Below are positions 1 through 64,000 of a stretch of 64,000 nt of DNA, in pieces. The stretch comes from Sipunculus nudus (taxonomy: Eukaryota > Annelida > Sipuncula > Golfingiida > Sipunculidae). The stretch lies in contig CM049307.1 in NCBI GenBank assembly GCA_026874595.1, positions 30,667,079 to 30,731,078 on the forward strand. The letters are read 5' to 3'. Within the stretch, counting starts at the first letter, position 1, and each line of letters opens with the position of its first letter. A program made the position numbers and the translations under genes. The notes under the pieces were generated by a model. The model saw nothing but the letters and a program-made list of their open reading frames with translations, was not told the origin of the DNA and made no database searches.

Positions 1-59
1 TTTTGCTGCTAGTTTTGATTTTGAGGTTCTGTGATTGTAACCTTTGTTTATTATTGCAG

Positions 60-3000
60 GCTCACCAGCTAGTCTCCAAACAGAAGGTCAGTCCATGGGA
101 GTTGATGGAAGGGGTGAGGAACCCTGCCCCACTCAGCTGGTCCTGGTATGGTGCAATCAGATTAGAGAGGAAACCAATGAAATATGAAGAGCAACACAGG
201 TTAGTTTCAGTCACTGGTCAAGTAAAAATATTATTCCTATCCGGTAGTACTGGCATGTAATAATATTGTCTTTCATTTATAATAGTTATTTTATATATAA
301 AATTGTTAAGAATTGTACTAAATAGAAATATTTTGTTTTACAAATGTTTTCTGCCTAAAGTCATATTTTCTGTGAATGAGATTATGTTTGTTCTTGAATA
401 CTCAGGCAGTGGATTGTAAAATCAGAAACATTAACATACCGGTACTTGATACTAAGTTGAAGATATTTGGACTTTTATATTTGACTGTCTGAGGGTACAC
501 TGATTAGAACAAGGGTTCATAGCACCCAGGCAGCTTGTCATTATTTTTACATGCTGTACACGTCATCCTCAGTTGTCATAAGCAACCTTGATGTTTATCT
601 GGTGTTTCTCCATTTATATTACTGTATTCATTTTAAGACTGACACAAATTAAGAACTAATTTATCATGTGCATGAAATGTGGAATGTGTTGCTGTTCTCA
701 TGAACAGAAAAGGGAATGCATATATGTCCTGAGTAATTTCATGTATACAATAGCAGGCTAATATTTTCTAATCCTAAGTTTGTTATTTTGTGCCACTGTT
801 AATGCAGTAAAATTGCTACATTTAGTAATTTATTGTGTTGGATATGCAAAACACATATGATAATTAACTGTATTTCTATAGTTGTACTGACTTTTGTATA
901 CTCATCCTCAAACCTCAGCTTAAATGTGTACACATTTCTGTCTCAACAGGCAACTTCTGTTCCACAAACACTTCTCCCTCAAAAAGTCACAGGAGTATTA
1001 CCTGGACCCTCCAAAACTACCAGAGGAAGACCTGGAGCCTCCTCCAGAAAAAGTAAGTCACCTGATCCTGAGTGTTCTCCTTTTAATCTCATTTACATAT
1101 CTAGGTCAGGGCAGCTTTGTTTGCAGTCTCAAGGCTGCAGGCATCAGATATCAAGTGACCTCATTTAATCTTATTTACATATATAGGTTAGGGCTACTTA
1201 GTTCGCAGTCTCAAGGCTGCAGTTACCTGATCTCAAGTGATCTCATTCACCTTCATTTACATATCTATGTCAGGGCAGCTTAGTTTGCTGTCTCAAGACT
1301 GTCACGCTGTGATGTGACCTCATTTTGACTCAATGGTATCTTAAAGAACAGATTTATGACACTTAAACTTGGTGTCAGATCATCTTAAATGACAGATCAT
1401 GATCAGGAGGTGATTAAATAATTCTGCTACCTGGTAGGTGTTGTAATTAAGTGCTGTCACAAACTTGAAGGGTTTCTGTAAACAAAAACTGTTGTCTGTG
1501 GTTAAGAGATCCCTTAGTAATGGCCCTTTAAGTTGGGCTTGGCTATGGTTTACTCATCTGCATTATGATTATTTGGTAATTATGCACAAATTATTTTTAG
1601 AGTCTTTTGTAACTTTGGAATGTACAAAGGCAGGAAAGAGTAGTATTTGTGGTACTGTATTGTTTGGACTGAAGTTTGTTTTAAAAAAAAAATCTCACTG
1701 ATCAAAACTATATGTAATATATCTTTTTAATACTGTCTATAACATTAAATATTATCTTTAATTTTAATACTAATATACTCTCTGTTATATAAAGCTTTGA
1801 ACAATACCTCTAAAGCCTTTTGGTAGCAGGTCTTTATGTTTTGAGATAAACAGTAAGCCAGTGATGCAACTGAAGAAATCTTCTAAAATACACCAGCTCA
1901 GCCCATATAGGTAGACAAAGGAAATCAATTAAATGTAAAATTAATGTATGTAAAAAGTATTTTGTCAATAAAATAAATATGTATAAGGATGAAATACTGC
2001 ATCTTTGTTTACAGACAGCACGTTATCACATTGTATACCTTTGACTACAATGAACATGATTGTGTCTTTCTTACAGGAGGAAAAGCCTGCAGACCCAGTG
2101 CCAGAGAAGACCAAGACAGAGGAAGGGACGAAGAGGCAAAGCAGAAAACGTCAGCGCAGGACACAGCCCAGAAATCCTACTACACAGTTCTTTCAGGTGA
2201 GTTCACATACCTTATCATTAAGGAGGTTGTCCAAGCAGTATGCATCGGTCTTAATCCAGTTTGATGGTTAATTTTATATCTGATGCTGAAGTTGTGTACA
2301 TGATGTAGAAGGTACAAGTGTTTCTTATTATAATGTAGTTTGTTTTAGTATGCATTAAAAGCCAATTGTGTGGAAGTTCAAGGGAACAACCAGAATGCAT
2401 TGCATTTTAGAGATCCAGTGCAAGCAACTGTTAGTTATGCCTAAACTTAATTTTTAATTAACCAATAGTGAAATATCTTGTCACAGTCGAGGTGAGTCAC
2501 ATACAATATGGTTTAACATAGATCATTTGAAAAAAATCTCAAATATAGTTCTGCTGGGTAATTAAGTAGTTCTCCATAAGTATAAATATTCCAGTGAATA
2601 TTCTAGCATCTCACAGTCAGTCAAATACTTAGTATGTTGCTGTACTTCAGTATTAGAAATAATTCTGATCTCTACATCATCCAGACACATTTGAATTAAA
2701 TAAGCATTTGTTTTCAGCGTGATCATATCAAGTATTTGTTTTCTCTCTGCAGCCATCTCACCAGCCAACGATTAGGATGGACCCACCCCTGTACAGGGGT
2801 CAAGGTACAACCAGCATGAATTATGATAATAATATGGGCCAGCAGTATCCATACAATGCTCCCATGGGTAGGTATCCTCGCCAGGTGGCAGCACGTCTCG
2901 TGAACATTGCTGTTTGTTACTTAGGCTGGTGATATTCTATATTATGACTTTGACTGTGAATGAGACCTTCAGTAGTTCTATATTTGGTGTAAATTGTACA

Positions 3001-5737
3001 GAGAATTGATTTTCTCAAGAATTGGTAAAAAAAGATTATTACCATGTTCACTGGTGAGTTTAAGTGTTCCATGAGGATGTTAATAATTTGGCTGTTTCAT
3101 ACGAGTTTTTGTGAATTATGCAGATTTGTGTATATTCAGTTAAATCAGGGCTTTATGCAAATTTATTTTCATTAAGTGTGCCTTTTAAAATAAAATTTAG
3201 TTTAAGGTAATATTTGACATCTTAGACAATGTCTTAAGATGATAATAAGAAGATAAGACTTAAAGACGACATCCAGGTATTTAGAGGTGCATGTGTTGCT
3301 GCTGCTGCTTGTGAAAATCAGATAAGAAACTAAAGTAATGATTACCATGAGGAGATGACGGGCTAATTGCAAATATTTGTATGTTCATTTGTTAATATGA
3401 TTTAGCCTTATAGATTAAAATATGACTGTATTATAATATTTCCACCTGGTTGTATAGTTAACCCAGGAATGAGATACACCAGTGGACAGCCAAACCTGAA
3501 GGAGCAAATCCGTAACATGATTGGTTCCCGTCAGCCCGGCAGTCAACATTACATGAACGCCAGTGGTCAGCAGGTGGACATGAACTCCCAGCTCATGCAA
3601 CGCCAGCAGCGGTCACACCTGATCCGTAACCGGGTTATACAACGTCACATGATCCGTCACATGGGCTACCCACCTGGACAGCAAGCCATGGCTCCGAACA
3701 TGCCCCAGCAAGGCCAGAGTCATGTTCATTCACAAAGTTAGTTTGCTTTAGTATTTACATTTTACATTGATCAGTGTGAAGACAGTGGTGTCATCTGGTG
3801 ACATTATTGGTACTAAACCTGGTAAATTATTGAAAAATTAATTAGTAAAATGATGTGGTTGATAATATCTGTTTGCTGTGAAATTTCAGTTTGATTAAAA
3901 CAGCTCAGCATGTCTTTCTGCATATATCAATTAAGCTGATTACCTGTGAGTAAAAAGTAAGGTAAAAATCATCCTACCCTATAAAACCGATGAAATTTAA
4001 ATGAGATGGTATATGATTGAAAGGAAAACTGTGTTCAGTGGAAATTAAATTTAAAAGAACCTCCTCCCACAGGTATGCCTGGACAGGGTTTTGGTGGCAA
4101 CTTTAGTGGCATGAGTAGCCAGCAGGGGTCAGCAGCAATGATGGACAGCAGCCAGCGGGGAATGATGAACCAGCCTTCATACAACACGGGTTATAATAAC
4201 ATGGGCATTAACCCTAACATGCAGAGCATGCAGAACATGGGACCTCAACAACAGAGCTTTATGAGTCAGCAGGCCATGCCCCAGCAGGGACAGTTTGCCC
4301 CAGCATCTAGGTAAGTCCACAACTATGATATCATGTTCTTCAGTAGGGGTGTATAGCATTATTGGAAAAAACTTACACTCCACCAGGGAATGCCCAGCTG
4401 ATACTCTGTGATATTTCCTAAAAAGATGGACAGTGATGTAGTCCATCTGAGTCTTGAGTGCAGGTCCGAGTCCAGGCTACTCCAGTCTCATTTTAAATCT
4501 TAGTCCTTGAGACTTGAGTCCAGGTTTGGAAATTTAAGATCATCATGTATTTAACATTAGTTTGCATATGCTTTTTACTTAAATGTTTATTACTTTAAAC
4601 ACCCAATGCAGAGCTAAAGCTTGGAATAAATAGTCTTTTTGTGGTATTCTGTCTGTTTTTAGTACATGCATAAAAGTCTTATTATATGTGACAAGAGTTT
4701 TTTTACTGGATATAAGAAGGACTCGGTCTGATTACTCAATTCCTGACCTCCGAGTACAAGCCCAAGTCCAGGACCCTTAAGTCCTAGTCTTAGTCCCTAA
4801 AAAGTGGACTCAGGTCTGGACTCGAGTCAAAGCCCGCTGATGGATAGTTTATTTCCAAAGTGCATTCTAGTGATAGTGACAAAAACATTGTTTTCATGAA
4901 TAATTAATTACATTTGATAGACAATAGTAGGATACTTGTCATGTAAATTTACTTAATTTATAGTTAAAAGGAGGGTTGAGTGTATGACCATCTGATGGTT
5001 TGAAGGTGAATAATCAAAACTTCTTAAAATATGTATACAGCAGCACCTGTCATGAGGGGACACCTGTGGGACATAGCCAAAGTGTCCATACATTGGAGGC
5101 TCTTGCCAGGGACAGCTCATGGCAGGTACTGCTGTATGTCTAACTATATTTATACAAAATCCTAAGTCTGTTATATAACAGAAATAAAAAAATTATGGGA
5201 TTTATATGGTGAATCCTCACAAATTCAATCCCAAGGGACCACTGGAAGTTGTGGTGTTAGTGGGCTTGTCATGTTAGAAATTCACCTCCCTTCATCATGT
5301 GATGGTTCTTTATATCACTGCATTGAAGGGTGCCTGTGTTTCTGGCATGAGAGTTTACCAAACTTTAAACTGAATGCAGTTATAAAGATCTATTTATTAT
5401 ATTTTTTAGGTACAACCAGATAGGGCAGAGCAGTATGCAGGGAACGCCAGCAGGAGGGATGAACTCGATGGCAAGTGGGATGTCAAGCTACAGCCAGGTT
5501 GGACCGCAGGGTCCACCTCAGCCAACAGGAGGCGGATATATGCAGAGCATGGGGCCCAACCCCATGACTTCATCATACCAGCAGCAGCAACAGCTACTTG
5601 CCATGCAGCAGAGAGGCCAGCACCAGCAGGCCCAACCACAAGCAGCGCTTGTCTCATTACAGCGACAGATGTCTGGATCAGCCTCACAGGGCCAGCCCCC
5701 ACAGTATAACCACTATGGACAACCTCCCCAGTACTAA
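60..5737 (+). CDS. MED12: Mediator complex subunit 12, C-terminal exons (gene starts left of window)
   Basis: MED12 is the large subunit of the Mediator kinase module, which activates cyclin C-CDK8 and links transcription factors to RNA polymerase II in the nucleus. Seven exons join in one frame: 60-199, 950-1052, 2077-2196, 2753-2867, 3458-3736, 4073-4310 and 5410-5737 (TAA). All have GT donors and AG acceptors and compatible phases, giving 440 residues. The first exon carries the conserved block starting KVSPWELMEG and reading on through APLSWSWYGAIRLERK to KYEEQHR. The second continues with LLFH and YYLDPPKLPEEDLEPPPEK. Both align with the region just before the PQL (catenin-binding) part of vertebrate MED12. 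Exon 3 is a basic Lys/Arg stretch. Exons 4-7 are low-complexity Q/M/G/N-rich sequence ending in PPQY. The tail retains an ALVSLQRQM segment resembling the ALV-LQ-Q near the human C-terminus. The N-terminal two thirds of the gene lie outside the window. Exon boundaries are read by eye. Confidence 0.93.
1081..1325. repeat. 82-bp repeat, three imperfect tandem units
   Basis: Three units begin with TTTACATAT at 1092, 1174 and 1256, exactly 82 bp apart. Each carries a CAGTCTCAAGGCTGCAG-like core and a GTGACCTCATTT-like end. They lie in the MED12 intron right after the exon that ends at 1052. Confidence 0.75.
4441..4845. mobile_element. MITE-like element with GAGTCC subterminal repeats
   Basis: Both ends are rich in GAGTCC/GGACTC words in opposite orientation: GAGTCTTGAG and CCGAGTCCAGG on the left, CAGGTCTGGACTCGAGTC on the right. 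Such clustered subterminal hexamers are typical of non-autonomous hAT-type elements. No transposase frame is present. It lies in the last MED12 intron. Exact termini and target-site duplication are not resolved. Confidence 0.45.
5036..5136. mobile_element. Short ~100-bp inverted-repeat element
   Basis: The segment starts ACAGCAGCACCTGTCATGA and ends with nearly its reverse complement (TCATGGCAGGTACTGCTGT, two mismatches). This gives a ~19-bp terminal inverted repeat around a GGGACAC/GTGTCC-containing centre. It is probably a miniature inverted-repeat element in the last MED12 intron. Confidence 0.5.
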
Positions 5738-6379
5738 AATTTATGCATATGTAAAATACCTCTAGTAGTTAGTATCACAGTTCTGAGTATTTATTTAAAA
5801 AATTTGGCCAAAGACATCTTCACTGTGTTAGTGGTACCTAAGTGGTATGTAAGATTTCATGAAAATCTAAATGATCTGATGCTAGGTGTTATCTTATTAC
5901 AGACAGGATGGTTTACCCTTACTCTTGATAGCAGAATAGATGTCAGCAGATTATTACACCTGAATTCTCAAAAGCACACAATCCATCCAAAGGACATTTG
6001 ATGTCAAACAGGTCTGTGGCCTGTTAGTATCACAGGGGTGGCTGAAACCACATGGCAAGAATGATATGTTATCATAAAGGCTTCTGGCTTTCAAGTTTCC
6101 TATGCAAGGCACTGTGAATAGTCCAGAGGACTTGGTGTATAGCTGAGACATAAGTTCCAGATCCAGCTCTTTCAACTACCAACTACAGCATTTAAAAAAT
6201 TTGGGCTCAGTTGGGATAGATACAAATAAATTACATAACATCTTATCACATTAATATTCATGAAAACAGATAGGCTGACCCTGTCATGCAGTGTTTGCCT
6301 AAGCTGGGTATATACAGCTGGAAATATCTGCCAGTTCTAATAACTGTATCCCCAGACAAAGTCAGGATACTATGGTTTA

Positions 6380-7240
6380 AGGAAGGTCGCGCCGCCGCCT
6401 CAGAGATTTCGTTTGGACGCGATAACTCAAAAAATACAGATCTTTACCAAACTTGACATGTGGATAGATATGGGTGAGAGGAGGAAACCTATTTTAAATG
6501 GGGTCATGACCTTTACTAGGAGAGTGACCTTGGCCTTGAATAGGTCCATTTTGGGGGAAAATCACACAAATTCTTAAATATCTCAAGAAATCTTGCATGG
6601 ATTGATCCAAAAATCAAGTTGACCAAAGATCTTGAATAGTGTTGTTATGTACCGGAAACTGGTGGTGCCACCTGTTTTCCTTTTCTGGTTTTTGTGCCAT
6701 TTAATACCCTCATCAATGCCTCTTAACAGTAATGTGGCATTATAAGTCAAAAACTAATGGACAGATTTCTTTCATATTATGCATATACATAGACATGGGT
6801 TATGGGATGATGTATATTATAATTGGGGTCATGACCTTTCATATGAGAAAAACTCGCAAATCATAAATATCTCAATAAGGGATGCATGAATTGGTCCAAA
6901 AATCAAATTGACCAAAGATCTTGGATGGCTTTGTCTTCTGTGGAAGACAGGTGGCGCCACTTGTCATTTTGTTTTTGTGCCTTTTAATACCCCGTCATTG
7001 CCACTTGACAGTACTGTGAGCATTATAAGTCAAAATCTAATGCACAGATTTCTTTGATATTATGCATATACATAGACATGGGTTACGGGATGATGTCTAT
7101 TTAAATTTGGGTCATGACCTTTCATATGAGAGTGGCGTTAACCTTGAATAATGCCATATATGATGGAAATCACACAAAATCATAAATATCTCAATAAGGG
7201 ATGGATGGAAGAAACCATAGTGGCTTACCAAGTGTCAGTA
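6380..7240. repeat. Dispersed repeat with ~300-bp internal tandem units
   Basis: Blocks containing CATAGACATGGGTTA (about 6789 and 7074), GGTCATGACCTTTCATATGAG and AAATATCTCAATAAGGGATG recur about 285-310 bp apart. A more diverged first unit starts near 6400. Each unit passes through a GGTGGYGCCAC core (6661, 6950), which links the family to the elements in the kinase-like gene introns. Confidence 0.65.
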
Positions 7241-7255
7241 TATGCTAATGTAGAT

Positions 7256-7270
7256 GGGGGGGGGGGGGGG
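7256..7270. repeat. Poly-G run
   Basis: Fifteen consecutive G residues, followed by another G run at 7281-7288. Such runs can form G-quadruplexes and are prone to length change. Confidence 0.8.
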
Positions 7271-8018
7271 CTATTCTTAAGGGGGGGGATTAATTAGTCT
7301 TTGGATACTATGGCACCTGCGTTGCCAAGAAATATCTAGTATATTTATTGATATACTGCAGTTATACATACGTGTGGTTGTAGTAGATTTGCTTGTGATT
7401 TAGGTACTCTAATTTATCCTTGACCAGGTAGGCCTCGAGCATTTAAGAAAAGGAAACACAGGCACCTCTTGAACACAAACTGGAAGGGAAGTGAAGGTTG
7501 TCAGCACACTATTGTCATTCATTATTAACCCCATATTACTGTATCTGCTGGAACTCTGGCTTGCAGCAAACCTAGCAACAAATACTGTACACTTTCTGTA
7601 TTTTGTCTGAGAATTAATTAATTTTTCAATCATTCTGTGGCTTCATAACTTTGGTTAATTTTAATTTACCCTGACCTGTAACAAAACTTTTTTTGTCCAC
7701 AACTGGCGGTACATTTCAGTTCCTCTCAATCATAGTATGAACTTAAAAATGCTAGTCTTGCTTAAGCATGTGCCAATAAATGTGTTGGGGTTGGAATATT
7801 GCATCCAAATCTTTGTCCTTGTGAAGATCATAAAATTTCCATGTGAGGGGGATTCATAGGAACCAGATCCCTTTTAATGAGCCAGAAAATTTAATCAAAA
7901 ACCTTTCAAAATATGTGCACCACCCTCCCCCTCTTGGTGGGGGAGTCATTGGACGCCACCCTTATGGAATCCTAGATCTGCTTCTTTTGAGAAATAAGAT
8001 TCATTTATCCATTCATAT

Positions 8019-8044
8019 GAGAGAGAGAGAGAGAGAGAGAGAGA
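8019..8044. repeat. (GA)n microsatellite
   Basis: An uninterrupted GA dinucleotide tract. Confidence 0.9.
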
Positions 8045-8830
8045 TTATGGGTAATATTGATACATAAAGAGAACATGTACAATTAAGATCTTTGTCATCA
8101 CATTGTGTTCTGCTTAATGCATTCTGAGATATAATGAAAGAAAAGTGGTGTATAATAAATCTTCAGTATGCAAAAAGAGTGAATGAGCTGCTGTGTTGTT
8201 CAGTATCAATATACTACATGTTGGTAATTTATAGATTATTAGAATATAATCGACTGTATTTATAACAATTTACAGTATTTAAAGATATGATAGGTTTAAC
8301 TTAATACAGTGGGTAAGATCATATAACAAAAATAAAATAATGGTGTATAGTCATTGATCTGTTGTACATCAGTGGGTACAATAATATTGTACAGTGGTAT
8401 ATAAAAACTATTGTACATTGGTACTTAAAGCAGTATTGTTCATTGATTATAGGAGTCGTACATTGGTGCCTGTAGTCTGTACAGTGGTGAGCCCAATGTT
8501 GTTCTGCTTGTTCATCAATCTGTCTCTGTTTTTAGCCTCATCTTAATTTTTGCAACACATACCATTGGCTCTTTGAACAATATACCTATGTCTTGTTACA
8601 AACATCTTGTCGATGTGTAATGTTAACATGAGATAGACTAGTGTCGTATAATAGTCTAACATGAACTGTTATTCATTCCCCCAACTCTGTGAATGTTCAT
8701 TTTAATCTGTATGGATTTGTCAGAATGAAAAAAAAATATATATCGAGTCAAGTGTCATGATTAATGGGTCAGTTTTGTATATACTGTATATAAATGCAAA
8801 TAAATTATGTATAGTCAAAATTTGTTTTCA

Positions 8831-11700
8831 CTAATCCTCTTTCAATGCTAGACTAGTTTCTATTCAAACTGCAAAAATAAAAAACCAAAGTTTTGACTAC
8901 AGTGGGTCCACCCTTGTGTCTAACTTTGCAGCACTTTATTATATCAGAACACTGATACGTCATTCTTTTATTTCTCCATATCCTTTTTGGTAACAGAACA
9001 TTTTAATAACCCACGCTCCTGAAAGGCTCTGATTGATCCAGTCAGACCAGGACCCAGACATCCATCACATGCACATCATGATCAGGTTTAAATGTAATTC
9101 TACACACATTTGCTATTCTTGGTATTTTATAAAGAATACCCACGCAGATGGCCCCACTTGTCTAGTGACTTTGGTTAAACATGGCCGTTTAAATTTGGGT
9201 AGAGCTTAAATCAGTCTAGATGTGCTTTCACCACTAACGTGTATACCTCTTAAACTTTCCTGTTTTGTATCAGGTGTCACGACTCCCCCCATTTCAGAGG
9301 TGAGCTCCAGAACAAGCGCTGTCTCTTATACCAATGAAAGGCCCGGCAACTAACAGGACAAAGAAGTAACCTATGTCGCCATTATATATTTTCTTTTTGA
9401 TTAAAGATATATTAGGATGATCTGGATAATATCCATAATTTGATAAATTATTCACTAGATGTTACCATATACCCTCCAAATTCCATTAAAAAATGCATAA
9501 AGTTGCTGAAAGACATACCATTCCAGGTAAAACTGTAACCGCCACATGACGGAGATGTGGAAATGAGCGTGATAATACATGTAATGTTAATATATACTTG
9601 CCTGAAATATAAATTTACTTATTTACAGTAAAGTGATAAAGCAGTCTTTGTGACGTATTGTCGCGCCTTTATCGCAGTCAGAGAACAAAGGTGGCCACAT
9701 CCATTTACTTTAAAGCTGCCTATTCACCTGCCTTATCTGTAGACTAATTTCAGGCGTACTCTTGGTACATGTAAATAAACAGGAGGTAATTCTGTTCTTA
9801 TAAAGCGCATGTGGTGGATGTATGAGCTTGTTTATCTACAAGCTGTGAGTAAACACGGTACACGCATTTATGTTGACAAACCGGAAAAAGGCTGTGGCTG
9901 ATTTCGCACGTGTGGAATTTGAAAACTCATTACTTATTGTTATTGAGGGGACGTGAAGCAAGGCCATATTTTGTCATTTTCGAAATTCTGGTTCATCTGA
10001 GTTAGTGATGGACTGATGGCAGCAATAAGGGTAGATGATTACTTACACTTAATTTCCCAAATAATACCTTGATAGCGTGCTATGTTATTATTGCATTGTT
10101 GTTTGTGAAATGAATGCTTAAAACTGCATATGTACAAGTTGATGAAAATTTGACATAGTTTGCGCCATCTTTTTTTTTCATCCACCTTCAATCATAGCAA
10201 TTCGGCCGTGCTGATTCAAAGTATTTGTGGGACGGGGCGAGCTGTGGGTTGAAACAACCTCATATATTAGGCTGATGCAAATTGAAATAAACAGAAAGTT
10301 ATTCACGTAAAGATACTAATAGTTAAATATATAGAGTAGGCCTATGTGCTTATTTATTTGGAAAAAAAGTAAAACAAATATATAAGTATATGAAGAAACA
10401 AATTTCGGTCAGAACTTTCGTATTCCCTTTGAAAAAGTGTCATTCCGTGGTCCTATGAACAATGTGGCATTCATATTCAATTTTCTAATACCTTTAGTCG
10501 CAAAATACAATTCTTAAATTTGGTGACAATTGTTCTAAATAATTATGAGGTTCAAACTGTTATTTAACACAACAGTGCATTCTAAATATACATGATATAC
10601 TTGCAAAGCATGCTCCTTTTATCTTTGTTACATAGCTTCCTTTTTTATCTTATTCAAATATTTAAAAAAAAAATAAGATATTCGTGAATCTCTTGATATT
10701 GAAGTTAATCTATGGAATGTATTTATTGTGAATACAGGAATAAAACCAAAATATAAAATTCTTACTTTATTTTAACTTTGTGCTTGGTTTAGATTGCGGG
10801 CTGAAAATCACAGAAACGTCGGGCCGGGTTGGATGCGGGCTATACAGATCGGATCAGGGCTATGTGAGCTGCTTAAGTTGCGGGCGGTTCAGGCTGATTA
10901 TTCCGTTTTTGTTGCTAGGCGGGATACGGGCTGAAGGATTTGGTGTAGGACAGGTATTTTTGCCCATATAAGACTAAGTATATCGTTATTACTCCTATTC
11001 TCGTTCAATAGTAGGCCATAACACGCTTCGTGAAGCGGAAACAAAATGGAAGCTGTATATGACCTATTATTTAATAAGAGTAGGCCTCTCCTTACTTCGC
11101 AGTGAAAACAGCACCCAATACAGTAATTTTAATGGTATATACAGGAAAAATGAGTGTGTTATTCTATATCATACATGGTATTTTTGAGCAGTCATGGGGA
11201 TTTTAGCACTATATGTTTTTGATCATGATCCTATAACAATCGACGCAAAACAATCTGTATATAATGCTGTGGGCGATAGTAGATGGATAGATGTTCTAAA
11301 AACGCGATAAATGAACTTTTTGTAAACAAATGTTTTATTCAACAACCTTTGAATCGATAAATTATATCTGGCAGCTGGCCTCCGATGAAGAGGTGCTTTC
11401 AAGTGGAAACATTAAACAGGTAAATTTACCCTATTTCAGAATTCCCAGTCTCCAGAAGGAATATTTCATGTAGTTTATAGTTTTTCCCAGTATTACTACT
11501 AGAAGCTTCAAAGTTAAACAGTTATTTGAAATAAAGTGAGCGCTCAGCCAGGTGTTGTGTGTTTACCAAATTTTCTGCCACATGAAGATTACAAGGTAAT
11601 TAACTCATGTCAGATGATAGAGTTGAAATTACAAAAAGAAGGCCGAGTATTTCAGCTTTGCTCAATGTCCTTGTTGTCCAGTTAAGTTTTAAATCCTATT
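8831..11700. other. Intergenic DNA, no gene recognised
   Basis: I see no exon with convincing splice sites or recognisable protein. The stretch contains a degenerate TTAA-flanked element (from 9710) and a small GC-rich island (10785-10935) in otherwise AT-rich sequence. Short frames here, such as one across the GC-rich island, look fortuitous. Confidence 0.6.
9710..9960. mobile_element. Degenerate TTAA-flanked MITE copy
   Basis: Begins TTAAAGCTGCCTATTCACCT, matching the left end of the better-preserved element at 19657. It shares an interior with a GTTTATCTACAAGCTG..GTAAACAC block. No matching right terminus was found, so it is truncated or strongly diverged. Confidence 0.45.
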
Positions 11701-11799
11701 TAATAAGAAAAGTGCGCCGAATGCCCAATATGCCACCTGGCGGAATTAAGACATTAAGCGGAGTTGTATACTCTGACCTCTGGCGGAGATTATTTGAAC

Positions 11800-11816
11800 T
11801 TCAGGAGGCGGGGCGA
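11800..11816 (+). promoter_or_regulatory. GC-box in the 5' region of the kinase-like gene
   Basis: A GGAGGCGGGGCG string, an Sp1-type GC box, lies about 60 bp upstream of the ATG at 11875 in otherwise AT-rich DNA. There is no clear TATA box, so a TATA-less housekeeping promoter is plausible. This is inferred from motif only. Confidence 0.35.
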
Positions 11817-11874
11817 AGGTTGATTTCCCGTAACAACAACTCAACACTATCTTCTGAGACATATTCACGCTGTT

Positions 11875-14800
11875 ATGGCCACCATCAAAGACAAAATTTT
11901 GGCTCTGTTGAAGAAGAATGCGGAATTGGAAAAGGTTAAGGTATGTGGGCGTGAGATCTGAAGAAAATGCTTCGAAAATAGGAGAAATTTTAAGAGCAAA
12001 CATTACTAAATCAGTGTAGGAATTAGCCGCTTGGGGGCAGTGTAGTCGCTCAAAGTATACCCACGGAAACATTCAGGCAGGAAATCCCCATCGATCATGT
12101 TATAAAGACAACCAGTGTTCTCAGTTTTCTTTCATTAATATCAATATTCTTTATATGCAACCAGAAGTATTTGATGGAAGGTTTTATTCAAAGTGTTAAC
12201 TATAACATCAAGCATTAACTATATTTGCAGAGTAAGGCATGCACCTAGCTGGATTTAGCTTAACTACTATTCTCTTCTGCTGATAACTGTGTGCTGACAA
12301 TAATATTTTAGGTCAATTACTAATTAAGAAATGAAAGCAAACTAATTGCCTCTGATTATGATTAATTTTATTTTTAAGTTTGAGAAACCATAATTTAACA
12401 TTACTATAAATATCTATTTATACCAATGTAATTAAAGTAAACTGGTGTGATTAAAATAAATGTAGAAAACTGCACCATATTACATCTACAACTGAAAAAC
12501 GATAAATATTTTTGTATAAAACAATTTTTAAAGACATTAATGGAAATAACAAATCTTTACTTGTAGCCACTGTGTAATCCTGATGGACTGGTGACCTTTG
12601 ACCCTGCACCAGCTTTCAGCTCATCTACATACAGAGTGCATGCTGGGGGTTCAGCTTTTACAGCTGTATGTACAGCCCAGCCAGGACTGGTTGAAGCAGC
12701 ATGTACAATATTTAACTCTGTCAAACTAGGATCTACACCTGAAGTCCTGTGCTATGACTCTGAAAATGAAATAGGTTTGTTCTGAAATAGGTTTGTTCTG
12801 AAATAGGTTTGTTCTGAAATAGGTTTGTTTGTGTAATGTAAATATATGATATCAGATGTTATATTGGATATAAATATAGAATTTATTATGAGAGGTGAAA
12901 AAAAGTTCAAATTACATCAAGTACTGTATATATATCATTATTTATGCTACAATATTGGATTGAATATGCTAAGAATTTGTAAACAGAATTTGCTAACTTG
13001 AAAACTGATAATGAAATATATCAACTCTTGTATTAAAAAAATTAACTGGAATACACCATGTATATCTATTCAATTAGTCATATTTTATGTGGGCTCAGTG
13101 TTATGATTTCTGAGCACATGACTGGTTTCACATCAGTTATCAAGCTGTTCACCTCTGTTTTCAGCTCAGCTGACTTTAAGTCATCTGAGCTATAGTGATC
13201 ACTCTTTGTCTGTTGTCTGTCCATCCATCTTTCTGTTTGTCTGTCTGTTCGTAACAGGGCACAAATCATAACAAATTGGCCTGGAAACTTCCAACTGAAT
13301 AATTATATTTATTCAAGTAAATGATATTTTCTTTATGTGGGTATATATGTACTAATTTGTTCTGAAATGAAATGTATAATTAAGATTATTTCTTTATTTT
13401 GAGTGATAATGGAAGACCAAGATGGCTTCAAGTCAAATTTAGAACAATTGATCAGTGCTGGGGAGGTGGAGCCAAATACTGTCTGTCAAACAGCCAGGGT
13501 CATGGCCAAAGTTCATAAGGTCACACAGAGGTCATCCATGTCAGAACAGGAGCACACTCAAATGTGTGAAACTTTTGGGTAAGTTTTTAAAATAACTGAA
13601 AACCCTCACAAGTCTCACAATAATATATTTTAGTACTTTTAATTAACACACAGCTTTTATATATTGATTAAAGCAGGTAACAATATTTCCCATAGGGCTT
13701 GGTCTAAAAGCTTTCTTTATGATGTTATTTTTCAAAATAGTTGTTTTTACCCCTGAAAAAAAGAGTTGTATCATTATGAAGAAAACCTTAGCACTCTAAA
13801 CATTTGTTTGTACCATAGGCTGTTATCACTAGACAGTGAGCTAAAACAAGTGACATTGCCAGCCATCTCAACCTATGTATGTGCAGCATGACAGAGCCCA
13901 CCATTTTATACATATTTTGCCAATATAAATAAGCATATTTGAACCTTCAAAAATGTTACACTTTAACAATAATTATAAATATGTTTATAAATCTCTTATA
14001 TACATAACCTGAAATCAAGATTTAATGTTTTATTTCATTGCCAAAAAAAAAATAAAGAATTAAGGTACCCATACAGTACATTAGTAAGTATATCTTATAA
14101 GTTTGATATATATAAGTTGTGCTTTGATGTGTGCTTTGTTTTCTAAAGATGAATTCCTCATGTAGTTTTAGACTTTCTCATTTATTGCTTGTTTACAGGA
14201 AAAGCCCTAACAAAGCTAACATGTCTGATGCCATGTTCGTCCAGCCCTTCAGTCAAGTTTTACTAACTGACCAAAGACTGTCAGAGAAGATTCGATCTGT
14301 GCTGCAGAGACTACAGACTGGTCATGTGACCACTAGAATTCAGGACCTTAAACAGCAGTATGACAGCAGCAGGGAGTGCTTACTTCATGGGTCACTACAG
14401 CCAAGTTCCATCATTGTCAATGCTCCGCACTCCAAGGTCAGCCTGTAAGGTCATGCCTCCCTCTGTTCTCTGTCTATGGCCATGTTTAGTGGTGGTTTTT
14501 AACTCAGCTGACAAAAAGTCATCTGAGCTATAGCGATCACTCTTTGTCTGTCTGTATGTCTCTCGGTCTTTCTGTCCGTTAACCACTCAAAAATCGTAAC
14601 CGCTGGACCTAGATTCTTCTAACTCACATCCAGGGAAGTCCATGAAAAATTTCCTTGGAAACCTGAAATTAGGTCTCTGTTACCAATATCCTCTGAGCTA
14701 TGGGCCTTGAAGGTACCACCAGAATAATTAAGCATTTAATACAAAAGCTCCAGTATCTGAATAACATACATTGATCACCATAATTTTTTTCATGCATAGT

Positions 14801-17800
14801 GATCATGGAGTGTTTCATCAGTTCCTGCAAACTGGTGGCGCCACCTGTATTTTTCCCAATTTTTATGATTTTTTTCTCTCTATTTTTGAGACCTTCAAAG
14901 GTGCAGTCATCTGTTAACAGGGCAGAAATCTAAACTATTGGACTAAGAATCTTCTTACTTCACATCTAGGGAGGTCTATGAAAAATCTTCTAGGAAACCA
15001 GAAATTAGGTGTCTGTTGCTGATATCCTCCAAGCTATGGGGCTTAGAAGAATAATTAAAAATTTGGTACAAAAGCTTCAGTATCTGAACAACTAATGCAT
15101 TGATTAGTATGATTCTTTGCATGCATGTTGATCATGGATAGTTTATAGAGTCCTGCAGACTGGTGGCGCCACCTGGAATAGTTTTAATTATAACCCATTT
15201 TTTCTCTATTTTTGAGGCCTTCAGTGACGCGTTTTCCATTAACATTGGACAAATCATAACCATTGGATGTAGAATCTTCTAACTTGACAACCCAGGAAGT
15301 CCATGTAAAATATTCATGGAAACCTGTAATTAGGATACCCATATCCTCCAAGCTATGCATCAGTTGAATGGGGAAACCACCTACAAAATTTGGAATTCAG
15401 ATGATAAAATTCCTTTCGTAAATGTCTTTCTTGTCAGCTGAGTGTCTTGACCCATGGGTCACTTGTTATGTTAATTTTGTGGAGCTGTCTGGATGTGTTT
15501 TTATATTTATTTCAGTTTTAGGAGCTGTCTTGATTTGTTTTGATAGTTGCCTCAATTTGTAAAACTTTCTGGATCAGTTTTGATATTTGTTTCAGTTTAT
15601 GGTGCTGTCTGGATGTGATTTGATATGTGTTTCAGTTTGTGGAGTTGTCTGGATACGTTGTGGTATTTGTTTCAGGTTGTAGGCTGTCTGGATGGGTTTT
15701 GATATTGATTTCAGTTTAAGAAGCTGTCTTGATGCATTTTGAAATTTGTGGAGCTGTTTTGATGCCTCTTCATGAATATTTCAGGTTGTGGATCTGTCTG
15801 GATATGTTTTGATATTTGTTTCAGTTAGTGGAGCTTTCTGGATGTGTTTTCATGTTTGTTTCAGTTTGTGGAGGTGTCTGGATGGGTTTTGATGTTTGTT
15901 TCAGCTTGTGGAGCTGTCTTGATGTGTTTTGATATTTGATTCTGTTTGTGGTATATTTCAGTTTATGGAGCTGTCTAGATGTGTTTTGATATGTTTCAGT
16001 AAGTGGAGCTGCCTGGATATGTATTGATATTTGACCCTGTTTGTGGTTTATTTCAGTTTGTTGAGGTGTCTGGATGTTTTTTCATATTTGTTTCAGTTTG
16101 TGGAGCTGTCTGGATGTGTTTTGATATTTGTTTCAGTTAGTGTAGCTGTCTGGCTGTGTTTTGATATATGATTCCGTTTGTGGTTTATTTCAGTTTGTAG
16201 AGCTGTCTGGATGTGTTTTCATGTTTGTTTCAGTTTGTGGAGCTGTCTGGATGTGTTTTGATGTTTGTGCCAGTTTGTGGTGCTGTCTGGATTTGTTTTG
16301 ATATTTGTTTCAGTATGTGGAGCTGTCTGGATTTGTTTTGATATTTGTTTCAGTTTGTGGAGCTGTCTGGATGTGTTTTGATGTTTGTTTTAGCTTGTGG
16401 AGCTGTCTGGATTTGTTTTGATATTTGTTTCAGTTTGTGGAGCTGTCTGGATGTTGCCTCGGTCCTCCTGCCTTTGACCTTGGTGTGCTCCTGGCTCATT
16501 ATGTCATCTGGTATCACCGTCACATGCTGACACCAGAGGACAATGACTCTCACCGCCAAGTGTCATACAGACTCAACACTGCCATCACAGATACCGGTTG
16601 GTTTACAGAAATAAGATTATTCATTTAGTGTACCAGAATAGGAGGAATTCCTTTAAAAAAAAATACTATTACATTCTTAAGAACCCTTTAAAATCCCTCC
16701 AGCTGGTATCAGAGAAGAGTTTCTCTAATATCCTTAATGAAATACATTATAAGTTTATCAGTTATAGCCACTGCTAAAGTCTCATTTTACCTCTTTGCAT
16801 GTAGTCAAATACATTCACAGACATGAACACAAAGAGCAGTGAGCTCCCTCTGTTGGACATTTTATACATCAATTCAAGACCTATTTGTTATCATGCTTTG
16901 CTAAGGAGCTGATATAAACCTATTGACCTAACCACCACAGCCCTTGTGCTCTGCCCCTTTGACCTGATTATGCAGATAAGCCTCAAAAACGCTCCTTTGG
17001 CTTTCCATGCCAGTTGTTGCAAGAGCTGTTTATAAGACTATACTGACATCACAAAGGTTGGTGGCATATGACATCATCAGCTTGAATGGCACTGTTTATA
17101 TCTGTTCTCCAGTCTGTCTCTGTTGGTAACTCGAAACTGCTCAGCTCATGATTATTCAGTAAATGAATATGCAATTAAGGTCACATAAAGTTCATGGTTA
17201 GGTCAATTATATTAAAACTAGTATTTATTTTACCTTTTGCAGGTCATGAATATGCCAGGATGATGGGAGAAGATTTTAATGGTGCACACTTTTTCCACCA
17301 GGTGGCAGGCTATGCAGGATGTGAAATTGTCAGAATGTAAGTTGACATTAGGGTTCCATGGCTTCACAGCGACTCATTTTCACTACTAAAATGGCATAGG
17401 AACCGTAAAAACACTGATTATCAGTAATATGCAGGTCTCTGATTTGTCAATGTACATTGCTCATACTCTGTTGGATAGTATATACGCCATTTAAATGCTG
17501 GAAACCACTGCCTGTGAGATTGAATTAAGGCTGTGATGGCTTTTTTTAGCTCAGCTGACTGTAAGTCATCTGAGCTATAGGGATCACCTTTTGTCCGTCG
17601 TCCGTCCGGCCATCCAGGCGTCTGTCTGTTAACAGGGCACAAATCATAACCGCTAGACCTGGAATCTTCTTACTTGACATCCTGGGAGGTCTATGGAAAT
17701 TCTCCTTGTAAACCTGAAATTAGGTCACTGTGACCTATATTCTTCGAGCTATGGGGTTCTGAAGAACCCCCCAGAATAATGCAAAATTTAATACAAAAGC

Positions 17801-19630
17801 TCAAGTATCTGAACAACTAATGCATTAATCACCATGATTCTTTGCATGGATATTGATCATGGAGTGTTTCATCAATTTCTGGAGATTGGTGGCGCCACCT
17901 ATATTTTTTTTATTTTTTACAATTTTTTTTCTCTACTTTTGTGATCTTTAAACATTTGGTCATCTGTAAACAGGGCACAAATCATAATGACTGGACCTAG
18001 AATCTTCTGTCCTCACCTCCAGGGAAGCCCATAAAAGGTCTGCGTGGAAACCCGAAATAAGGTCCGTGAAGTACCCCCCAGAATAAAGATTTGGTCATAT
18101 ATTAACAGGGCACAAATCATAATGACTGGACCTAGAATCTTCTTTCTTGACATGCAGGGAGGCCTTTGGAAAGTCTCTTTAGAAATTTGAAATTAGGTCT
18201 CTGTTACCCATATCCTTCATGCTATGGGGCTCCGAAGTACCCCCCTGAATAAAGGAAATTTGATACAAAAGCTCAAGTATCCAAACAACTGATGCATTTT
18301 CCCCCATGGTTCTTTGCACAAATCATAATGACTTGACCTAGAATCTTCTTTCTTAACATGCAGGGAGGTCCATGAAACATCTTGGAAACCTGAAATTAGG
18401 TCTCTGTTACCCATATCCTTCATGCTCTGGGGCTCCGAAGTACTCCCCAGAATAAAGATTTGGTCATCTGTTAACAGAGCACAAATTATAATGACTTGAC
18501 CTAGAATCTCCTTTCTTGATATGCTGGGAGGCCCCTGAAAAGTCTCCTTGTGCACCTGAAATTACATCTCTGTTATCTATATCCTTCATCCTATGCGGCT
18601 TTGAAATACCCCCCAGAATAAACATTTGGTCATCTGTTAACAGGGCACAAATCATAATAACTGGACCTAGAATTTTATTTTTTGACATGCTGGGAGATCC
18701 CTGAAAAGTCATCTTGTAAACCTTGAAAATAGGTGTCTGTTACCCATATCCTTCATGCTACAGAGCTCCATAGTACCCCAATGAATATTGGATGATTTTA
18801 TACAAAAGGTCAAGTTTGGAAAAAGTATTTCATTCAAATTTGACATTCAGATGATAAAATTACTTTTGTCAATGTCTTCCTGGTCAGCTGAGCGTCATGA
18901 CCCCTGGGTCACTTGTTCCATTTAGAATTGCTGTGTGGAGGCAAGTAACACCACAAGTTATCTGTCCAAGTACTTTTCTTGAAGTCATGAAGTCGATCAT
19001 TATTGTTTTGATTTTAAAGGTGTTTATATCCATTATGATACCATATCCATTTTCATTATCATTTTCATATCATAGTCGTAAGGCAAATTGAAAAGTCATA
19101 TGTTTAAAAACCATATTGAATTTCATTGTCAGTGTTGCTAGTATTGCTGCCTTGCATGCAAAATCTGTGTTCCTTTCCCTCAGTGAAGTAGCTGATTTAA
19201 TTTAAATAATCAGGTTTTACATTCTTTAATACAATTACTGACCATGTTAACACTTCTGTGATCAGAGTTCAGTTACAAGTGAATCATCAAGTTTCTTATG
19301 AAAAGAAAAACAAACATTACTCAGAAGTATATCATGTAATTTATTAATATTCTGTGGAGGACAGAATTATGCATCACTTGAGCATTTCTGTAAAATGCTT
19401 TATGGCTCAGTTGGGCATATCATCCTTTCATAAACATGTATTGTTATTGTACTCAGAGGCATTTAAATGCTGTTTTTTTTTTTTTTTTGTTCAGGGTATT
19501 ATCAGAGGAGTCATCCATCCCCCTGTCACCCGCCCATGAGAGCTTGGCCAGTGCAGAACGACTGCTGTGTGTACGCAGCCCAGTTGACTCAATTGGGCGT
19601 TTTGCCATGATTGCTTTAGCATTATGTTGA
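11875..19630 (+). CDS. APH-fold, methylthioribose-kinase-like protein, possible pseudokinase
   Basis: Seven exons join in frame: 11875-11940, 12567-12774, 13404-13578, 14199-14436, 16434-16596, 17243-17336 and 19495-19630 (TGA). They give about 359 residues, near the usual size of methylthioribose kinase (MtnK, which phosphorylates 5-methylthioribose in methionine salvage). Fold landmarks are visible: a hinge-like PEVLCYD..IVIMEDQDG, the catalytic-loop region LLHGSLQPSSIIV, then LGPPAFDLGVLLAHYV (MtnK has GPMGFDIGA) and a late helix GYAGCEIVRM. Key residues differ from active kinases. The loop has HGS instead of HGD, the metal-binding Asp-Pro-Glu region reads Glu-Leu-Ser, and no obvious ATP-anchoring Lys stands in the N-lobe. 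I therefore infer a catalytically dead or altered relative, not a working MtnK. The start is the ATG opening MATIKDKIL, with G at +4 and a phase-compatible donor. Two splice sites lie in tandem repeats. Confidence 0.78.
12765..12834 (+). repeat. 16-bp tandem repeat copying the exon 2 splice donor
   Basis: The sequence around the exon-intron junction (GAAATAG|GTTTGTTCT) is repeated four times at exactly 16-bp spacing, with GT at 12775, 12791, 12807 and 12823. The first fits the reading frame. Use of the next would add an in-frame TGA. Confidence 0.85.
13158..13295. mobile_element. Truncated CAGCTGAG-family dispersed repeat
   Basis: Contains AGCTCAGCTGAC, then GTCATCTGAGCTATAGTGATCAC, a GTCTGTCTGTCC-like pyrimidine-rich tract and AACAGGGCACAAATCATAAC. 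This is the same head as the longer copies at 14499 and 17547, but the body is missing. It lies in intron 2 of the kinase-like gene. Confidence 0.6.
14499..15470. mobile_element. CAGCTGAG-family dispersed repeat, long copy
   Basis: Starts AACTCAGCTGAC...GTCATCTGAGCTATAG and ends GTCAGCTGAGTGTCTTGACCCATGGGTCACTTGTTATG. The ends share an inverted TCAGCTGA word. Inside, ~330-bp modules repeat, two with the perfect palindrome GGTGGCGCCACC (14834-14845, 15162-15173). There is no protein. It begins 62 bp after exon 4 of the kinase-like gene and abuts the 40-bp minisatellite. Confidence 0.65.
15474..16433 (+). repeat. 40-bp minisatellite containing a splice-acceptor sequence
   Basis: About 24 units of roughly 40 bp, consensus TTTGTGGAGCTGTCTGGATG followed by TGTTTTGATATTTGTTTCAG. 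The last units are exactly 40 bp apart (16354, 16394), and the next position, 16434, is the first base of exon 5. Each unit therefore ends in a pyrimidine-rich tract plus CAG and begins with the first ~20 bases of the exon. The left units are more diverged than the right ones. Confidence 0.88.
17547..18916. mobile_element. CAGCTGAG-family dispersed repeat with internal module expansion
   Basis: Starts TTTAGCTCAGCTGACTGTAAG and ends GGTCAGCTGAGCGTCATGACCCCTGGGTCACTTGTT, as in the 14499 copy. One GGTGGCGCCACC palindrome lies at 17888-17899. After it, a block with GACCTAGAATCTTCTTTCTTGACATGC, CCCATATCCTTCATGCTATG and TTGGTCATCTGTTAACAG is repeated about four times in tandem. No open reading frame of note. 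It lies in intron 6 of the kinase-like gene. Confidence 0.65.
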
Positions 19631-19656
19631 AAGATCAACAAAACAAAATGGTCTCA

Positions 19657-20129
19657 TTAAAGGTGCCTATTCACCTACCTTTTGTAAAAGAATTTATGTG
19701 ATTTCTTGCTTCCTCGGTGTATATATTAATTATCTAAATGAAAGTCTAGGTGTAAAAAAAATCTTATAACACCTTTGTGAAGGATTTATGAACTTGTTTA
19801 TCAACAACGTTTGTAAACACAGCAATGTTGACTAAAGGGAACAACATGTAACCTAAGGTGGTAGGTTGCATAAATGCGGGGCAACAGAATGTTCACTTGT
19901 TGCAAAACGCCCTTTGCAAAGCTCTGGCTAATCTGACTTGCTGCCAGATACTCTTGTTGAATTCGTTTTGAAAATTTTGTCGGGCCCCCACATATTATAA
20001 ACACATTGATAAAAACAAAACAAGCAGCCTGTGTTCGGTAATATCCACGTTTTCTGGCCTATTTTAATAAAAGCTCCAAGGGATTACCTTTTGTTTATAA
20101 AGGTCAAATAGGTGATTGGGCCCCTTTAA
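19657..20129. mobile_element. TTAA-flanked MITE
   Basis: A TTAA stands at both ends (19657-19660 and 20126-20129). The ends are inverted: AAGGTGCCTATTCACCT on the left and AGGTGATTGGGCCCCTT on the right. A TTAA target duplication is the signature of piggyBac-type transposition, so this may be a non-autonomous piggyBac-like element. It starts 27 bp after the stop codon of the kinase-like gene and so probably lies in its 3' UTR. Confidence 0.6.
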
Positions 20130-20689
20130 ATAAACCCTCTCATTCAATACAGATGTGGCCTTATTGGACATTCATGTCTTAATGTACACTGGATCAAAGT
20201 TGGAGTTTACCATGACACAAAAGGAGAACCCTGTTCTGTTAAATTGTTTAATCTCTTGTGTTCGTTTACTCATTTTCCAAATGATATACACTACATTCAT
20301 ATTAAAATGAAAATTCACAATCTAGTCATAATATCAATTTTATATGTTTAATGTACCAGGTATCAGTCATTCCTAAAAATTGGCTCATATTACTCTCTCT
20401 AAAGGTCCCTGCCATGTCACCCAAGTCTACCCTTGTTCCAGGCTTATACAAATCTACAGATACCCTTGAGTGATGAATTGTTTCATTATTCTGTAAAATG
20501 TTGCATTATGTAATAAGTTACAAGCCTGAATTTGGTGACAGTGGTGAAGTTTCTAAAAAAAATAAGATCAGTACGTATTGTCAGTACTTTATATATATGT
20601 TTATAATCTTGTGAGATGTACATGATCACTTAAATAACTTCTTGATTCCAGTCAGCCATATGTGTATCTAGTCTGCTTGAAAGAGGCAC

Positions 20690-20695
20690 AATAAA
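20690..20695 (+). terminator. Candidate polyadenylation signal of the kinase-like gene
   Basis: AATAAA about 1.06 kb after the stop codon. A second AATAAA lies at 21327-21332 in a U-rich context. Which, if either, is used cannot be told from sequence. Confidence 0.3.
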
Positions 20696-21707
20696 AATTA
20701 AATGATCTAAAACAAAATTTAAACTGATTAGTGTTTTGTTTGATAACAAGAGATTATGGATTAGAGATTGAGTGTGTCTCTTTTTAAATTATACAAAAAA
20801 TACTGATCTGGGTACCTGATCGAGAATTCAAAATCAGGATTTATTATAAGATTTCCACAACCGACACACAGCTCTCAATATTCTAAGAGTTAATATACAA
20901 ATTTTATTTTAAATGGCTTATACAAATGGTTAATAGAACTAATCATAGAAGTTGTACAAGGTACTTTCCATGGCTCAGATGGTGGTGTATGGTAGTCTCT
21001 AGAGGTGAAGGAAACCAGAGAAATCCACTGACCTGGGATGGGCATCTACTACTGACTCTCATAGCTTGTGTATCCTGGATATCTTAATAGAATACAGGTG
21101 TTCAGTGTGTTATTTTGAATGTGGAATACTTAAATAGGTCGCAGTGAAAGGAGCATTAAATATTTTCAATTCCATGACATCATGTTGTATTATACATTTT
21201 AAAGATGTATAACATTGATTGTTATTCCATAATCATCAGAGGGCTTACCAGTCTCAACTTTGTATTTTATAAACTTCTCTTCATGATTTCATGATTTTAC
21301 ATATTGTTTCTGTACAGGATATTTTCAATAAAATTTTCTTTACCAGGTACCTTGGTTTAGTTTTCTCAGTGGTGTGCTTTGTAATATGATTGTTGCCTTT
21401 TACCATTTTACAAGTTTAGCTTCTAGGTACCAGCTAGTTCAGATATTTCTAATATTTCTTGTTAATATTGTATTGCAGCTTCATTCATGTGACACTTTTT
21501 ATTGCAGTGTAAAATGTATAACTTATATTAGTAACGCTCCATCTTTCATAATTAGGATCTATAATTGAACTAAAATGGCTTTGTTTTTGCAGTGCAAACA
21601 AACAGAAATATGTCCCCCCTGCCCAAATATTGGCCATCCCAAAATATAAAATTGGTAAAAAATGCACCATCTTAAAACAATGTTATGATTCTAGATTTCA
21701 GCAGTTT

Positions 21708-22310
21708 TGACCTTGAAGATCCAAGTTAAGTTCACCGCTTTTTGAACTCTGACCAGATTTTGGCAGAAACAACTTGGGTGTCAAATTTGAAGAAAAATCT
21801 TCAGTACTTCCAGTTATAGGGGTCACAAGAATCCTAGAATTTGGCATAAATTTGGCCTTGAAGATCAAGGTCACCAGTACCCAAAATATTCAGAGAACAA
21901 TTTGTGTGTTGAATGTGAGAGAAAAATATGCAATACTTAATAAGTGATTGTGTTCACATGACAATAACTATAATTCAAATGATTTGACCTTGAGAATCTT
22001 GGTCAAGACCACCAGTTTAGGAACTGGTCCAAGAATTTGGTAGGAACAATTTGTGTACCAAATTTGAGAACAAAATGTGAAGCCCTTTAAAAGATATAGG
22101 GTTCACAAAAATTTAACAAATGGGCAGATTTGATCTTGCAGGTGGTCAAAGTCATCAGATTTTAAACTTTCTGAGGTTTTGGTAGGAACAATGAGTGTTA
22201 CAAATATTGGAGGAAAATATGCAGCCCTTCAAAAGTTATCACGTTCACAAGACGATAACTATAATTCTGACCTTGAAGATTCTGGTCAAGGTCACCAGTT
22301 TTCAAATATT
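21708..22310. repeat. ~140-bp tandem repeat
   Basis: Four full imperfect units and a partial fifth, each starting near GACCTTGAAGAT..GGTCACCAG (about 21708, 21848, 21982, 22128, 22268). Each continues with a TTTGGTAGGAACAATTTGTGT-like block and AGAAAAATATGCAGCCCTT-like text. Strongly diverged, non-coding, between the kinase-like gene and PFDN1. Confidence 0.7.
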
Positions 22311-22399
22311 TTTTTTTTTTTATATTTTTGAGATGTTAATTTTTGAGGTGATAATATTACCTTGTCTGAGGTTATAATACAGACACATTGCATTGGCTC

Positions 22400-22405
22400 A
22401 TTTAT
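22400..22405 (-). terminator. Candidate polyadenylation signal of PFDN1
   Basis: AATAAA on the minus strand about 340 nt after the PFDN1 stop. A further AATAAA overlaps the stop codon itself (AAAATAAACC). This distal one is the more plausible signal, but it is only a motif match. Confidence 0.3.
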
Positions 22406-22746
22406 TCTCCACTGGTTCGTGGAACTATTGTACTAGCAAAATACAAACACATGCACAAGGTGGGTACATTTTATGAATGTATAAAACAATTGTTACATTC
22501 AGAACTGGACTTGAAATAAAATTACTTAAACAAGTAAAATAATGTCCCATATAAGGATTGTTACTTGATTTAGTTTCTTGGAAAGTAATATACTTCTTTA
22601 GGCACAAATAATCCACTGAAAGATTTAAACCACAGATTGTGTGTTCTGTAAAAATTCTTCACAGATCACTTGATTAAAAGTTTCCCAGGAAAAAAACACA
22701 CACAGAGGGAAGAACCAGTATGTAGTTAGATATTCTGCCAGTAGGT

Positions 22747-25700
22747 TTATTTTGCACTCTGTTTCGCCAACACCAGTTCTCTGAGATTATCTTCACTCTC
22801 TTTCAAACTGCGCTCCAAGTAAGACTTGTTTGTCTGGAACAAAAAAATTGGCAGTGCAATACAGTAACCATTAAAATTTTTATTTATTTCACAAGGATTG
22901 TAAAAACAATTATTGCTATAACTCAAGGTACTCTCCTTGGCTCTGTTTGGGGCTGTTGGTGTCTAGAGGTGGAGGAAACAAGATAAAACCACCAGTCTTG
23001 GATGGACCACCACAGCCCACATTTCTAGCAACACTAGGTATCGAACCTGCTTCACCAGTGGAGACAGCCAAGCATTTTAACCCTCTACTGTATAGCCCCC
23101 CCCCCAAAAAAAAAAAAAAAATGGAACTATTTTCCCATAAGACATTTATTTTCATTTATGAAGAAAAATATAAAAGTAATGCTACCTTATTGAAGTCATT
23201 TTATAGTTCAAACCCTAAAATTGGAGCATTTAGCCTTGGTTCAACATTAATTCTCTGCATCAAACAACTGATTTAATAAAAACCCCTTGTAATTAAAACA
23301 CATAGGCTTTGTACATATTCTGTGGAAATATGTGACCCATTTCCAGTGATGAGACGAAGATTTATATGTACCCTTAAAGTTCAAGCTGCTGTTTCTGCCC
23401 TAACTACATTTATTATATTGATGAGAATCAAAACATTTTACTCAGCTGCAAGTCAGCTTATTACAATGTTCTGCATAAGTGCAATATTTAAGTACATACA
23501 AAATAATTAAAGATGTAATACATGGTCATATTACCTGAACAGTTTTTATTTTTTCTTGAGCTTTTTCTTTTTTGGCCTCCAGGTTCTTTTTTATAGTCGC
23601 CATATCTTGTCGCACAAACCTGAAATGAAGTCCAGCAAAGTAAGTTTCCTATTTGTAACCAACCTGCACAAGATATTCAAACAGATAATTACAACTGAAG
23701 AACAAGTAAACAGTAACAGTTGATTTCTGGAACATATCTGGTATGTCCCCTTGCCTGTTGTGTAAGTAGCTGGAAAAAAGTCATGAATACCTGTATGAAA
23801 TTTAATGTAGGTCAATGTTGCCCAACAAAAATACCTGCATCAAGGTCATCCATGATTGCATTTTACGTAGCCCTTCATGAGGTGTACCAATGATGCAAGT
23901 TTAATGACTGTGCCTCGGATTCTTTTTGGAGTTATTGCTTTTACATCATATCTGTGAGTGTGACGGACGGACCCTCAACATTTCTGTCCCCTGCCGTCTA
24001 CTGACAATTAGAAATGCACAGATGATAAAAGCTCCCCAGATGACTTTGTTAGAAATAGATGTAGGTTTATAATTTGGAAGTGTCTCGGCAGCCAACAATG
24101 TCTGCTGCAGTATTTCAGACCCCATAACTGTCTAGGCAGCCAACAATCCTAGACAGTCCACACTCCAGCCACAGTGCAGCCAACAATGCTATAACTGATA
24201 TCACTAAGTGTCAGCTGCCTAGATGTGTGACCTTCTAGACCTAGTAGTTATAGTTAGTACAATGTTGTTGAATTAAAACAAAACAGGTAACAAGGTTGGA
24301 TTTTTAACTTGAAAAATGAAAACACCAAAATGCAGCATCTCATTGCATGTAATATATGTCAGATAGTATGGTAAAAAGAATTAATTCTTACACACTGGAA
24401 TACGTACACCTACACTTCATTTATTTCATAAGCAGGTATTTGCATTTCACTGACTGACCAGGTATGAGGATTGATGCAGTGTACACACTGCTGATTGTGT
24501 GTTTGTTTTGCACAAGACCCCTTAGATCCTCTTTGATGAACCATTGGTGTGATTGTGGGTATTGATTAGCTTCATGGTTTTGAAATCAGTTACAACACTG
24601 ATTTTGTAAGAATGTACCACTTGTGGTGAGAGAGCAGATTCTGACTCTGAGTTTCTGGTGGGTAGTGATCAAGTGAGTAGATACTCCATATATGTTGGTC
24701 TTGCAACTTTCCTCATAAGTCTGGGATTAATGAATGTAATAATAACCCATGTGGTGGCCTATCAGGGCCTTACTTATATAAAGGGTTGAAATCAAAATAG
24801 TTAAAAGTGGCTTGTCATCACGATGCAACATCTCTGTTTGGGATGAATTTCCTTCTTCTTGTGATTTTGAGACAAAGCTAAATATGTATCAAAATTCCCA
24901 CCATGTAAAACTGTGGAAACAGGATGCTAAAGCCATTGCTGGTTCTAAGAATTGGTGTCCCAAATAAAAAGTCATGTTATCCTAAAATAAAACACCCTTT
25001 AAGTAATATTGGAACTAAAAATATTTTGTATGTATTGCTTCAGTGTCATGTGCAAGGAATGGTATATTTCTGTAATTTCTTCAGTGTCATATAGATGGAA
25101 ATGGTATTCACAGAAAAGTCGGTTCACTGCTGGTGAGACATGTAAACTGACTTTTCTGTGTATACCATTTCCATCTATATACAAAGAACAAGCATGGCTA
25201 TTCATACATCTATACACACACACACACACACACATATATATATGCTTTTTATATATTTTGTAAAATAAAACTTCAAATAAATGTAGTTATGAAAATATTG
25301 TCCATCTAGGCAGCTGACACTTAGTGATATCAGTCAGCTGTGCAGTGGCTAGAGTGTGGACTGCCTAGACAGTCCAGGGGTCTGATACTCTGCTTCCTTA
25401 TAATTTATGGCTCCACTTGGGATAATAATGGTTAACCAATGCACAGTTTTTATTAATATATTTATTTTATTAATAAAAATTATGAAATGGACTTCAGAGT
25501 CGCAATGAAATCTCAATTTTTCCTTTGTAATGGAAGACTTATTTAGATTCATTCAAAATATGACAGACAGCACTGCAAGTTCACTCCTTGGGTACACTGG
25601 CATAGTTTTTGATAGATACAGCAATGATAGATAGTCCCTTTGCAAATTAAAGTCATATTTCTCAAGATTTATGAGAAAATAAAGGGAAAATTACCACCCT

Positions 25701-28249
25701 CAGGCAACACTTGTTATCGTTCATGATATTTCAAGACCGAAATGGGGCATTTGAGGCAAGACATGAGTCGCATGACAATGGTTGATTGGCAGCACCATCA
25801 ATTATAATACCAATTATGGAGAAATAAATGTACAAATATCAAGAAACAAACTTACATTCTACCAACACCTTCGTAAACCCGGGTTTCTTCAGGCAGTTGG
25901 AGCACTTCTTGTGCCACTAGGTTGGCATGAGTAATCTGTCGTTTGAGCTGCTCAACCTGCATATCTGACACTTTGAGCTGCTGGGTTGTAGCGATCATCT
26001 TGCCCTGGAGCTCTTGGAAGGCCTGTTAAAATAAACACAAATATGAATACACCAGCGCATCCTTAAGGGACTGGGGCCCATGGGCTCACATAGTCTCTGC
26101 CAAAAATTTCAGTTGATTACATGACATAAAATGACAATAAAAATTCAAAGTGATTACTGCTTGTGTAATTTGGAAATATCTGCATAATGGATGACATAAT
26201 ATGCCTATGACCCTCTTTTTAAAAAAAAATAATCTGTGCAAACTAACAATGTGCATTATGACTCCTAAAGCTATCAAACTTAGTGTCTACACTGAAGCAG
26301 TAAACATCTTCAAATTTAACAAGATCCATCCAGCAAAACTGAATATAATGGATTCATAGAGCATGCAGTCATACATAGCCCATTTATCACCAGGGTTGGG
26401 GCCAATTACATTGAAAAGTAATCATTACAATTACTTCAAAAAATCCCAATTACAAGTTACTTGAATTTCACAATGTGATGATTAAATTACAATTATTTTA
26501 CAAATGTTATTAATTACTTTCAGTTACTTTTTACAACATCTACAGTTCTAAGCAAGGTTTGTGAAAAGTATCATTCATACTAAAAAGGAGGATTCACTAA
26601 ATATGTGAAGAGAAAACTACAAAAACACATGAAGTCTGATGGCACAAATTAAAGTGCACAAGATCTTTACCAAGGATAATCATATATGATGGCATCATTT
26701 TCCATTTATGGGTGAGGGAAACCAGATTATTTAGAAAAAGGTTCTTCCTTTGACCCCCCCCCCCCCCCCCCCCCGCCCTTTCCCCCCAGTCAAAGGAAGG
26801 AAAGCCAAAATATTATATAACAGGTCTATCCCATTACCACTGTAGCTTTGATACATGCAGCAGAATATAGCAGCATTTCACCTGTCACAGTCATGAGAAA
26901 AATTGGGATACCAGCCTGCTACTTGCAATTTGCTCTTCATGTCAATGGTCAACTATACCATAGCGATGGATGGATCATATATTTGTAACCAAAAAGATGT
27001 TGCAAAACTAGAATGAGAATATTTCAAGAGATTTTAAATGGATCACTCCTTCATCACTCAATCAAAAAAATAGTACAGGCAGAATGAAGAAATGAAGCCA
27101 GACCTTGCCAAGAAACTATTATATTTTACTAATAATTGGCATATGGTCAAATTTTTCATTATGATTATATAATTATTATTAAAATAATTCTTGCATATTT
27201 AAAGGGACATAATCAGGATCAATATTATGTCTATTCTTTCACACAATCAGTTTGGTTTTGCTTTATACAAAGGTTTCCAAACAGAACCATCCCAGCACAC
27301 AGTCTCATTTCCTTGCATATGGCTGTTGAACACCTTGTTATGACCGTGCGTGTTGGTAAACAACAGTCCACGTGTGTCTGTTTACCATAACAAGGCCGTG
27401 TGACTGGAGGTCTCATCAATAGGGACAACATGCGGTGTTCAGCCAGCAGGAACGCGTTATATTTTTTTGGCCCCGTCAGTCAGTGCATCTTCTGAATGAC
27501 ATGTGTTGTGGCTCCGCCCTGCACACGGCCCCACGCACTGTGTTTATATTGACACCTGCCATCGCACCCGGTCCACTGTTTTCAACACTCATTTACAGGA
27601 GCAAGCAAACAGTTTTGCGGCAATATTTTCGCAGGTACAGATTTATCTTAAAGGGAAGAAACTATTTTTCGTGTTAACTCAACACGCTTTATAGGTGATT
27701 GGGCCCCTTTAACAAATATTCTGTCATAATTTGGGATACTTAATAATAACTCTCAGATCAAGGAACTGTCTGACTGTGAGAAAAACCATTATATATTAGC
27801 ATTTAAAATATACAGTTGATATAGCAACAGGTCTCAATCTAGGAAACAATGACTCGGAATGAACAAGTATTGACAAGCATGTAATCGTATACTTTATGTA
27901 AGGGACCTAGTTCATGATTCAAATATTACTTTTTTTTGTTTTAAACGTCAAGATAAGGATCTAAATGTACAGCCGTAGATCGGATTTTTCACGGATATAT
28001 CGTCCTTAGTTCGGTATGCAGATATTTAAGACGAAATGTCAGTAGATGATCATCAAGCTCCCTATTATCGCTCACATAGGTATTCCAGAGCCAAACTAAT
28101 CTTCCACGGTCCTTTTTTGACACGGCCCATGACAAGCTAAATTTTGTATCATTGAATCGTAATTGCGTTTCAAAATCAGAGTAGAAATAATTGTTTAAGA
28201 CCTTTTTCAGCTCCATATCTACAGCCATCGCTGGTAGTGGGTTTGCCAT
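22747..28249 (-). CDS. PFDN1: Prefoldin subunit 1
   Basis: A beta-type subunit of the hexameric prefoldin co-chaperone, which hands nascent actin and tubulin to the CCT chaperonin in the cytosol. Four minus-strand exons join in frame: 28249-28202, 26022-25856, 23619-23535 and 22833-22747 (TAA). They give 128 residues, close to the usual ~122. Recognisable blocks in order are DMELKKAFQELQ, the first coiled-coil helix with LKVSDMQVEQLKRQ, the loop VYEGVGRMF, and the second helix with KKEKAQEKIKTV and KSYLERSLKESEDNLREL. All match the PFDN1 helix-hairpin-helix pattern. The start MANPLPAMAVDMELKK is a little longer than in mammals, and the inner Met at residue 8 is an alternative. The intron 1 donor reads AAG|GTCTTA, a weaker match than the other donors. 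Confidence 0.92.
22925..23115 (-). mobile_element. tRNA-derived SINE-like sequence
   Basis: On the minus strand, TGCTTGGCTGTCTCC is followed by a GGTTCGATACC string that matches a tRNA-gene B box (GGTTCGANNCC). Beyond it lies a GTTTCCTCCACCTCTAGA block common in animal SINE bodies. On the plus strand the copy is bounded by a C run and an A run (23096-23120). A related body fragment lies near 20980-21060. Located in the last PFDN1 intron. Confidence 0.45.
25090..25179. ncRNA. Long hairpin in PFDN1 intron 2 (candidate small-RNA precursor)
   Basis: The 5' arm 25090-25127 (TATAGATGGAAATGGTAT..CACAGAAAAGTC) pairs with 25142-25179 over 38 bp with about three mismatches and a 14-nt loop. Size and loop resemble a microRNA precursor, although a nearly perfect stem also fits a young palindromic insertion. 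No conserved microRNA seed is recognised. Which strand would be processed is unknown. Confidence 0.4.
25211..25244. repeat. (CA)n(TA)n microsatellite
   Basis: A CA dinucleotide tract passing into a short TA tract, just after the intron 2 hairpin. Confidence 0.85.
26391..26570. mobile_element. hAT-like terminal sequence (non-autonomous)
   Basis: Starts CAGGGTTGGGGCCAATTAC and continues with repeated AATTAC/GTAATC words (AAAGTAATCATTACAATTAC..AATTACAAGTTACTTG). This CAGGGTTGGG plus TTACTTT pattern is typical of hAT-family non-autonomous elements in animals. The other terminus was not located. Lies in PFDN1 intron 1. Confidence 0.45.
26754..26774. repeat. Poly-C run flanked by an inverted repeat
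   Basis: Twenty-one consecutive C residues, followed after a G by further C-rich text. TTCCTTTGAC on the left and GTCAAAGGAAGG on the right are inverted copies that flank the run. Confidence 0.75.
27199..27712. mobile_element. TTAA-flanked MITE, subfamily 2
   Basis: TTAA at 27199-27202 and 27709-27712 flanks ends reading AAGGGACATAATCAGGATC and GTGATTGGGCCCCTT. The interior holds CCACGTGTGTCTGTTTACC and is clearly homologous to the element at 29219-29688. No transposase. Located in PFDN1 intron 1. Confidence 0.65.
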
Positions 28250-28439
28250 GGCCAGGGCTGATATACCAAAGGCTGATTACAAAAATTACATAAAACGTGA
28301 TAATCAAACCAAAGGATATGATAATATGTGCCTCCCCGTTTTGAAACAAATTATGATATTACGTATCATTTATGAGACATTTTCAAGAGCATGTCCGTTT
28401 AAGGAAGTAAGAGTAACAAATGATCACATTATTTTGCGA

Positions 28440-28481
28440 TAATAATTATTATTATAATATTAATTGAAATATTAGTGATAA

Positions 28482-28522
<41 letters not shown>

Positions 28523-28565
28523 TTAATAAAAATAATAATAATAATAATACGAAGAAGAAGATTAA
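28440..28565. repeat. (AAT)n-rich microsatellite
   Basis: A long, slightly interrupted AAT/ATT trinucleotide tract upstream of PFDN1. Translations across it give Ile-only repeats that are artefacts. Confidence 0.9.
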
Positions 28566-28654
28566 GAAAATAAAGTAACGATTCATATATTGAAAAATTT
28601 GAACTAATATTAAAAATTTTAAGATAAATATCATTCACACATTATTATTAGTAG

Positions 28655-28985
28655 TAGTATCATTCAGTTTTGGTATTATTCAGGAAATAAATTTTGTCAG
28701 TATACAGCTCCTCATTTTTTTACTTTTCGTGGAACAAACTACTATATCCGGCTTCAGGCACTTTATTACATGGGGTTTCCATGAGGCTGTGCGGTGGTGT
28801 AATGACTCATATGAATGTATCATTACAGTATGGTATTATTCTTTAAATAAATTTTGGCAGTATACAGATCCTTATTTTTTACTTTTCGTGGAATAATGCT
28901 ACTATATCCGCCTTCAGGCACTTTATTACATGGGGTTTCCATGAGGCTGTGCGGTGGTGTAATGATCATGAATGTATCATTATGT
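28655..28985. repeat. ~160-bp direct duplication
   Basis: Two adjacent copies (about 28655-28822 and 28823-28985) share GGTATTATTC, CTTTTCGTGGAA, TACTATATCCG, TTCAGGCACTTTATTACATG and CATGAGGCTGTGCGGTGGTG with few changes. No coding potential recognised. Confidence 0.75.
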
Positions 28986-29218
28986 ACATGCAGGGATTTG
29001 TCCTCTAAAGTCTGCTTGCTCAGCTACTTGACTTTTCCTTTCCTTTAATTTATTTGCAACATGAAAAAATAGGTCGACGAATCGAAGTTTACAACTATTG
29101 ATTTTATTTCATTAATATAACGAATCAGTGTTACACAATGGTGCCTGTAATTTTTATCTTCATATCACCATATGTCGTGTAAGGAAGATGCCTGTAGCAG
29201 AATCTTAGTATTGCTTGC

Positions 29219-29688
29219 TTAAAGGCCCATAATCAGGAGCAATATTATGCCCATTCTTTCACACTATCAGTTTAGTTTTGCTTTATACTAAAGGATCCCA
29301 GAAAAACCATCCCAGCACACATGCAGTCTCAGTACCTCGCATAGGGCTTTAACATCTGCATGTCTCTGCATTTTGTAAACAACGTCCACGTGTGTCTGTT
29401 TACCGTAAGAAGACCGCGTGACGGGAGGTCCAATCCAACACACGATGTTATAACCAGCGGTATTACACTTGTTGGATGCCCTGACTGATTGACATTTGTG
29501 TTTTGGCACGGGCGTTGTTTATATTGATACCTGTGATCGCGTGCTGTCCACTGTTTTTAACACTTCTTTTACAGTAGTCAAAAACTATTTCAGGCCAACG
29601 TTTTGGCAGGTACAAATTCATTTTAAAAGGGAAGAAGCAATTTTCCGTGTTAATTCAACATGCTTTATTGGTGATTAGGCCCCTTTAA
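29219..29688. mobile_element. TTAA-flanked MITE, subfamily 2, second copy
   Basis: TTAA at 29219-29222 and 29685-29688, with inner ends AAGGCCCATAATCAGGAGC and GTGATTAGGCCCCTT. Interior words such as CCATCCCAGCACACA, CCACGTGTGTCTGTTTACC and GGTGATT match the copy at 27199. The two share internal homology along most of their length. Confidence 0.65.
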
Positions 29689-30820
29689 GATGCATCCCTC
29701 GTCGAGCGGAGGTGTGTAGTTGAGTTTGATCTTTGACCCTACTCCTGCCAGCTCCTTAAGTAGTGATGTATACTGAAGATGTTGACGATGAATCTGTTCG
29801 CTGGGTCGATAGGCTATAATGCTCGGCTCTGTTTTATTTAACAATCTTTATCGTGAGAAATCTTAGTATTGTCCCAATGGCCATTTACGGTTAATATATA
29901 TGAGTAGACTCTCTGTACAATGTTAACAACTTTGCCTGAGGAGTACCACATGTGAGCTGGTGAGAGACAAGAAAACCCGTTCTTCAGTAAATAGAGAGGA
30001 AACACCTCCTGATACGAGTTCATACAGAGAAAAAGATGGGGAGAAGAAAAAAGGTACTATACGAAAAACGAGTAAATTCAAACTACTGTAAATCAGTCTT
30101 GTAAACAAGTGGAACTCCTGTAAACCAGTGGGCGATATTCAAAGGATTCATGGTTGACACTCAGCACCAACCACCCCATTTTAGAACAGTGCTTTCATAA
30201 CAAATTTACTAATATATGGCCATAAATAAAATTTTGATGTTAATGAGGTGGCATTTCATGAATATTGTCGACCTGGGATGACTGACTACATTACTAAATC
30301 GTGCACTTCATACCATATCTTCAAGGAGGTAACTCAGGTAAATATATTAACTGCAAGGCGTGAGAATTAAACACCGGGAACCAGGGCTCCTGAAATCTTA
30401 TTTCAGATATGAACCATAAAAAAAATAGGGGAGTGATTATAGAATACATCCTTCCAGTGGGATAGTCAACATCCCAGAGAAGGCAATATTATAAAAGGGG
30501 ATAGAGAAAAACTGGATAGTGGATATGAATATAAATGGTTCTATGATAAATGTCAGAGCCACAAAGGTAGAAATCAAATAGGCTAGTCAATGTGCATAGG
30601 ATCATTATTGGACAGGACACATTTCATCTATATTTTGGCCATATGGGTTCCTAAAAAGGTGACAGAGGCTTTTGGGCAGGTGAAATCTTATAATTGCCTG
30701 CCCAGTAGGGCATGCCAAGAGTCCAACACTCAATTTTGACATACAATGGTAATTGTTTATGTGTGTATACCAGTGAAGATTGAAAGATTGAAGATTGATA
30801 CTATGAAAATAACTGTTTTT
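29689..30820. other. Unassigned DNA left of the tandem array
   Basis: No exon, RNA gene or recognised repeat seen. This is ordinary AT-rich sequence up to the point where array homology begins abruptly at GCTTGTGCAATGGG (30821). Confidence 0.5.
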
Positions 30821-30883
30821 GCTTGTGCAATGGGTTCATATATTGTTTTGAACCCAGTCAGAGTGGACTTTGCTAGAAAACTG

Positions 30884-31228
30884 TCAGCCTTGGCTAAGCT
30901 GGCTGACCTGGGCACAAGCAAACTTGTACATCATGTCCCTCATGTCTTTGACCATGACCGTCTCTTGTTTAAGGAAGGCTGGATTACTGGGCCTGCTTGG
31001 TTTCACCCGTTGTCGGAGGAGCTGAGGTGAGCTGAAACCATCAGTATGAGGCTTCAGCAGTTCCTGGGAACTGGGAATTGTTGAATCTGGAGTAGTCTGG
31101 GTCTTGAGCTTGAGGCTATATACTTGATGGTTAAGAGCAATGAGCTGGCAGCAAGTTCTGTAGAACTGCTCCTGTTGTTGCTTTGTTTTGCTTGAGAGAG
31201 TTGCCATCATGCAATTGTGAATGCACAT
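30884..31228 (-). CDS. Array copy 1 of the 108-aa protein gene (edge copy, stem-loop deleted)
   Basis: The outermost copy. The frame is intact with A102V and Phe at residue 59. A base change in the leader creates an extra in-frame ATG, adding MCIHNC before the usual start. The TATATATA box (31260) and cap motif are present, but the ~70 bp that should hold the 3' stem-loop are deleted (junction near 30850). Any transcript would therefore lack the normal 3' end. Confidence 0.5.
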   Translation of the reverse strand: MCIHNCMMATLSSKTKQQQEQFYRTCCQLIALNHQVYSLKLKTQTTPDSTIPSSQELLKPHTDGFSSPQLLRQRVKPSRPSNPAFLKQETVMVKDMRDMMYKFACAQVSQLSQG

Positions 31229-32198
31229 ACAAGAATGACATGGGAGAGTCTCAAACCTGTATATATAGTGGCCAAAGGGCTTGTTGTTGTATTCCTTGGA
31301 TGGACAGTTTGGCCAAACTGTGTGGATTGATCCACTTTGATTAACTGTGGCTGGTTGGATCCAGAGTTACAGTTTGGAAACTGATTGGCAAACTGGTCAC
31401 GGTCAGTGAACACAGATGTCTGTGATGTGTGCTTGGGCCGGGCACACATCAAAAGGCCCAGGCTGTGTTTGTTGTTGTAATTGGGGCCATGCTGGAAGAG
31501 AAACTTGATTTTGTCTGTTTGTATAACCTTGCATGGTTGGAAACAAGTTGGTGATCTTTCAACAAGCATGTTATTCTGCTTCTCCTAAGAGATTCAGACT
31601 ATACCATATTTCCTCAGGAGGCAAATCAAACCAGTAAAATAGACAAAAAATTAAATATAATATATACTGACTTTTAAGAACAAAACAATTTCTGATCATC
31701 AGTGACACCGCAAACAATAAATTAATTTCATATGGTTTGACAGGCTGCTGTTGAATCATGTACATTTGCTTAATAAATATTGTTCATCAGTGCGGTAAGC
31801 TTAATATGGCATAAGATGTTATTCTGGCAAATGTATATAATGAAAATAGGTATAAGTACGGCCTTTATTTAGTAGCTGATGATTTAAACAAAGGAGTTAG
31901 ATCAAGTTTCTGTTTTCATTATTATATATTCACGCACATTTCATTCTACTTTGATGATATCTATGGAATTGAGACAGGGGATCATAGGTTATAAGCCACT
32001 CTTTGATAATGTTTTTACCCAGATTGACTGTGGTCAGAATCTAAATACTTATAAATACAGGGGGAATTTCATGATATTTTGTTTTTGAAATGCAGGGCGT
32101 GTCTCATTTTGATGTCACTGGTGTTTGTGTGCTTGTGCAATGGGTTCATATATTGTTTTGCAGAAGGTGAAAGCAGCGATAGATTTGGATTAAGTAAT

Positions 32199-32214
32199 GG
32201 CTCTGAGAAGAGCC
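32199..32214 (-). terminator. Histone-type mRNA 3' stem-loop (representative, array copy 2)
   Basis: On the minus strand the sequence is GGCTCT-TCTC-AGAGCC. It fits every position of the metazoan replication-dependent histone stem-loop consensus GGYYYUUHUHARRRCC. The 5' flank CAAAAC is A-rich as usual; the 3' flank ATTAC departs from the usual ACCCA. It starts 43 nt after the stop codon, the normal histone spacing. No AATAAA follows the frame on this strand, and no clear purine-rich U7-binding element is visible. Other copies start at 33573, 34947, 36321, 37695, 39069, 40443, 41817, 43191, 44565, 45939, 47313, 48687, 50058, 51432, 52806, 54180, 55554, 56928, 58302, 59676, 61049 and 63133. Copy 1 has none. 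Confidence 0.72.
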
Positions 32215-32257
32215 GTTTTGACTGGCAACAGTCAGAGTGGACTTTGCTAGTCAACTG

Positions 32258-32584
32258 TCAGCCTTGGCTAAGCTGGCTGGCCTGGGCACAAGCAAACTTG
32301 TACATCATGTCCCTCATGTCTTTGACCATGACCGTCTCTTGTTTAAGGAAGGCTGGATTACTGGGCCTGCTTGGTTTCACCCGTTGTCGGAGGAGCTGAG
32401 GTGAGCTGAAACCATCAGTATGAGGCTTCAGCAGTTCCTGGGAACTGGGAATTGTTGAATCTGGAGTAGTCTGGGTCTTGAGCTTGAGGCTATATACTTG
32501 ATGGTTAAGAGCAATGAGCTGGCAGCAAGTTCTGTAGAACTGCTCCTGTTGTTGCTTTGTTTTGCTTGAGAGAGTTGCCATCAT
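32258..32584 (-). CDS. Array copy 2: 108-aa protein of unknown function, histone-gene-like unit
   Basis: Reference copy. Intronless frame starting MMATLSSKTK; I do not recognise the family. Residues 11-35 (rich in Gln, with CC and a following LIALNHQVYSLKLK) look helical. Residues 36-77 are Pro/Ser/Thr-rich and probably disordered, with SP/TP-type sites and a basic LLRQRVKPSR patch. Residues 79-104 form a second likely helix with MVKDMRDMMYKF. There are 14 Lys/Arg against 7 Asp/Glu, so the protein is mildly basic. No signal peptide, membrane segment or histone fold is evident. Codon use (CTC, CAG, AAG, AGC, GCC) and higher GC than the spacer support coding. TATA, cap motif and histone stem-loop bracket it tightly. 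Function is unknown; cell-cycle-regulated expression is inferred only from the 3' end. Confidence 0.6.
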   Translation of the reverse strand: MMATLSSKTKQQQEQFYRTCCQLIALNHQVYSLKLKTQTTPDSTIPSSQELLKPHTDGFSSPQLLRQRVKPSRPSNPAFLKQETVMVKDMRDMMYKFACAQASQLSQG

Positions 32585-32606
32585 GCAGTTGTGAATGCAC
32601 AGACAA

Positions 32607-32641
32607 GAATGACATGGGAGAGTCTCAAACCTGTAATTATA
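32607..32641 (-). promoter_or_regulatory. Histone-like core promoter: TATA box and TCATTC cap site (representative, copy 2)
   Basis: Minus-strand TATAATTA at 32641-32634, with cap motif TCATTC at 32612-32607. Its A (32610) lies 31 nt from the first T of the TATA box. TCATTCT nearly matches the PyCATTCPu cap signal described for histone genes. A 26-nt leader then runs to the ATG at 32584. Most other copies have TATATATA instead (for example 31260-31267 in copy 1). The box always lies 50-57 bp from the ATG except in copy 23, where an LTR separates them. Copy 11 has TCGTTC in place of TCATTC. Confidence 0.6.
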
Positions 32642-32677
32642 GTGGCCAAAGGGCTTGTTGTTGTATTCCTTTGATGG

Positions 32678-32695
32678 ACAGTTTGGCCAAACTGT
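32678..32695. promoter_or_regulatory. 18-bp perfect palindrome upstream of the array promoter (representative)
   Basis: ACAGTTTGGCCAAACTGT, a perfect dyad, sits 37 bp upstream of the TATA box in each unit and could bind a dimeric factor. A second imperfect dyad (GTGGATTGATCCAC) follows at 32697. Copies 10 and 16 carry TTTTGCC in its centre and copy 6 TTTGACC, breaking the symmetry. Confidence 0.4.
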
Positions 32696-33631
32696 GTGGA
32701 TTGATCCACTTTGATTAACTGTGGCTGGTTGGATCCAGAGTTACAGTTTGGAAACTGATTGGCAAACTGATCACGGTCAGTGAACACAGATGTCTGTGAT
32801 GTGTGCTTGGGCCGGGCACACATCAAAAGGCCCAGGCTGTGTTTGTTGTTGTAATTGGGACCATGCTGGAAGAGAAACTTGATTGTGTCTGTTTGTACAA
32901 CCTTGCGTGGTTGGAAACAAGTTGGTGATCTTTCAACAAGCATGTTATTCTGCTTCTCCTAAGAGATTCAGACTGTACCATATTTCCTCAGGAGGCAAAT
33001 AAAACCAGTAAAATAGAAAAAAAATTAAATATAATATATACTGACTTTTAAGAACAAAACAATTTCTGATCATCAGTGACACCGCAAACAATAAATTAAT
33101 TTCATATGGTTTGACAGGCTGCTGTTGAATCATGTACATTTGCTTAATAAATATTGTTCATCAGTGCGGTAAGCTTAATATGGCATAAGATGTTATTCTG
33201 GCAAATGTATATAATGATAATAGGTATAAGTACGGCAGTTATTTAGTAGCTGATGATTTAAACAGAGGAGTTAGATCAAGTTTCTGTTTTCATTATTATA
33301 TATTCACGCACATTTCATTCTACTTTGATGATATCTATGGAATTGAGACAGGGGATCATAGGTTATAAGCCACTCTTTGATAATGTTTTTACCCAGATTG
33401 ACTGTGGTCAGAATCTAAATACTTATAAATACAGGGGGAATTTCATGATATTTTGTTTTTGAAATGCAGGGCGTGTCTCATTTGGATGTCACTGGTGTTT
33501 GTGTGCTTGTGCAATGGGTTCATATATTGTTTTGCAGAAGGTGAAAGCAGCGGTAGATTTGGATTAAGTAATGGCTCTGAGAAGAGCCGTTTTGACTGGC
33601 AACAGTCAGAGTGGACTTTGCTAGAAAACTG

Positions 33632-33958
33632 TCAGCCTTGGCTAAGCTGGCTGGCCTGGGCACAAGCAAACTTGTACATCATGTCCCTCATGTCTTTGAC
33701 CATGACCGTCTCTTGTTTAAGGAAAGCTGGATTACTGGGCCTGCTTGGTTTCACCCGTTGTCGGAGGAGCTGAGGTGAGCTGAGACCATCAGTATGAGGC
33801 TTCAGCAGTTCCTGGGAACTGGGAATTGTTGAATCTGGAGTAGTCTGGGTCTTGAGCTTGAGGCTATATACTTGATGGTTAAGAGCAATGAGCTGGCAGC
33901 AAGTTCTGTAGAACTGCTCCTGTTGTTGCTTTGTTTTGCTTGAGAGAGTTGCCATCAT
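33632..33958 (-). CDS. Array copy 3 of the 108-aa protein gene
   Basis: Frame intact, Leu59, TATATATA-type promoter, stem-loop at 33573. Shares private variants (CTAAGG at 34361, ATAAAGATAATAGG downstream) with copy 5, exactly 2,748 bp away. Confidence 0.58.
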   Translation of the reverse strand: MMATLSSKTKQQQEQFYRTCCQLIALNHQVYSLKLKTQTTPDSTIPSSQELLKPHTDGLSSPQLLRQRVKPSRPSNPAFLKQETVMVKDMRDMMYKFACAQASQLSQG

Positions 33959-35005
33959 GCAATTGTGAATGCACAGACAAGAATGACATGGGAGAGTCTC
34001 AAACCTGTATATATAGTGGCCAAAGGGCTTGTTGTTGTATTCCTTGGATGGACAGTTTGGCCAAACTGTGTGGATTGATCCACTTTGATTAACTGTGGCT
34101 GGTTGGATCCAGAGTTACAGTTTGGAAACTGATTGGCAAACTGGTCACGGTCAGTGAACACAGATGTCTGTGATGTGTGCTTGGGCCGGGCACACATCAA
34201 AAGGCCCAGGCTGTGTTTGTTGTTGTAATTGGGGCCATGCTGGAAGAGAAACTTGATTGTGTCTGTTTGTATAACCTTGCATGGTTGGAAACAAGTTGGT
34301 GATCTTTCAACAAGCATGTTATTCTGCTTCTCCTAAGAGATTCAGACTATACCATATTTCCTAAGGAGGCAAATCAAACCAGTAAAATAGACAAAAAATT
34401 AAATATAATATATACTGACTTTTAAGAACAAAACAATTTCTGATCATCAGTGACACCGCAAACAATAAATTAATTTCATATGGTTTGACAGGCTGCTGTT
34501 GAATCATGTACATTTGCTTAATAAATATTGTTCATCAGTGCGGTAAGCTTAATATGGCATAAGATGTTATTCTGGCAAATGTATATAAAGATAATAGGTA
34601 TAAGTACGGCCGTTATTTAGTAGCTGATGATTTAAACAGAGGAGTTAGATCAAGTTTCTGTTTTCATTATTATATATTCACGCACATTTCATTCTACTTT
34701 GATGATATCTATGGAATTGAGACAGGGGATCATAGGTTATAAGCCGCTCTTTGATAATGTTTTTACCCAGATTGACTGTGGTCAATATCTAAATACTTAT
34801 AAATACAGGGGGAATTTCATGATATTTTGTTTTTGAAATGCAGGGCGTGTCTCATTTTGATGTCACTGGTGTTTGTGTGCTTGTGCAATGGGTTCATATA
34901 TTGTTTTGCAGAAGGTGAAAGCAGCGGTAGATTTGGATTATGTAATGGCTCTGAGAAGAGCCGTTTTGACTGGCAACAGTCAGAGTGGACTTTGCTAGAA
35001 AACTG

Positions 35006-35332
35006 TCAGCCTTGGCTAAGCTGGCTGGCCTGGGCACAAGCAAACTTGTACATCATGTCCCTCATGTCTTTGACCATGACCGTCTCTTGTTTAAGGAAAG
35101 CTGGATTACTGGGCCTGCTTGGTTTCACCCGTTGTCGGAGGAGCTGAGGTGAGCTGAGACCATCAGTATGAGGCTTCAGCAGTTCCTGGGAACTGGGAAT
35201 TGTTGAATCTGGAGTAGTCTGGGTCTTGAGCTTGAGGCTATATACTTGATGGTTAAGAGCAATGAGCTGGCAGCAAGTTCTGTAGAACTGCTCCTGTTGT
35301 TGCTTTGTTTTGCTTGAGAGAGTTGCCATCAT
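35006..35332 (-). CDS. Array copy 4 of the 108-aa protein gene
   Basis: Frame intact, Leu59, TATAATTA-type promoter, stem-loop at 34947 with a nearby base change (TACATAATCC after the stem). Confidence 0.58.
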   Translation of the reverse strand: MMATLSSKTKQQQEQFYRTCCQLIALNHQVYSLKLKTQTTPDSTIPSSQELLKPHTDGLSSPQLLRQRVKPSRPSNPAFLKQETVMVKDMRDMMYKFACAQASQLSQG

Positions 35333-36379
35333 GCAGTTGTGAATGCACAGACAAGAATGACATGGGAGAGTCTCAAACCTGTAATTATAGTGGCCAAAGG
35401 GCTTGTTGTTGTATTCCTTTGATGGACAGTTTGGCCAAACTGTGTGGATTGATCCACTTTGATTAACTGTGGCTGGTTGGATCCAGAGTTACAGTTTGGA
35501 AACTGATTGGCAAACTGATCACGGTCAGTGAACACAGATGTCTGTGATGTGTGCTTGGGCCGGGCACACATCAAAAGGCCCAGGCTGTGTTTGTTGTTGT
35601 AATTGGGACCATGCTGGAAGAGAAACTTGATTGTGTCTGTTTGTACAACCTTGCGTGGTTGGAAACAAGTTGGTGATCTTTCAACAAGCATGTTATTCTG
35701 CTTCTCCTAAGAGATTCAGACTGTACCATATTTCCTCAGGAGGCAAATAAAACCAGTAAAATAGAAAAAAAATTAAATATAATATATACTGACTTTTAAG
35801 AACAAAACAATTTCTGATCATCAGTGACACCGCAAACAATAAATTAATTTCATATGGTTTGACAGGCTGCTGTTGAATCATGTACATTTGCTTAATAAAT
35901 ATTGTTCATCAGTGCGGTAAGCTTAATATGGCATAAGATGTTATTCTGGCAAATGTATATAATGATAATAGGTATAAGTACGGCAGTTATTTAGTAGCTG
36001 ATGATTTAAACAGAGGAGTTAGATCAAGTTTCTGTTTTCATTATTATATATTCACGCACATTTCATTCTACTTTGATGATATCTATGGAATTGAGACAGG
36101 GGATCATAGGTTATAAGCCACTCTTTGATAAAGTTTTTACCCAGATTGACTGTGGTCAGAATCTAAATACTTATAAATACAGGGGGAATTTCATGATATT
36201 TTGTTTTTGAAATGCAGGGCGTGTCTCATTTTGATGTCACTGGTGTTTGTGTGCTTGTGCAATGGGTTCATATATTGTTTTGCAGAAGGTGAAAGCAGCG
36301 GTAGATTTGGATTAAGTAATGGCTCTGAGAAGAGCCGTTTTGACTGGCAACAGTCAGAGTGGACTTTGCTAGAAAACTG

Positions 36380-36706
36380 TCAGCCTTGGCTAAGCTGGCT
36401 GGCCTGGGCACAAGCAAACTTGTACATCATGTCCCTCATGTCTTTGACCATGACCGTCTCTTGTTTAAGGAAAGCTGGATTACTGGGCCTGCTTGGTTTC
36501 ACCCGTTGTCGGAGGAGCTGAGGTGAGCTGAGACCATCAGTATGAGGCTTCAGCAGTTCCTGGGAACTGGGAATTGTTGAATCTGGAGTAGTCTGGGTCT
36601 TGAGCTTGAGGCTATATACTTGATGGTTAAGAGCAATGAGCTGGCAGCAAGTTCTGTAGAACTGCTCCTGTTGTTGCTTTGTTTTGCTTGAGAGAGTTGC
36701 CATCAT
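36380..36706 (-). CDS. Array copy 5 of the 108-aa protein gene
   Basis: Frame intact, Leu59, TATATATA-type promoter, stem-loop at 36321. Near-duplicate of copy 3 at two units' distance. Confidence 0.58.
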   Translation of the reverse strand: MMATLSSKTKQQQEQFYRTCCQLIALNHQVYSLKLKTQTTPDSTIPSSQELLKPHTDGLSSPQLLRQRVKPSRPSNPAFLKQETVMVKDMRDMMYKFACAQASQLSQG

Positions 36707-37753
36707 GCAATTGTGAATGCACAGACAAGAATGACATGGGAGAGTCTCAAACCTGTATATATAGTGGCCAAAGGGCTTGTTGTTGTATTCCTTGGATGGA
36801 CAGTTTGGCCAAACTGTGTGGATTGATCCACTTTGATTAACTGTGGCTGGTTGGATCCAGAGTTACAGTTTGGAAACTGATTGGCAAACTGGTCACGGTC
36901 AGTGAACACAGATGTCTGTGATGTGTGCTTGGGCCGGGCACACATCAAAAGGCCCAGGCTGTGTTTGTTGTTGTAATTGGGGCCATGCTGGAAGAGAAAC
37001 TTGATTGTGTCTGTTTGTATAACCTTGCATGGTTGGAAACAAGTTGGTGATCTTTCAACAAGCATGTTATTCTGCTTCTCCTAAGAGATTCAGACTATAC
37101 CATATTTCCTAAGGAGGCAAATCAAACCAGTAAAATAGACAAAAAATTAAATATAATATATACTGACTTTTAAGAACAAAACAATTTCTGATCATCAGTG
37201 ACACCGCAAACAATAAATTAATTTCATATGGTTTGACAGGCTGCTGTTGAATCATGTACATTTGCTTAATAAATATTGTTCATCAGTGCGGTAAGCTTAA
37301 TATGGCATAAGATGTTATTCTGGCAAATGTATATAAAGATAATAGGTATAAGTACGGCCGTTATTTAGTAGCTGATGATTTAAACAGAGGAGTTAGATCA
37401 AGTTTCTGTTTTCATTATTATATATTCACGCACATTTCATTCTACTTTGATGATATCTATGGAATTGAGACAGGGGATCATAGGTTATAAGCCGCTCTTT
37501 GATAATGTTTTTACCCAGATTGACTGTGGTCAATATCTAAATACTTATAAATACAGGGGGAATTTCATGATATTTTGTTTTTGAAATGCAGGGCGTGTCT
37601 CATTTTGATGTCACTGGTGTTTGTGTGCTTGTGCAATGGGTTCATATATTGTTTTGCAGAAGGTGAAAGCAGCGGTAGATTTGGATTAAGTAATGGCTCT
37701 GAGAAGAGCCGTTTTGACTGGCAACAGTCAGAGTGGACTTTGCTAGAAAACTG

Positions 37754-38080
37754 TCAGCCTTGGCTAAGCTGGCTGGCCTGGGCACAAGCAAACTTGTACA
37801 TCATGTCCCTCATGTCTTTGACCATGACCGTCTCTTGTTTAAGGAAGGCTGGATTACTGGGCCTGCTTGGTTTCACCCGTTGTCGGAGGAGCTGAGGTGA
37901 GCTGAGACCATCAGTATGAGGCTTCAGCAGTTCCTGGGAACTGGGAATTGTTGAATCTGGAGTAGTCTGGGTCTTGAGCTTGAGGCTATATACTTGATGG
38001 TTAAGAGCAATGAGCTGGCAGCAAGTTCTGTAGAACTGCTCCTGTTGTTGCTTTGTTTTGCTTGAGAGAGTTGCCATCAT
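37754..38080 (-). CDS. Array copy 6 of the 108-aa protein gene
   Basis: Frame intact, Leu59, TATAATTA-type promoter, stem-loop at 37695. The upstream palindrome is altered to TTTGACC. Confidence 0.58.
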   Translation of the reverse strand: MMATLSSKTKQQQEQFYRTCCQLIALNHQVYSLKLKTQTTPDSTIPSSQELLKPHTDGLSSPQLLRQRVKPSRPSNPAFLKQETVMVKDMRDMMYKFACAQASQLSQG

Positions 38081-39127
38081 GCAGTTGTGAATGCACAGAC
38101 AAGAATGACATGGGAGAGTCTCAAACCTGTAATTATAGTGGCGAAAGGGCTTGTTGTTGTATTCCTTTGATGGACAGTTTGACCAAACTGTGTGGATTGA
38201 TCCACTTTGATTAACTGTGGCTGGTTGGATCCAGAGTTACAGTTTGGAAACTGATTGGCAAACTGATCACGGTCAGTGAACACAGATGTCTGTGATGTGT
38301 GCTTGGGCCGGGCACACATCAAAAGGCCCAGGCTGTGTTTGTTGTTGTAATTGGGACCATGCTGGAAGAGAAACTTGATTGTGTCTGTTTGTACAACCTT
38401 GCGTGGTTGGAAACAAGTTGGTGATCTTTCAACAAGCATGTTATTCTGCTTCTCCTAAGAGATTCAGACTGTACCATATTTCCTCAGGAGGCAAATAAAA
38501 CCAGTAAAATAGAAAAAAAATTAAATATAATATATACTGACTTTTAAGAACAAAACAATTTCTGATCATCAGTGACACCGCAAACAATAAATTAATTTCA
38601 TATGGTTTGACAGGCTGCTGTTGAATCATGTTCATTTGCTTAATAAATATTGTTCATCAGTGCGGTAAGCTTAATATGGCATAAGATGTTATTCTGGCAA
38701 ATGTATATAATGATAATAGGTATAAGTACGGCAGTTATTTAGTAGCTGATGATTTAAACAGAGGAGTTAGATCAAGTTTCTGTTTTCATTATTATATATT
38801 CACGCACATTTCATTCTACTTTGATGATATCTATGGAATTGAGACAGGGGATCATAGGTTATAAGCCACTCTTTGATAATGTTTTTACCCAGATTGACTG
38901 TGGTCAGAATCTAAATACTTATAAATACAGGGGGAATTTCATGATATTTTGTTTTTGAAATGCAGGGCGTGTCTCATTTTGATGTCACTGGTGTTTGTGT
39001 GCTTGTGCAATGGGTTCATATATTGTTTTGCAGAAGGTGAAAGCAGCGGTAGATTTGGATTAAGTAATGGCTCTGAGAAGAGCCGTTTTGACTGGCAACA
39101 GTCAGAGTGGACTTTGCTAGAAAACTG

Positions 39128-39454
39128 TCAGCCTTGGCTAAGCTGGCTGGCCTGGGCACAAGCAAACTTGTACATCATGTCCCTCATGTCTTTGACCATG
39201 ACCGTCTCTTGTTTAAGGAAGGCTGGATTACTGGGCCTGCTTGGTTTCACCCGTTGTCGGAGGAGCTGAGGTGAGCTGAGACCATCAGTATGAGGCTTCA
39301 GCAGTTCCTGGGAACTGGGAATTGTTGAATCTGGAGTAGTCTGGGTCTTGAGCTTGAGGCTATATACTTGATGGTTAAGAGCAATGAGCTGGCAGCAAGT
39401 TCTGTAGAACTGCTCCTGTTGTTGCTTTGTTTTGCTTGAGAGAGTTGCCATCAT
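39128..39454 (-). CDS. Array copy 7 of the 108-aa protein gene
   Basis: Frame intact, Leu59, TATATATA-type promoter, stem-loop at 39069. It closes the alternating promoter-type block of copies 1-7. Confidence 0.58.
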   Translation of the reverse strand: MMATLSSKTKQQQEQFYRTCCQLIALNHQVYSLKLKTQTTPDSTIPSSQELLKPHTDGLSSPQLLRQRVKPSRPSNPAFLKQETVMVKDMRDMMYKFACAQASQLSQG

Positions 39455-40501
39455 GCAATTGTGAATGCACAGACAAGAATGACATGGGAGAGTCTCAAAC
39501 CTGTATATATAGTGGCCAAAGGGCTTGTTGTTGTATTCCTTGGATGGACAGTTTGGCCAAACTGTGTGGATTGATCCACTTTGATTAACTGTGGCTGGTT
39601 GGATCCAGAGTTACAGTTTGGAAACTGATAGGCAAACTGGTCACGGTCAGTGAACACAGATGTCTGTGATGTGTGCTTGGGCCGGGCACACATCAAAAGG
39701 CCCAGGCTGTGTTTGTTGTTGTAATTGGGGCCATGCTGGAAGAGAAACTTGATTGTGTCTGTTTGTATAACCTTGCATGGTTGGAAACAAGTTTGTGATC
39801 TTTCAACAAGCATGTTATTCTGCTTCTCCTAAGAGATTCAGACTATACCATATTTCCTCAGGAGGCAAATCAAACCAGTAAAATAGACAAAAAATTAAAT
39901 ATAATATATACTGACTTTTAAGAACAAAACAATTTCTGATCATCAGTGACACCGCAAACAATAAATTAATTTCATATGGTTTGACAGGCTGCTGTTGAAT
40001 CATGTACATTTGCTTAATAAATATTGTTCATCAGTGCGGTAAGCTTAATATGGCATAAGATGTTATTCTGGCAAATGTATATAATGATAATAGGTATAAG
40101 TACAGCCGTTATTTAGTAGCTGATGATTTAAACAGAGGAGTTAGATCAAGTTTCTGTTTTCATTATTATATATTCACGCACATTTCATTCTACTTTGATG
40201 ATATCTATGGAATTGAGACAGGGGATCATAGGTTATAAGCCACTCTTTGATAATGTTTTTACCCAGATTGACTGTGGTCAGAATCTAAATACTTATAAAT
40301 ACAGGGGGAATTTCATGATATTTTGTTTTTGAAATGCAGGGCGTGTCTCATTTTGATGTCACTGGTGTTTGTGTGCTTGTGCAATGGGTTCATATATTGT
40401 TTTGCAGAAGGTGAAAGCAGCGGTAGATTTGGATTAAGTAATGGCTCTGAGAAGAGCCGTTTTGACTGGCAACAGTCAGAGTGGACTTTGCTAGAAAACT
40501 G

Positions 40502-40828
40502 TCAGCCTTGGCTAAGCTGGCTGGCCTGGGCACAAGCAAACTTGTACATCATGTCCCTCATGTCTTTGACCATGACCGTCTCTTGTTTAAGGAAGGCTGG
40601 ATTACTGGGCCTGCTTGGTTTCACCCGTTGTCGGAGGAGCTGAGGTGAGCTGAGACCATCAGTATGAGGCTTCAGCAGTTCCTGGGAACTGGGAATTGTT
40701 GAATCTGGAGTAGTCTGGGTCTTGAGCTTGAGGCTATATACTTGATGGTTAAGAGCAATGAGCTGGCAGCAAGTTCTGTAGAACTGCTCCTGTTGTTGCT
40801 TTGTTTTGCTTGAGAGAGTTGCCATCAT
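40502..40828 (-). CDS. Array copy 8 of the 108-aa protein gene
   Basis: Frame intact, Leu59, TATATATA-type promoter, stem-loop at 40443. First copy of the third sequence type, which dominates the right half. Confidence 0.58.
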   Translation of the reverse strand: MMATLSSKTKQQQEQFYRTCCQLIALNHQVYSLKLKTQTTPDSTIPSSQELLKPHTDGLSSPQLLRQRVKPSRPSNPAFLKQETVMVKDMRDMMYKFACAQASQLSQG

Positions 40829-41875
40829 GCAGTTGTGAATGCACAGACAAGAATGACATGGGAGAGTCTCAAACCTGTATATATAGTGGCCAAAGGGCTT
40901 GTTGTTGTATTCCTTTGATGGACAGTTTGGCCAAACTGTGTGGATTGATCCACTTTGATTAACTGTGGCTGGTTGGATCCAGAGTTACAGTTTGGAAACT
41001 GATTGGCAAACTGGTCACGGTCAGTGAACACAGATGTCTGTGATGTGTGCTTGGGCCGGGCACACATCAAAAGGCCCAGGCTGTGTTTGTTGTTGTAATT
41101 GGGGCCATGCTGGAAGAGAAACTTGATTGTGTCTGTTTGTATAACCTTGCATGGTTGGAAACAAGTTGGTGATCTTTCAACAAGCATGTTATTCTGCTTC
41201 TCCTAAGAGATTCAGACTATACCATATTTCCTCAGGAGGCAAATCAAACCAGTAAAATAGACAAAAAATTAAATATAATATATACTGACTTTTAAGAACA
41301 AAACAATTTCTGATCATCAGTGACACCGCAAACAATAAATTAATTTCATATGGTTTGACAGGCTGCTGTTGAATCATGTACATTTGCTTAATAAATATTG
41401 TTCATCAGTGCGGTAAGCTTAATATGGCATAAGATGTTATTCTGGCAAATGTATATAATGATAATAGGTATAAGTACGGCCGTTATTTAGTAGCTGATGA
41501 TTTAAACAGAGGAGTTAGATCAAGTTTCTGTTTTCATTATTATATATTCACGCACATTTCATTCTACTTTGATGATATCTATGGAATTGAGACAGGGGAT
41601 CATAGGTTATAAGCCGCTCTTTGATAATGTTTTTACGCAGATTGACTGTGGTCAGAATCTAAATACTTATAAATACAGGGGGAATTTCATGATATTTTGT
41701 TTTTGAAATGCAGGGCGTGTCTCATTTTGATGTCACTGGTGTTTGTGTGCTTGTGCAATGGGTTCATATATTGTTTTGCAGAAGGTGAAAGCAGCGGTAG
41801 ATTTGGATTAAGTAATGGCTCTGAGAAGAGCCGTTTTGACTGGCAACAGTCAGAGTGGACTTTGCTAGAAAACTG

Positions 41876-42202
41876 TCAGCCTTGGCTAAGCTGGCTGGCC
41901 TGGGCACAAGCAAACTTGTACATCATGTCCCTCATGTCTTTGACCATGACCGTCTCTTGTTTAAGGAAGGCTGGATTACTGGGCCTGCTTGGTTTCACCC
42001 GTTGTCGGAGGAGCTGAGGTGAGCTGAGACCATCAGTATGAGGCTTCAGCAGTTCGTGGGAACTGGGAATTGTTGAATCTGGAGTAGTCTGGGTCTTGAG
42101 CTTGAGGCTATATACTTGATGGTTAAGAGCAATGAGCTGGCAGCAAGTTCTGTAGAACTGCTCCTGTTGTTGCTTTGTTTTGCTTGAGAGAGTTGCCATC
42201 AT
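41876..42202 (-). CDS. Array copy 9 of the 108-aa protein gene
   Basis: Frame intact with one private change, Q49H. TATATATA-type promoter, stem-loop at 41817. Confidence 0.58.
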   Translation of the reverse strand: MMATLSSKTKQQQEQFYRTCCQLIALNHQVYSLKLKTQTTPDSTIPSSHELLKPHTDGLSSPQLLRQRVKPSRPSNPAFLKQETVMVKDMRDMMYKFACAQASQLSQG

Positions 42203-43249
42203 GCAGTTGTGAATGCACAGACAAGAATGACATGGGAGAGTCTCAAACCTGTATATATAGTGGCCAAAGGCCTTGTTGTTGTATTCCTTTGATGGACAGT
42301 TTGGCCAAACTGTGTGGATTGATCCACTTTGATTAACTGTGGCTGGTTGGATCCAGAGTTACTGTTTGGAAACTGATTGGCAAACTGGTCACGGTCAGTG
42401 AACACAGATGTCTGTGATGTGTGCTTGGGCCGGGCACACAACAAAAGGCCCAGGATGTGTTTGTTGTTGTAATTGGGGCCATGCTGGAAGAGAAACTTGA
42501 TTGTGTCTGTTTGTATAACCTTGCATGGTTGGAAACAAGTTGGTGATCTTTCAACAAGCATGTTATTCTGCTTCTCCTAAGAGATTCAGACTATACCATA
42601 TTTCCTCAGGAGGCAAATCAAACCAGTAAAATAGACAAAAAATTAAATATAATATATACTGACTTTTAAGAACAAAACAATTTCTGATCATCAGTGACAC
42701 CGCAAACAATAAATTAATTTCATATGGTTTGACAGGCTGCTGTTGAATCATGTACATTTGCTTAATAAATATTGTTCATCAGTGCGGTAAGCTTAATATG
42801 GCATAAGATGTTATTCTGGCAAATGTATATAAAGATAATAGGTATAAGTACGGCCGTTATTTAGTAGCTGATGATTTAAACAGAGGAGTTAGATCAAGTT
42901 TCTGTTTTCATTATTATATATTCACGCACATTTCATTCTACTTTGATGATATCTATGGAATTGAGAAAGGGGATCATAGGTTATAAGCCACTCTTTGATA
43001 ATGTTTTTACCCAGATTGACTGTGGTCAGAATCTAAATACTTATAAATACAGGGGGAATTTCATGATATTTTGTTTTTGAAATGCAGGGCGTGTCTCATT
43101 TTGATGCCACTGGTGTTTGTGTGCTTGTGCAATGGGTTCATATATTGTTTTGCAGAAGGTGAAAGCAGCGGTAGATTTGGATTAAGTAATGGCTCTGAGA
43201 AGAGCCGTTTTGACTGGCAACAGTCAGAGTGGACTTTGCTAGAAAACTG

Positions 43250-43576
43250 TCAGCCTTGGCTAAGCTTGCTGGCCTGGGCACAAGCAAACTTGTACATCAT
43301 GTCCCTCATGTCTTTGACCATGACCGTCTCTTGTTTAAGGAAGGCTGGATTACTGGGCCTGCTTGGTTTCACCCGTTGTCGGAGGAGCTGAGGTGAGCTG
43401 AGACCATCAGTATGAGGCTTCAGCAGTTCCTGGGAACTGGGAATTGTTGAATCTGGAGTAGTCTGGGTCTTGAGCTTGAGGCTATATACTTGATGGTTAA
43501 GAGCAATGAGCTGGCAGCAAGTTCTGTAGAACTGCTCCTGTTGTTGCTTTGTTTTGCTTGAGAGAGTTGCCATCAT
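43250..43576 (-). CDS. Array copy 10 of the 108-aa protein gene
   Basis: Frame intact with Q104K. TATATATA-type promoter, stem-loop at 43191. Palindrome broken (TTTTGCC), a variant shared with copy 16. Confidence 0.58.
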   Translation of the reverse strand: MMATLSSKTKQQQEQFYRTCCQLIALNHQVYSLKLKTQTTPDSTIPSSQELLKPHTDGLSSPQLLRQRVKPSRPSNPAFLKQETVMVKDMRDMMYKFACAQASKLSQG

Positions 43577-44623
43577 GCAGTTGTGAATGCACAGACAAGA
43601 ATGACATGGGAGAGTCTCAAACCTGTATATATAGTGGCCAAAGGCCTTGTTGTTGTATTCCTTTGATGGACAGTTTTGCCAAACTGTGTGGATTGATCCA
43701 CTTTGATTAACTGTGGCTGGTTGGATCCAGAGTTACAGTTTGGAAACTGATTGGCAAACTGGTCACGGTCAGTGAACACAGATGTCTGTGATGTGTGCTT
43801 GGGCCGGGCACACATCAAAAGGCCCAGGCTGTGTTTGTTGTTGTAATTGGGGCCATGCTGGAAGAGAAACTTGATTGTGTCTGTTTGTATAACCTTGCAT
43901 GGTTGGAAACAAGTTGGTGATCTTTCAACAAGCATGTTATTCTGCTTCTCCTAAGAGATTCAGACTATACCATATTTCCTCAGGAGGCAAATCAAACCAG
44001 TAAAATAGACAAAAAATTAAATATAATATATACTGACTTTTAAGAACAAAACAATTTCTGATCATCAGTGACACCGCAAACAATAAATTAATTTCATATG
44101 GTTTGACAGGCTGCTGTTGAATCATGTACATTTGCTTAATAAATATTGTTCATCAGTGCGGTAAGCTTAATATGGCATAAGATGTTATTCTGGCAAATGT
44201 ATATAATGATAATAGGTATAAGTACGGCCGTTATTTAGTAGCTGATGATTTAAACAGAGGAGTTAGATCAAGTTTCTGTTTTCATTATTATATATTCACG
44301 CACATTTCATTCTACTTTGATGATATCTATGGAATTGAGACAGGGGATCATAGGTTATAAGCCGCTCTTTGATAATGTTTTTACCGAGATAGACTGTGGT
44401 CAATATCTAAATACTTATAAATACAGGGGGAATTTCATGATATTTTGTTTTTGAAATGCAGGGCGTGTCTCATTTTGATGTCACTGGTGTTTGTGTGCTT
44501 GTGCAATGGGTTCATATATTGTTTTGCAGAAGGTGAAAGCAGCGGTAGATTTGGATTAAGTAATGGCTCTGAGAAGAGCCGTTTTGACTGGCAACAGTCA
44601 GAGTGGACTTTGCTAGAAAACTG

Positions 44624-44950
44624 TCAGCCTTGGCTAAGCTGGCTGGCCTGGGCACAAGCAAACTTGTACATCATGTCCCTCATGTCTTTGACCATGACCG
44701 TCTCTTGTTTAAGGAAGGCTGGATTACTGGGCCTGCTTGGTTTCACCCGTTGTCGGAGGAGCTGAGGTGAGCTGAAACCATCAGTATGAGGCTTCAGCAG
44801 TTCCTGGGAACTGGGAATTGTTGAATCTGGAGTAGTCTGGGTCTTGAGCTTGAGGCTATATACTTGATGGTTAAGAGCAATGAGCTGGCAGCAAGTTCTG
44901 TAGAACTGCTCCTGTTGTTGCTTTGTTTTGCTTGAGAGAGTTGCCATCAT
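44624..44950 (-). CDS. Array copy 11 of the 108-aa protein gene
   Basis: Frame intact, Phe59, TATAATTA-type promoter. The cap motif is changed to TCGTTC, which might lower or shift initiation. Stem-loop at 44565. Confidence 0.56.
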   Translation of the reverse strand: MMATLSSKTKQQQEQFYRTCCQLIALNHQVYSLKLKTQTTPDSTIPSSQELLKPHTDGFSSPQLLRQRVKPSRPSNPAFLKQETVMVKDMRDMMYKFACAQASQLSQG

Positions 44951-45997
44951 GCAGTTGTGAATGCACAGACAAGAACGACATGGGAGAGTCTCAAACCTGT
45001 AATTATAGTGGCCAAAGGGCTTGTTGTTGTATTCCTTTGATGGACAGTTTGGCCAAACTGTGTGGATTGATCCACTTTGATTAACTGTGGCTGGTTGGAT
45101 CCAGAGTTACAGTTTGGAAACTGATTGGCAAACTGATCACGGTCAGTGAACACAGATGTCTGTGATGTGTGCTTGGGCCGGGCACACATCAAAAGGCCCA
45201 GGCTGTGTTTGTTGTTGTAATTGGGACCATGCTGGAAGAGAAACTTGATTGTGTCTGTTTGTACAACCTTGCGTGGTTGGAAACAAGTTGGTGATCTTTC
45301 AACAAGCATGTTATTCTGCTTCTCCTAAGAGATTCAGACTGTACCATATTTCCTCAGGAGGCAAATAAAACCAGTAAAATAGAAAAAAAATTAAATATAA
45401 TATATACTGACTTTTAAGAACAAAACAATTTCTGATCATCAGTGACACCGCAAACAATAAATTAATTTCATATGGTTTGACAGGCTGCTGTTGAATCATG
45501 TACATTTGCTTAATAAATATTGTTCATCAGTGCGGTAAGCTTAATATGGCATAAGATGTTATTCTGGCAAATGTATATAATGATAATAGGTATAAGTACG
45601 GCCGTTATTTAGTAGCTGATGATTTAAACAGAGGAGTTAGATCAAGTTTCTGTTTTCATTATTATATATTCACGCACATTTCATTCTACTTTGATGATAT
45701 CTATGGAATTGAGACAGGGGATCATAGGTTATAAGCCACTCTTTGATAATGTTTTTACCCAGATTGACTGTGGTCAGAATCTAAATACTTATAAATACAG
45801 GGGGAATTTCATGATATTTTGTTTTTGAAATGCAGGGCGTGTCTCATTTTGATGTCACTGGTGTTTGTGTGCTTGTGCAATGGGTTCATATATTGTTTTG
45901 CAGAAGGTGAAAGCAGCGGTAGATTTGGATTAAGTAATGGCTCTGAGAAGAGCCGTTTTGACTGGCAACAGTCAGAGTGGACTTTGCTAGAAAACTG

Positions 45998-46324
45998 TCA
46001 GCCTTGGCTAAGCTGGCTGGCCTGGGCACAAGCAAACTTGTACATCATGTCCCTCATGTCTTTGACCATGACCGTCTCTTGTTTAAGGAAGGCTGGATTA
46101 CTGGGCCTGCTTGGTTTCACCCGTTGTCGGAGGAGCTGAGGTGAGCTGAGACCATCAGTATGAGGCTTCAGCAGTTCCTGGGAACTGGGAATTGTTGAAT
46201 CTGGAGAAGTCTGGGTCTTGAGCTTGAGGCTATATACTTGATGGTTAAGAGCAATGAGCTGGCAGCAAGTTCTGTAGAACTGCTCCTGTTGTTGCTTTGT
46301 TTTGCTTGAGAGAGTTGCCATCAT
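45998..46324 (-). CDS. Array copy 12 of the 108-aa protein gene
   Basis: Frame intact with T40S. TATATATA-type promoter, stem-loop at 45939. Confidence 0.58.
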   Translation of the reverse strand: MMATLSSKTKQQQEQFYRTCCQLIALNHQVYSLKLKTQTSPDSTIPSSQELLKPHTDGLSSPQLLRQRVKPSRPSNPAFLKQETVMVKDMRDMMYKFACAQASQLSQG

Positions 46325-47371
46325 GCAATTGTGAATGCACAGACAAGAATGACATGGGAGAGTCTCAAACCTGTATATATAGTGGCCAAAGGGCTTGTTG
46401 TTGTATTCCTTGGATGGACAGTTTGGCCAAACTGTGTGGATTGATCCACTTTGATTAACTGTGGCTGGTTGGATCCAGAGTTACAGTTTGGAAACTGATT
46501 GGCAAACTGGTCACGGTCAGTGAACACAGATGTCTGTGATGTGTGCTTGGGCCGGGCACACATCAAAAGGCCCAGGCTGTGTTTGTTGTTGTAATTGGGG
46601 CCATGCTGGAAGAGAAACTTGATTGTGTCTGTTTGTATAACCTTGCATGGTTGGAAACAAGTTGGTGATCTTTCAACAAGCATGTTATTCTGCTTCTCCT
46701 AAGAGATTCAGACTATACCATATTTCCTCAGGAGGCAAATCAAACCAGTAAAATAGACAAAAAATTAAATATAATATATACTGACTTTTAAGAACAAAAC
46801 AATTTCTGATCATCAGTGACACCGCAAACAATAAATTAATTTCATATGGTTTGACAGGCTGCTGTTGAATCATGTACATTTGCTTAATAAATATTGTTCA
46901 TCAGTGCGGTAAGCTTAATATGGCATAAGATGTTATTCTGGCAAATGTATATAATGATAATAGGTATAAGTACAGCCGTTATTTAGTAGCTGATGATTTA
47001 AACAGAGGAGTTAGATCAAGTTTCTGTTTTCATTATTATATATTCACGCACTTTTCATTCTACTTTGATGATATCTATGGAATTGAGACAGGGGATCATA
47101 GGTTATAAGCCACTCTTTGATAATGTTTTTACCCAGATTGACTGTGGTCAGAATCTAAATACTTATAAATACAGGGGGAATTTCATGATATTTTGTTTTT
47201 GAAATGCAGGGCGTGTCTCATTTTGATGTCACTGGTGTTTGTGTGCTTGTGCAATGGGTTCATATATTGTTTTGCAGAAGGTGAAAGCAGCGGTAGATTT
47301 GGATTAAGTAATGGCTCTGAGAAGAGCCGTTTTGACTGGCAACAGTCAGAGTGGACTTTGCTAGAAAACTG

Positions 47372-47698
47372 TCAGCCTTGGCTAAGCTGGCTGGCCTGGG
47401 CACAAGCAAACTTGTACATCATGTCCCTCATGTCTTTGACCATGACCGTCTCTTGTTTAAGGAAGGCTGGATTACTGGGCCTGCTTGGTTTCACCCGTTG
47501 TCGGAGGAGCTGAGGTGAGCTCAGACCATCAGTATGAGGCTTCAGCAGTTCCTGGGAACTGGGAATTGTTGAATCTGGAGTAGTCTGGGTCTTGAGCTTG
47601 AGGCTATATACTTGATGGTTAAGAGCAATGAGCTGGCAGCAAGTTCTGTAGAACTGCTCCTGTTGTTGCTTTGTTTTGCTTGAGAGAGTTGCCATCAT
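47372..47698 (-). CDS. Array copy 13 of the 108-aa protein gene (chimeric unit)
   Basis: Frame intact, with a synonymous change at Leu59. It combines a TATAATTA-type promoter with upstream variants otherwise found in TATATATA-type units, so it looks recombinant. Stem-loop at 47313. Confidence 0.58.
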   Translation of the reverse strand: MMATLSSKTKQQQEQFYRTCCQLIALNHQVYSLKLKTQTTPDSTIPSSQELLKPHTDGLSSPQLLRQRVKPSRPSNPAFLKQETVMVKDMRDMMYKFACAQASQLSQG

Positions 47699-48745
47699 GC
47701 AGTTGTGAATGCACAGACAAGAATGACATGGGAGAGTCTCAAACCTGTAATTATAGTGGCCAAAGGGCTTGTTGTTGTATTCCTTTGATGGACAGTTTGG
47801 CCAAACTGTGTGGATTGATCCACTTTGATTAACTGTGGCTGGTTGGATCCAGAGTTACAGTTTGGAAACTGATTGGCAAACTGGTCACGGTCAGTGAACA
47901 CAGATGTCTGTGATGTGTGCTTGGGCCGGGCACACATCAAAAGGCCCAGGCTGTGTTTGTTGTTGTAATTGGGGCCATGCTGGAAGAGAAACTTGATTGT
48001 GTCTGTTTGTATAACCTTGCATGGTTGGAAACAAGTTGGTGATCTTTCAACAAGCATGTTATTCTGCTTCTCCTAAGAGATTCAGACTATACCATATTTC
48101 CTCAGGAGGCAAATCAAACCAGTAAAATAGACAAAAAATTAAATATAATATATACTGACTTTTAAGAACAAAACAATTTCTGATCATCAGTGACACCGCA
48201 AACAATAAATTAATTTCATATGGTTTGACAGGCTGCTGTTGAATCATGTACATTTGCTTAATAAATATTGTTCATCAGTGCGGTAAGCTTAATATGGCAT
48301 AAGATGTTATTCTGGCAAATGTATATAATGATAATAGGTATAAGTACGGCCGTTATTTAGTAGCTGATGATTTAAACAGAGGAGTTAGATCAAGTTTCTG
48401 TTTTCATTATTATATATTCACGCACATTTCATTCTACTTTGATGATATCTATGGAATTGAGACAGGGGATCATAGGTTATAAGCCGCTCTTTGATAATGT
48501 TTTTACCCAGATTGACTGTGGTCAATATCTAAATACTTATAAATACAGGGGGAATTTCATGATATTTTGTTTTTGAAATGCAGGGCGTGTCTCATTTTGA
48601 TGTCACTGGTGTTTGTGTGCTTGTGCAATGGGTTCATATATTGTTTTGCAGAAGGTGAAAGCAGCGGTAGATTTGGATTAAGTAATGGCTCTGAGAAGAG
48701 CCGTTTTGACTGGCAACAGTCAGAGTGGACTTTGCTAGAAAACTG

Positions 48746-49072
48746 TCAGCCTTGGCTAAGCTGGCTGGCCTGGGCACAAGCAAACTTGTACATCATGTCC
48801 CTCATGTCTTTGACCATGACCGTCTCTTGTTTAAGGAAGGCTGGATTACTGGGCCTGCTTGGTTTCACCCGTTGTCGGAGGAGCTGAGGTGAGCTGAAAC
48901 CATCAGTATGAGGCTTCAGCAGTTCCTGGGAACTGGGAATTGTTGAATCTGGAGTAGTCTGGGTCTTGAGCTTGAGGCTATATACTTGATGGTTAAGAGC
49001 AATGAGCTGGCAGCAAGTTCTGTAGAACTGCTCCTGTTGTTGCTTTGTTTTGCTTGAGAGAGTTGCCATCAT
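48746..49072 (-). CDS. Array copy 14 of the 108-aa protein gene
   Basis: Frame intact, Phe59, TATAATTA-type promoter, stem-loop at 48687. The spacer upstream of it carries the 3-bp deletion that shortens this repeat to 1,371 bp. Confidence 0.58.
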   Translation of the reverse strand: MMATLSSKTKQQQEQFYRTCCQLIALNHQVYSLKLKTQTTPDSTIPSSQELLKPHTDGFSSPQLLRQRVKPSRPSNPAFLKQETVMVKDMRDMMYKFACAQASQLSQG

Positions 49073-50116
49073 GCAGTTGTGAATGCACAGACAAGAATGA
49101 CATGGGAGAGTCTCAAACCTGTAATTATAGTGGCCAAAGGGCTTGTTGTTGTATTCCTTTGATGGACAGTTTGGCCAAACTGTGTGGATTGATCCACTTT
49201 GATTAACTGTGGCTGGTTGGATCCAGAGTTACAGTTTGGAAACTGATTGGCAAACTGATCACGGTCAGTGAACACAGATGTCTGTGATGTGTGCTTGTGC
49301 CGGGCACACATCAAAAGGCCCAGGCTGTGTTTGTTGTTGTAATTGGGACCATGCTGGAAGAGAAACTTGATTGTGTCTGTTTGTGCAACCTTGCGTGGTT
49401 GGAAACAAGTTGGTGATCTTTCAACAAGCATGTTATTCTGCTTCTCCTAAGAGATTCAGACTGTACCATATTTCCTCAGGAGGCAAATAAAACCAGTAAA
49501 ATAGAAAAAAAATTAAATATAATATATACTGACTTTTAAGAACAAAACAATTTCTGATCATCAGTGACACCGCAAACAATAAATTAATTTCATATGGTTT
49601 GACAGGCTGCTGTTGAATCATGTACATTTGCTTAATAAATATTGTTCATCAGTGCGGTAAGCTTAATATGGCATAAGATGTTATTCTGGCAAATGTATAT
49701 AATGATAATAGGTATAAGTACGGCAGTTATTTAGTAGCTGATGATTTAAACAGAGGAGTTAGATCAAGTTTCTGTTTTCATTATTATATATTCACGCACT
49801 CATTCTACTTTGATGATATCTATGGAATTGAGACAGGGGATCATAGGTTATAAGCCACTCTTTGATAATGTTTTTACCCAGATTGACTGTGGTCAGAATC
49901 TAAATACTTATAAATACAGGGGGAATTTCATGATATTTTGTTTTTGAAATGCAGGGCGTGTCTCATTTTGATGTCACTGGTGTTTGTGTGCTTGTGCAAT
50001 GGGTTCATATATTGTTTTGCAGAAGGTGAAAGCAGCGGTAGATTTGGATTAAGTAATGGCTCTGAGAAGAGCCGTTTTGACTGGCAACAGTCAGAGTGGA
50101 CTTTGCTAGAAAACTG

Positions 50117-50443
50117 TCAGCCTTGGCTAAGCTGGCTGGCCTGGGCACAAGCAAACTTGTACATCATGTCCCTCATGTCTTTGACCATGACCGTCTCTTG
50201 TTTAAGGAAAGCTGGATTACTGGGCCTGCTTGGTTTCACCCGTTGTCGGAGGAGCTGAGGTGAGCTGAGACCATCAGTATGAGGCTTCAGCAGTTCCTGG
50301 GAACTGGGAATTGTTGAATCTGGAGTAGTCTGGGTCTTGAGCTTGAGGCTATATACTTGATGGTTAAGAGCAATGAGCTGGCAGCAAGTTCTGTAGAACT
50401 GCTCCTGTTGTTGCTTTGTTTTGCTTGAGAGAGTTGCCATCAT
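50117..50443 (-). CDS. Array copy 15 of the 108-aa protein gene
   Basis: Frame intact, Leu59, TATATATA-type promoter, stem-loop at 50058. Confidence 0.58.
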   Translation of the reverse strand: MMATLSSKTKQQQEQFYRTCCQLIALNHQVYSLKLKTQTTPDSTIPSSQELLKPHTDGLSSPQLLRQRVKPSRPSNPAFLKQETVMVKDMRDMMYKFACAQASQLSQG

Positions 50444-51490
50444 GCAATTGTGAATGCACAGACAAGAATGACATGGGAGAGTCTCAAACCTGTATATATA
50501 GTGGCCAAAGGGCTTGTTGTTGTATTCCTTGGATGGACAGTTTGGCCAAACTGTGTGGATTGATCCACTTTGATTAACTGTGGCTGGTTGGATCCAGAGT
50601 TACAGTTTGGAAACTGATTGGCAAACTGGTCACGGTCAGTGAACACAGATGTCTGTGATGTGTGCTTGGGCCGGGCACACATCAAAAGGCCCAGGCTGTG
50701 TTTGTTGTTGTAATTGGGGCCATGCTGGAAGAGAAACTTGATTGTGTCTGTTTGTATAACCTTGCATGGTTGGAAACAAGTTGGTGATCTTTCAACAAGC
50801 ATGTTATTCTGCTTCTCCTAAGAGATTCAGACTATACCATATTTCCTCAGGAGGCAAATCAAACCAGTAAAATAGACAAAAAATTAAATATAATATATAC
50901 TGACTTTTAAGAACAAAACAATTTCTGATCATCAGTGACACCGCAAACAATAAATTAATTTCATATGGTTTGACAGGCTGCTGTTGAATCATGTACATTT
51001 GCTTAATAAATATTGTTCATCAGTGCGGTAAGCTTAATATGGCATAAGATGTTATTCTGGCAAATGTATATAATGATAATAGGTATAAGTACGGCCGTTA
51101 TTTAGTAGCTGATGATTTAAACAGAGGAGTTAGATCAAGTTTCTGTTTTCATTATTATATATTCACGCACATTTCATTCTACTTTGATGATATCTATGGA
51201 ATTGAGACAGGGGATCATAGGTTATAAGCCGCTCTTTGATAATGTTTTTACCCAGATTGACTGTGGTCAGAATCTAAATACTTATAAATACAGGGGGAAT
51301 TTCATGATATTTTGTTTTTGAAATGCAGGGCGTGTCTCATTTTGATGACACTGGTGTTTGTGTGCTTGTGCAATGGGTTCATATATTGTTTTGCAGAAGG
51401 TGAAAGCAGCGGTAGATTTGGATTAAGTAATGGCTCTGAGAAGAGCCGTTTTGACTGGCAACAGTCAGAGTGGACTTTGCTAGAAAACTG

Positions 51491-51817
51491 TCAGCCTTGG
51501 CTAAGCTGGCTGGCCTGGGCACAAGCAAACTTGTACATCATGTCCCTCATGTCTTTGACCATGACCGTCTCTTGTTTAAGGAAGGCTGGATTACTGGGCC
51601 TGCTTGGTTTCACCCGTTGTCGGAGGAGCTGAGGTGAGCTGAGACCATCAGTATGAGGCTTCAGCAGTTCCTGGGAACTGGGAATTGTTGAATCTGGAGT
51701 AGTCTGGGTCTTGAGCTTGAGGCTATATACTTGATGGTTAAGAGCAATGAGCTGGCAGCAAGTTCTGTAGAACTGCTCCTGTTGTTGCTTTGTTTTGCTT
51801 GAGAGAGTTGCCATCAT
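51491..51817 (-). CDS. Array copy 16 of the 108-aa protein gene
   Basis: Frame intact, Leu59, TATATATA-type promoter, stem-loop at 51432. Shares the broken palindrome and adjacent variants with copy 10. Confidence 0.58.
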   Translation of the reverse strand: MMATLSSKTKQQQEQFYRTCCQLIALNHQVYSLKLKTQTTPDSTIPSSQELLKPHTDGLSSPQLLRQRVKPSRPSNPAFLKQETVMVKDMRDMMYKFACAQASQLSQG

Positions 51818-52864
51818 GCAGTTGTGAATGCACAGACAAGAATGACATGGGAGAGTCTCAAACCTGTATATATAGTGGCCAAAGGCCTTGTTGTTGTATT
51901 CCTTTGATGGACAGTTTTGCCAAACTGTGTGGATTGATCCACTTTGATTAACTGTGGCTGGTTGGATCCAGAGTTACAGTTTGGAAACTGATTGGCAAAC
52001 TGGTCACGGTCAGTGAACACAGATGTCTGTGATGTGTGCTTGGGCCGGGCACACATCAAAAGGCCCAGGCTGTGTTTGTTGTTGTAATTGGGGCCATGCT
52101 GGAAGAGAAACTTGATTGTGTCTGTTTGTATAACCTTGCATGGTTGGAAACAAGTTGGTGATCTTTCAACAAGCATGTTATTCTGCTTCTCCTAAGAGAT
52201 TCAGACTATACCATATTTCCTCAGGAGGCAAATCAAACCAGTAAAATAGACAAAAAATTAAATATAATATATACTGACTTTTAAGAACAAAACAATTTCT
52301 GATCATCAGTGACACCGCAAACAATAAATTAATTTCATATGGTTTGACAGGCTGCTGTTGAATCATGTACATTTGCTTAATAAATATTGTTCATCAGTGC
52401 GGTAAGCTTAATATGGCATAAGATGTTATTCTGGCAAATGTATATAATGATAATAGGTATAAGTACGGCCGTTATTTAGTAGCTGATGATTTAAACAGAG
52501 GAGTTAGATCAAGTTTCTGTTTTCATTATTATATATTCACGCACATTTCATTCTACTTTGATGATATCTATGGAATTGAGACAGGGGATCATAGGTTATA
52601 AGCCACTCTTTGATAATGATTTTACCCAGATTGACTGTGGTCAGAATCTAAATACTTATAAATACAGGGGGAATTTCATGATATTTTGTTTTTGAAATGC
52701 AGGGCGTGTCTCATTTTGATGTCACTGGTGTTTGTGTGCTTGTGCAATGGGTTCATATATTGTTTTGCAGAAGGTGAAAGCAGCGGTAGATTTGGATTAA
52801 GTAATGGCTCTGAGAAGAGCCGTTTTGACTGGCAACAGTCAGAGTGGACTTTGCTAGAAAACTG

Positions 52865-53191
52865 TCAGCCTTGGCTAAGCTGGCTGGCCTGGGCACAAGC
52901 AAACTTGTACATCATGTCCCTCATGTCTTTGACCATGACCGTCTCTTGTTTAAGGAAGGCTGGATTACTGGGCCTGCTTGGTTTCACCCGTTGTCAGAGG
53001 AGCTGAGGTGAGCTGAGACCATCAGTATGAGGCTTCAGCAGTTCCTGGGAACTGGGAATTGTTTAATCTGGAGTAGTCTGGGTCTTGAGCTTGAGGCTAT
53101 ATACTTGATGGTTAAGAGCAATGAGCTGGCAGCAAGTTCTGTAGAACTGCTCCTGTTGTTGCTTTGTTTTGCTTGAGAGAGTTGCCATCAT
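52865..53191 (-). pseudogene. Array copy 17 of the 108-aa protein gene, nonsense mutation
   Basis: Codon 43 is TAA instead of TCA (plus-strand 53063-53065), truncating the protein to 42 residues. The promoter and stem-loop (52806) are intact. This is the only copy in the window with a disrupted frame. Confidence 0.7.
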
Positions 53192-54238
53192 GCAGTTGTG
53201 AATGCACAGACAAGAATGACATGGGAGAGTCTCAAACCTGTATATATAGTGGCCAAAGGGCTTGTTGTTGTATTCCTTTGATGGACAGTTTGGCCAAACT
53301 GTGTGGATTGATCCACTTTGATTAACTGTGGCTGGTTGGATCCAGAGTTACAGTTTGGAAACTGATTGGCAAACTGGTCACGGTCAGTGAACACAGATGT
53401 CTGTGATGTGTGCCTGGGCCGGGCACACATCAAAAGGCCCAGGCTGTGTTTGTTGTTGTAATTGGGGCCATGCTGGAAGAGAAACTTGATTGTGTCTGTT
53501 TGTATAACCTTGCATGGTTGGAAACAAGTTGGTGATCTTTCAACAAGCATGTTATTCTGCTTCTCCTAAGAGATTCAGACTATACCATATTTCCTCAGGA
53601 GGCAAATCAAACCAGTAAAATAAACAAAAAATTAAATATAATATATACTGACTTTTAAGAACAAAACAATTTCTGATCATCAGTGACACCGCAAATAATA
53701 AATTAATTTCATATGGTTTGACAGGCTGCTGTTGAATCATGTACATTTGCTTAATAAATATTGTTCATCAGTGCGGTAAGCTTAATATGGCATAAGATGT
53801 TATTCTGGCAAATGTATATAATGATAATAGGTATAAGTACGGCCGTTATTTAGTAGCTGATGATTTAAACAGAGGAGTTGGATCAAGTTTCTGTTTTCAT
53901 TATTATATATTCACGCACATTTCATTCTACTTTGATGATATCTATGGAATTGAGACAGGGGATCATAGGTTATAAGCCACTCTTTGATAATGTTTTTACC
54001 CAGATTGACTGTGGTCAGAATCTAAATACTTATAAATACAGGGGGAATTTCATGATATTTTGTTTTTGAAATGCAGGGCGTGTCTCATTTTGATGTCACT
54101 GGTGTTTGTGTGCTTGTGCAATGGGTTCATATATTGATTTGCAGAAGGTGAAAGCAGCGGTAGATTTGGATTAAGTAATGGCTCTGAGAAGAGCCGTTTT
54201 GACTGGCAACAGTCAGAGTGGACTTTGCTAGAAAACTG

Positions 54239-54565
54239 TCAGCCTTGGCTAAGCTGGCTGGCCTGGGCACAAGCAAACTTGTACATCATGTCCCTCATGT
54301 CTTTGACCATGACCGTCTCTTGTTTAAGGAAGGCTGGATTACTGGGCCTGCTTGGTTTCACCCGTTGTCGGAGGAGCTGAGGTGAGCTGAGACCATCAGT
54401 ATGAGGCTTCAGCAGTTCCTGGGAACTGGGAATTGTTGAATCTGGAGTAGTCTGGGTCTTGAGCTTGAGGCTATATACTTGATGGTTAAGAGCAATGAGC
54501 TGGCAGCAAGTTCTGTAGAACTGCTCCTGTTGTTGCTTTGTTTTGCTTGAGAGAGTTGCCATCAT
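54239..54565 (-). CDS. Array copy 18 of the 108-aa protein gene
   Basis: Frame intact, Leu59, TATATATA-type promoter, stem-loop at 54180. Carries a TTGATTTGC variant (54136) shared only with copy 21, 4,122 bp away. Confidence 0.58.
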   Translation of the reverse strand: MMATLSSKTKQQQEQFYRTCCQLIALNHQVYSLKLKTQTTPDSTIPSSQELLKPHTDGLSSPQLLRQRVKPSRPSNPAFLKQETVMVKDMRDMMYKFACAQASQLSQG

Positions 54566-55612
54566 GCAGTTGTGAATGCACAGACAAGAATGACATGGGA
54601 GAGTCTCAAACCTGTATATATAGTGGCCAAAGGGCTTGTTGTTGTATTCCTTTGATGGACAGTTTGGCCAAACTGTGTGGATTGATCCACTTTGATTAAC
54701 TGTGGCTGGTTGGATCCAGAGTTACAGTTTGGAAACTGATTGGCAAACTGGTCACGGTCAGTGAACACAGATGTCTGTGATGTGTGCTTGGGCCGGGCAC
54801 ACATCAAAAGGCCCAGGCTGTGTTTGTTGTTGTAATTGGGGCCATGCTGGAAGAGAAACTTGATTGTGTCTGTTTGTATAACCTTGCATGGTTGGAAACA
54901 AGTTGGTGATCTTTCAACAAGCATGTTATTCTGCTTCTCCTAAGAGATTCAGACTATACCATATTTCCTCAGGAGGCAAATCAAACCAGTAAAATAAACA
55001 AAAAATTAAATATAATATATACTGACTTTTAAGAACAAAACAATTTCTGATCATCAGTGACACCGCAAACAATAAATTAATTTCATATGGTTTGACAGGC
55101 TGCTGTTGAATCATGTACATTTGCTTAATAAATATTGTTCATCAGTGCGGTAAGCTTTATATGGCATAAGATGTTATTCTGGCAAATGTATATAATGATA
55201 ATAGGTATAAGTACGGCCGTTATTTAGTAGCTGATGATTTAAACAGAGGAGTTAGATCAAGTTTCTGTTTTCATTATTATATATTCACGCACATTTCATT
55301 CTACTTTGATGATATCTATGGAATTGAGACAGGGGATCATAGGTTATAAGCCACTCTTTGATAATGTTTTTACCCAGATTGACTGTGGTCAGAATCTAAA
55401 TACTTATAAATACAGGGGGAATTTCATGATATTTTGTTTTAGAAATGCAGGGCGTGTCTCATTTTGATGTCACTGGTGTTTGTGTGCTTGTGCAATGGGT
55501 TCATATATTGTTTTGCAGAAGGTGAAAGCAGCGGTAGATTTGGATTAAGTAATGGCTCTGAGAAGAGCCGTTTTGACTGGCAACAGTCAGAGTGGACTTT
55601 GCTAGAAAACTG

Positions 55613-55939
55613 TCAGCCTTGGCTAAGCTGGCTGGCCTGGGCACAAGCAAACTTGTACATCATGTCCCTCATGTCTTTGACCATGACCGTCTCTTGTTTA
55701 AGAAAGGCTGGATTACTGGGCCTGCTTGGTTTCACCCGTTGTCGGAGGAGCTGAGGTGAGCTGAGACCATCAGTATGAGGCTTCAGCAGTTCCTGGGAAC
55801 TGGGAATTGTTGAATCTGGAGTAGTCTGGGTCTTGAGCTTGAGGCTATATACTTGATGGTTAAGAGCAATGAGCTGGCAGCAAGTTCTGTAGAACTGCTC
55901 CTGTTGTTGCTTTGTTTTGCTTGAGAGAGTTGCCATCAT
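55613..55939 (-). CDS. Array copy 19 of the 108-aa protein gene
   Basis: Frame intact with a synonymous Phe79 change. TATATATA-type promoter, stem-loop at 55554. Spacer variant TAAGCTTTAT is shared with a unit 4,122 bp to the right. Confidence 0.58.
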   Translation of the reverse strand: MMATLSSKTKQQQEQFYRTCCQLIALNHQVYSLKLKTQTTPDSTIPSSQELLKPHTDGLSSPQLLRQRVKPSRPSNPAFLKQETVMVKDMRDMMYKFACAQASQLSQG

Positions 55940-56986
55940 GCAGTTGTGAATGCACAGACAAGAATGACATGGGAGAGTCTCAAACCTGTATATATAGTGG
56001 CCAAAGGGCTTGTTGTTGTATTCCTTTGATGGACAGTTTGGCCAAACTGTGTGGATTGATCCACTTTGATTAACTGTGGCTGGTTGGATCCAGAGTTACA
56101 GTTTGGAAACTGATTGGCAAACTGGTCACGGTCAGTGAACACAGATGTCTGTGATGTGTGCTTGGGCCGGGCACACATCAAAAGGCCCAGGCTGTGTTTG
56201 TTGTTGTAATTGGGGCCATGCTGGAAGAGAAACTTGATTGTGTCTGTTTGTATAACCTTGCATGGTTGGAAACAAGTTGGTGATCTTTCAACAAGCATGT
56301 TATTCTGCTTCTCCTAAGAGATTCAGACTATACCATATTTCCTCAGGAGGCAAATCAAACCAGTAAAATAAACAAAAAATTAAATATAATATATACTGAC
56401 TTTTAAGAACAAAACAATTTCTGATCATCAGTGACACCGCAAACAATAAATTAATTTCATATGGTTTGACAGGCTGCTGTTGAATCATGTACATTTGCTT
56501 AATAAATATTGTTCATCAGTGCGGTAAGCTTAATATGGCATAAGATGTTATTCTGGCAAATGTATATAATGATAATAGGTATAAGTACGGCCGTTATTTA
56601 GTAGCTGATGACTTAAACAGAGGAGTTGGATCAAGTTTCTGTTTTCATTATTATATATTCACGCACATTTCATTCTACTTTGATGATATCTATGGAATTG
56701 AGACAGGGGATCATAGGTTATAAGCCACTCTTTGATAATGTTTTTACCCAGATTGACTGTGGTCAGAATCTAAATACTTATAAATACAGGGGGAATTTCA
56801 TGATATTTTGTTTTTGAAATGCAGGGCGTGTCTCATTTTGATGTCACTGGTGTTTGTGTGCTTGTGCAATGGGTTCATATATTGTTTTGCAGAAGGTGAA
56901 AGCAGCGGTAGATTTGGATTAAGTAATGGCTCTGAGAAGAGCCGTTTTGACTGGCAACAGTCAGAGTGGACTTTGCTAGAAAACTG

Positions 56987-57313
56987 TCAGCCTTGGCTAA
57001 GCTGGCTGGCCTGGGCACAAGCAAACTTGTACATCATGTCCCTCATGTCTTTGACCATGACCGTCTCTTGTTTAAGGAAGGCTGGATTACTGGGCCTGCT
57101 TGGTTTCACCCGTTGTCGGAGGAGCTGAGGTGAGCTGAGACCATCAGTATGAGGCTTCAGCAGTTCCTGGGAACTGGGAATTGTTGAATCTGGAGTAGTC
57201 TGGGTCTTGAGCTTGAGGCTATATACTTGATGGTTAAGAGCAATGAGCTGGCAGCAAGTTCTGTAGAACTGCTCCTGTTGTTGCTTTGTTTTGCTTGAGA
57301 GAGTTGCCATCAT
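56987..57313 (-). CDS. Array copy 20 of the 108-aa protein gene
   Basis: Frame intact, Leu59, TATATATA-type promoter, stem-loop at 56928. Spacer variant CTCAGTAGG is shared with copies 22 and 23. Confidence 0.58.
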   Translation of the reverse strand: MMATLSSKTKQQQEQFYRTCCQLIALNHQVYSLKLKTQTTPDSTIPSSQELLKPHTDGLSSPQLLRQRVKPSRPSNPAFLKQETVMVKDMRDMMYKFACAQASQLSQG

Positions 57314-58360
57314 GCAGTTGTGAATGCACAGACAAGAATGACATGGGAGAGTCTCAAACCTGTATATATAGTGGCCAAAGGGCTTGTTGTTGTATTCCTT
57401 TGATGGACAGTTTGGCCAAACTGTGTGGATTGATCCACTTTGATTAACTGTGGCTGGTTGGATCCAGAGTTACAGTTTGGAAACTGATTGGCAAACTGGT
57501 CACGGTCAGTGAACACAGATGTCTGTGATGTGTGCTTGGGCCGGGCACACATCAAAAGGCCCAGGCTGTGTTTGTTGTTGTAATTGGGGCCATGCTGGAA
57601 GAGAAACTTGATTGTGTCTGTTTGTATAACCTTGCATGGTTGGAAACAAGTTGGTGATCTTTCAACAAGCATGTTATTCTGCTTCTCCTAAGAGATTCAG
57701 ACTATACCATATTTCCTCAGTAGGCAAATCAAACCAGTAAATTAGACAAAAAATTAAATATAATATATACTGACTTTTAAGAACAAAACAATTTCTGATC
57801 ATCAGTGACACCGCAAACAATAAATTAATTTCATATGGTTTGACAGGCTGCTGTTGAATCATGTACATTTGCTTAATAAATATTGTTCATCAGTGCGGTA
57901 AGCTTAATATGGCCTAAGATGTTATTCTGGCAAATGTATATAATGATAATAGGTATAAGTACGGCCGTTATTTAGTAGCTGATGATTTAAACAGAGGAGT
58001 TAGATCAAGTTTCTGTTTTCATTATTATATATTCACGCACATTTCATTCTACTTTGATGATATCTATGGAATTGAGACAGGGGATCATAGGTTATAAGCC
58101 ACTCTTTGATAATGTTTTTACCCAGATTGACTGTGGTCAGAATCTAAATACTTATAAATACAGGGGGAATTTCATGATATTTTGTTTTTGAAATGCAGGG
58201 CGTGTCTCATTTTGATGTCACTGGTGTTTGTGTGCTTGTGCAATGGGTTCATATATTGATTTGCAGAAGGTGAAAGCAGCGGTAGATTTGGATTAAGTAA
58301 TGGCTCTGAGAAGAGCCGTTTTGACTGGCAACAGTCAGAGTGGACTTTGCTAGAAAACTG

Positions 58361-58687
58361 TCAGCCTTGGCTAAGCTGGCTGGCCTGGGCACAAGCAAAC
58401 TTGTACATCATGTCCCTCATGTCTTTGACCATGACCGTCTCTTGTTTAAGGAAGGCTGGATTACTGGGCCTGCTTGGTTTCACCCGTTGTCGGAGGAGCT
58501 GAGGTGAGCTGAGACCATCAGTATGAGGCTTCAGCAGTTCCTGGGAACTGGGAATTGTTGAATCTGGAGTAGTCTGGGTCTTGAGCTTGAGGCTATATAC
58601 TTGATGGTTAAGAGCAATGAGCTGGCAGCAAGTTCTGTAGAACTGCTCCTGTTGTTGCTTTGTTTTGCTTGAGAGAGTTGCCATCAT
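58361..58687 (-). CDS. Array copy 21 of the 108-aa protein gene
   Basis: Frame intact, Leu59, TATATATA-type promoter, stem-loop at 58302. Trimer partner of copy 18. Confidence 0.58.
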   Translation of the reverse strand: MMATLSSKTKQQQEQFYRTCCQLIALNHQVYSLKLKTQTTPDSTIPSSQELLKPHTDGLSSPQLLRQRVKPSRPSNPAFLKQETVMVKDMRDMMYKFACAQASQLSQG

Positions 58688-59734
58688 GCAGTTGTGAATG
58701 CACAGACAAGAATGACATGGGAGAGTCTCAAACCTGTATATATAGTGGCCAAAGGGCTTGTTGTTGTATTCCTTTGATGGACAGTTTGGCCAAACTGTGT
58801 GGATTGATCCACTTTGATTAACTGTGGCTGGTTGGATCCAGAGTTACAGTTTGGAAACTGATTGGCAAACTGGTCACGGTCAGTGAACACAGATGTCTGT
58901 GATGTGTGCTTGGGCCGGGCACACATCAAAAGGCCCAGGCTGTGTTTGTTGTTGTAATTGGGGCCATGCTGGAAGAGAAACTTGATTGTGTCTGTTTGTA
59001 TAACCTTGCATGGTTGGAAACAAGTTGGTGATCTTTCAACAAGCATGTTATTCTGCTTCTCCTAAGAGATTCAGACTATACCATATTTCCTCAGGAGGCA
59101 AATCAAACCAGTAAAATAAACAAAAAATTAAATATAATATATACTGACTTTTAAGAACAAAACAATTTCTGATCATCAGTGACACCGCAAACAATAAATT
59201 AATTTCATATGGTTTGACAGGCTGCTGTTGAATCATGTACATTTGCTTAATAAATATTGTTCATCAGTGCGGTAAGCTTTATATGGCATAAGATGTTATT
59301 CTGGCAAATGTATATAATGATAATAGGTATAAGTACGGCCGTTATTTAGTAGCTGATGATTTAAACAGAGGAGTTAGATCAAGTTTCTGTTTTCATTATT
59401 ATATATTCACGCACATTTCATTCTACTTTGATGATATCTATGGAATTGAGACAGGGGATCATAGGTTATAAGCCACTCTTTGATAATGTTTTTACCCAGA
59501 TTGACTGTGGTCAGAATCTAAATACTTATAAATACAGGGGGAATTTCATGATATTTTGTTTTAGAAATGCAGGGCGTGTCTCATTTTGATGTCACTGGTG
59601 TTTGTGTGCTTGTGCAATGGGTTCATATATTGTTTTGCAGAAGGTGAAAGCAGCGGTAGATTTGGATTAAGTAATGGCTCTGAGAAGAGCCGTTTTGACT
59701 GGCAACAGTCAGAGTGGACTTTGCTAGAAAACTG

Positions 59735-60061
59735 TCAGCCTTGGCTAAGCTGGCTGGCCTGGGCACAAGCAAACTTGTACATCATGTCCCTCATGTCTTT
59801 GACCATGACCGTCTCTTGTTTAAGAATGGCTGGATTACTGGGCCTGCTTGGTTTCACCCGTTGTCGGAGGAGCTGAGGTGAGCTGAGACCATCAGTATGA
59901 GGCTTCAGCAGTTCCTGGGAACTGGGAATTGTTGAATCTGGAGTAGTCTGGGTCTTGAGCTTGAGGCTATATACTTGATGGTTAAGAGCAATGAGCTGGC
60001 AGCAAGTTCTGTAGAACTGCTCCTGTTGTTGCTTTGTTTTGCTTGAGAGAGTTGCCATCAT
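59735..60061 (-). CDS. Array copy 22 of the 108-aa protein gene
   Basis: Frame intact with F79I. TATATATA-type promoter, stem-loop at 59676. Trimer partner of copy 19. Confidence 0.58.
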   Translation of the reverse strand: MMATLSSKTKQQQEQFYRTCCQLIALNHQVYSLKLKTQTTPDSTIPSSQELLKPHTDGLSSPQLLRQRVKPSRPSNPAILKQETVMVKDMRDMMYKFACAQASQLSQG

Positions 60062-61107
60062 GCAGTTGTGAATGCACAGACAAGAATGACATGGGAGAGT
60101 CTCAAACCTGTATATATAGTGGCCAAAGGGCTTGTTGTTGTATTCCTTTGATGGACAGTTTGGCCAAACTGTGTGGATTGATCCACTTTGATTAACTGTG
60201 GCTGGTTGGATCCAGAGTTACAGTTTGGAAACTGATTGGCAAACTGGTCACAGTCAGTGAACACAGATGTCTGTGATGTGTGCTTGGGCCGGGCACACAT
60301 CAAAAGGCCCAGGCTGTGTTTGTTGTTGTAATTGGGGCCATGCTGGAAGAGAAACTTGATTGTGTCTGTTTGTATAACCTTGCATGGTTGAAAACAAGTT
60401 GGTGATCTTTCAACAAGCATGTTATTCTGCTTCTCCTAAGAGATTCAGACTATACCATATTTCCTCAGTAGGCAAATCAAACCAGTAAATTAGACAAAAA
60501 ATTAAATATAATATATACTGACTTTTAAGAACAAAACAATTTCTGATCATCAGTGACACCGCAAACAAAAAATTAATTTCATATGGTTTGACAGGCTGCT
60601 GTTGAATCATGTACATTTGCTTAATAAATATTGTTCATCAGTGCGGTAAGCTAAATATGGCATAAGATGTTATTCTGGCAAATGTATATAATGATAATAG
60701 GTATAAGTACGGCCGTTATTTAGTAGCTGATGTTTAAACAGAGGAGTTAGATCAAGTTTCTGTTTTCATTATTATATATTCACGCACATTTCATTCTACT
60801 TTGATGATATCTATGGAATTGAGACAGGGGATCATAGGTTATAAGCCACTCTTTGATAATGTTTTTACCCAGATTGACTGTGGTCAGAATCTAAATACTT
60901 ATAAATACAGGGGGAATTTCATGATATTTTGTTTTTGAAATGCAGGGCGTGTCTCATTTTGATGTCACTGGTGTTTGTGTGCTTGTGCAATGGGTTCATA
61001 TATTGTTTTGCAGAAGGTGAAAGCAGCGGTAGATTTGGATTAAGTAATGGCTCTGAGAAGAGCCGTTTTGACTGGCAACAGTCAGAGTGGACTTTGCTAG
61101 AAAACTG

Positions 61108-61434
61108 TCAGCCTTGGCTAAGCTGGCTGGCCTGGGCACAAGCAAACTTGTACATCATGTCCCTCATGTCTTTGACCATGACCCTCTCTTGTTTAAGGAA
61201 GGCTGGATTACTGGGCCTGCTTGGTTTCACCCGTTGTCGGAGGAGCTGAGGTGAGCTGAGACCATCAGTATGAGGCTTCAGCAGTTCCTGGGAACTGGGA
61301 ATTGTTGAATCTGGAGTAGTCTGGGTCTTGAGCTTGAGGCTATATACTTGATGGTTAAGAGCAATGAGCTGGCAGCAAGTTCTGTAGAACTGCTCCTGTT
61401 GTTGCTTTGTTTTGCTTGAGAGAGTTGCCATCAT
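61108..61434 (-). CDS. Array copy 23 of the 108-aa protein gene, promoter displaced by an LTR
   Basis: Frame intact with T84R; stem-loop at 61049 intact. A solo LTR (61440-62146) sits in the leader right before the ATG, so the native TATA box (62197) is now over 760 bp away. The frame stays open 12 codons into the LTR, giving a possible start at 61470. The LTR reads in the same direction as the gene and could supply a promoter. Confidence 0.52.
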   Translation of the reverse strand: MMATLSSKTKQQQEQFYRTCCQLIALNHQVYSLKLKTQTTPDSTIPSSQELLKPHTDGLSSPQLLRQRVKPSRPSNPAFLKQERVMVKDMRDMMYKFACAQASQLSQG

Positions 61435-61439
61435 GCAGT

Positions 61440-62146
61440 TGATACAATGTGGGGTTGGGGATGTCCCCACACTGTATCACATACGGTTGCTGGAAGTGGT
61501 GGCTGACAATGTTCCAAGACCAGTTTGATGACAGAAGCCTTTATTCAATAGCAAGAGTTCTGGGATAATCTCTGCTGAGGCCTGCCGGCCTGGCAAGAGA
61601 TTCCCCGTCTCTCTCTGACTCTCAGCGCGCACTACAGATAGTTTTGTTACAAAGCTTTCACGTGACATATGATACATACATATCCATATTTCTGCATTTC
61701 GTCATAAAAGCTAAACCTTATTGGATGACTCAAAGTAGGTCACAATTACATCAGAGTTATAAGTGTTTTTCCTATCTTTCGTGAGATCTGATTGGACAAA
61801 AGTGCTATGGAAAATCCCAAGTCTGACCTGACATACATCCAGTTATAGACTGACCTGCAAGTCCTATTTCCAAACTCTATAAACATAATCTGCCTGCCTC
61901 ATCATAGAAACCAATTTAGAGCTAATTTTTGAGAGTACATTTAGGCTCTACAAACATACTGAATTACCATTAAATACTTGGTCATCTGATGAACATTAAT
62001 AATTCTTTGGCTCTGTCTGAATATCAGAACAGACTGAAACTAAGATTGATTTTCATTTGCCTCTAAAGTAAATTTTAGATGAAATATTGAAATATTCCTT
62101 TAAATATATGTCAAGTCACATATACACCCTTTCTCACTCCATAACA
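61440..62146 (-). mobile_element. Solo LTR of a retrotransposon
   Basis: A 707-bp insertion that begins TG (TGATACAATG) and ends CA (CATAACA). It is flanked by a perfect 4-bp target duplication CAGT (61436-61439 and 62147-62150). No coding frame, primer-binding site or second LTR is present, so it is most likely a solo LTR left by recombination. A 4-bp duplication fits Ty3/Gypsy-like integration. A minus-strand AATAAA (61545-61540) about 100 nt from the 61440 end, and CCAAT words further up, suggest minus orientation. The terminal 40 bp form a strong hairpin. Confidence 0.8.
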
Positions 62147-63191
62147 CAGTTGTGAATGCACAGACAAGAATGACATGGGAGAGTCTCAAACCTGTATATA
62201 TAGTGGCCAAAGGGCTTGTTTTTGTATTCCTTTGATGGACAGTTTGGCCAAACTGTGTGGATTGATCCACTTTGATTAACTGTGGCTGGTTGGACCCAGA
62301 GTTACAGTTTGGAACGGATTGGCAAACTGGTCACGGTCAGTGAACACAGATGTCTGTGATGTGTGCTTGGGCCGGGCACACATCAAAAGGCCCAGGCTGT
62401 GTTTGTTGTTGTAATTGGGGCCATGCTGGAAGAGAAACTTGATTGTGTCTGTTTGTATAACCTTGCATGGTTGGAAACAAGTTGGTGATCTTTCAACAAG
62501 CATGTTATTCTGCTTCTCCTAAGAGATTCAGACTATACCATATTTCCTCAGTAGGCAAATCAAACCAGTAAATTAGACAAAAAATTAAATATAATATATA
62601 CTGACTTTTAAGAACAAAACAATTTCTGATCATCAGTGACACCGCAAACAATAAATTAATTTCATATGGTTTGACAGGCTGCTGTTGAATCATGTACATT
62701 TGCTTAATAAATATTGTTCATCAGTGCGGTAAGCTTAATATGGCATAAGATGTTATTCTGGCAAATGTATATAATGATAATAGGTATAAGTACGGCCGTT
62801 ATTTAGTAGCTGATGATTTAAACAGAGGAGTTAGATCAAGTTTCTGTTTTCATTATTATATATTCACGCACATTTCATTCTACTTTGATGATATCTATGG
62901 AATTGAGACAGGGGATCATAGGTTATAAGCCACTCTTTGATAATGTTTTTACCCAGATTGACTGTGGTCAGAATCTAAATACTTACAAATACAGGGGGAA
63001 TTTCATGATATTTTGTTTTTGAAATGCAGGGCGTGTCTCCTTTTGATGTCACTGGTGTTTGTGTGCTTGTGCAATGGGTTCATATATTGTTTTGCAGAAG
63101 GTGAAAGCAGCGGTAGATTTCGATTAAGTAATGGCTCTGAGAAGAGCCGTTTTGACTGGCAATAGTCAGAGTGGACTTTGCTAGAAAACTG

Positions 63192-63518
63192 TCAGCCTTG
63201 GCTAAGCTGGCTGGCCTGGGCACAAGCAAACTTGTACATCATGTCCCTCATGCCTTTGACCATGACCGTCTCTTGTTTAAGGAAGGCTGGATTACTGGGC
63301 CTGCTTGGTTTCACCCGTTGTCGGAGGAGCTGAGGTGAGCTGAGACCATCAGTATGAGGCTTCAGCAGTTCCTGGGAACTGGGAATTGTTGAATCTGGAG
63401 TAGTCTGGGTCTTGAGCTTGAGGCTATATACTTGATGGTTAAGAGCAATGAGCTGGCAGCAAGTTCTGTAGAACTGCTCCTGTTGTTGCTTTGTTTTGCT
63501 TGAGAGAGTTGCCATCAT
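63192..63518 (-). CDS. Array copy 24 of the 108-aa protein gene
   Basis: Frame intact with D89G. TATATATA-type promoter, stem-loop at 63133. The unit continues upstream and the array runs off the window end. Confidence 0.58.
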   Translation of the reverse strand: MMATLSSKTKQQQEQFYRTCCQLIALNHQVYSLKLKTQTTPDSTIPSSQELLKPHTDGLSSPQLLRQRVKPSRPSNPAFLKQETVMVKGMRDMMYKFACAQASQLSQG

Positions 63519-64000
63519 GCAGTTGTGAATGCACAGACAAGAATGACATGGGAGAGTCTCAAACCTGTATATATAGTGGCCAAAGGGCTTGTTGTTGTAT
63601 TCCTTTGATGGACAGTTTGGCCAAACTGTGTGGATTGATCCACTTTGATTAACTGTGGCTGGTTGGATCCAGAGTTACAGTTTGGAAACTGATTGGCAAA
63701 CTGGTCACGGTCAGTGAACACAGATGTCTGTGATGGGTGCTTGGGCAGGGCACACATCAAAAGGCCCAGGCTGTGTTTGTTGTTGTAATTGGGGCCATGC
63801 TGGAAGAGAAACTTGATTGTGTCTGTTTGTATAACCTTGCATGGTTGGAAACAAGTTGGTGATCTTTCAACAAGCATGTTATTCTGCTTCTCCTAAGAGA
63901 TTCAGACTATACCATATTTCCTCAGGAGGCAAATCAAACCAGTAAAATAGACAAAAAATTAAATATAATATATACTGACTTTTAAGAACAAAACAATTTC

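Follow-up and report, generated by a model that had tools for sequence, protein, structure and literature searches.

Our analysis of a 64,000-nt stretch of DNA, the window (C2:30667079-30731078), points to a tandem array that is likely to represent an amplified and divergent branch of a non-histone superfamily, apparently not described before, that uses the expression route of replication-dependent histones. The histone-like tandem arrangement itself, given in the initial annotation as at least 24 copies of a unit of about 1.37 kb, was confirmed. The period is 1374 bp, 24 copies start in the window, and the whole array comprises about 75 kb with 49 gene-bearing copies on C2, ending at C2:30772978. 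Array units are 98-100% identical to the reference unit (Table 1). Spacing of blocks by 8952 bp, and a period of 3529 bp in some copies, show that unequal exchange is ongoing. Scans of the window for tRNA genes and with Rfam at gathering cut-offs gave no match to either. Molluscan haemocyanin (PF14830) matched neither this genome nor any control genome and therefore does not bear on the phylum.

Table 1. Features of the array, in positions of the window.
Feature	Position	Strand	Remarks
Tandem array, 1374-bp unit	30820..64000	-	24 copies start in window; extends outside to C2:30772978
Edge copy (copy 1)	30820..32125	-	Frame and TATA box kept; SL and HDE lost by ~68-bp deletion
Copy 3, representative full unit	33500..34873	-	Used as reference
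HDE-like element AATCCAAATCTA	33554..33565	-	~12 nt 3′ of SL
Histone-type stem-loop (SL) GGCTCTTCTCAGAGCC	33573..33588	-	43 nt 3′ of stop
108-codon frame and stop	33632..33958	-	Unnamed protein, predicted helical hairpin
TCATTC, cap-like motif	33981..33986	-	~30 nt downstream of TATA box
TATA box TATATATA	34008..34015	-	57 nt upstream of ATG
697-bp insertion, 14-bp flanking repeat	61442..62138	.	Separates TATA box from frame in one copy; duplicate outside window

On the minus strand, the copies have a TATA box, a cap-like motif, an intronless-looking frame of 108 codons and a histone-type SL in the order originally proposed, followed by a downstream element (HDE). TCATTC is the cap-like motif, judged by the general cap consensus. 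The SL has the histone format of 16 nt with a 6-bp stem and a 4-nt loop soon after the stop. Within the window, the 108-aa frame is intact in 23 of 24 copies and the exact SL GGCTCTTCTCAGAGCC is likewise present in 23 of 24. Over the whole array intact frames were counted in 42 of 49 copies (three of these with 107 aa), the exact SL in 45 and a strict HDE match in 46. TATATATA lies at -57/-59 in 35 copies; the remaining 14 TATA positions carry TATAATTA (six), TATATATG (five) or TTTATATG (one), or are displaced by an insertion (two). Frame, TATATATA and exact SL occur jointly in 25 of the 49 copies. When all 4227 Rfam families were searched, the minus-strand array SLs matched Histone3 (RF00032) with 28.3-30 bits (E 8e-6 to 4e-5), below the cut-off of 34, and the H4 SLs of the genome's own histone repeat, with 33.3, likewise score below it. 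Replication-dependent histone genes (H1, H2A, H2B, H3, H4) likewise have a TATA box, a short leader and an intronless frame, with an SL at 20-70 nt from the stop and an HDE, and they too are tandemly repeated. They differ in that the five-histone repeat spans about 5.35 kb while the array unit holds one gene, and in that they encode histones.

Pfam, a sequence search of PDB and the predicted fold all show that the array protein is not a histone, which bears out the original statement that it lacks a histone fold. It matched no Pfam family up to E 10, the PDB sequence search returned one chance match (E 1.4) for it and none for its paralog on C4, and no relative was recognised in Pfam or PDB. 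Structure prediction, as suggested in the initial annotation, yielded antiparallel helical hairpins (pLDDT 82 and 93.7), in the array protein with a loose linker, and generic fold matches. The best Foldseek hits had E 0.19 (family member L066) and 1.8 (array protein), with none at or below 0.001, and VIA Z values of up to 12.0 for the hairpin models are inside the tool's noted range for common helical arrangements. The hairpins of Rad50, PI3K p85 iSH2, ESCRT-III and prefoldin likewise consist of two long antiparallel helices, but the fold scores give no evidence of kinship with them. The array protein contains 14 K+R and 7 D+E in 108 residues, and pI values across the family range from 4.6 to 10.8. 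Identity as a replication-dependent histone was rejected because there is no Pfam histone match, the model is a two-helix hairpin and the protein is not strongly basic; a protamine or sperm nuclear basic protein was rejected for want of a very high K/R content.

The C4 paralog (E 1.7e-20) is identical to the array protein at 52 of 103 residues. Identity between the two genes by codon position is 62/72/33%, and the five other frames in this comparison reach 24-34% and contain stops. Since the C4 protein stays alike although identity at third codon positions has fallen to 33%, the array frame encodes a real protein, preserved since an array/C4 split at which silent sites are saturated. The C4 gene also keeps the SL arms of the array (1/20000 shuffles), with a loop of 9 nt instead of the usual 4, and has an HDE and a TATA box at -62. 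A plus-strand frame of 95 aa and an upstream minus-strand frame of 120 aa were rejected as genes because other frames fail in the C4 comparison. Variants in the 120-aa frame (37 replacement, 10 silent) are about neutral, the neutral expectation being approximately 33 replacement, 2 stop and 12 silent. The sequence also raised the option of an exon on the plus strand, bounded by splice-like edges, but nothing supported it.

The array and C4 proteins both belong, as distant members, to a superfamily of small helical-hairpin proteins that has no name. In this genome it also occupies three further regular arrays, a looser cluster and numerous single loci, with more than 200 copies. The earlier view that the protein belongs to no recognised family holds for Pfam and PDB relatives but not within this genome, where the array is one of several in one superfamily. 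The superfamily was defined by the pattern KF..AC.QL..LNN...RY.RA...EG.R...YEYA..AD.LD, from which the array and C4 proteins differ by lacking the RY.RA part and having a longer linker. A family profile built from 40 proteins, with array and C4 left out, ranked C4 first (27.7 bits, E 1.9e-7) and the array second (15.4 bits, E 0.0012) among 2111 sequences, while the best of 2109 decoys reached 8.9 bits. By itself the array protein resembles the family only weakly at 15.4 bits; profile-profile comparison gave E 6.6e-6 and a probability of 85%. That the C11 array branch is related to the other branches depends chiefly on one weak link (E 2.9e-5). Against PDB the family profile produced weak coiled-coil matches at most (best E 0.005).

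The 3′ signals extend across the family. Protein similarity alone identified 18 members; a standard SL is present in 14 of them (shuffles: mean 0.005, maximum 1) and absent from the other four. The SL stem covaries, with 12 double-change cells against 2.0 and none of 500 shuffles reaching this, and the combined HDE+SL pattern occurs at 102 places in the genome and at none in the control. The top Histone3 match genome-wide lies 3′ of a superfamily member. Of 32 family genes, 24 have a TATA box, compared with a mean of 2.7 and a maximum of 7. Other loci carry CAGATCTA-like elements where the array has its HDE-like element; a CAGATCT-like element about 12 nt 3′ of the SL is conserved and common to H1 genes, which agree with the superfamily in their SL and in their CAGATCTA-like HDE. 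SLBP is encoded by one gene of two exons (C1:29.647-29.648M). For U7 snRNA, Rfam RF00066 gave six matches in the genome, none above the cut-off, and a search pattern combining the HDE complement with an Sm-like site had 15 occurrences, compared with 14 for the control. Three candidate U7 places from the HDE-complement pattern were read and then set aside.

Variation within the array bears on its upkeep. Frame variants (21 replacement, 4 stop, 9 silent) are close to the neutral expectation of about 24, 2 and 8, and premature stops occur in 7 of 49 copies; the array therefore does not consist of 49 maintained genes. The original proposal of a non-histone multicopy gene with histone-gene architecture is strengthened by the C4 paralog, protein conservation, the family, the HDE and SL covariation, and has to be qualified in this one respect. 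These near-neutral variants and stops, the signs of unequal exchange, the first copy without an SL and the two displaced TATA boxes would also fit a satellite-like relic, in which a once-working member was amplified by unequal exchange and is now largely unconstrained, while other members remain real genes. We consider this unlikely in view of the many intact frames and SLs, a frame kept since the C4 split while silent sites became saturated, and fewer variable sites inside the frame (23/327) than outside (130/1047; p = 0.006, 42 full units), although gene conversion could cause the last.

It is similarly improbable that these are dual-mode genes like H2AX, with an SL for a minor S-phase mRNA and a main product that is polyadenylated. 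H2AX, as described in PMC9526256, is a histone that additionally makes poly(A) mRNA, and its SL too is located outside the main histone repeat. L065 and L066 are without a standard SL and have AATAAA-type signals downstream, suggesting that some family members have switched to poly(A). However, most superfamily members retain SL and HDE, and the C4 gene has neither AATAAA nor ATTAAA within 1.5 kb of its stop.

Genetic conflict, by drive or suppression, involving ampliconic gametogenic genes that borrowed the histone 3′ end for germ-cell expression, might account for several independent arrays on different branches with divergent sequences and recently homogenised copies. This is quite unlikely, since dN/dS is 0.11-0.42 in all 11 family pairs tested, indicating constraint rather than fast adaptive change. 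That frames and hairpin arose by chance in a satellite repeat, with no gene present, can practically be dismissed, despite the two other long frames and the empty Pfam and PDB searches, as the C4 paralog, codon positions, family profile, HDE+SL pattern, SL covariation and SLs in protein-found members all contradict it.

For an amplified superfamily member on the histone route, we can demonstrate at sequence level a TATA promoter, an intronless-looking frame, SL and HDE, family-wide protein selection and tandem amplification. The unit would be transcribed from its TATA box in fast DNA-copying cells, most likely in the germline or early embryo. SLBP would bind the SL, and U7 snRNP would pair with the HDE located about 12 nt further 3′. 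A cut between SL and HDE would leave an mRNA that lacks poly(A) and tracks S phase in its level. Arrays may provide dosage, as for histones. The product, predicted to fold into a short antiparallel helical hairpin, probably associates with itself or with a partner that may be required in amounts proportional to new chromatin, or for the egg. We lean towards the broader interpretation of a second, non-histone class of replication-coupled genes in animals: a superfamily of small helical-hairpin proteins, represented in this genome by more than 200 copies in several tandem arrays and at many single loci, with SL-ended mRNAs expressed through SLBP and U7, made in bulk each S phase or in the egg, whose products are perhaps chromatin or replication partners of new histones.

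Histone mRNAs are described in PMC9526256 and PMC2642717 as the sole animal mRNAs with SL-type ends, and the open-access PMC texts searched, as far as accessible, described no non-histone protein genes with histone SLs. We suggest that the superfamily has been missed so far because transcriptomes prepared by poly(A) selection would leave it out and because Pfam has no name for it. If true, a large non-histone family with histone-type ends would break the histone-only rule and show what else a cell produces in step with DNA replication, and the members that lost the SL would offer a natural comparison of two kinds of 3′ end.

The window corresponds to C2:30667079-30731078. The 1374-bp unit runs head-to-tail from window position 30820, with 24 copies beginning inside the window, and the array extends beyond it to C2:30772978, amounting to ~75 kb and 49 gene-bearing copies in an assembly of 1.43 Gb. 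The at least 24 tandem copies of a ~1.37-kb unit proposed in the initial annotation are thereby borne out, and the histone-gene-like order that it had described (TATA box, cap-like motif, 108-codon frame, histone-type 3′ stem-loop, SL) was present in a representative minus-strand copy (see table). We take TCATTC to be cap-like, judging by the cap consensus. Frames are intact in 42 of the 49 copies, SLs are exact in 45/49 and TATATATA occurs in 35/49. Against the Rfam model Histone3 (RF00032) the array SL scored 28.3-30 bits (E 8e-6 to 4e-5), below the cut-off of 34. Signs of recent unequal exchange are an insertion (window 61442-62138) carried by two copies whose blocks lie 8952 bp apart, and a 3529-bp period in three copies (C2:30.7590-30.7703M). 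Two pieces of the unit from outside the 108-aa frame were found elsewhere, namely 108 bp at 95% (L007, C3:95916911-95917018) and 54 bp at 87% (L008, C12:8968649-8968702), and the left flank holds further tandem repeats with periods of ~40, 135 and 166 bp (window 15476-16454 and 17949-18760).

Features of a representative array unit, and further arrays and a cluster of the family
Feature	Position	Strand	Details	Basis
TATA box	window 34008-34015	minus	TATATATA	representative copy
Cap-like motif	window 33981-33986	minus	TCATTC, ~30 nt past TATATATA	representative copy
108-codon frame	window 33632-33958	minus		representative copy
SL	window 33573-33588	minus	GGCTCTTCTCAGAGCC, 43-nt gap from frame	representative copy
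Element downstream of SL		minus	AATCCAAATCTA	representative copy
Family array	C2:72.583-72.685M		at least 60 matches, spacing 1660	protein search
Family array	C3:79.207-79.257M		at least 26 matches, spacing 2034	protein search
Looser family cluster	C3:18.776-18.969M	both	at least 27 among matches listed	protein search
Family array	C11:63.385-63.478M		at least 46 sites, spacing 1931	HDE+SL pattern search

Evidence that the frame encodes a protein came from a diverged paralog. With the 108-aa protein as query, the genome yielded 54 matches, made up of the 49 array copies, a diverged gene at C4:47.605M (E 1.7e-20) and four weak matches (E 1.4-5.2). Over 103 aligned codons the array and C4 proteins share 52 identical residues, with 62/72/33% identity at codon positions 1/2/3; the low third-position value indicates that silent sites are saturated and the protein kept. 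The other five frames showed 24-34% identity, with stops. At the C4 gene a TATA-like box lies at -62, and 30 nt past the stop stands a candidate SL, GGCTCT-CAACTGTGT-AGAGCC (loop of 9 nt versus the standard 4), with CAGATCT 12 nt beyond; its arms recur in 1/20000 shuffles of the same stretch. Within the array, 21 distinct frame variants replace a residue, 4 introduce a stop and 9 are silent (neutral expectation ~24, 2 and 8), and stops occur in 7/49 copies. Many of the array copies may be spare. Sites vary less often in the frame (23/327) than outside (130/1047; p = 0.006, 42 full units), which gene conversion could also produce.

The array and C4 proteins belong to a wider group. When both were scored together with 2109 decoys against a profile of 40 other family members, C4 reached 27.7 bits (E 1.9e-7), the array protein followed at 15.4 (E 0.0012) and no decoy exceeded 8.9; profile-profile comparison gave E 6.6e-6 at 85% probability. 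Both proteins retain the two helices, but their linker is longer and the RY.RA part is missing, which makes the array a divergent branch of the superfamily. Protein searches with two family members, together with the pattern search, bring superfamily copies in arrays or the cluster to at least 208, including the 49 of the array in the window; all counts are lower bounds, based on 150 of 230 candidates scored in one of the protein searches and 100 of 102 pattern places listed. The most distant branch is that of C11 (L035 and L045, with L070 and L071): its array was not retrieved by a protein search with family member L037 at E 1, and it is joined to the rest mainly through L070 (E 2.9e-5).

Pfam gave nothing above family cut-off for any member scanned and a PDB sequence search no relative, in agreement with the earlier reading that the protein has no histone fold and belongs to no recognised family. 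Structure prediction, which had been suggested, returned a two-helix hairpin for the array protein (helices 2-39 and 77-107, pLDDT 82, pTM 0.63) and for family member L066 (helices 3-43 and 47-98, pLDDT 93.7, pTM 0.77). Foldseek gave best E values of 0.19 (L066) and 1.8 (array protein), and VIA Z reached 12.0, a level noted to occur with common helical arrangements. As modelled, the protein is a helical hairpin and not a histone. Nor is it protamine-like, the family pI being 4.6-10.8.

The histone-type gene ends recur across the family. Of 18 loci selected solely for their protein similarity, 14 carry a standard SL no more than 180 nt from the stop (1000 shuffles: mean 0.005, at most 1); of the four without a standard SL, L061 and L062 keep a CAGATCTA element, and L065 and L066 have AATAAA-type signals. 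In 26 SLs all 156 of 156 stem cells pair. Since these were picked by a pairing-favouring motif, the shuffle and slide controls carry more weight: four of six stem pairs show both-side changes (12 cells versus 2.0 in shuffles, 0/500), and further pair types were not in excess over shuffles (263/500). Stem positions 2 (G-C) and 6 (T-A) are invariant in all 26, the G of position 2 being the one that SLBP reads according to structural work. TATA-like boxes lie 40-130 nt upstream of the ATG in 24/32 family genes (50 shuffles: mean 2.7, at most 7), and dN/dS was 0.11-0.42 in 11/11 family pairs.

Genome-wide, Histone3 gave 75 scored matches, 15 above cut-off. Six of these, including the genome's top match (36.9 bits), follow small non-histone frames (C2, C3, C14), and the remaining nine match a dispersed cassette in score and spacing (L016 read as example); in the histone repeat, H4 genes reach 33.3 bits. 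Histone genes and non-histone loci share a downstream element (HDE) near CAGATCTA, ~12 nt beyond the SL, with variants ATATCTA in H4 and CAGTTCT in H3. The combined HDE+SL pattern occurs at 102 places (reversed control 0); a good part of the loci read were H1 genes, which serve as positive control, one was H2A-like, some were frameless and the rest were mostly small non-histone genes. Dispersed H1 genes outside the five-histone repeat with SL and CAGATCTA HDE are L020, L021, L023, L028, L029, L031, L036, L040, L041, L048 and L049. Tandem SL pairs stand behind single frames at L033 (family gene) and L041. The cassette (L016, L022, L050; C2:12.636-12.639M) contains three small frames unrelated to one another, with a histone-type SL behind each, and its spacing is repeated at about nine other places (RF00032 and pattern matches). 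Its HDE at L016 is CGGTCTGG instead, Pfam had no match for the cassette frames scanned, and it is possibly a mobile element using histone-type 3′ ends. At L032 (C3:57.329M), L038 (C6:42.943M) and L051 (C10:43.722M), transposase-like remnant frames (weak Mutator-like match, below cut-off) precede an H1-type SL and HDE; this element has perhaps acquired the 3′ end of an H1 gene.

Transcription would begin at the TATA box, either during S phase or in the germline and early embryo, the SL would be bound by SLBP (one gene in the genome), and U7-guided cleavage would yield mRNA without poly(A), the many copies providing for bulk synthesis. U7 was not found in the genome by Rfam search or HDE-complement pattern. 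Passages in two papers describe histone mRNAs as the only cellular mRNAs with such SL ends (PMC9526256, PMC2642717), and searches of the open-access literature turned up no description of histone-type ends on genes for non-histone proteins. The gene class seems to be new, and the RNA-end mechanism that it appears to use is one already known.
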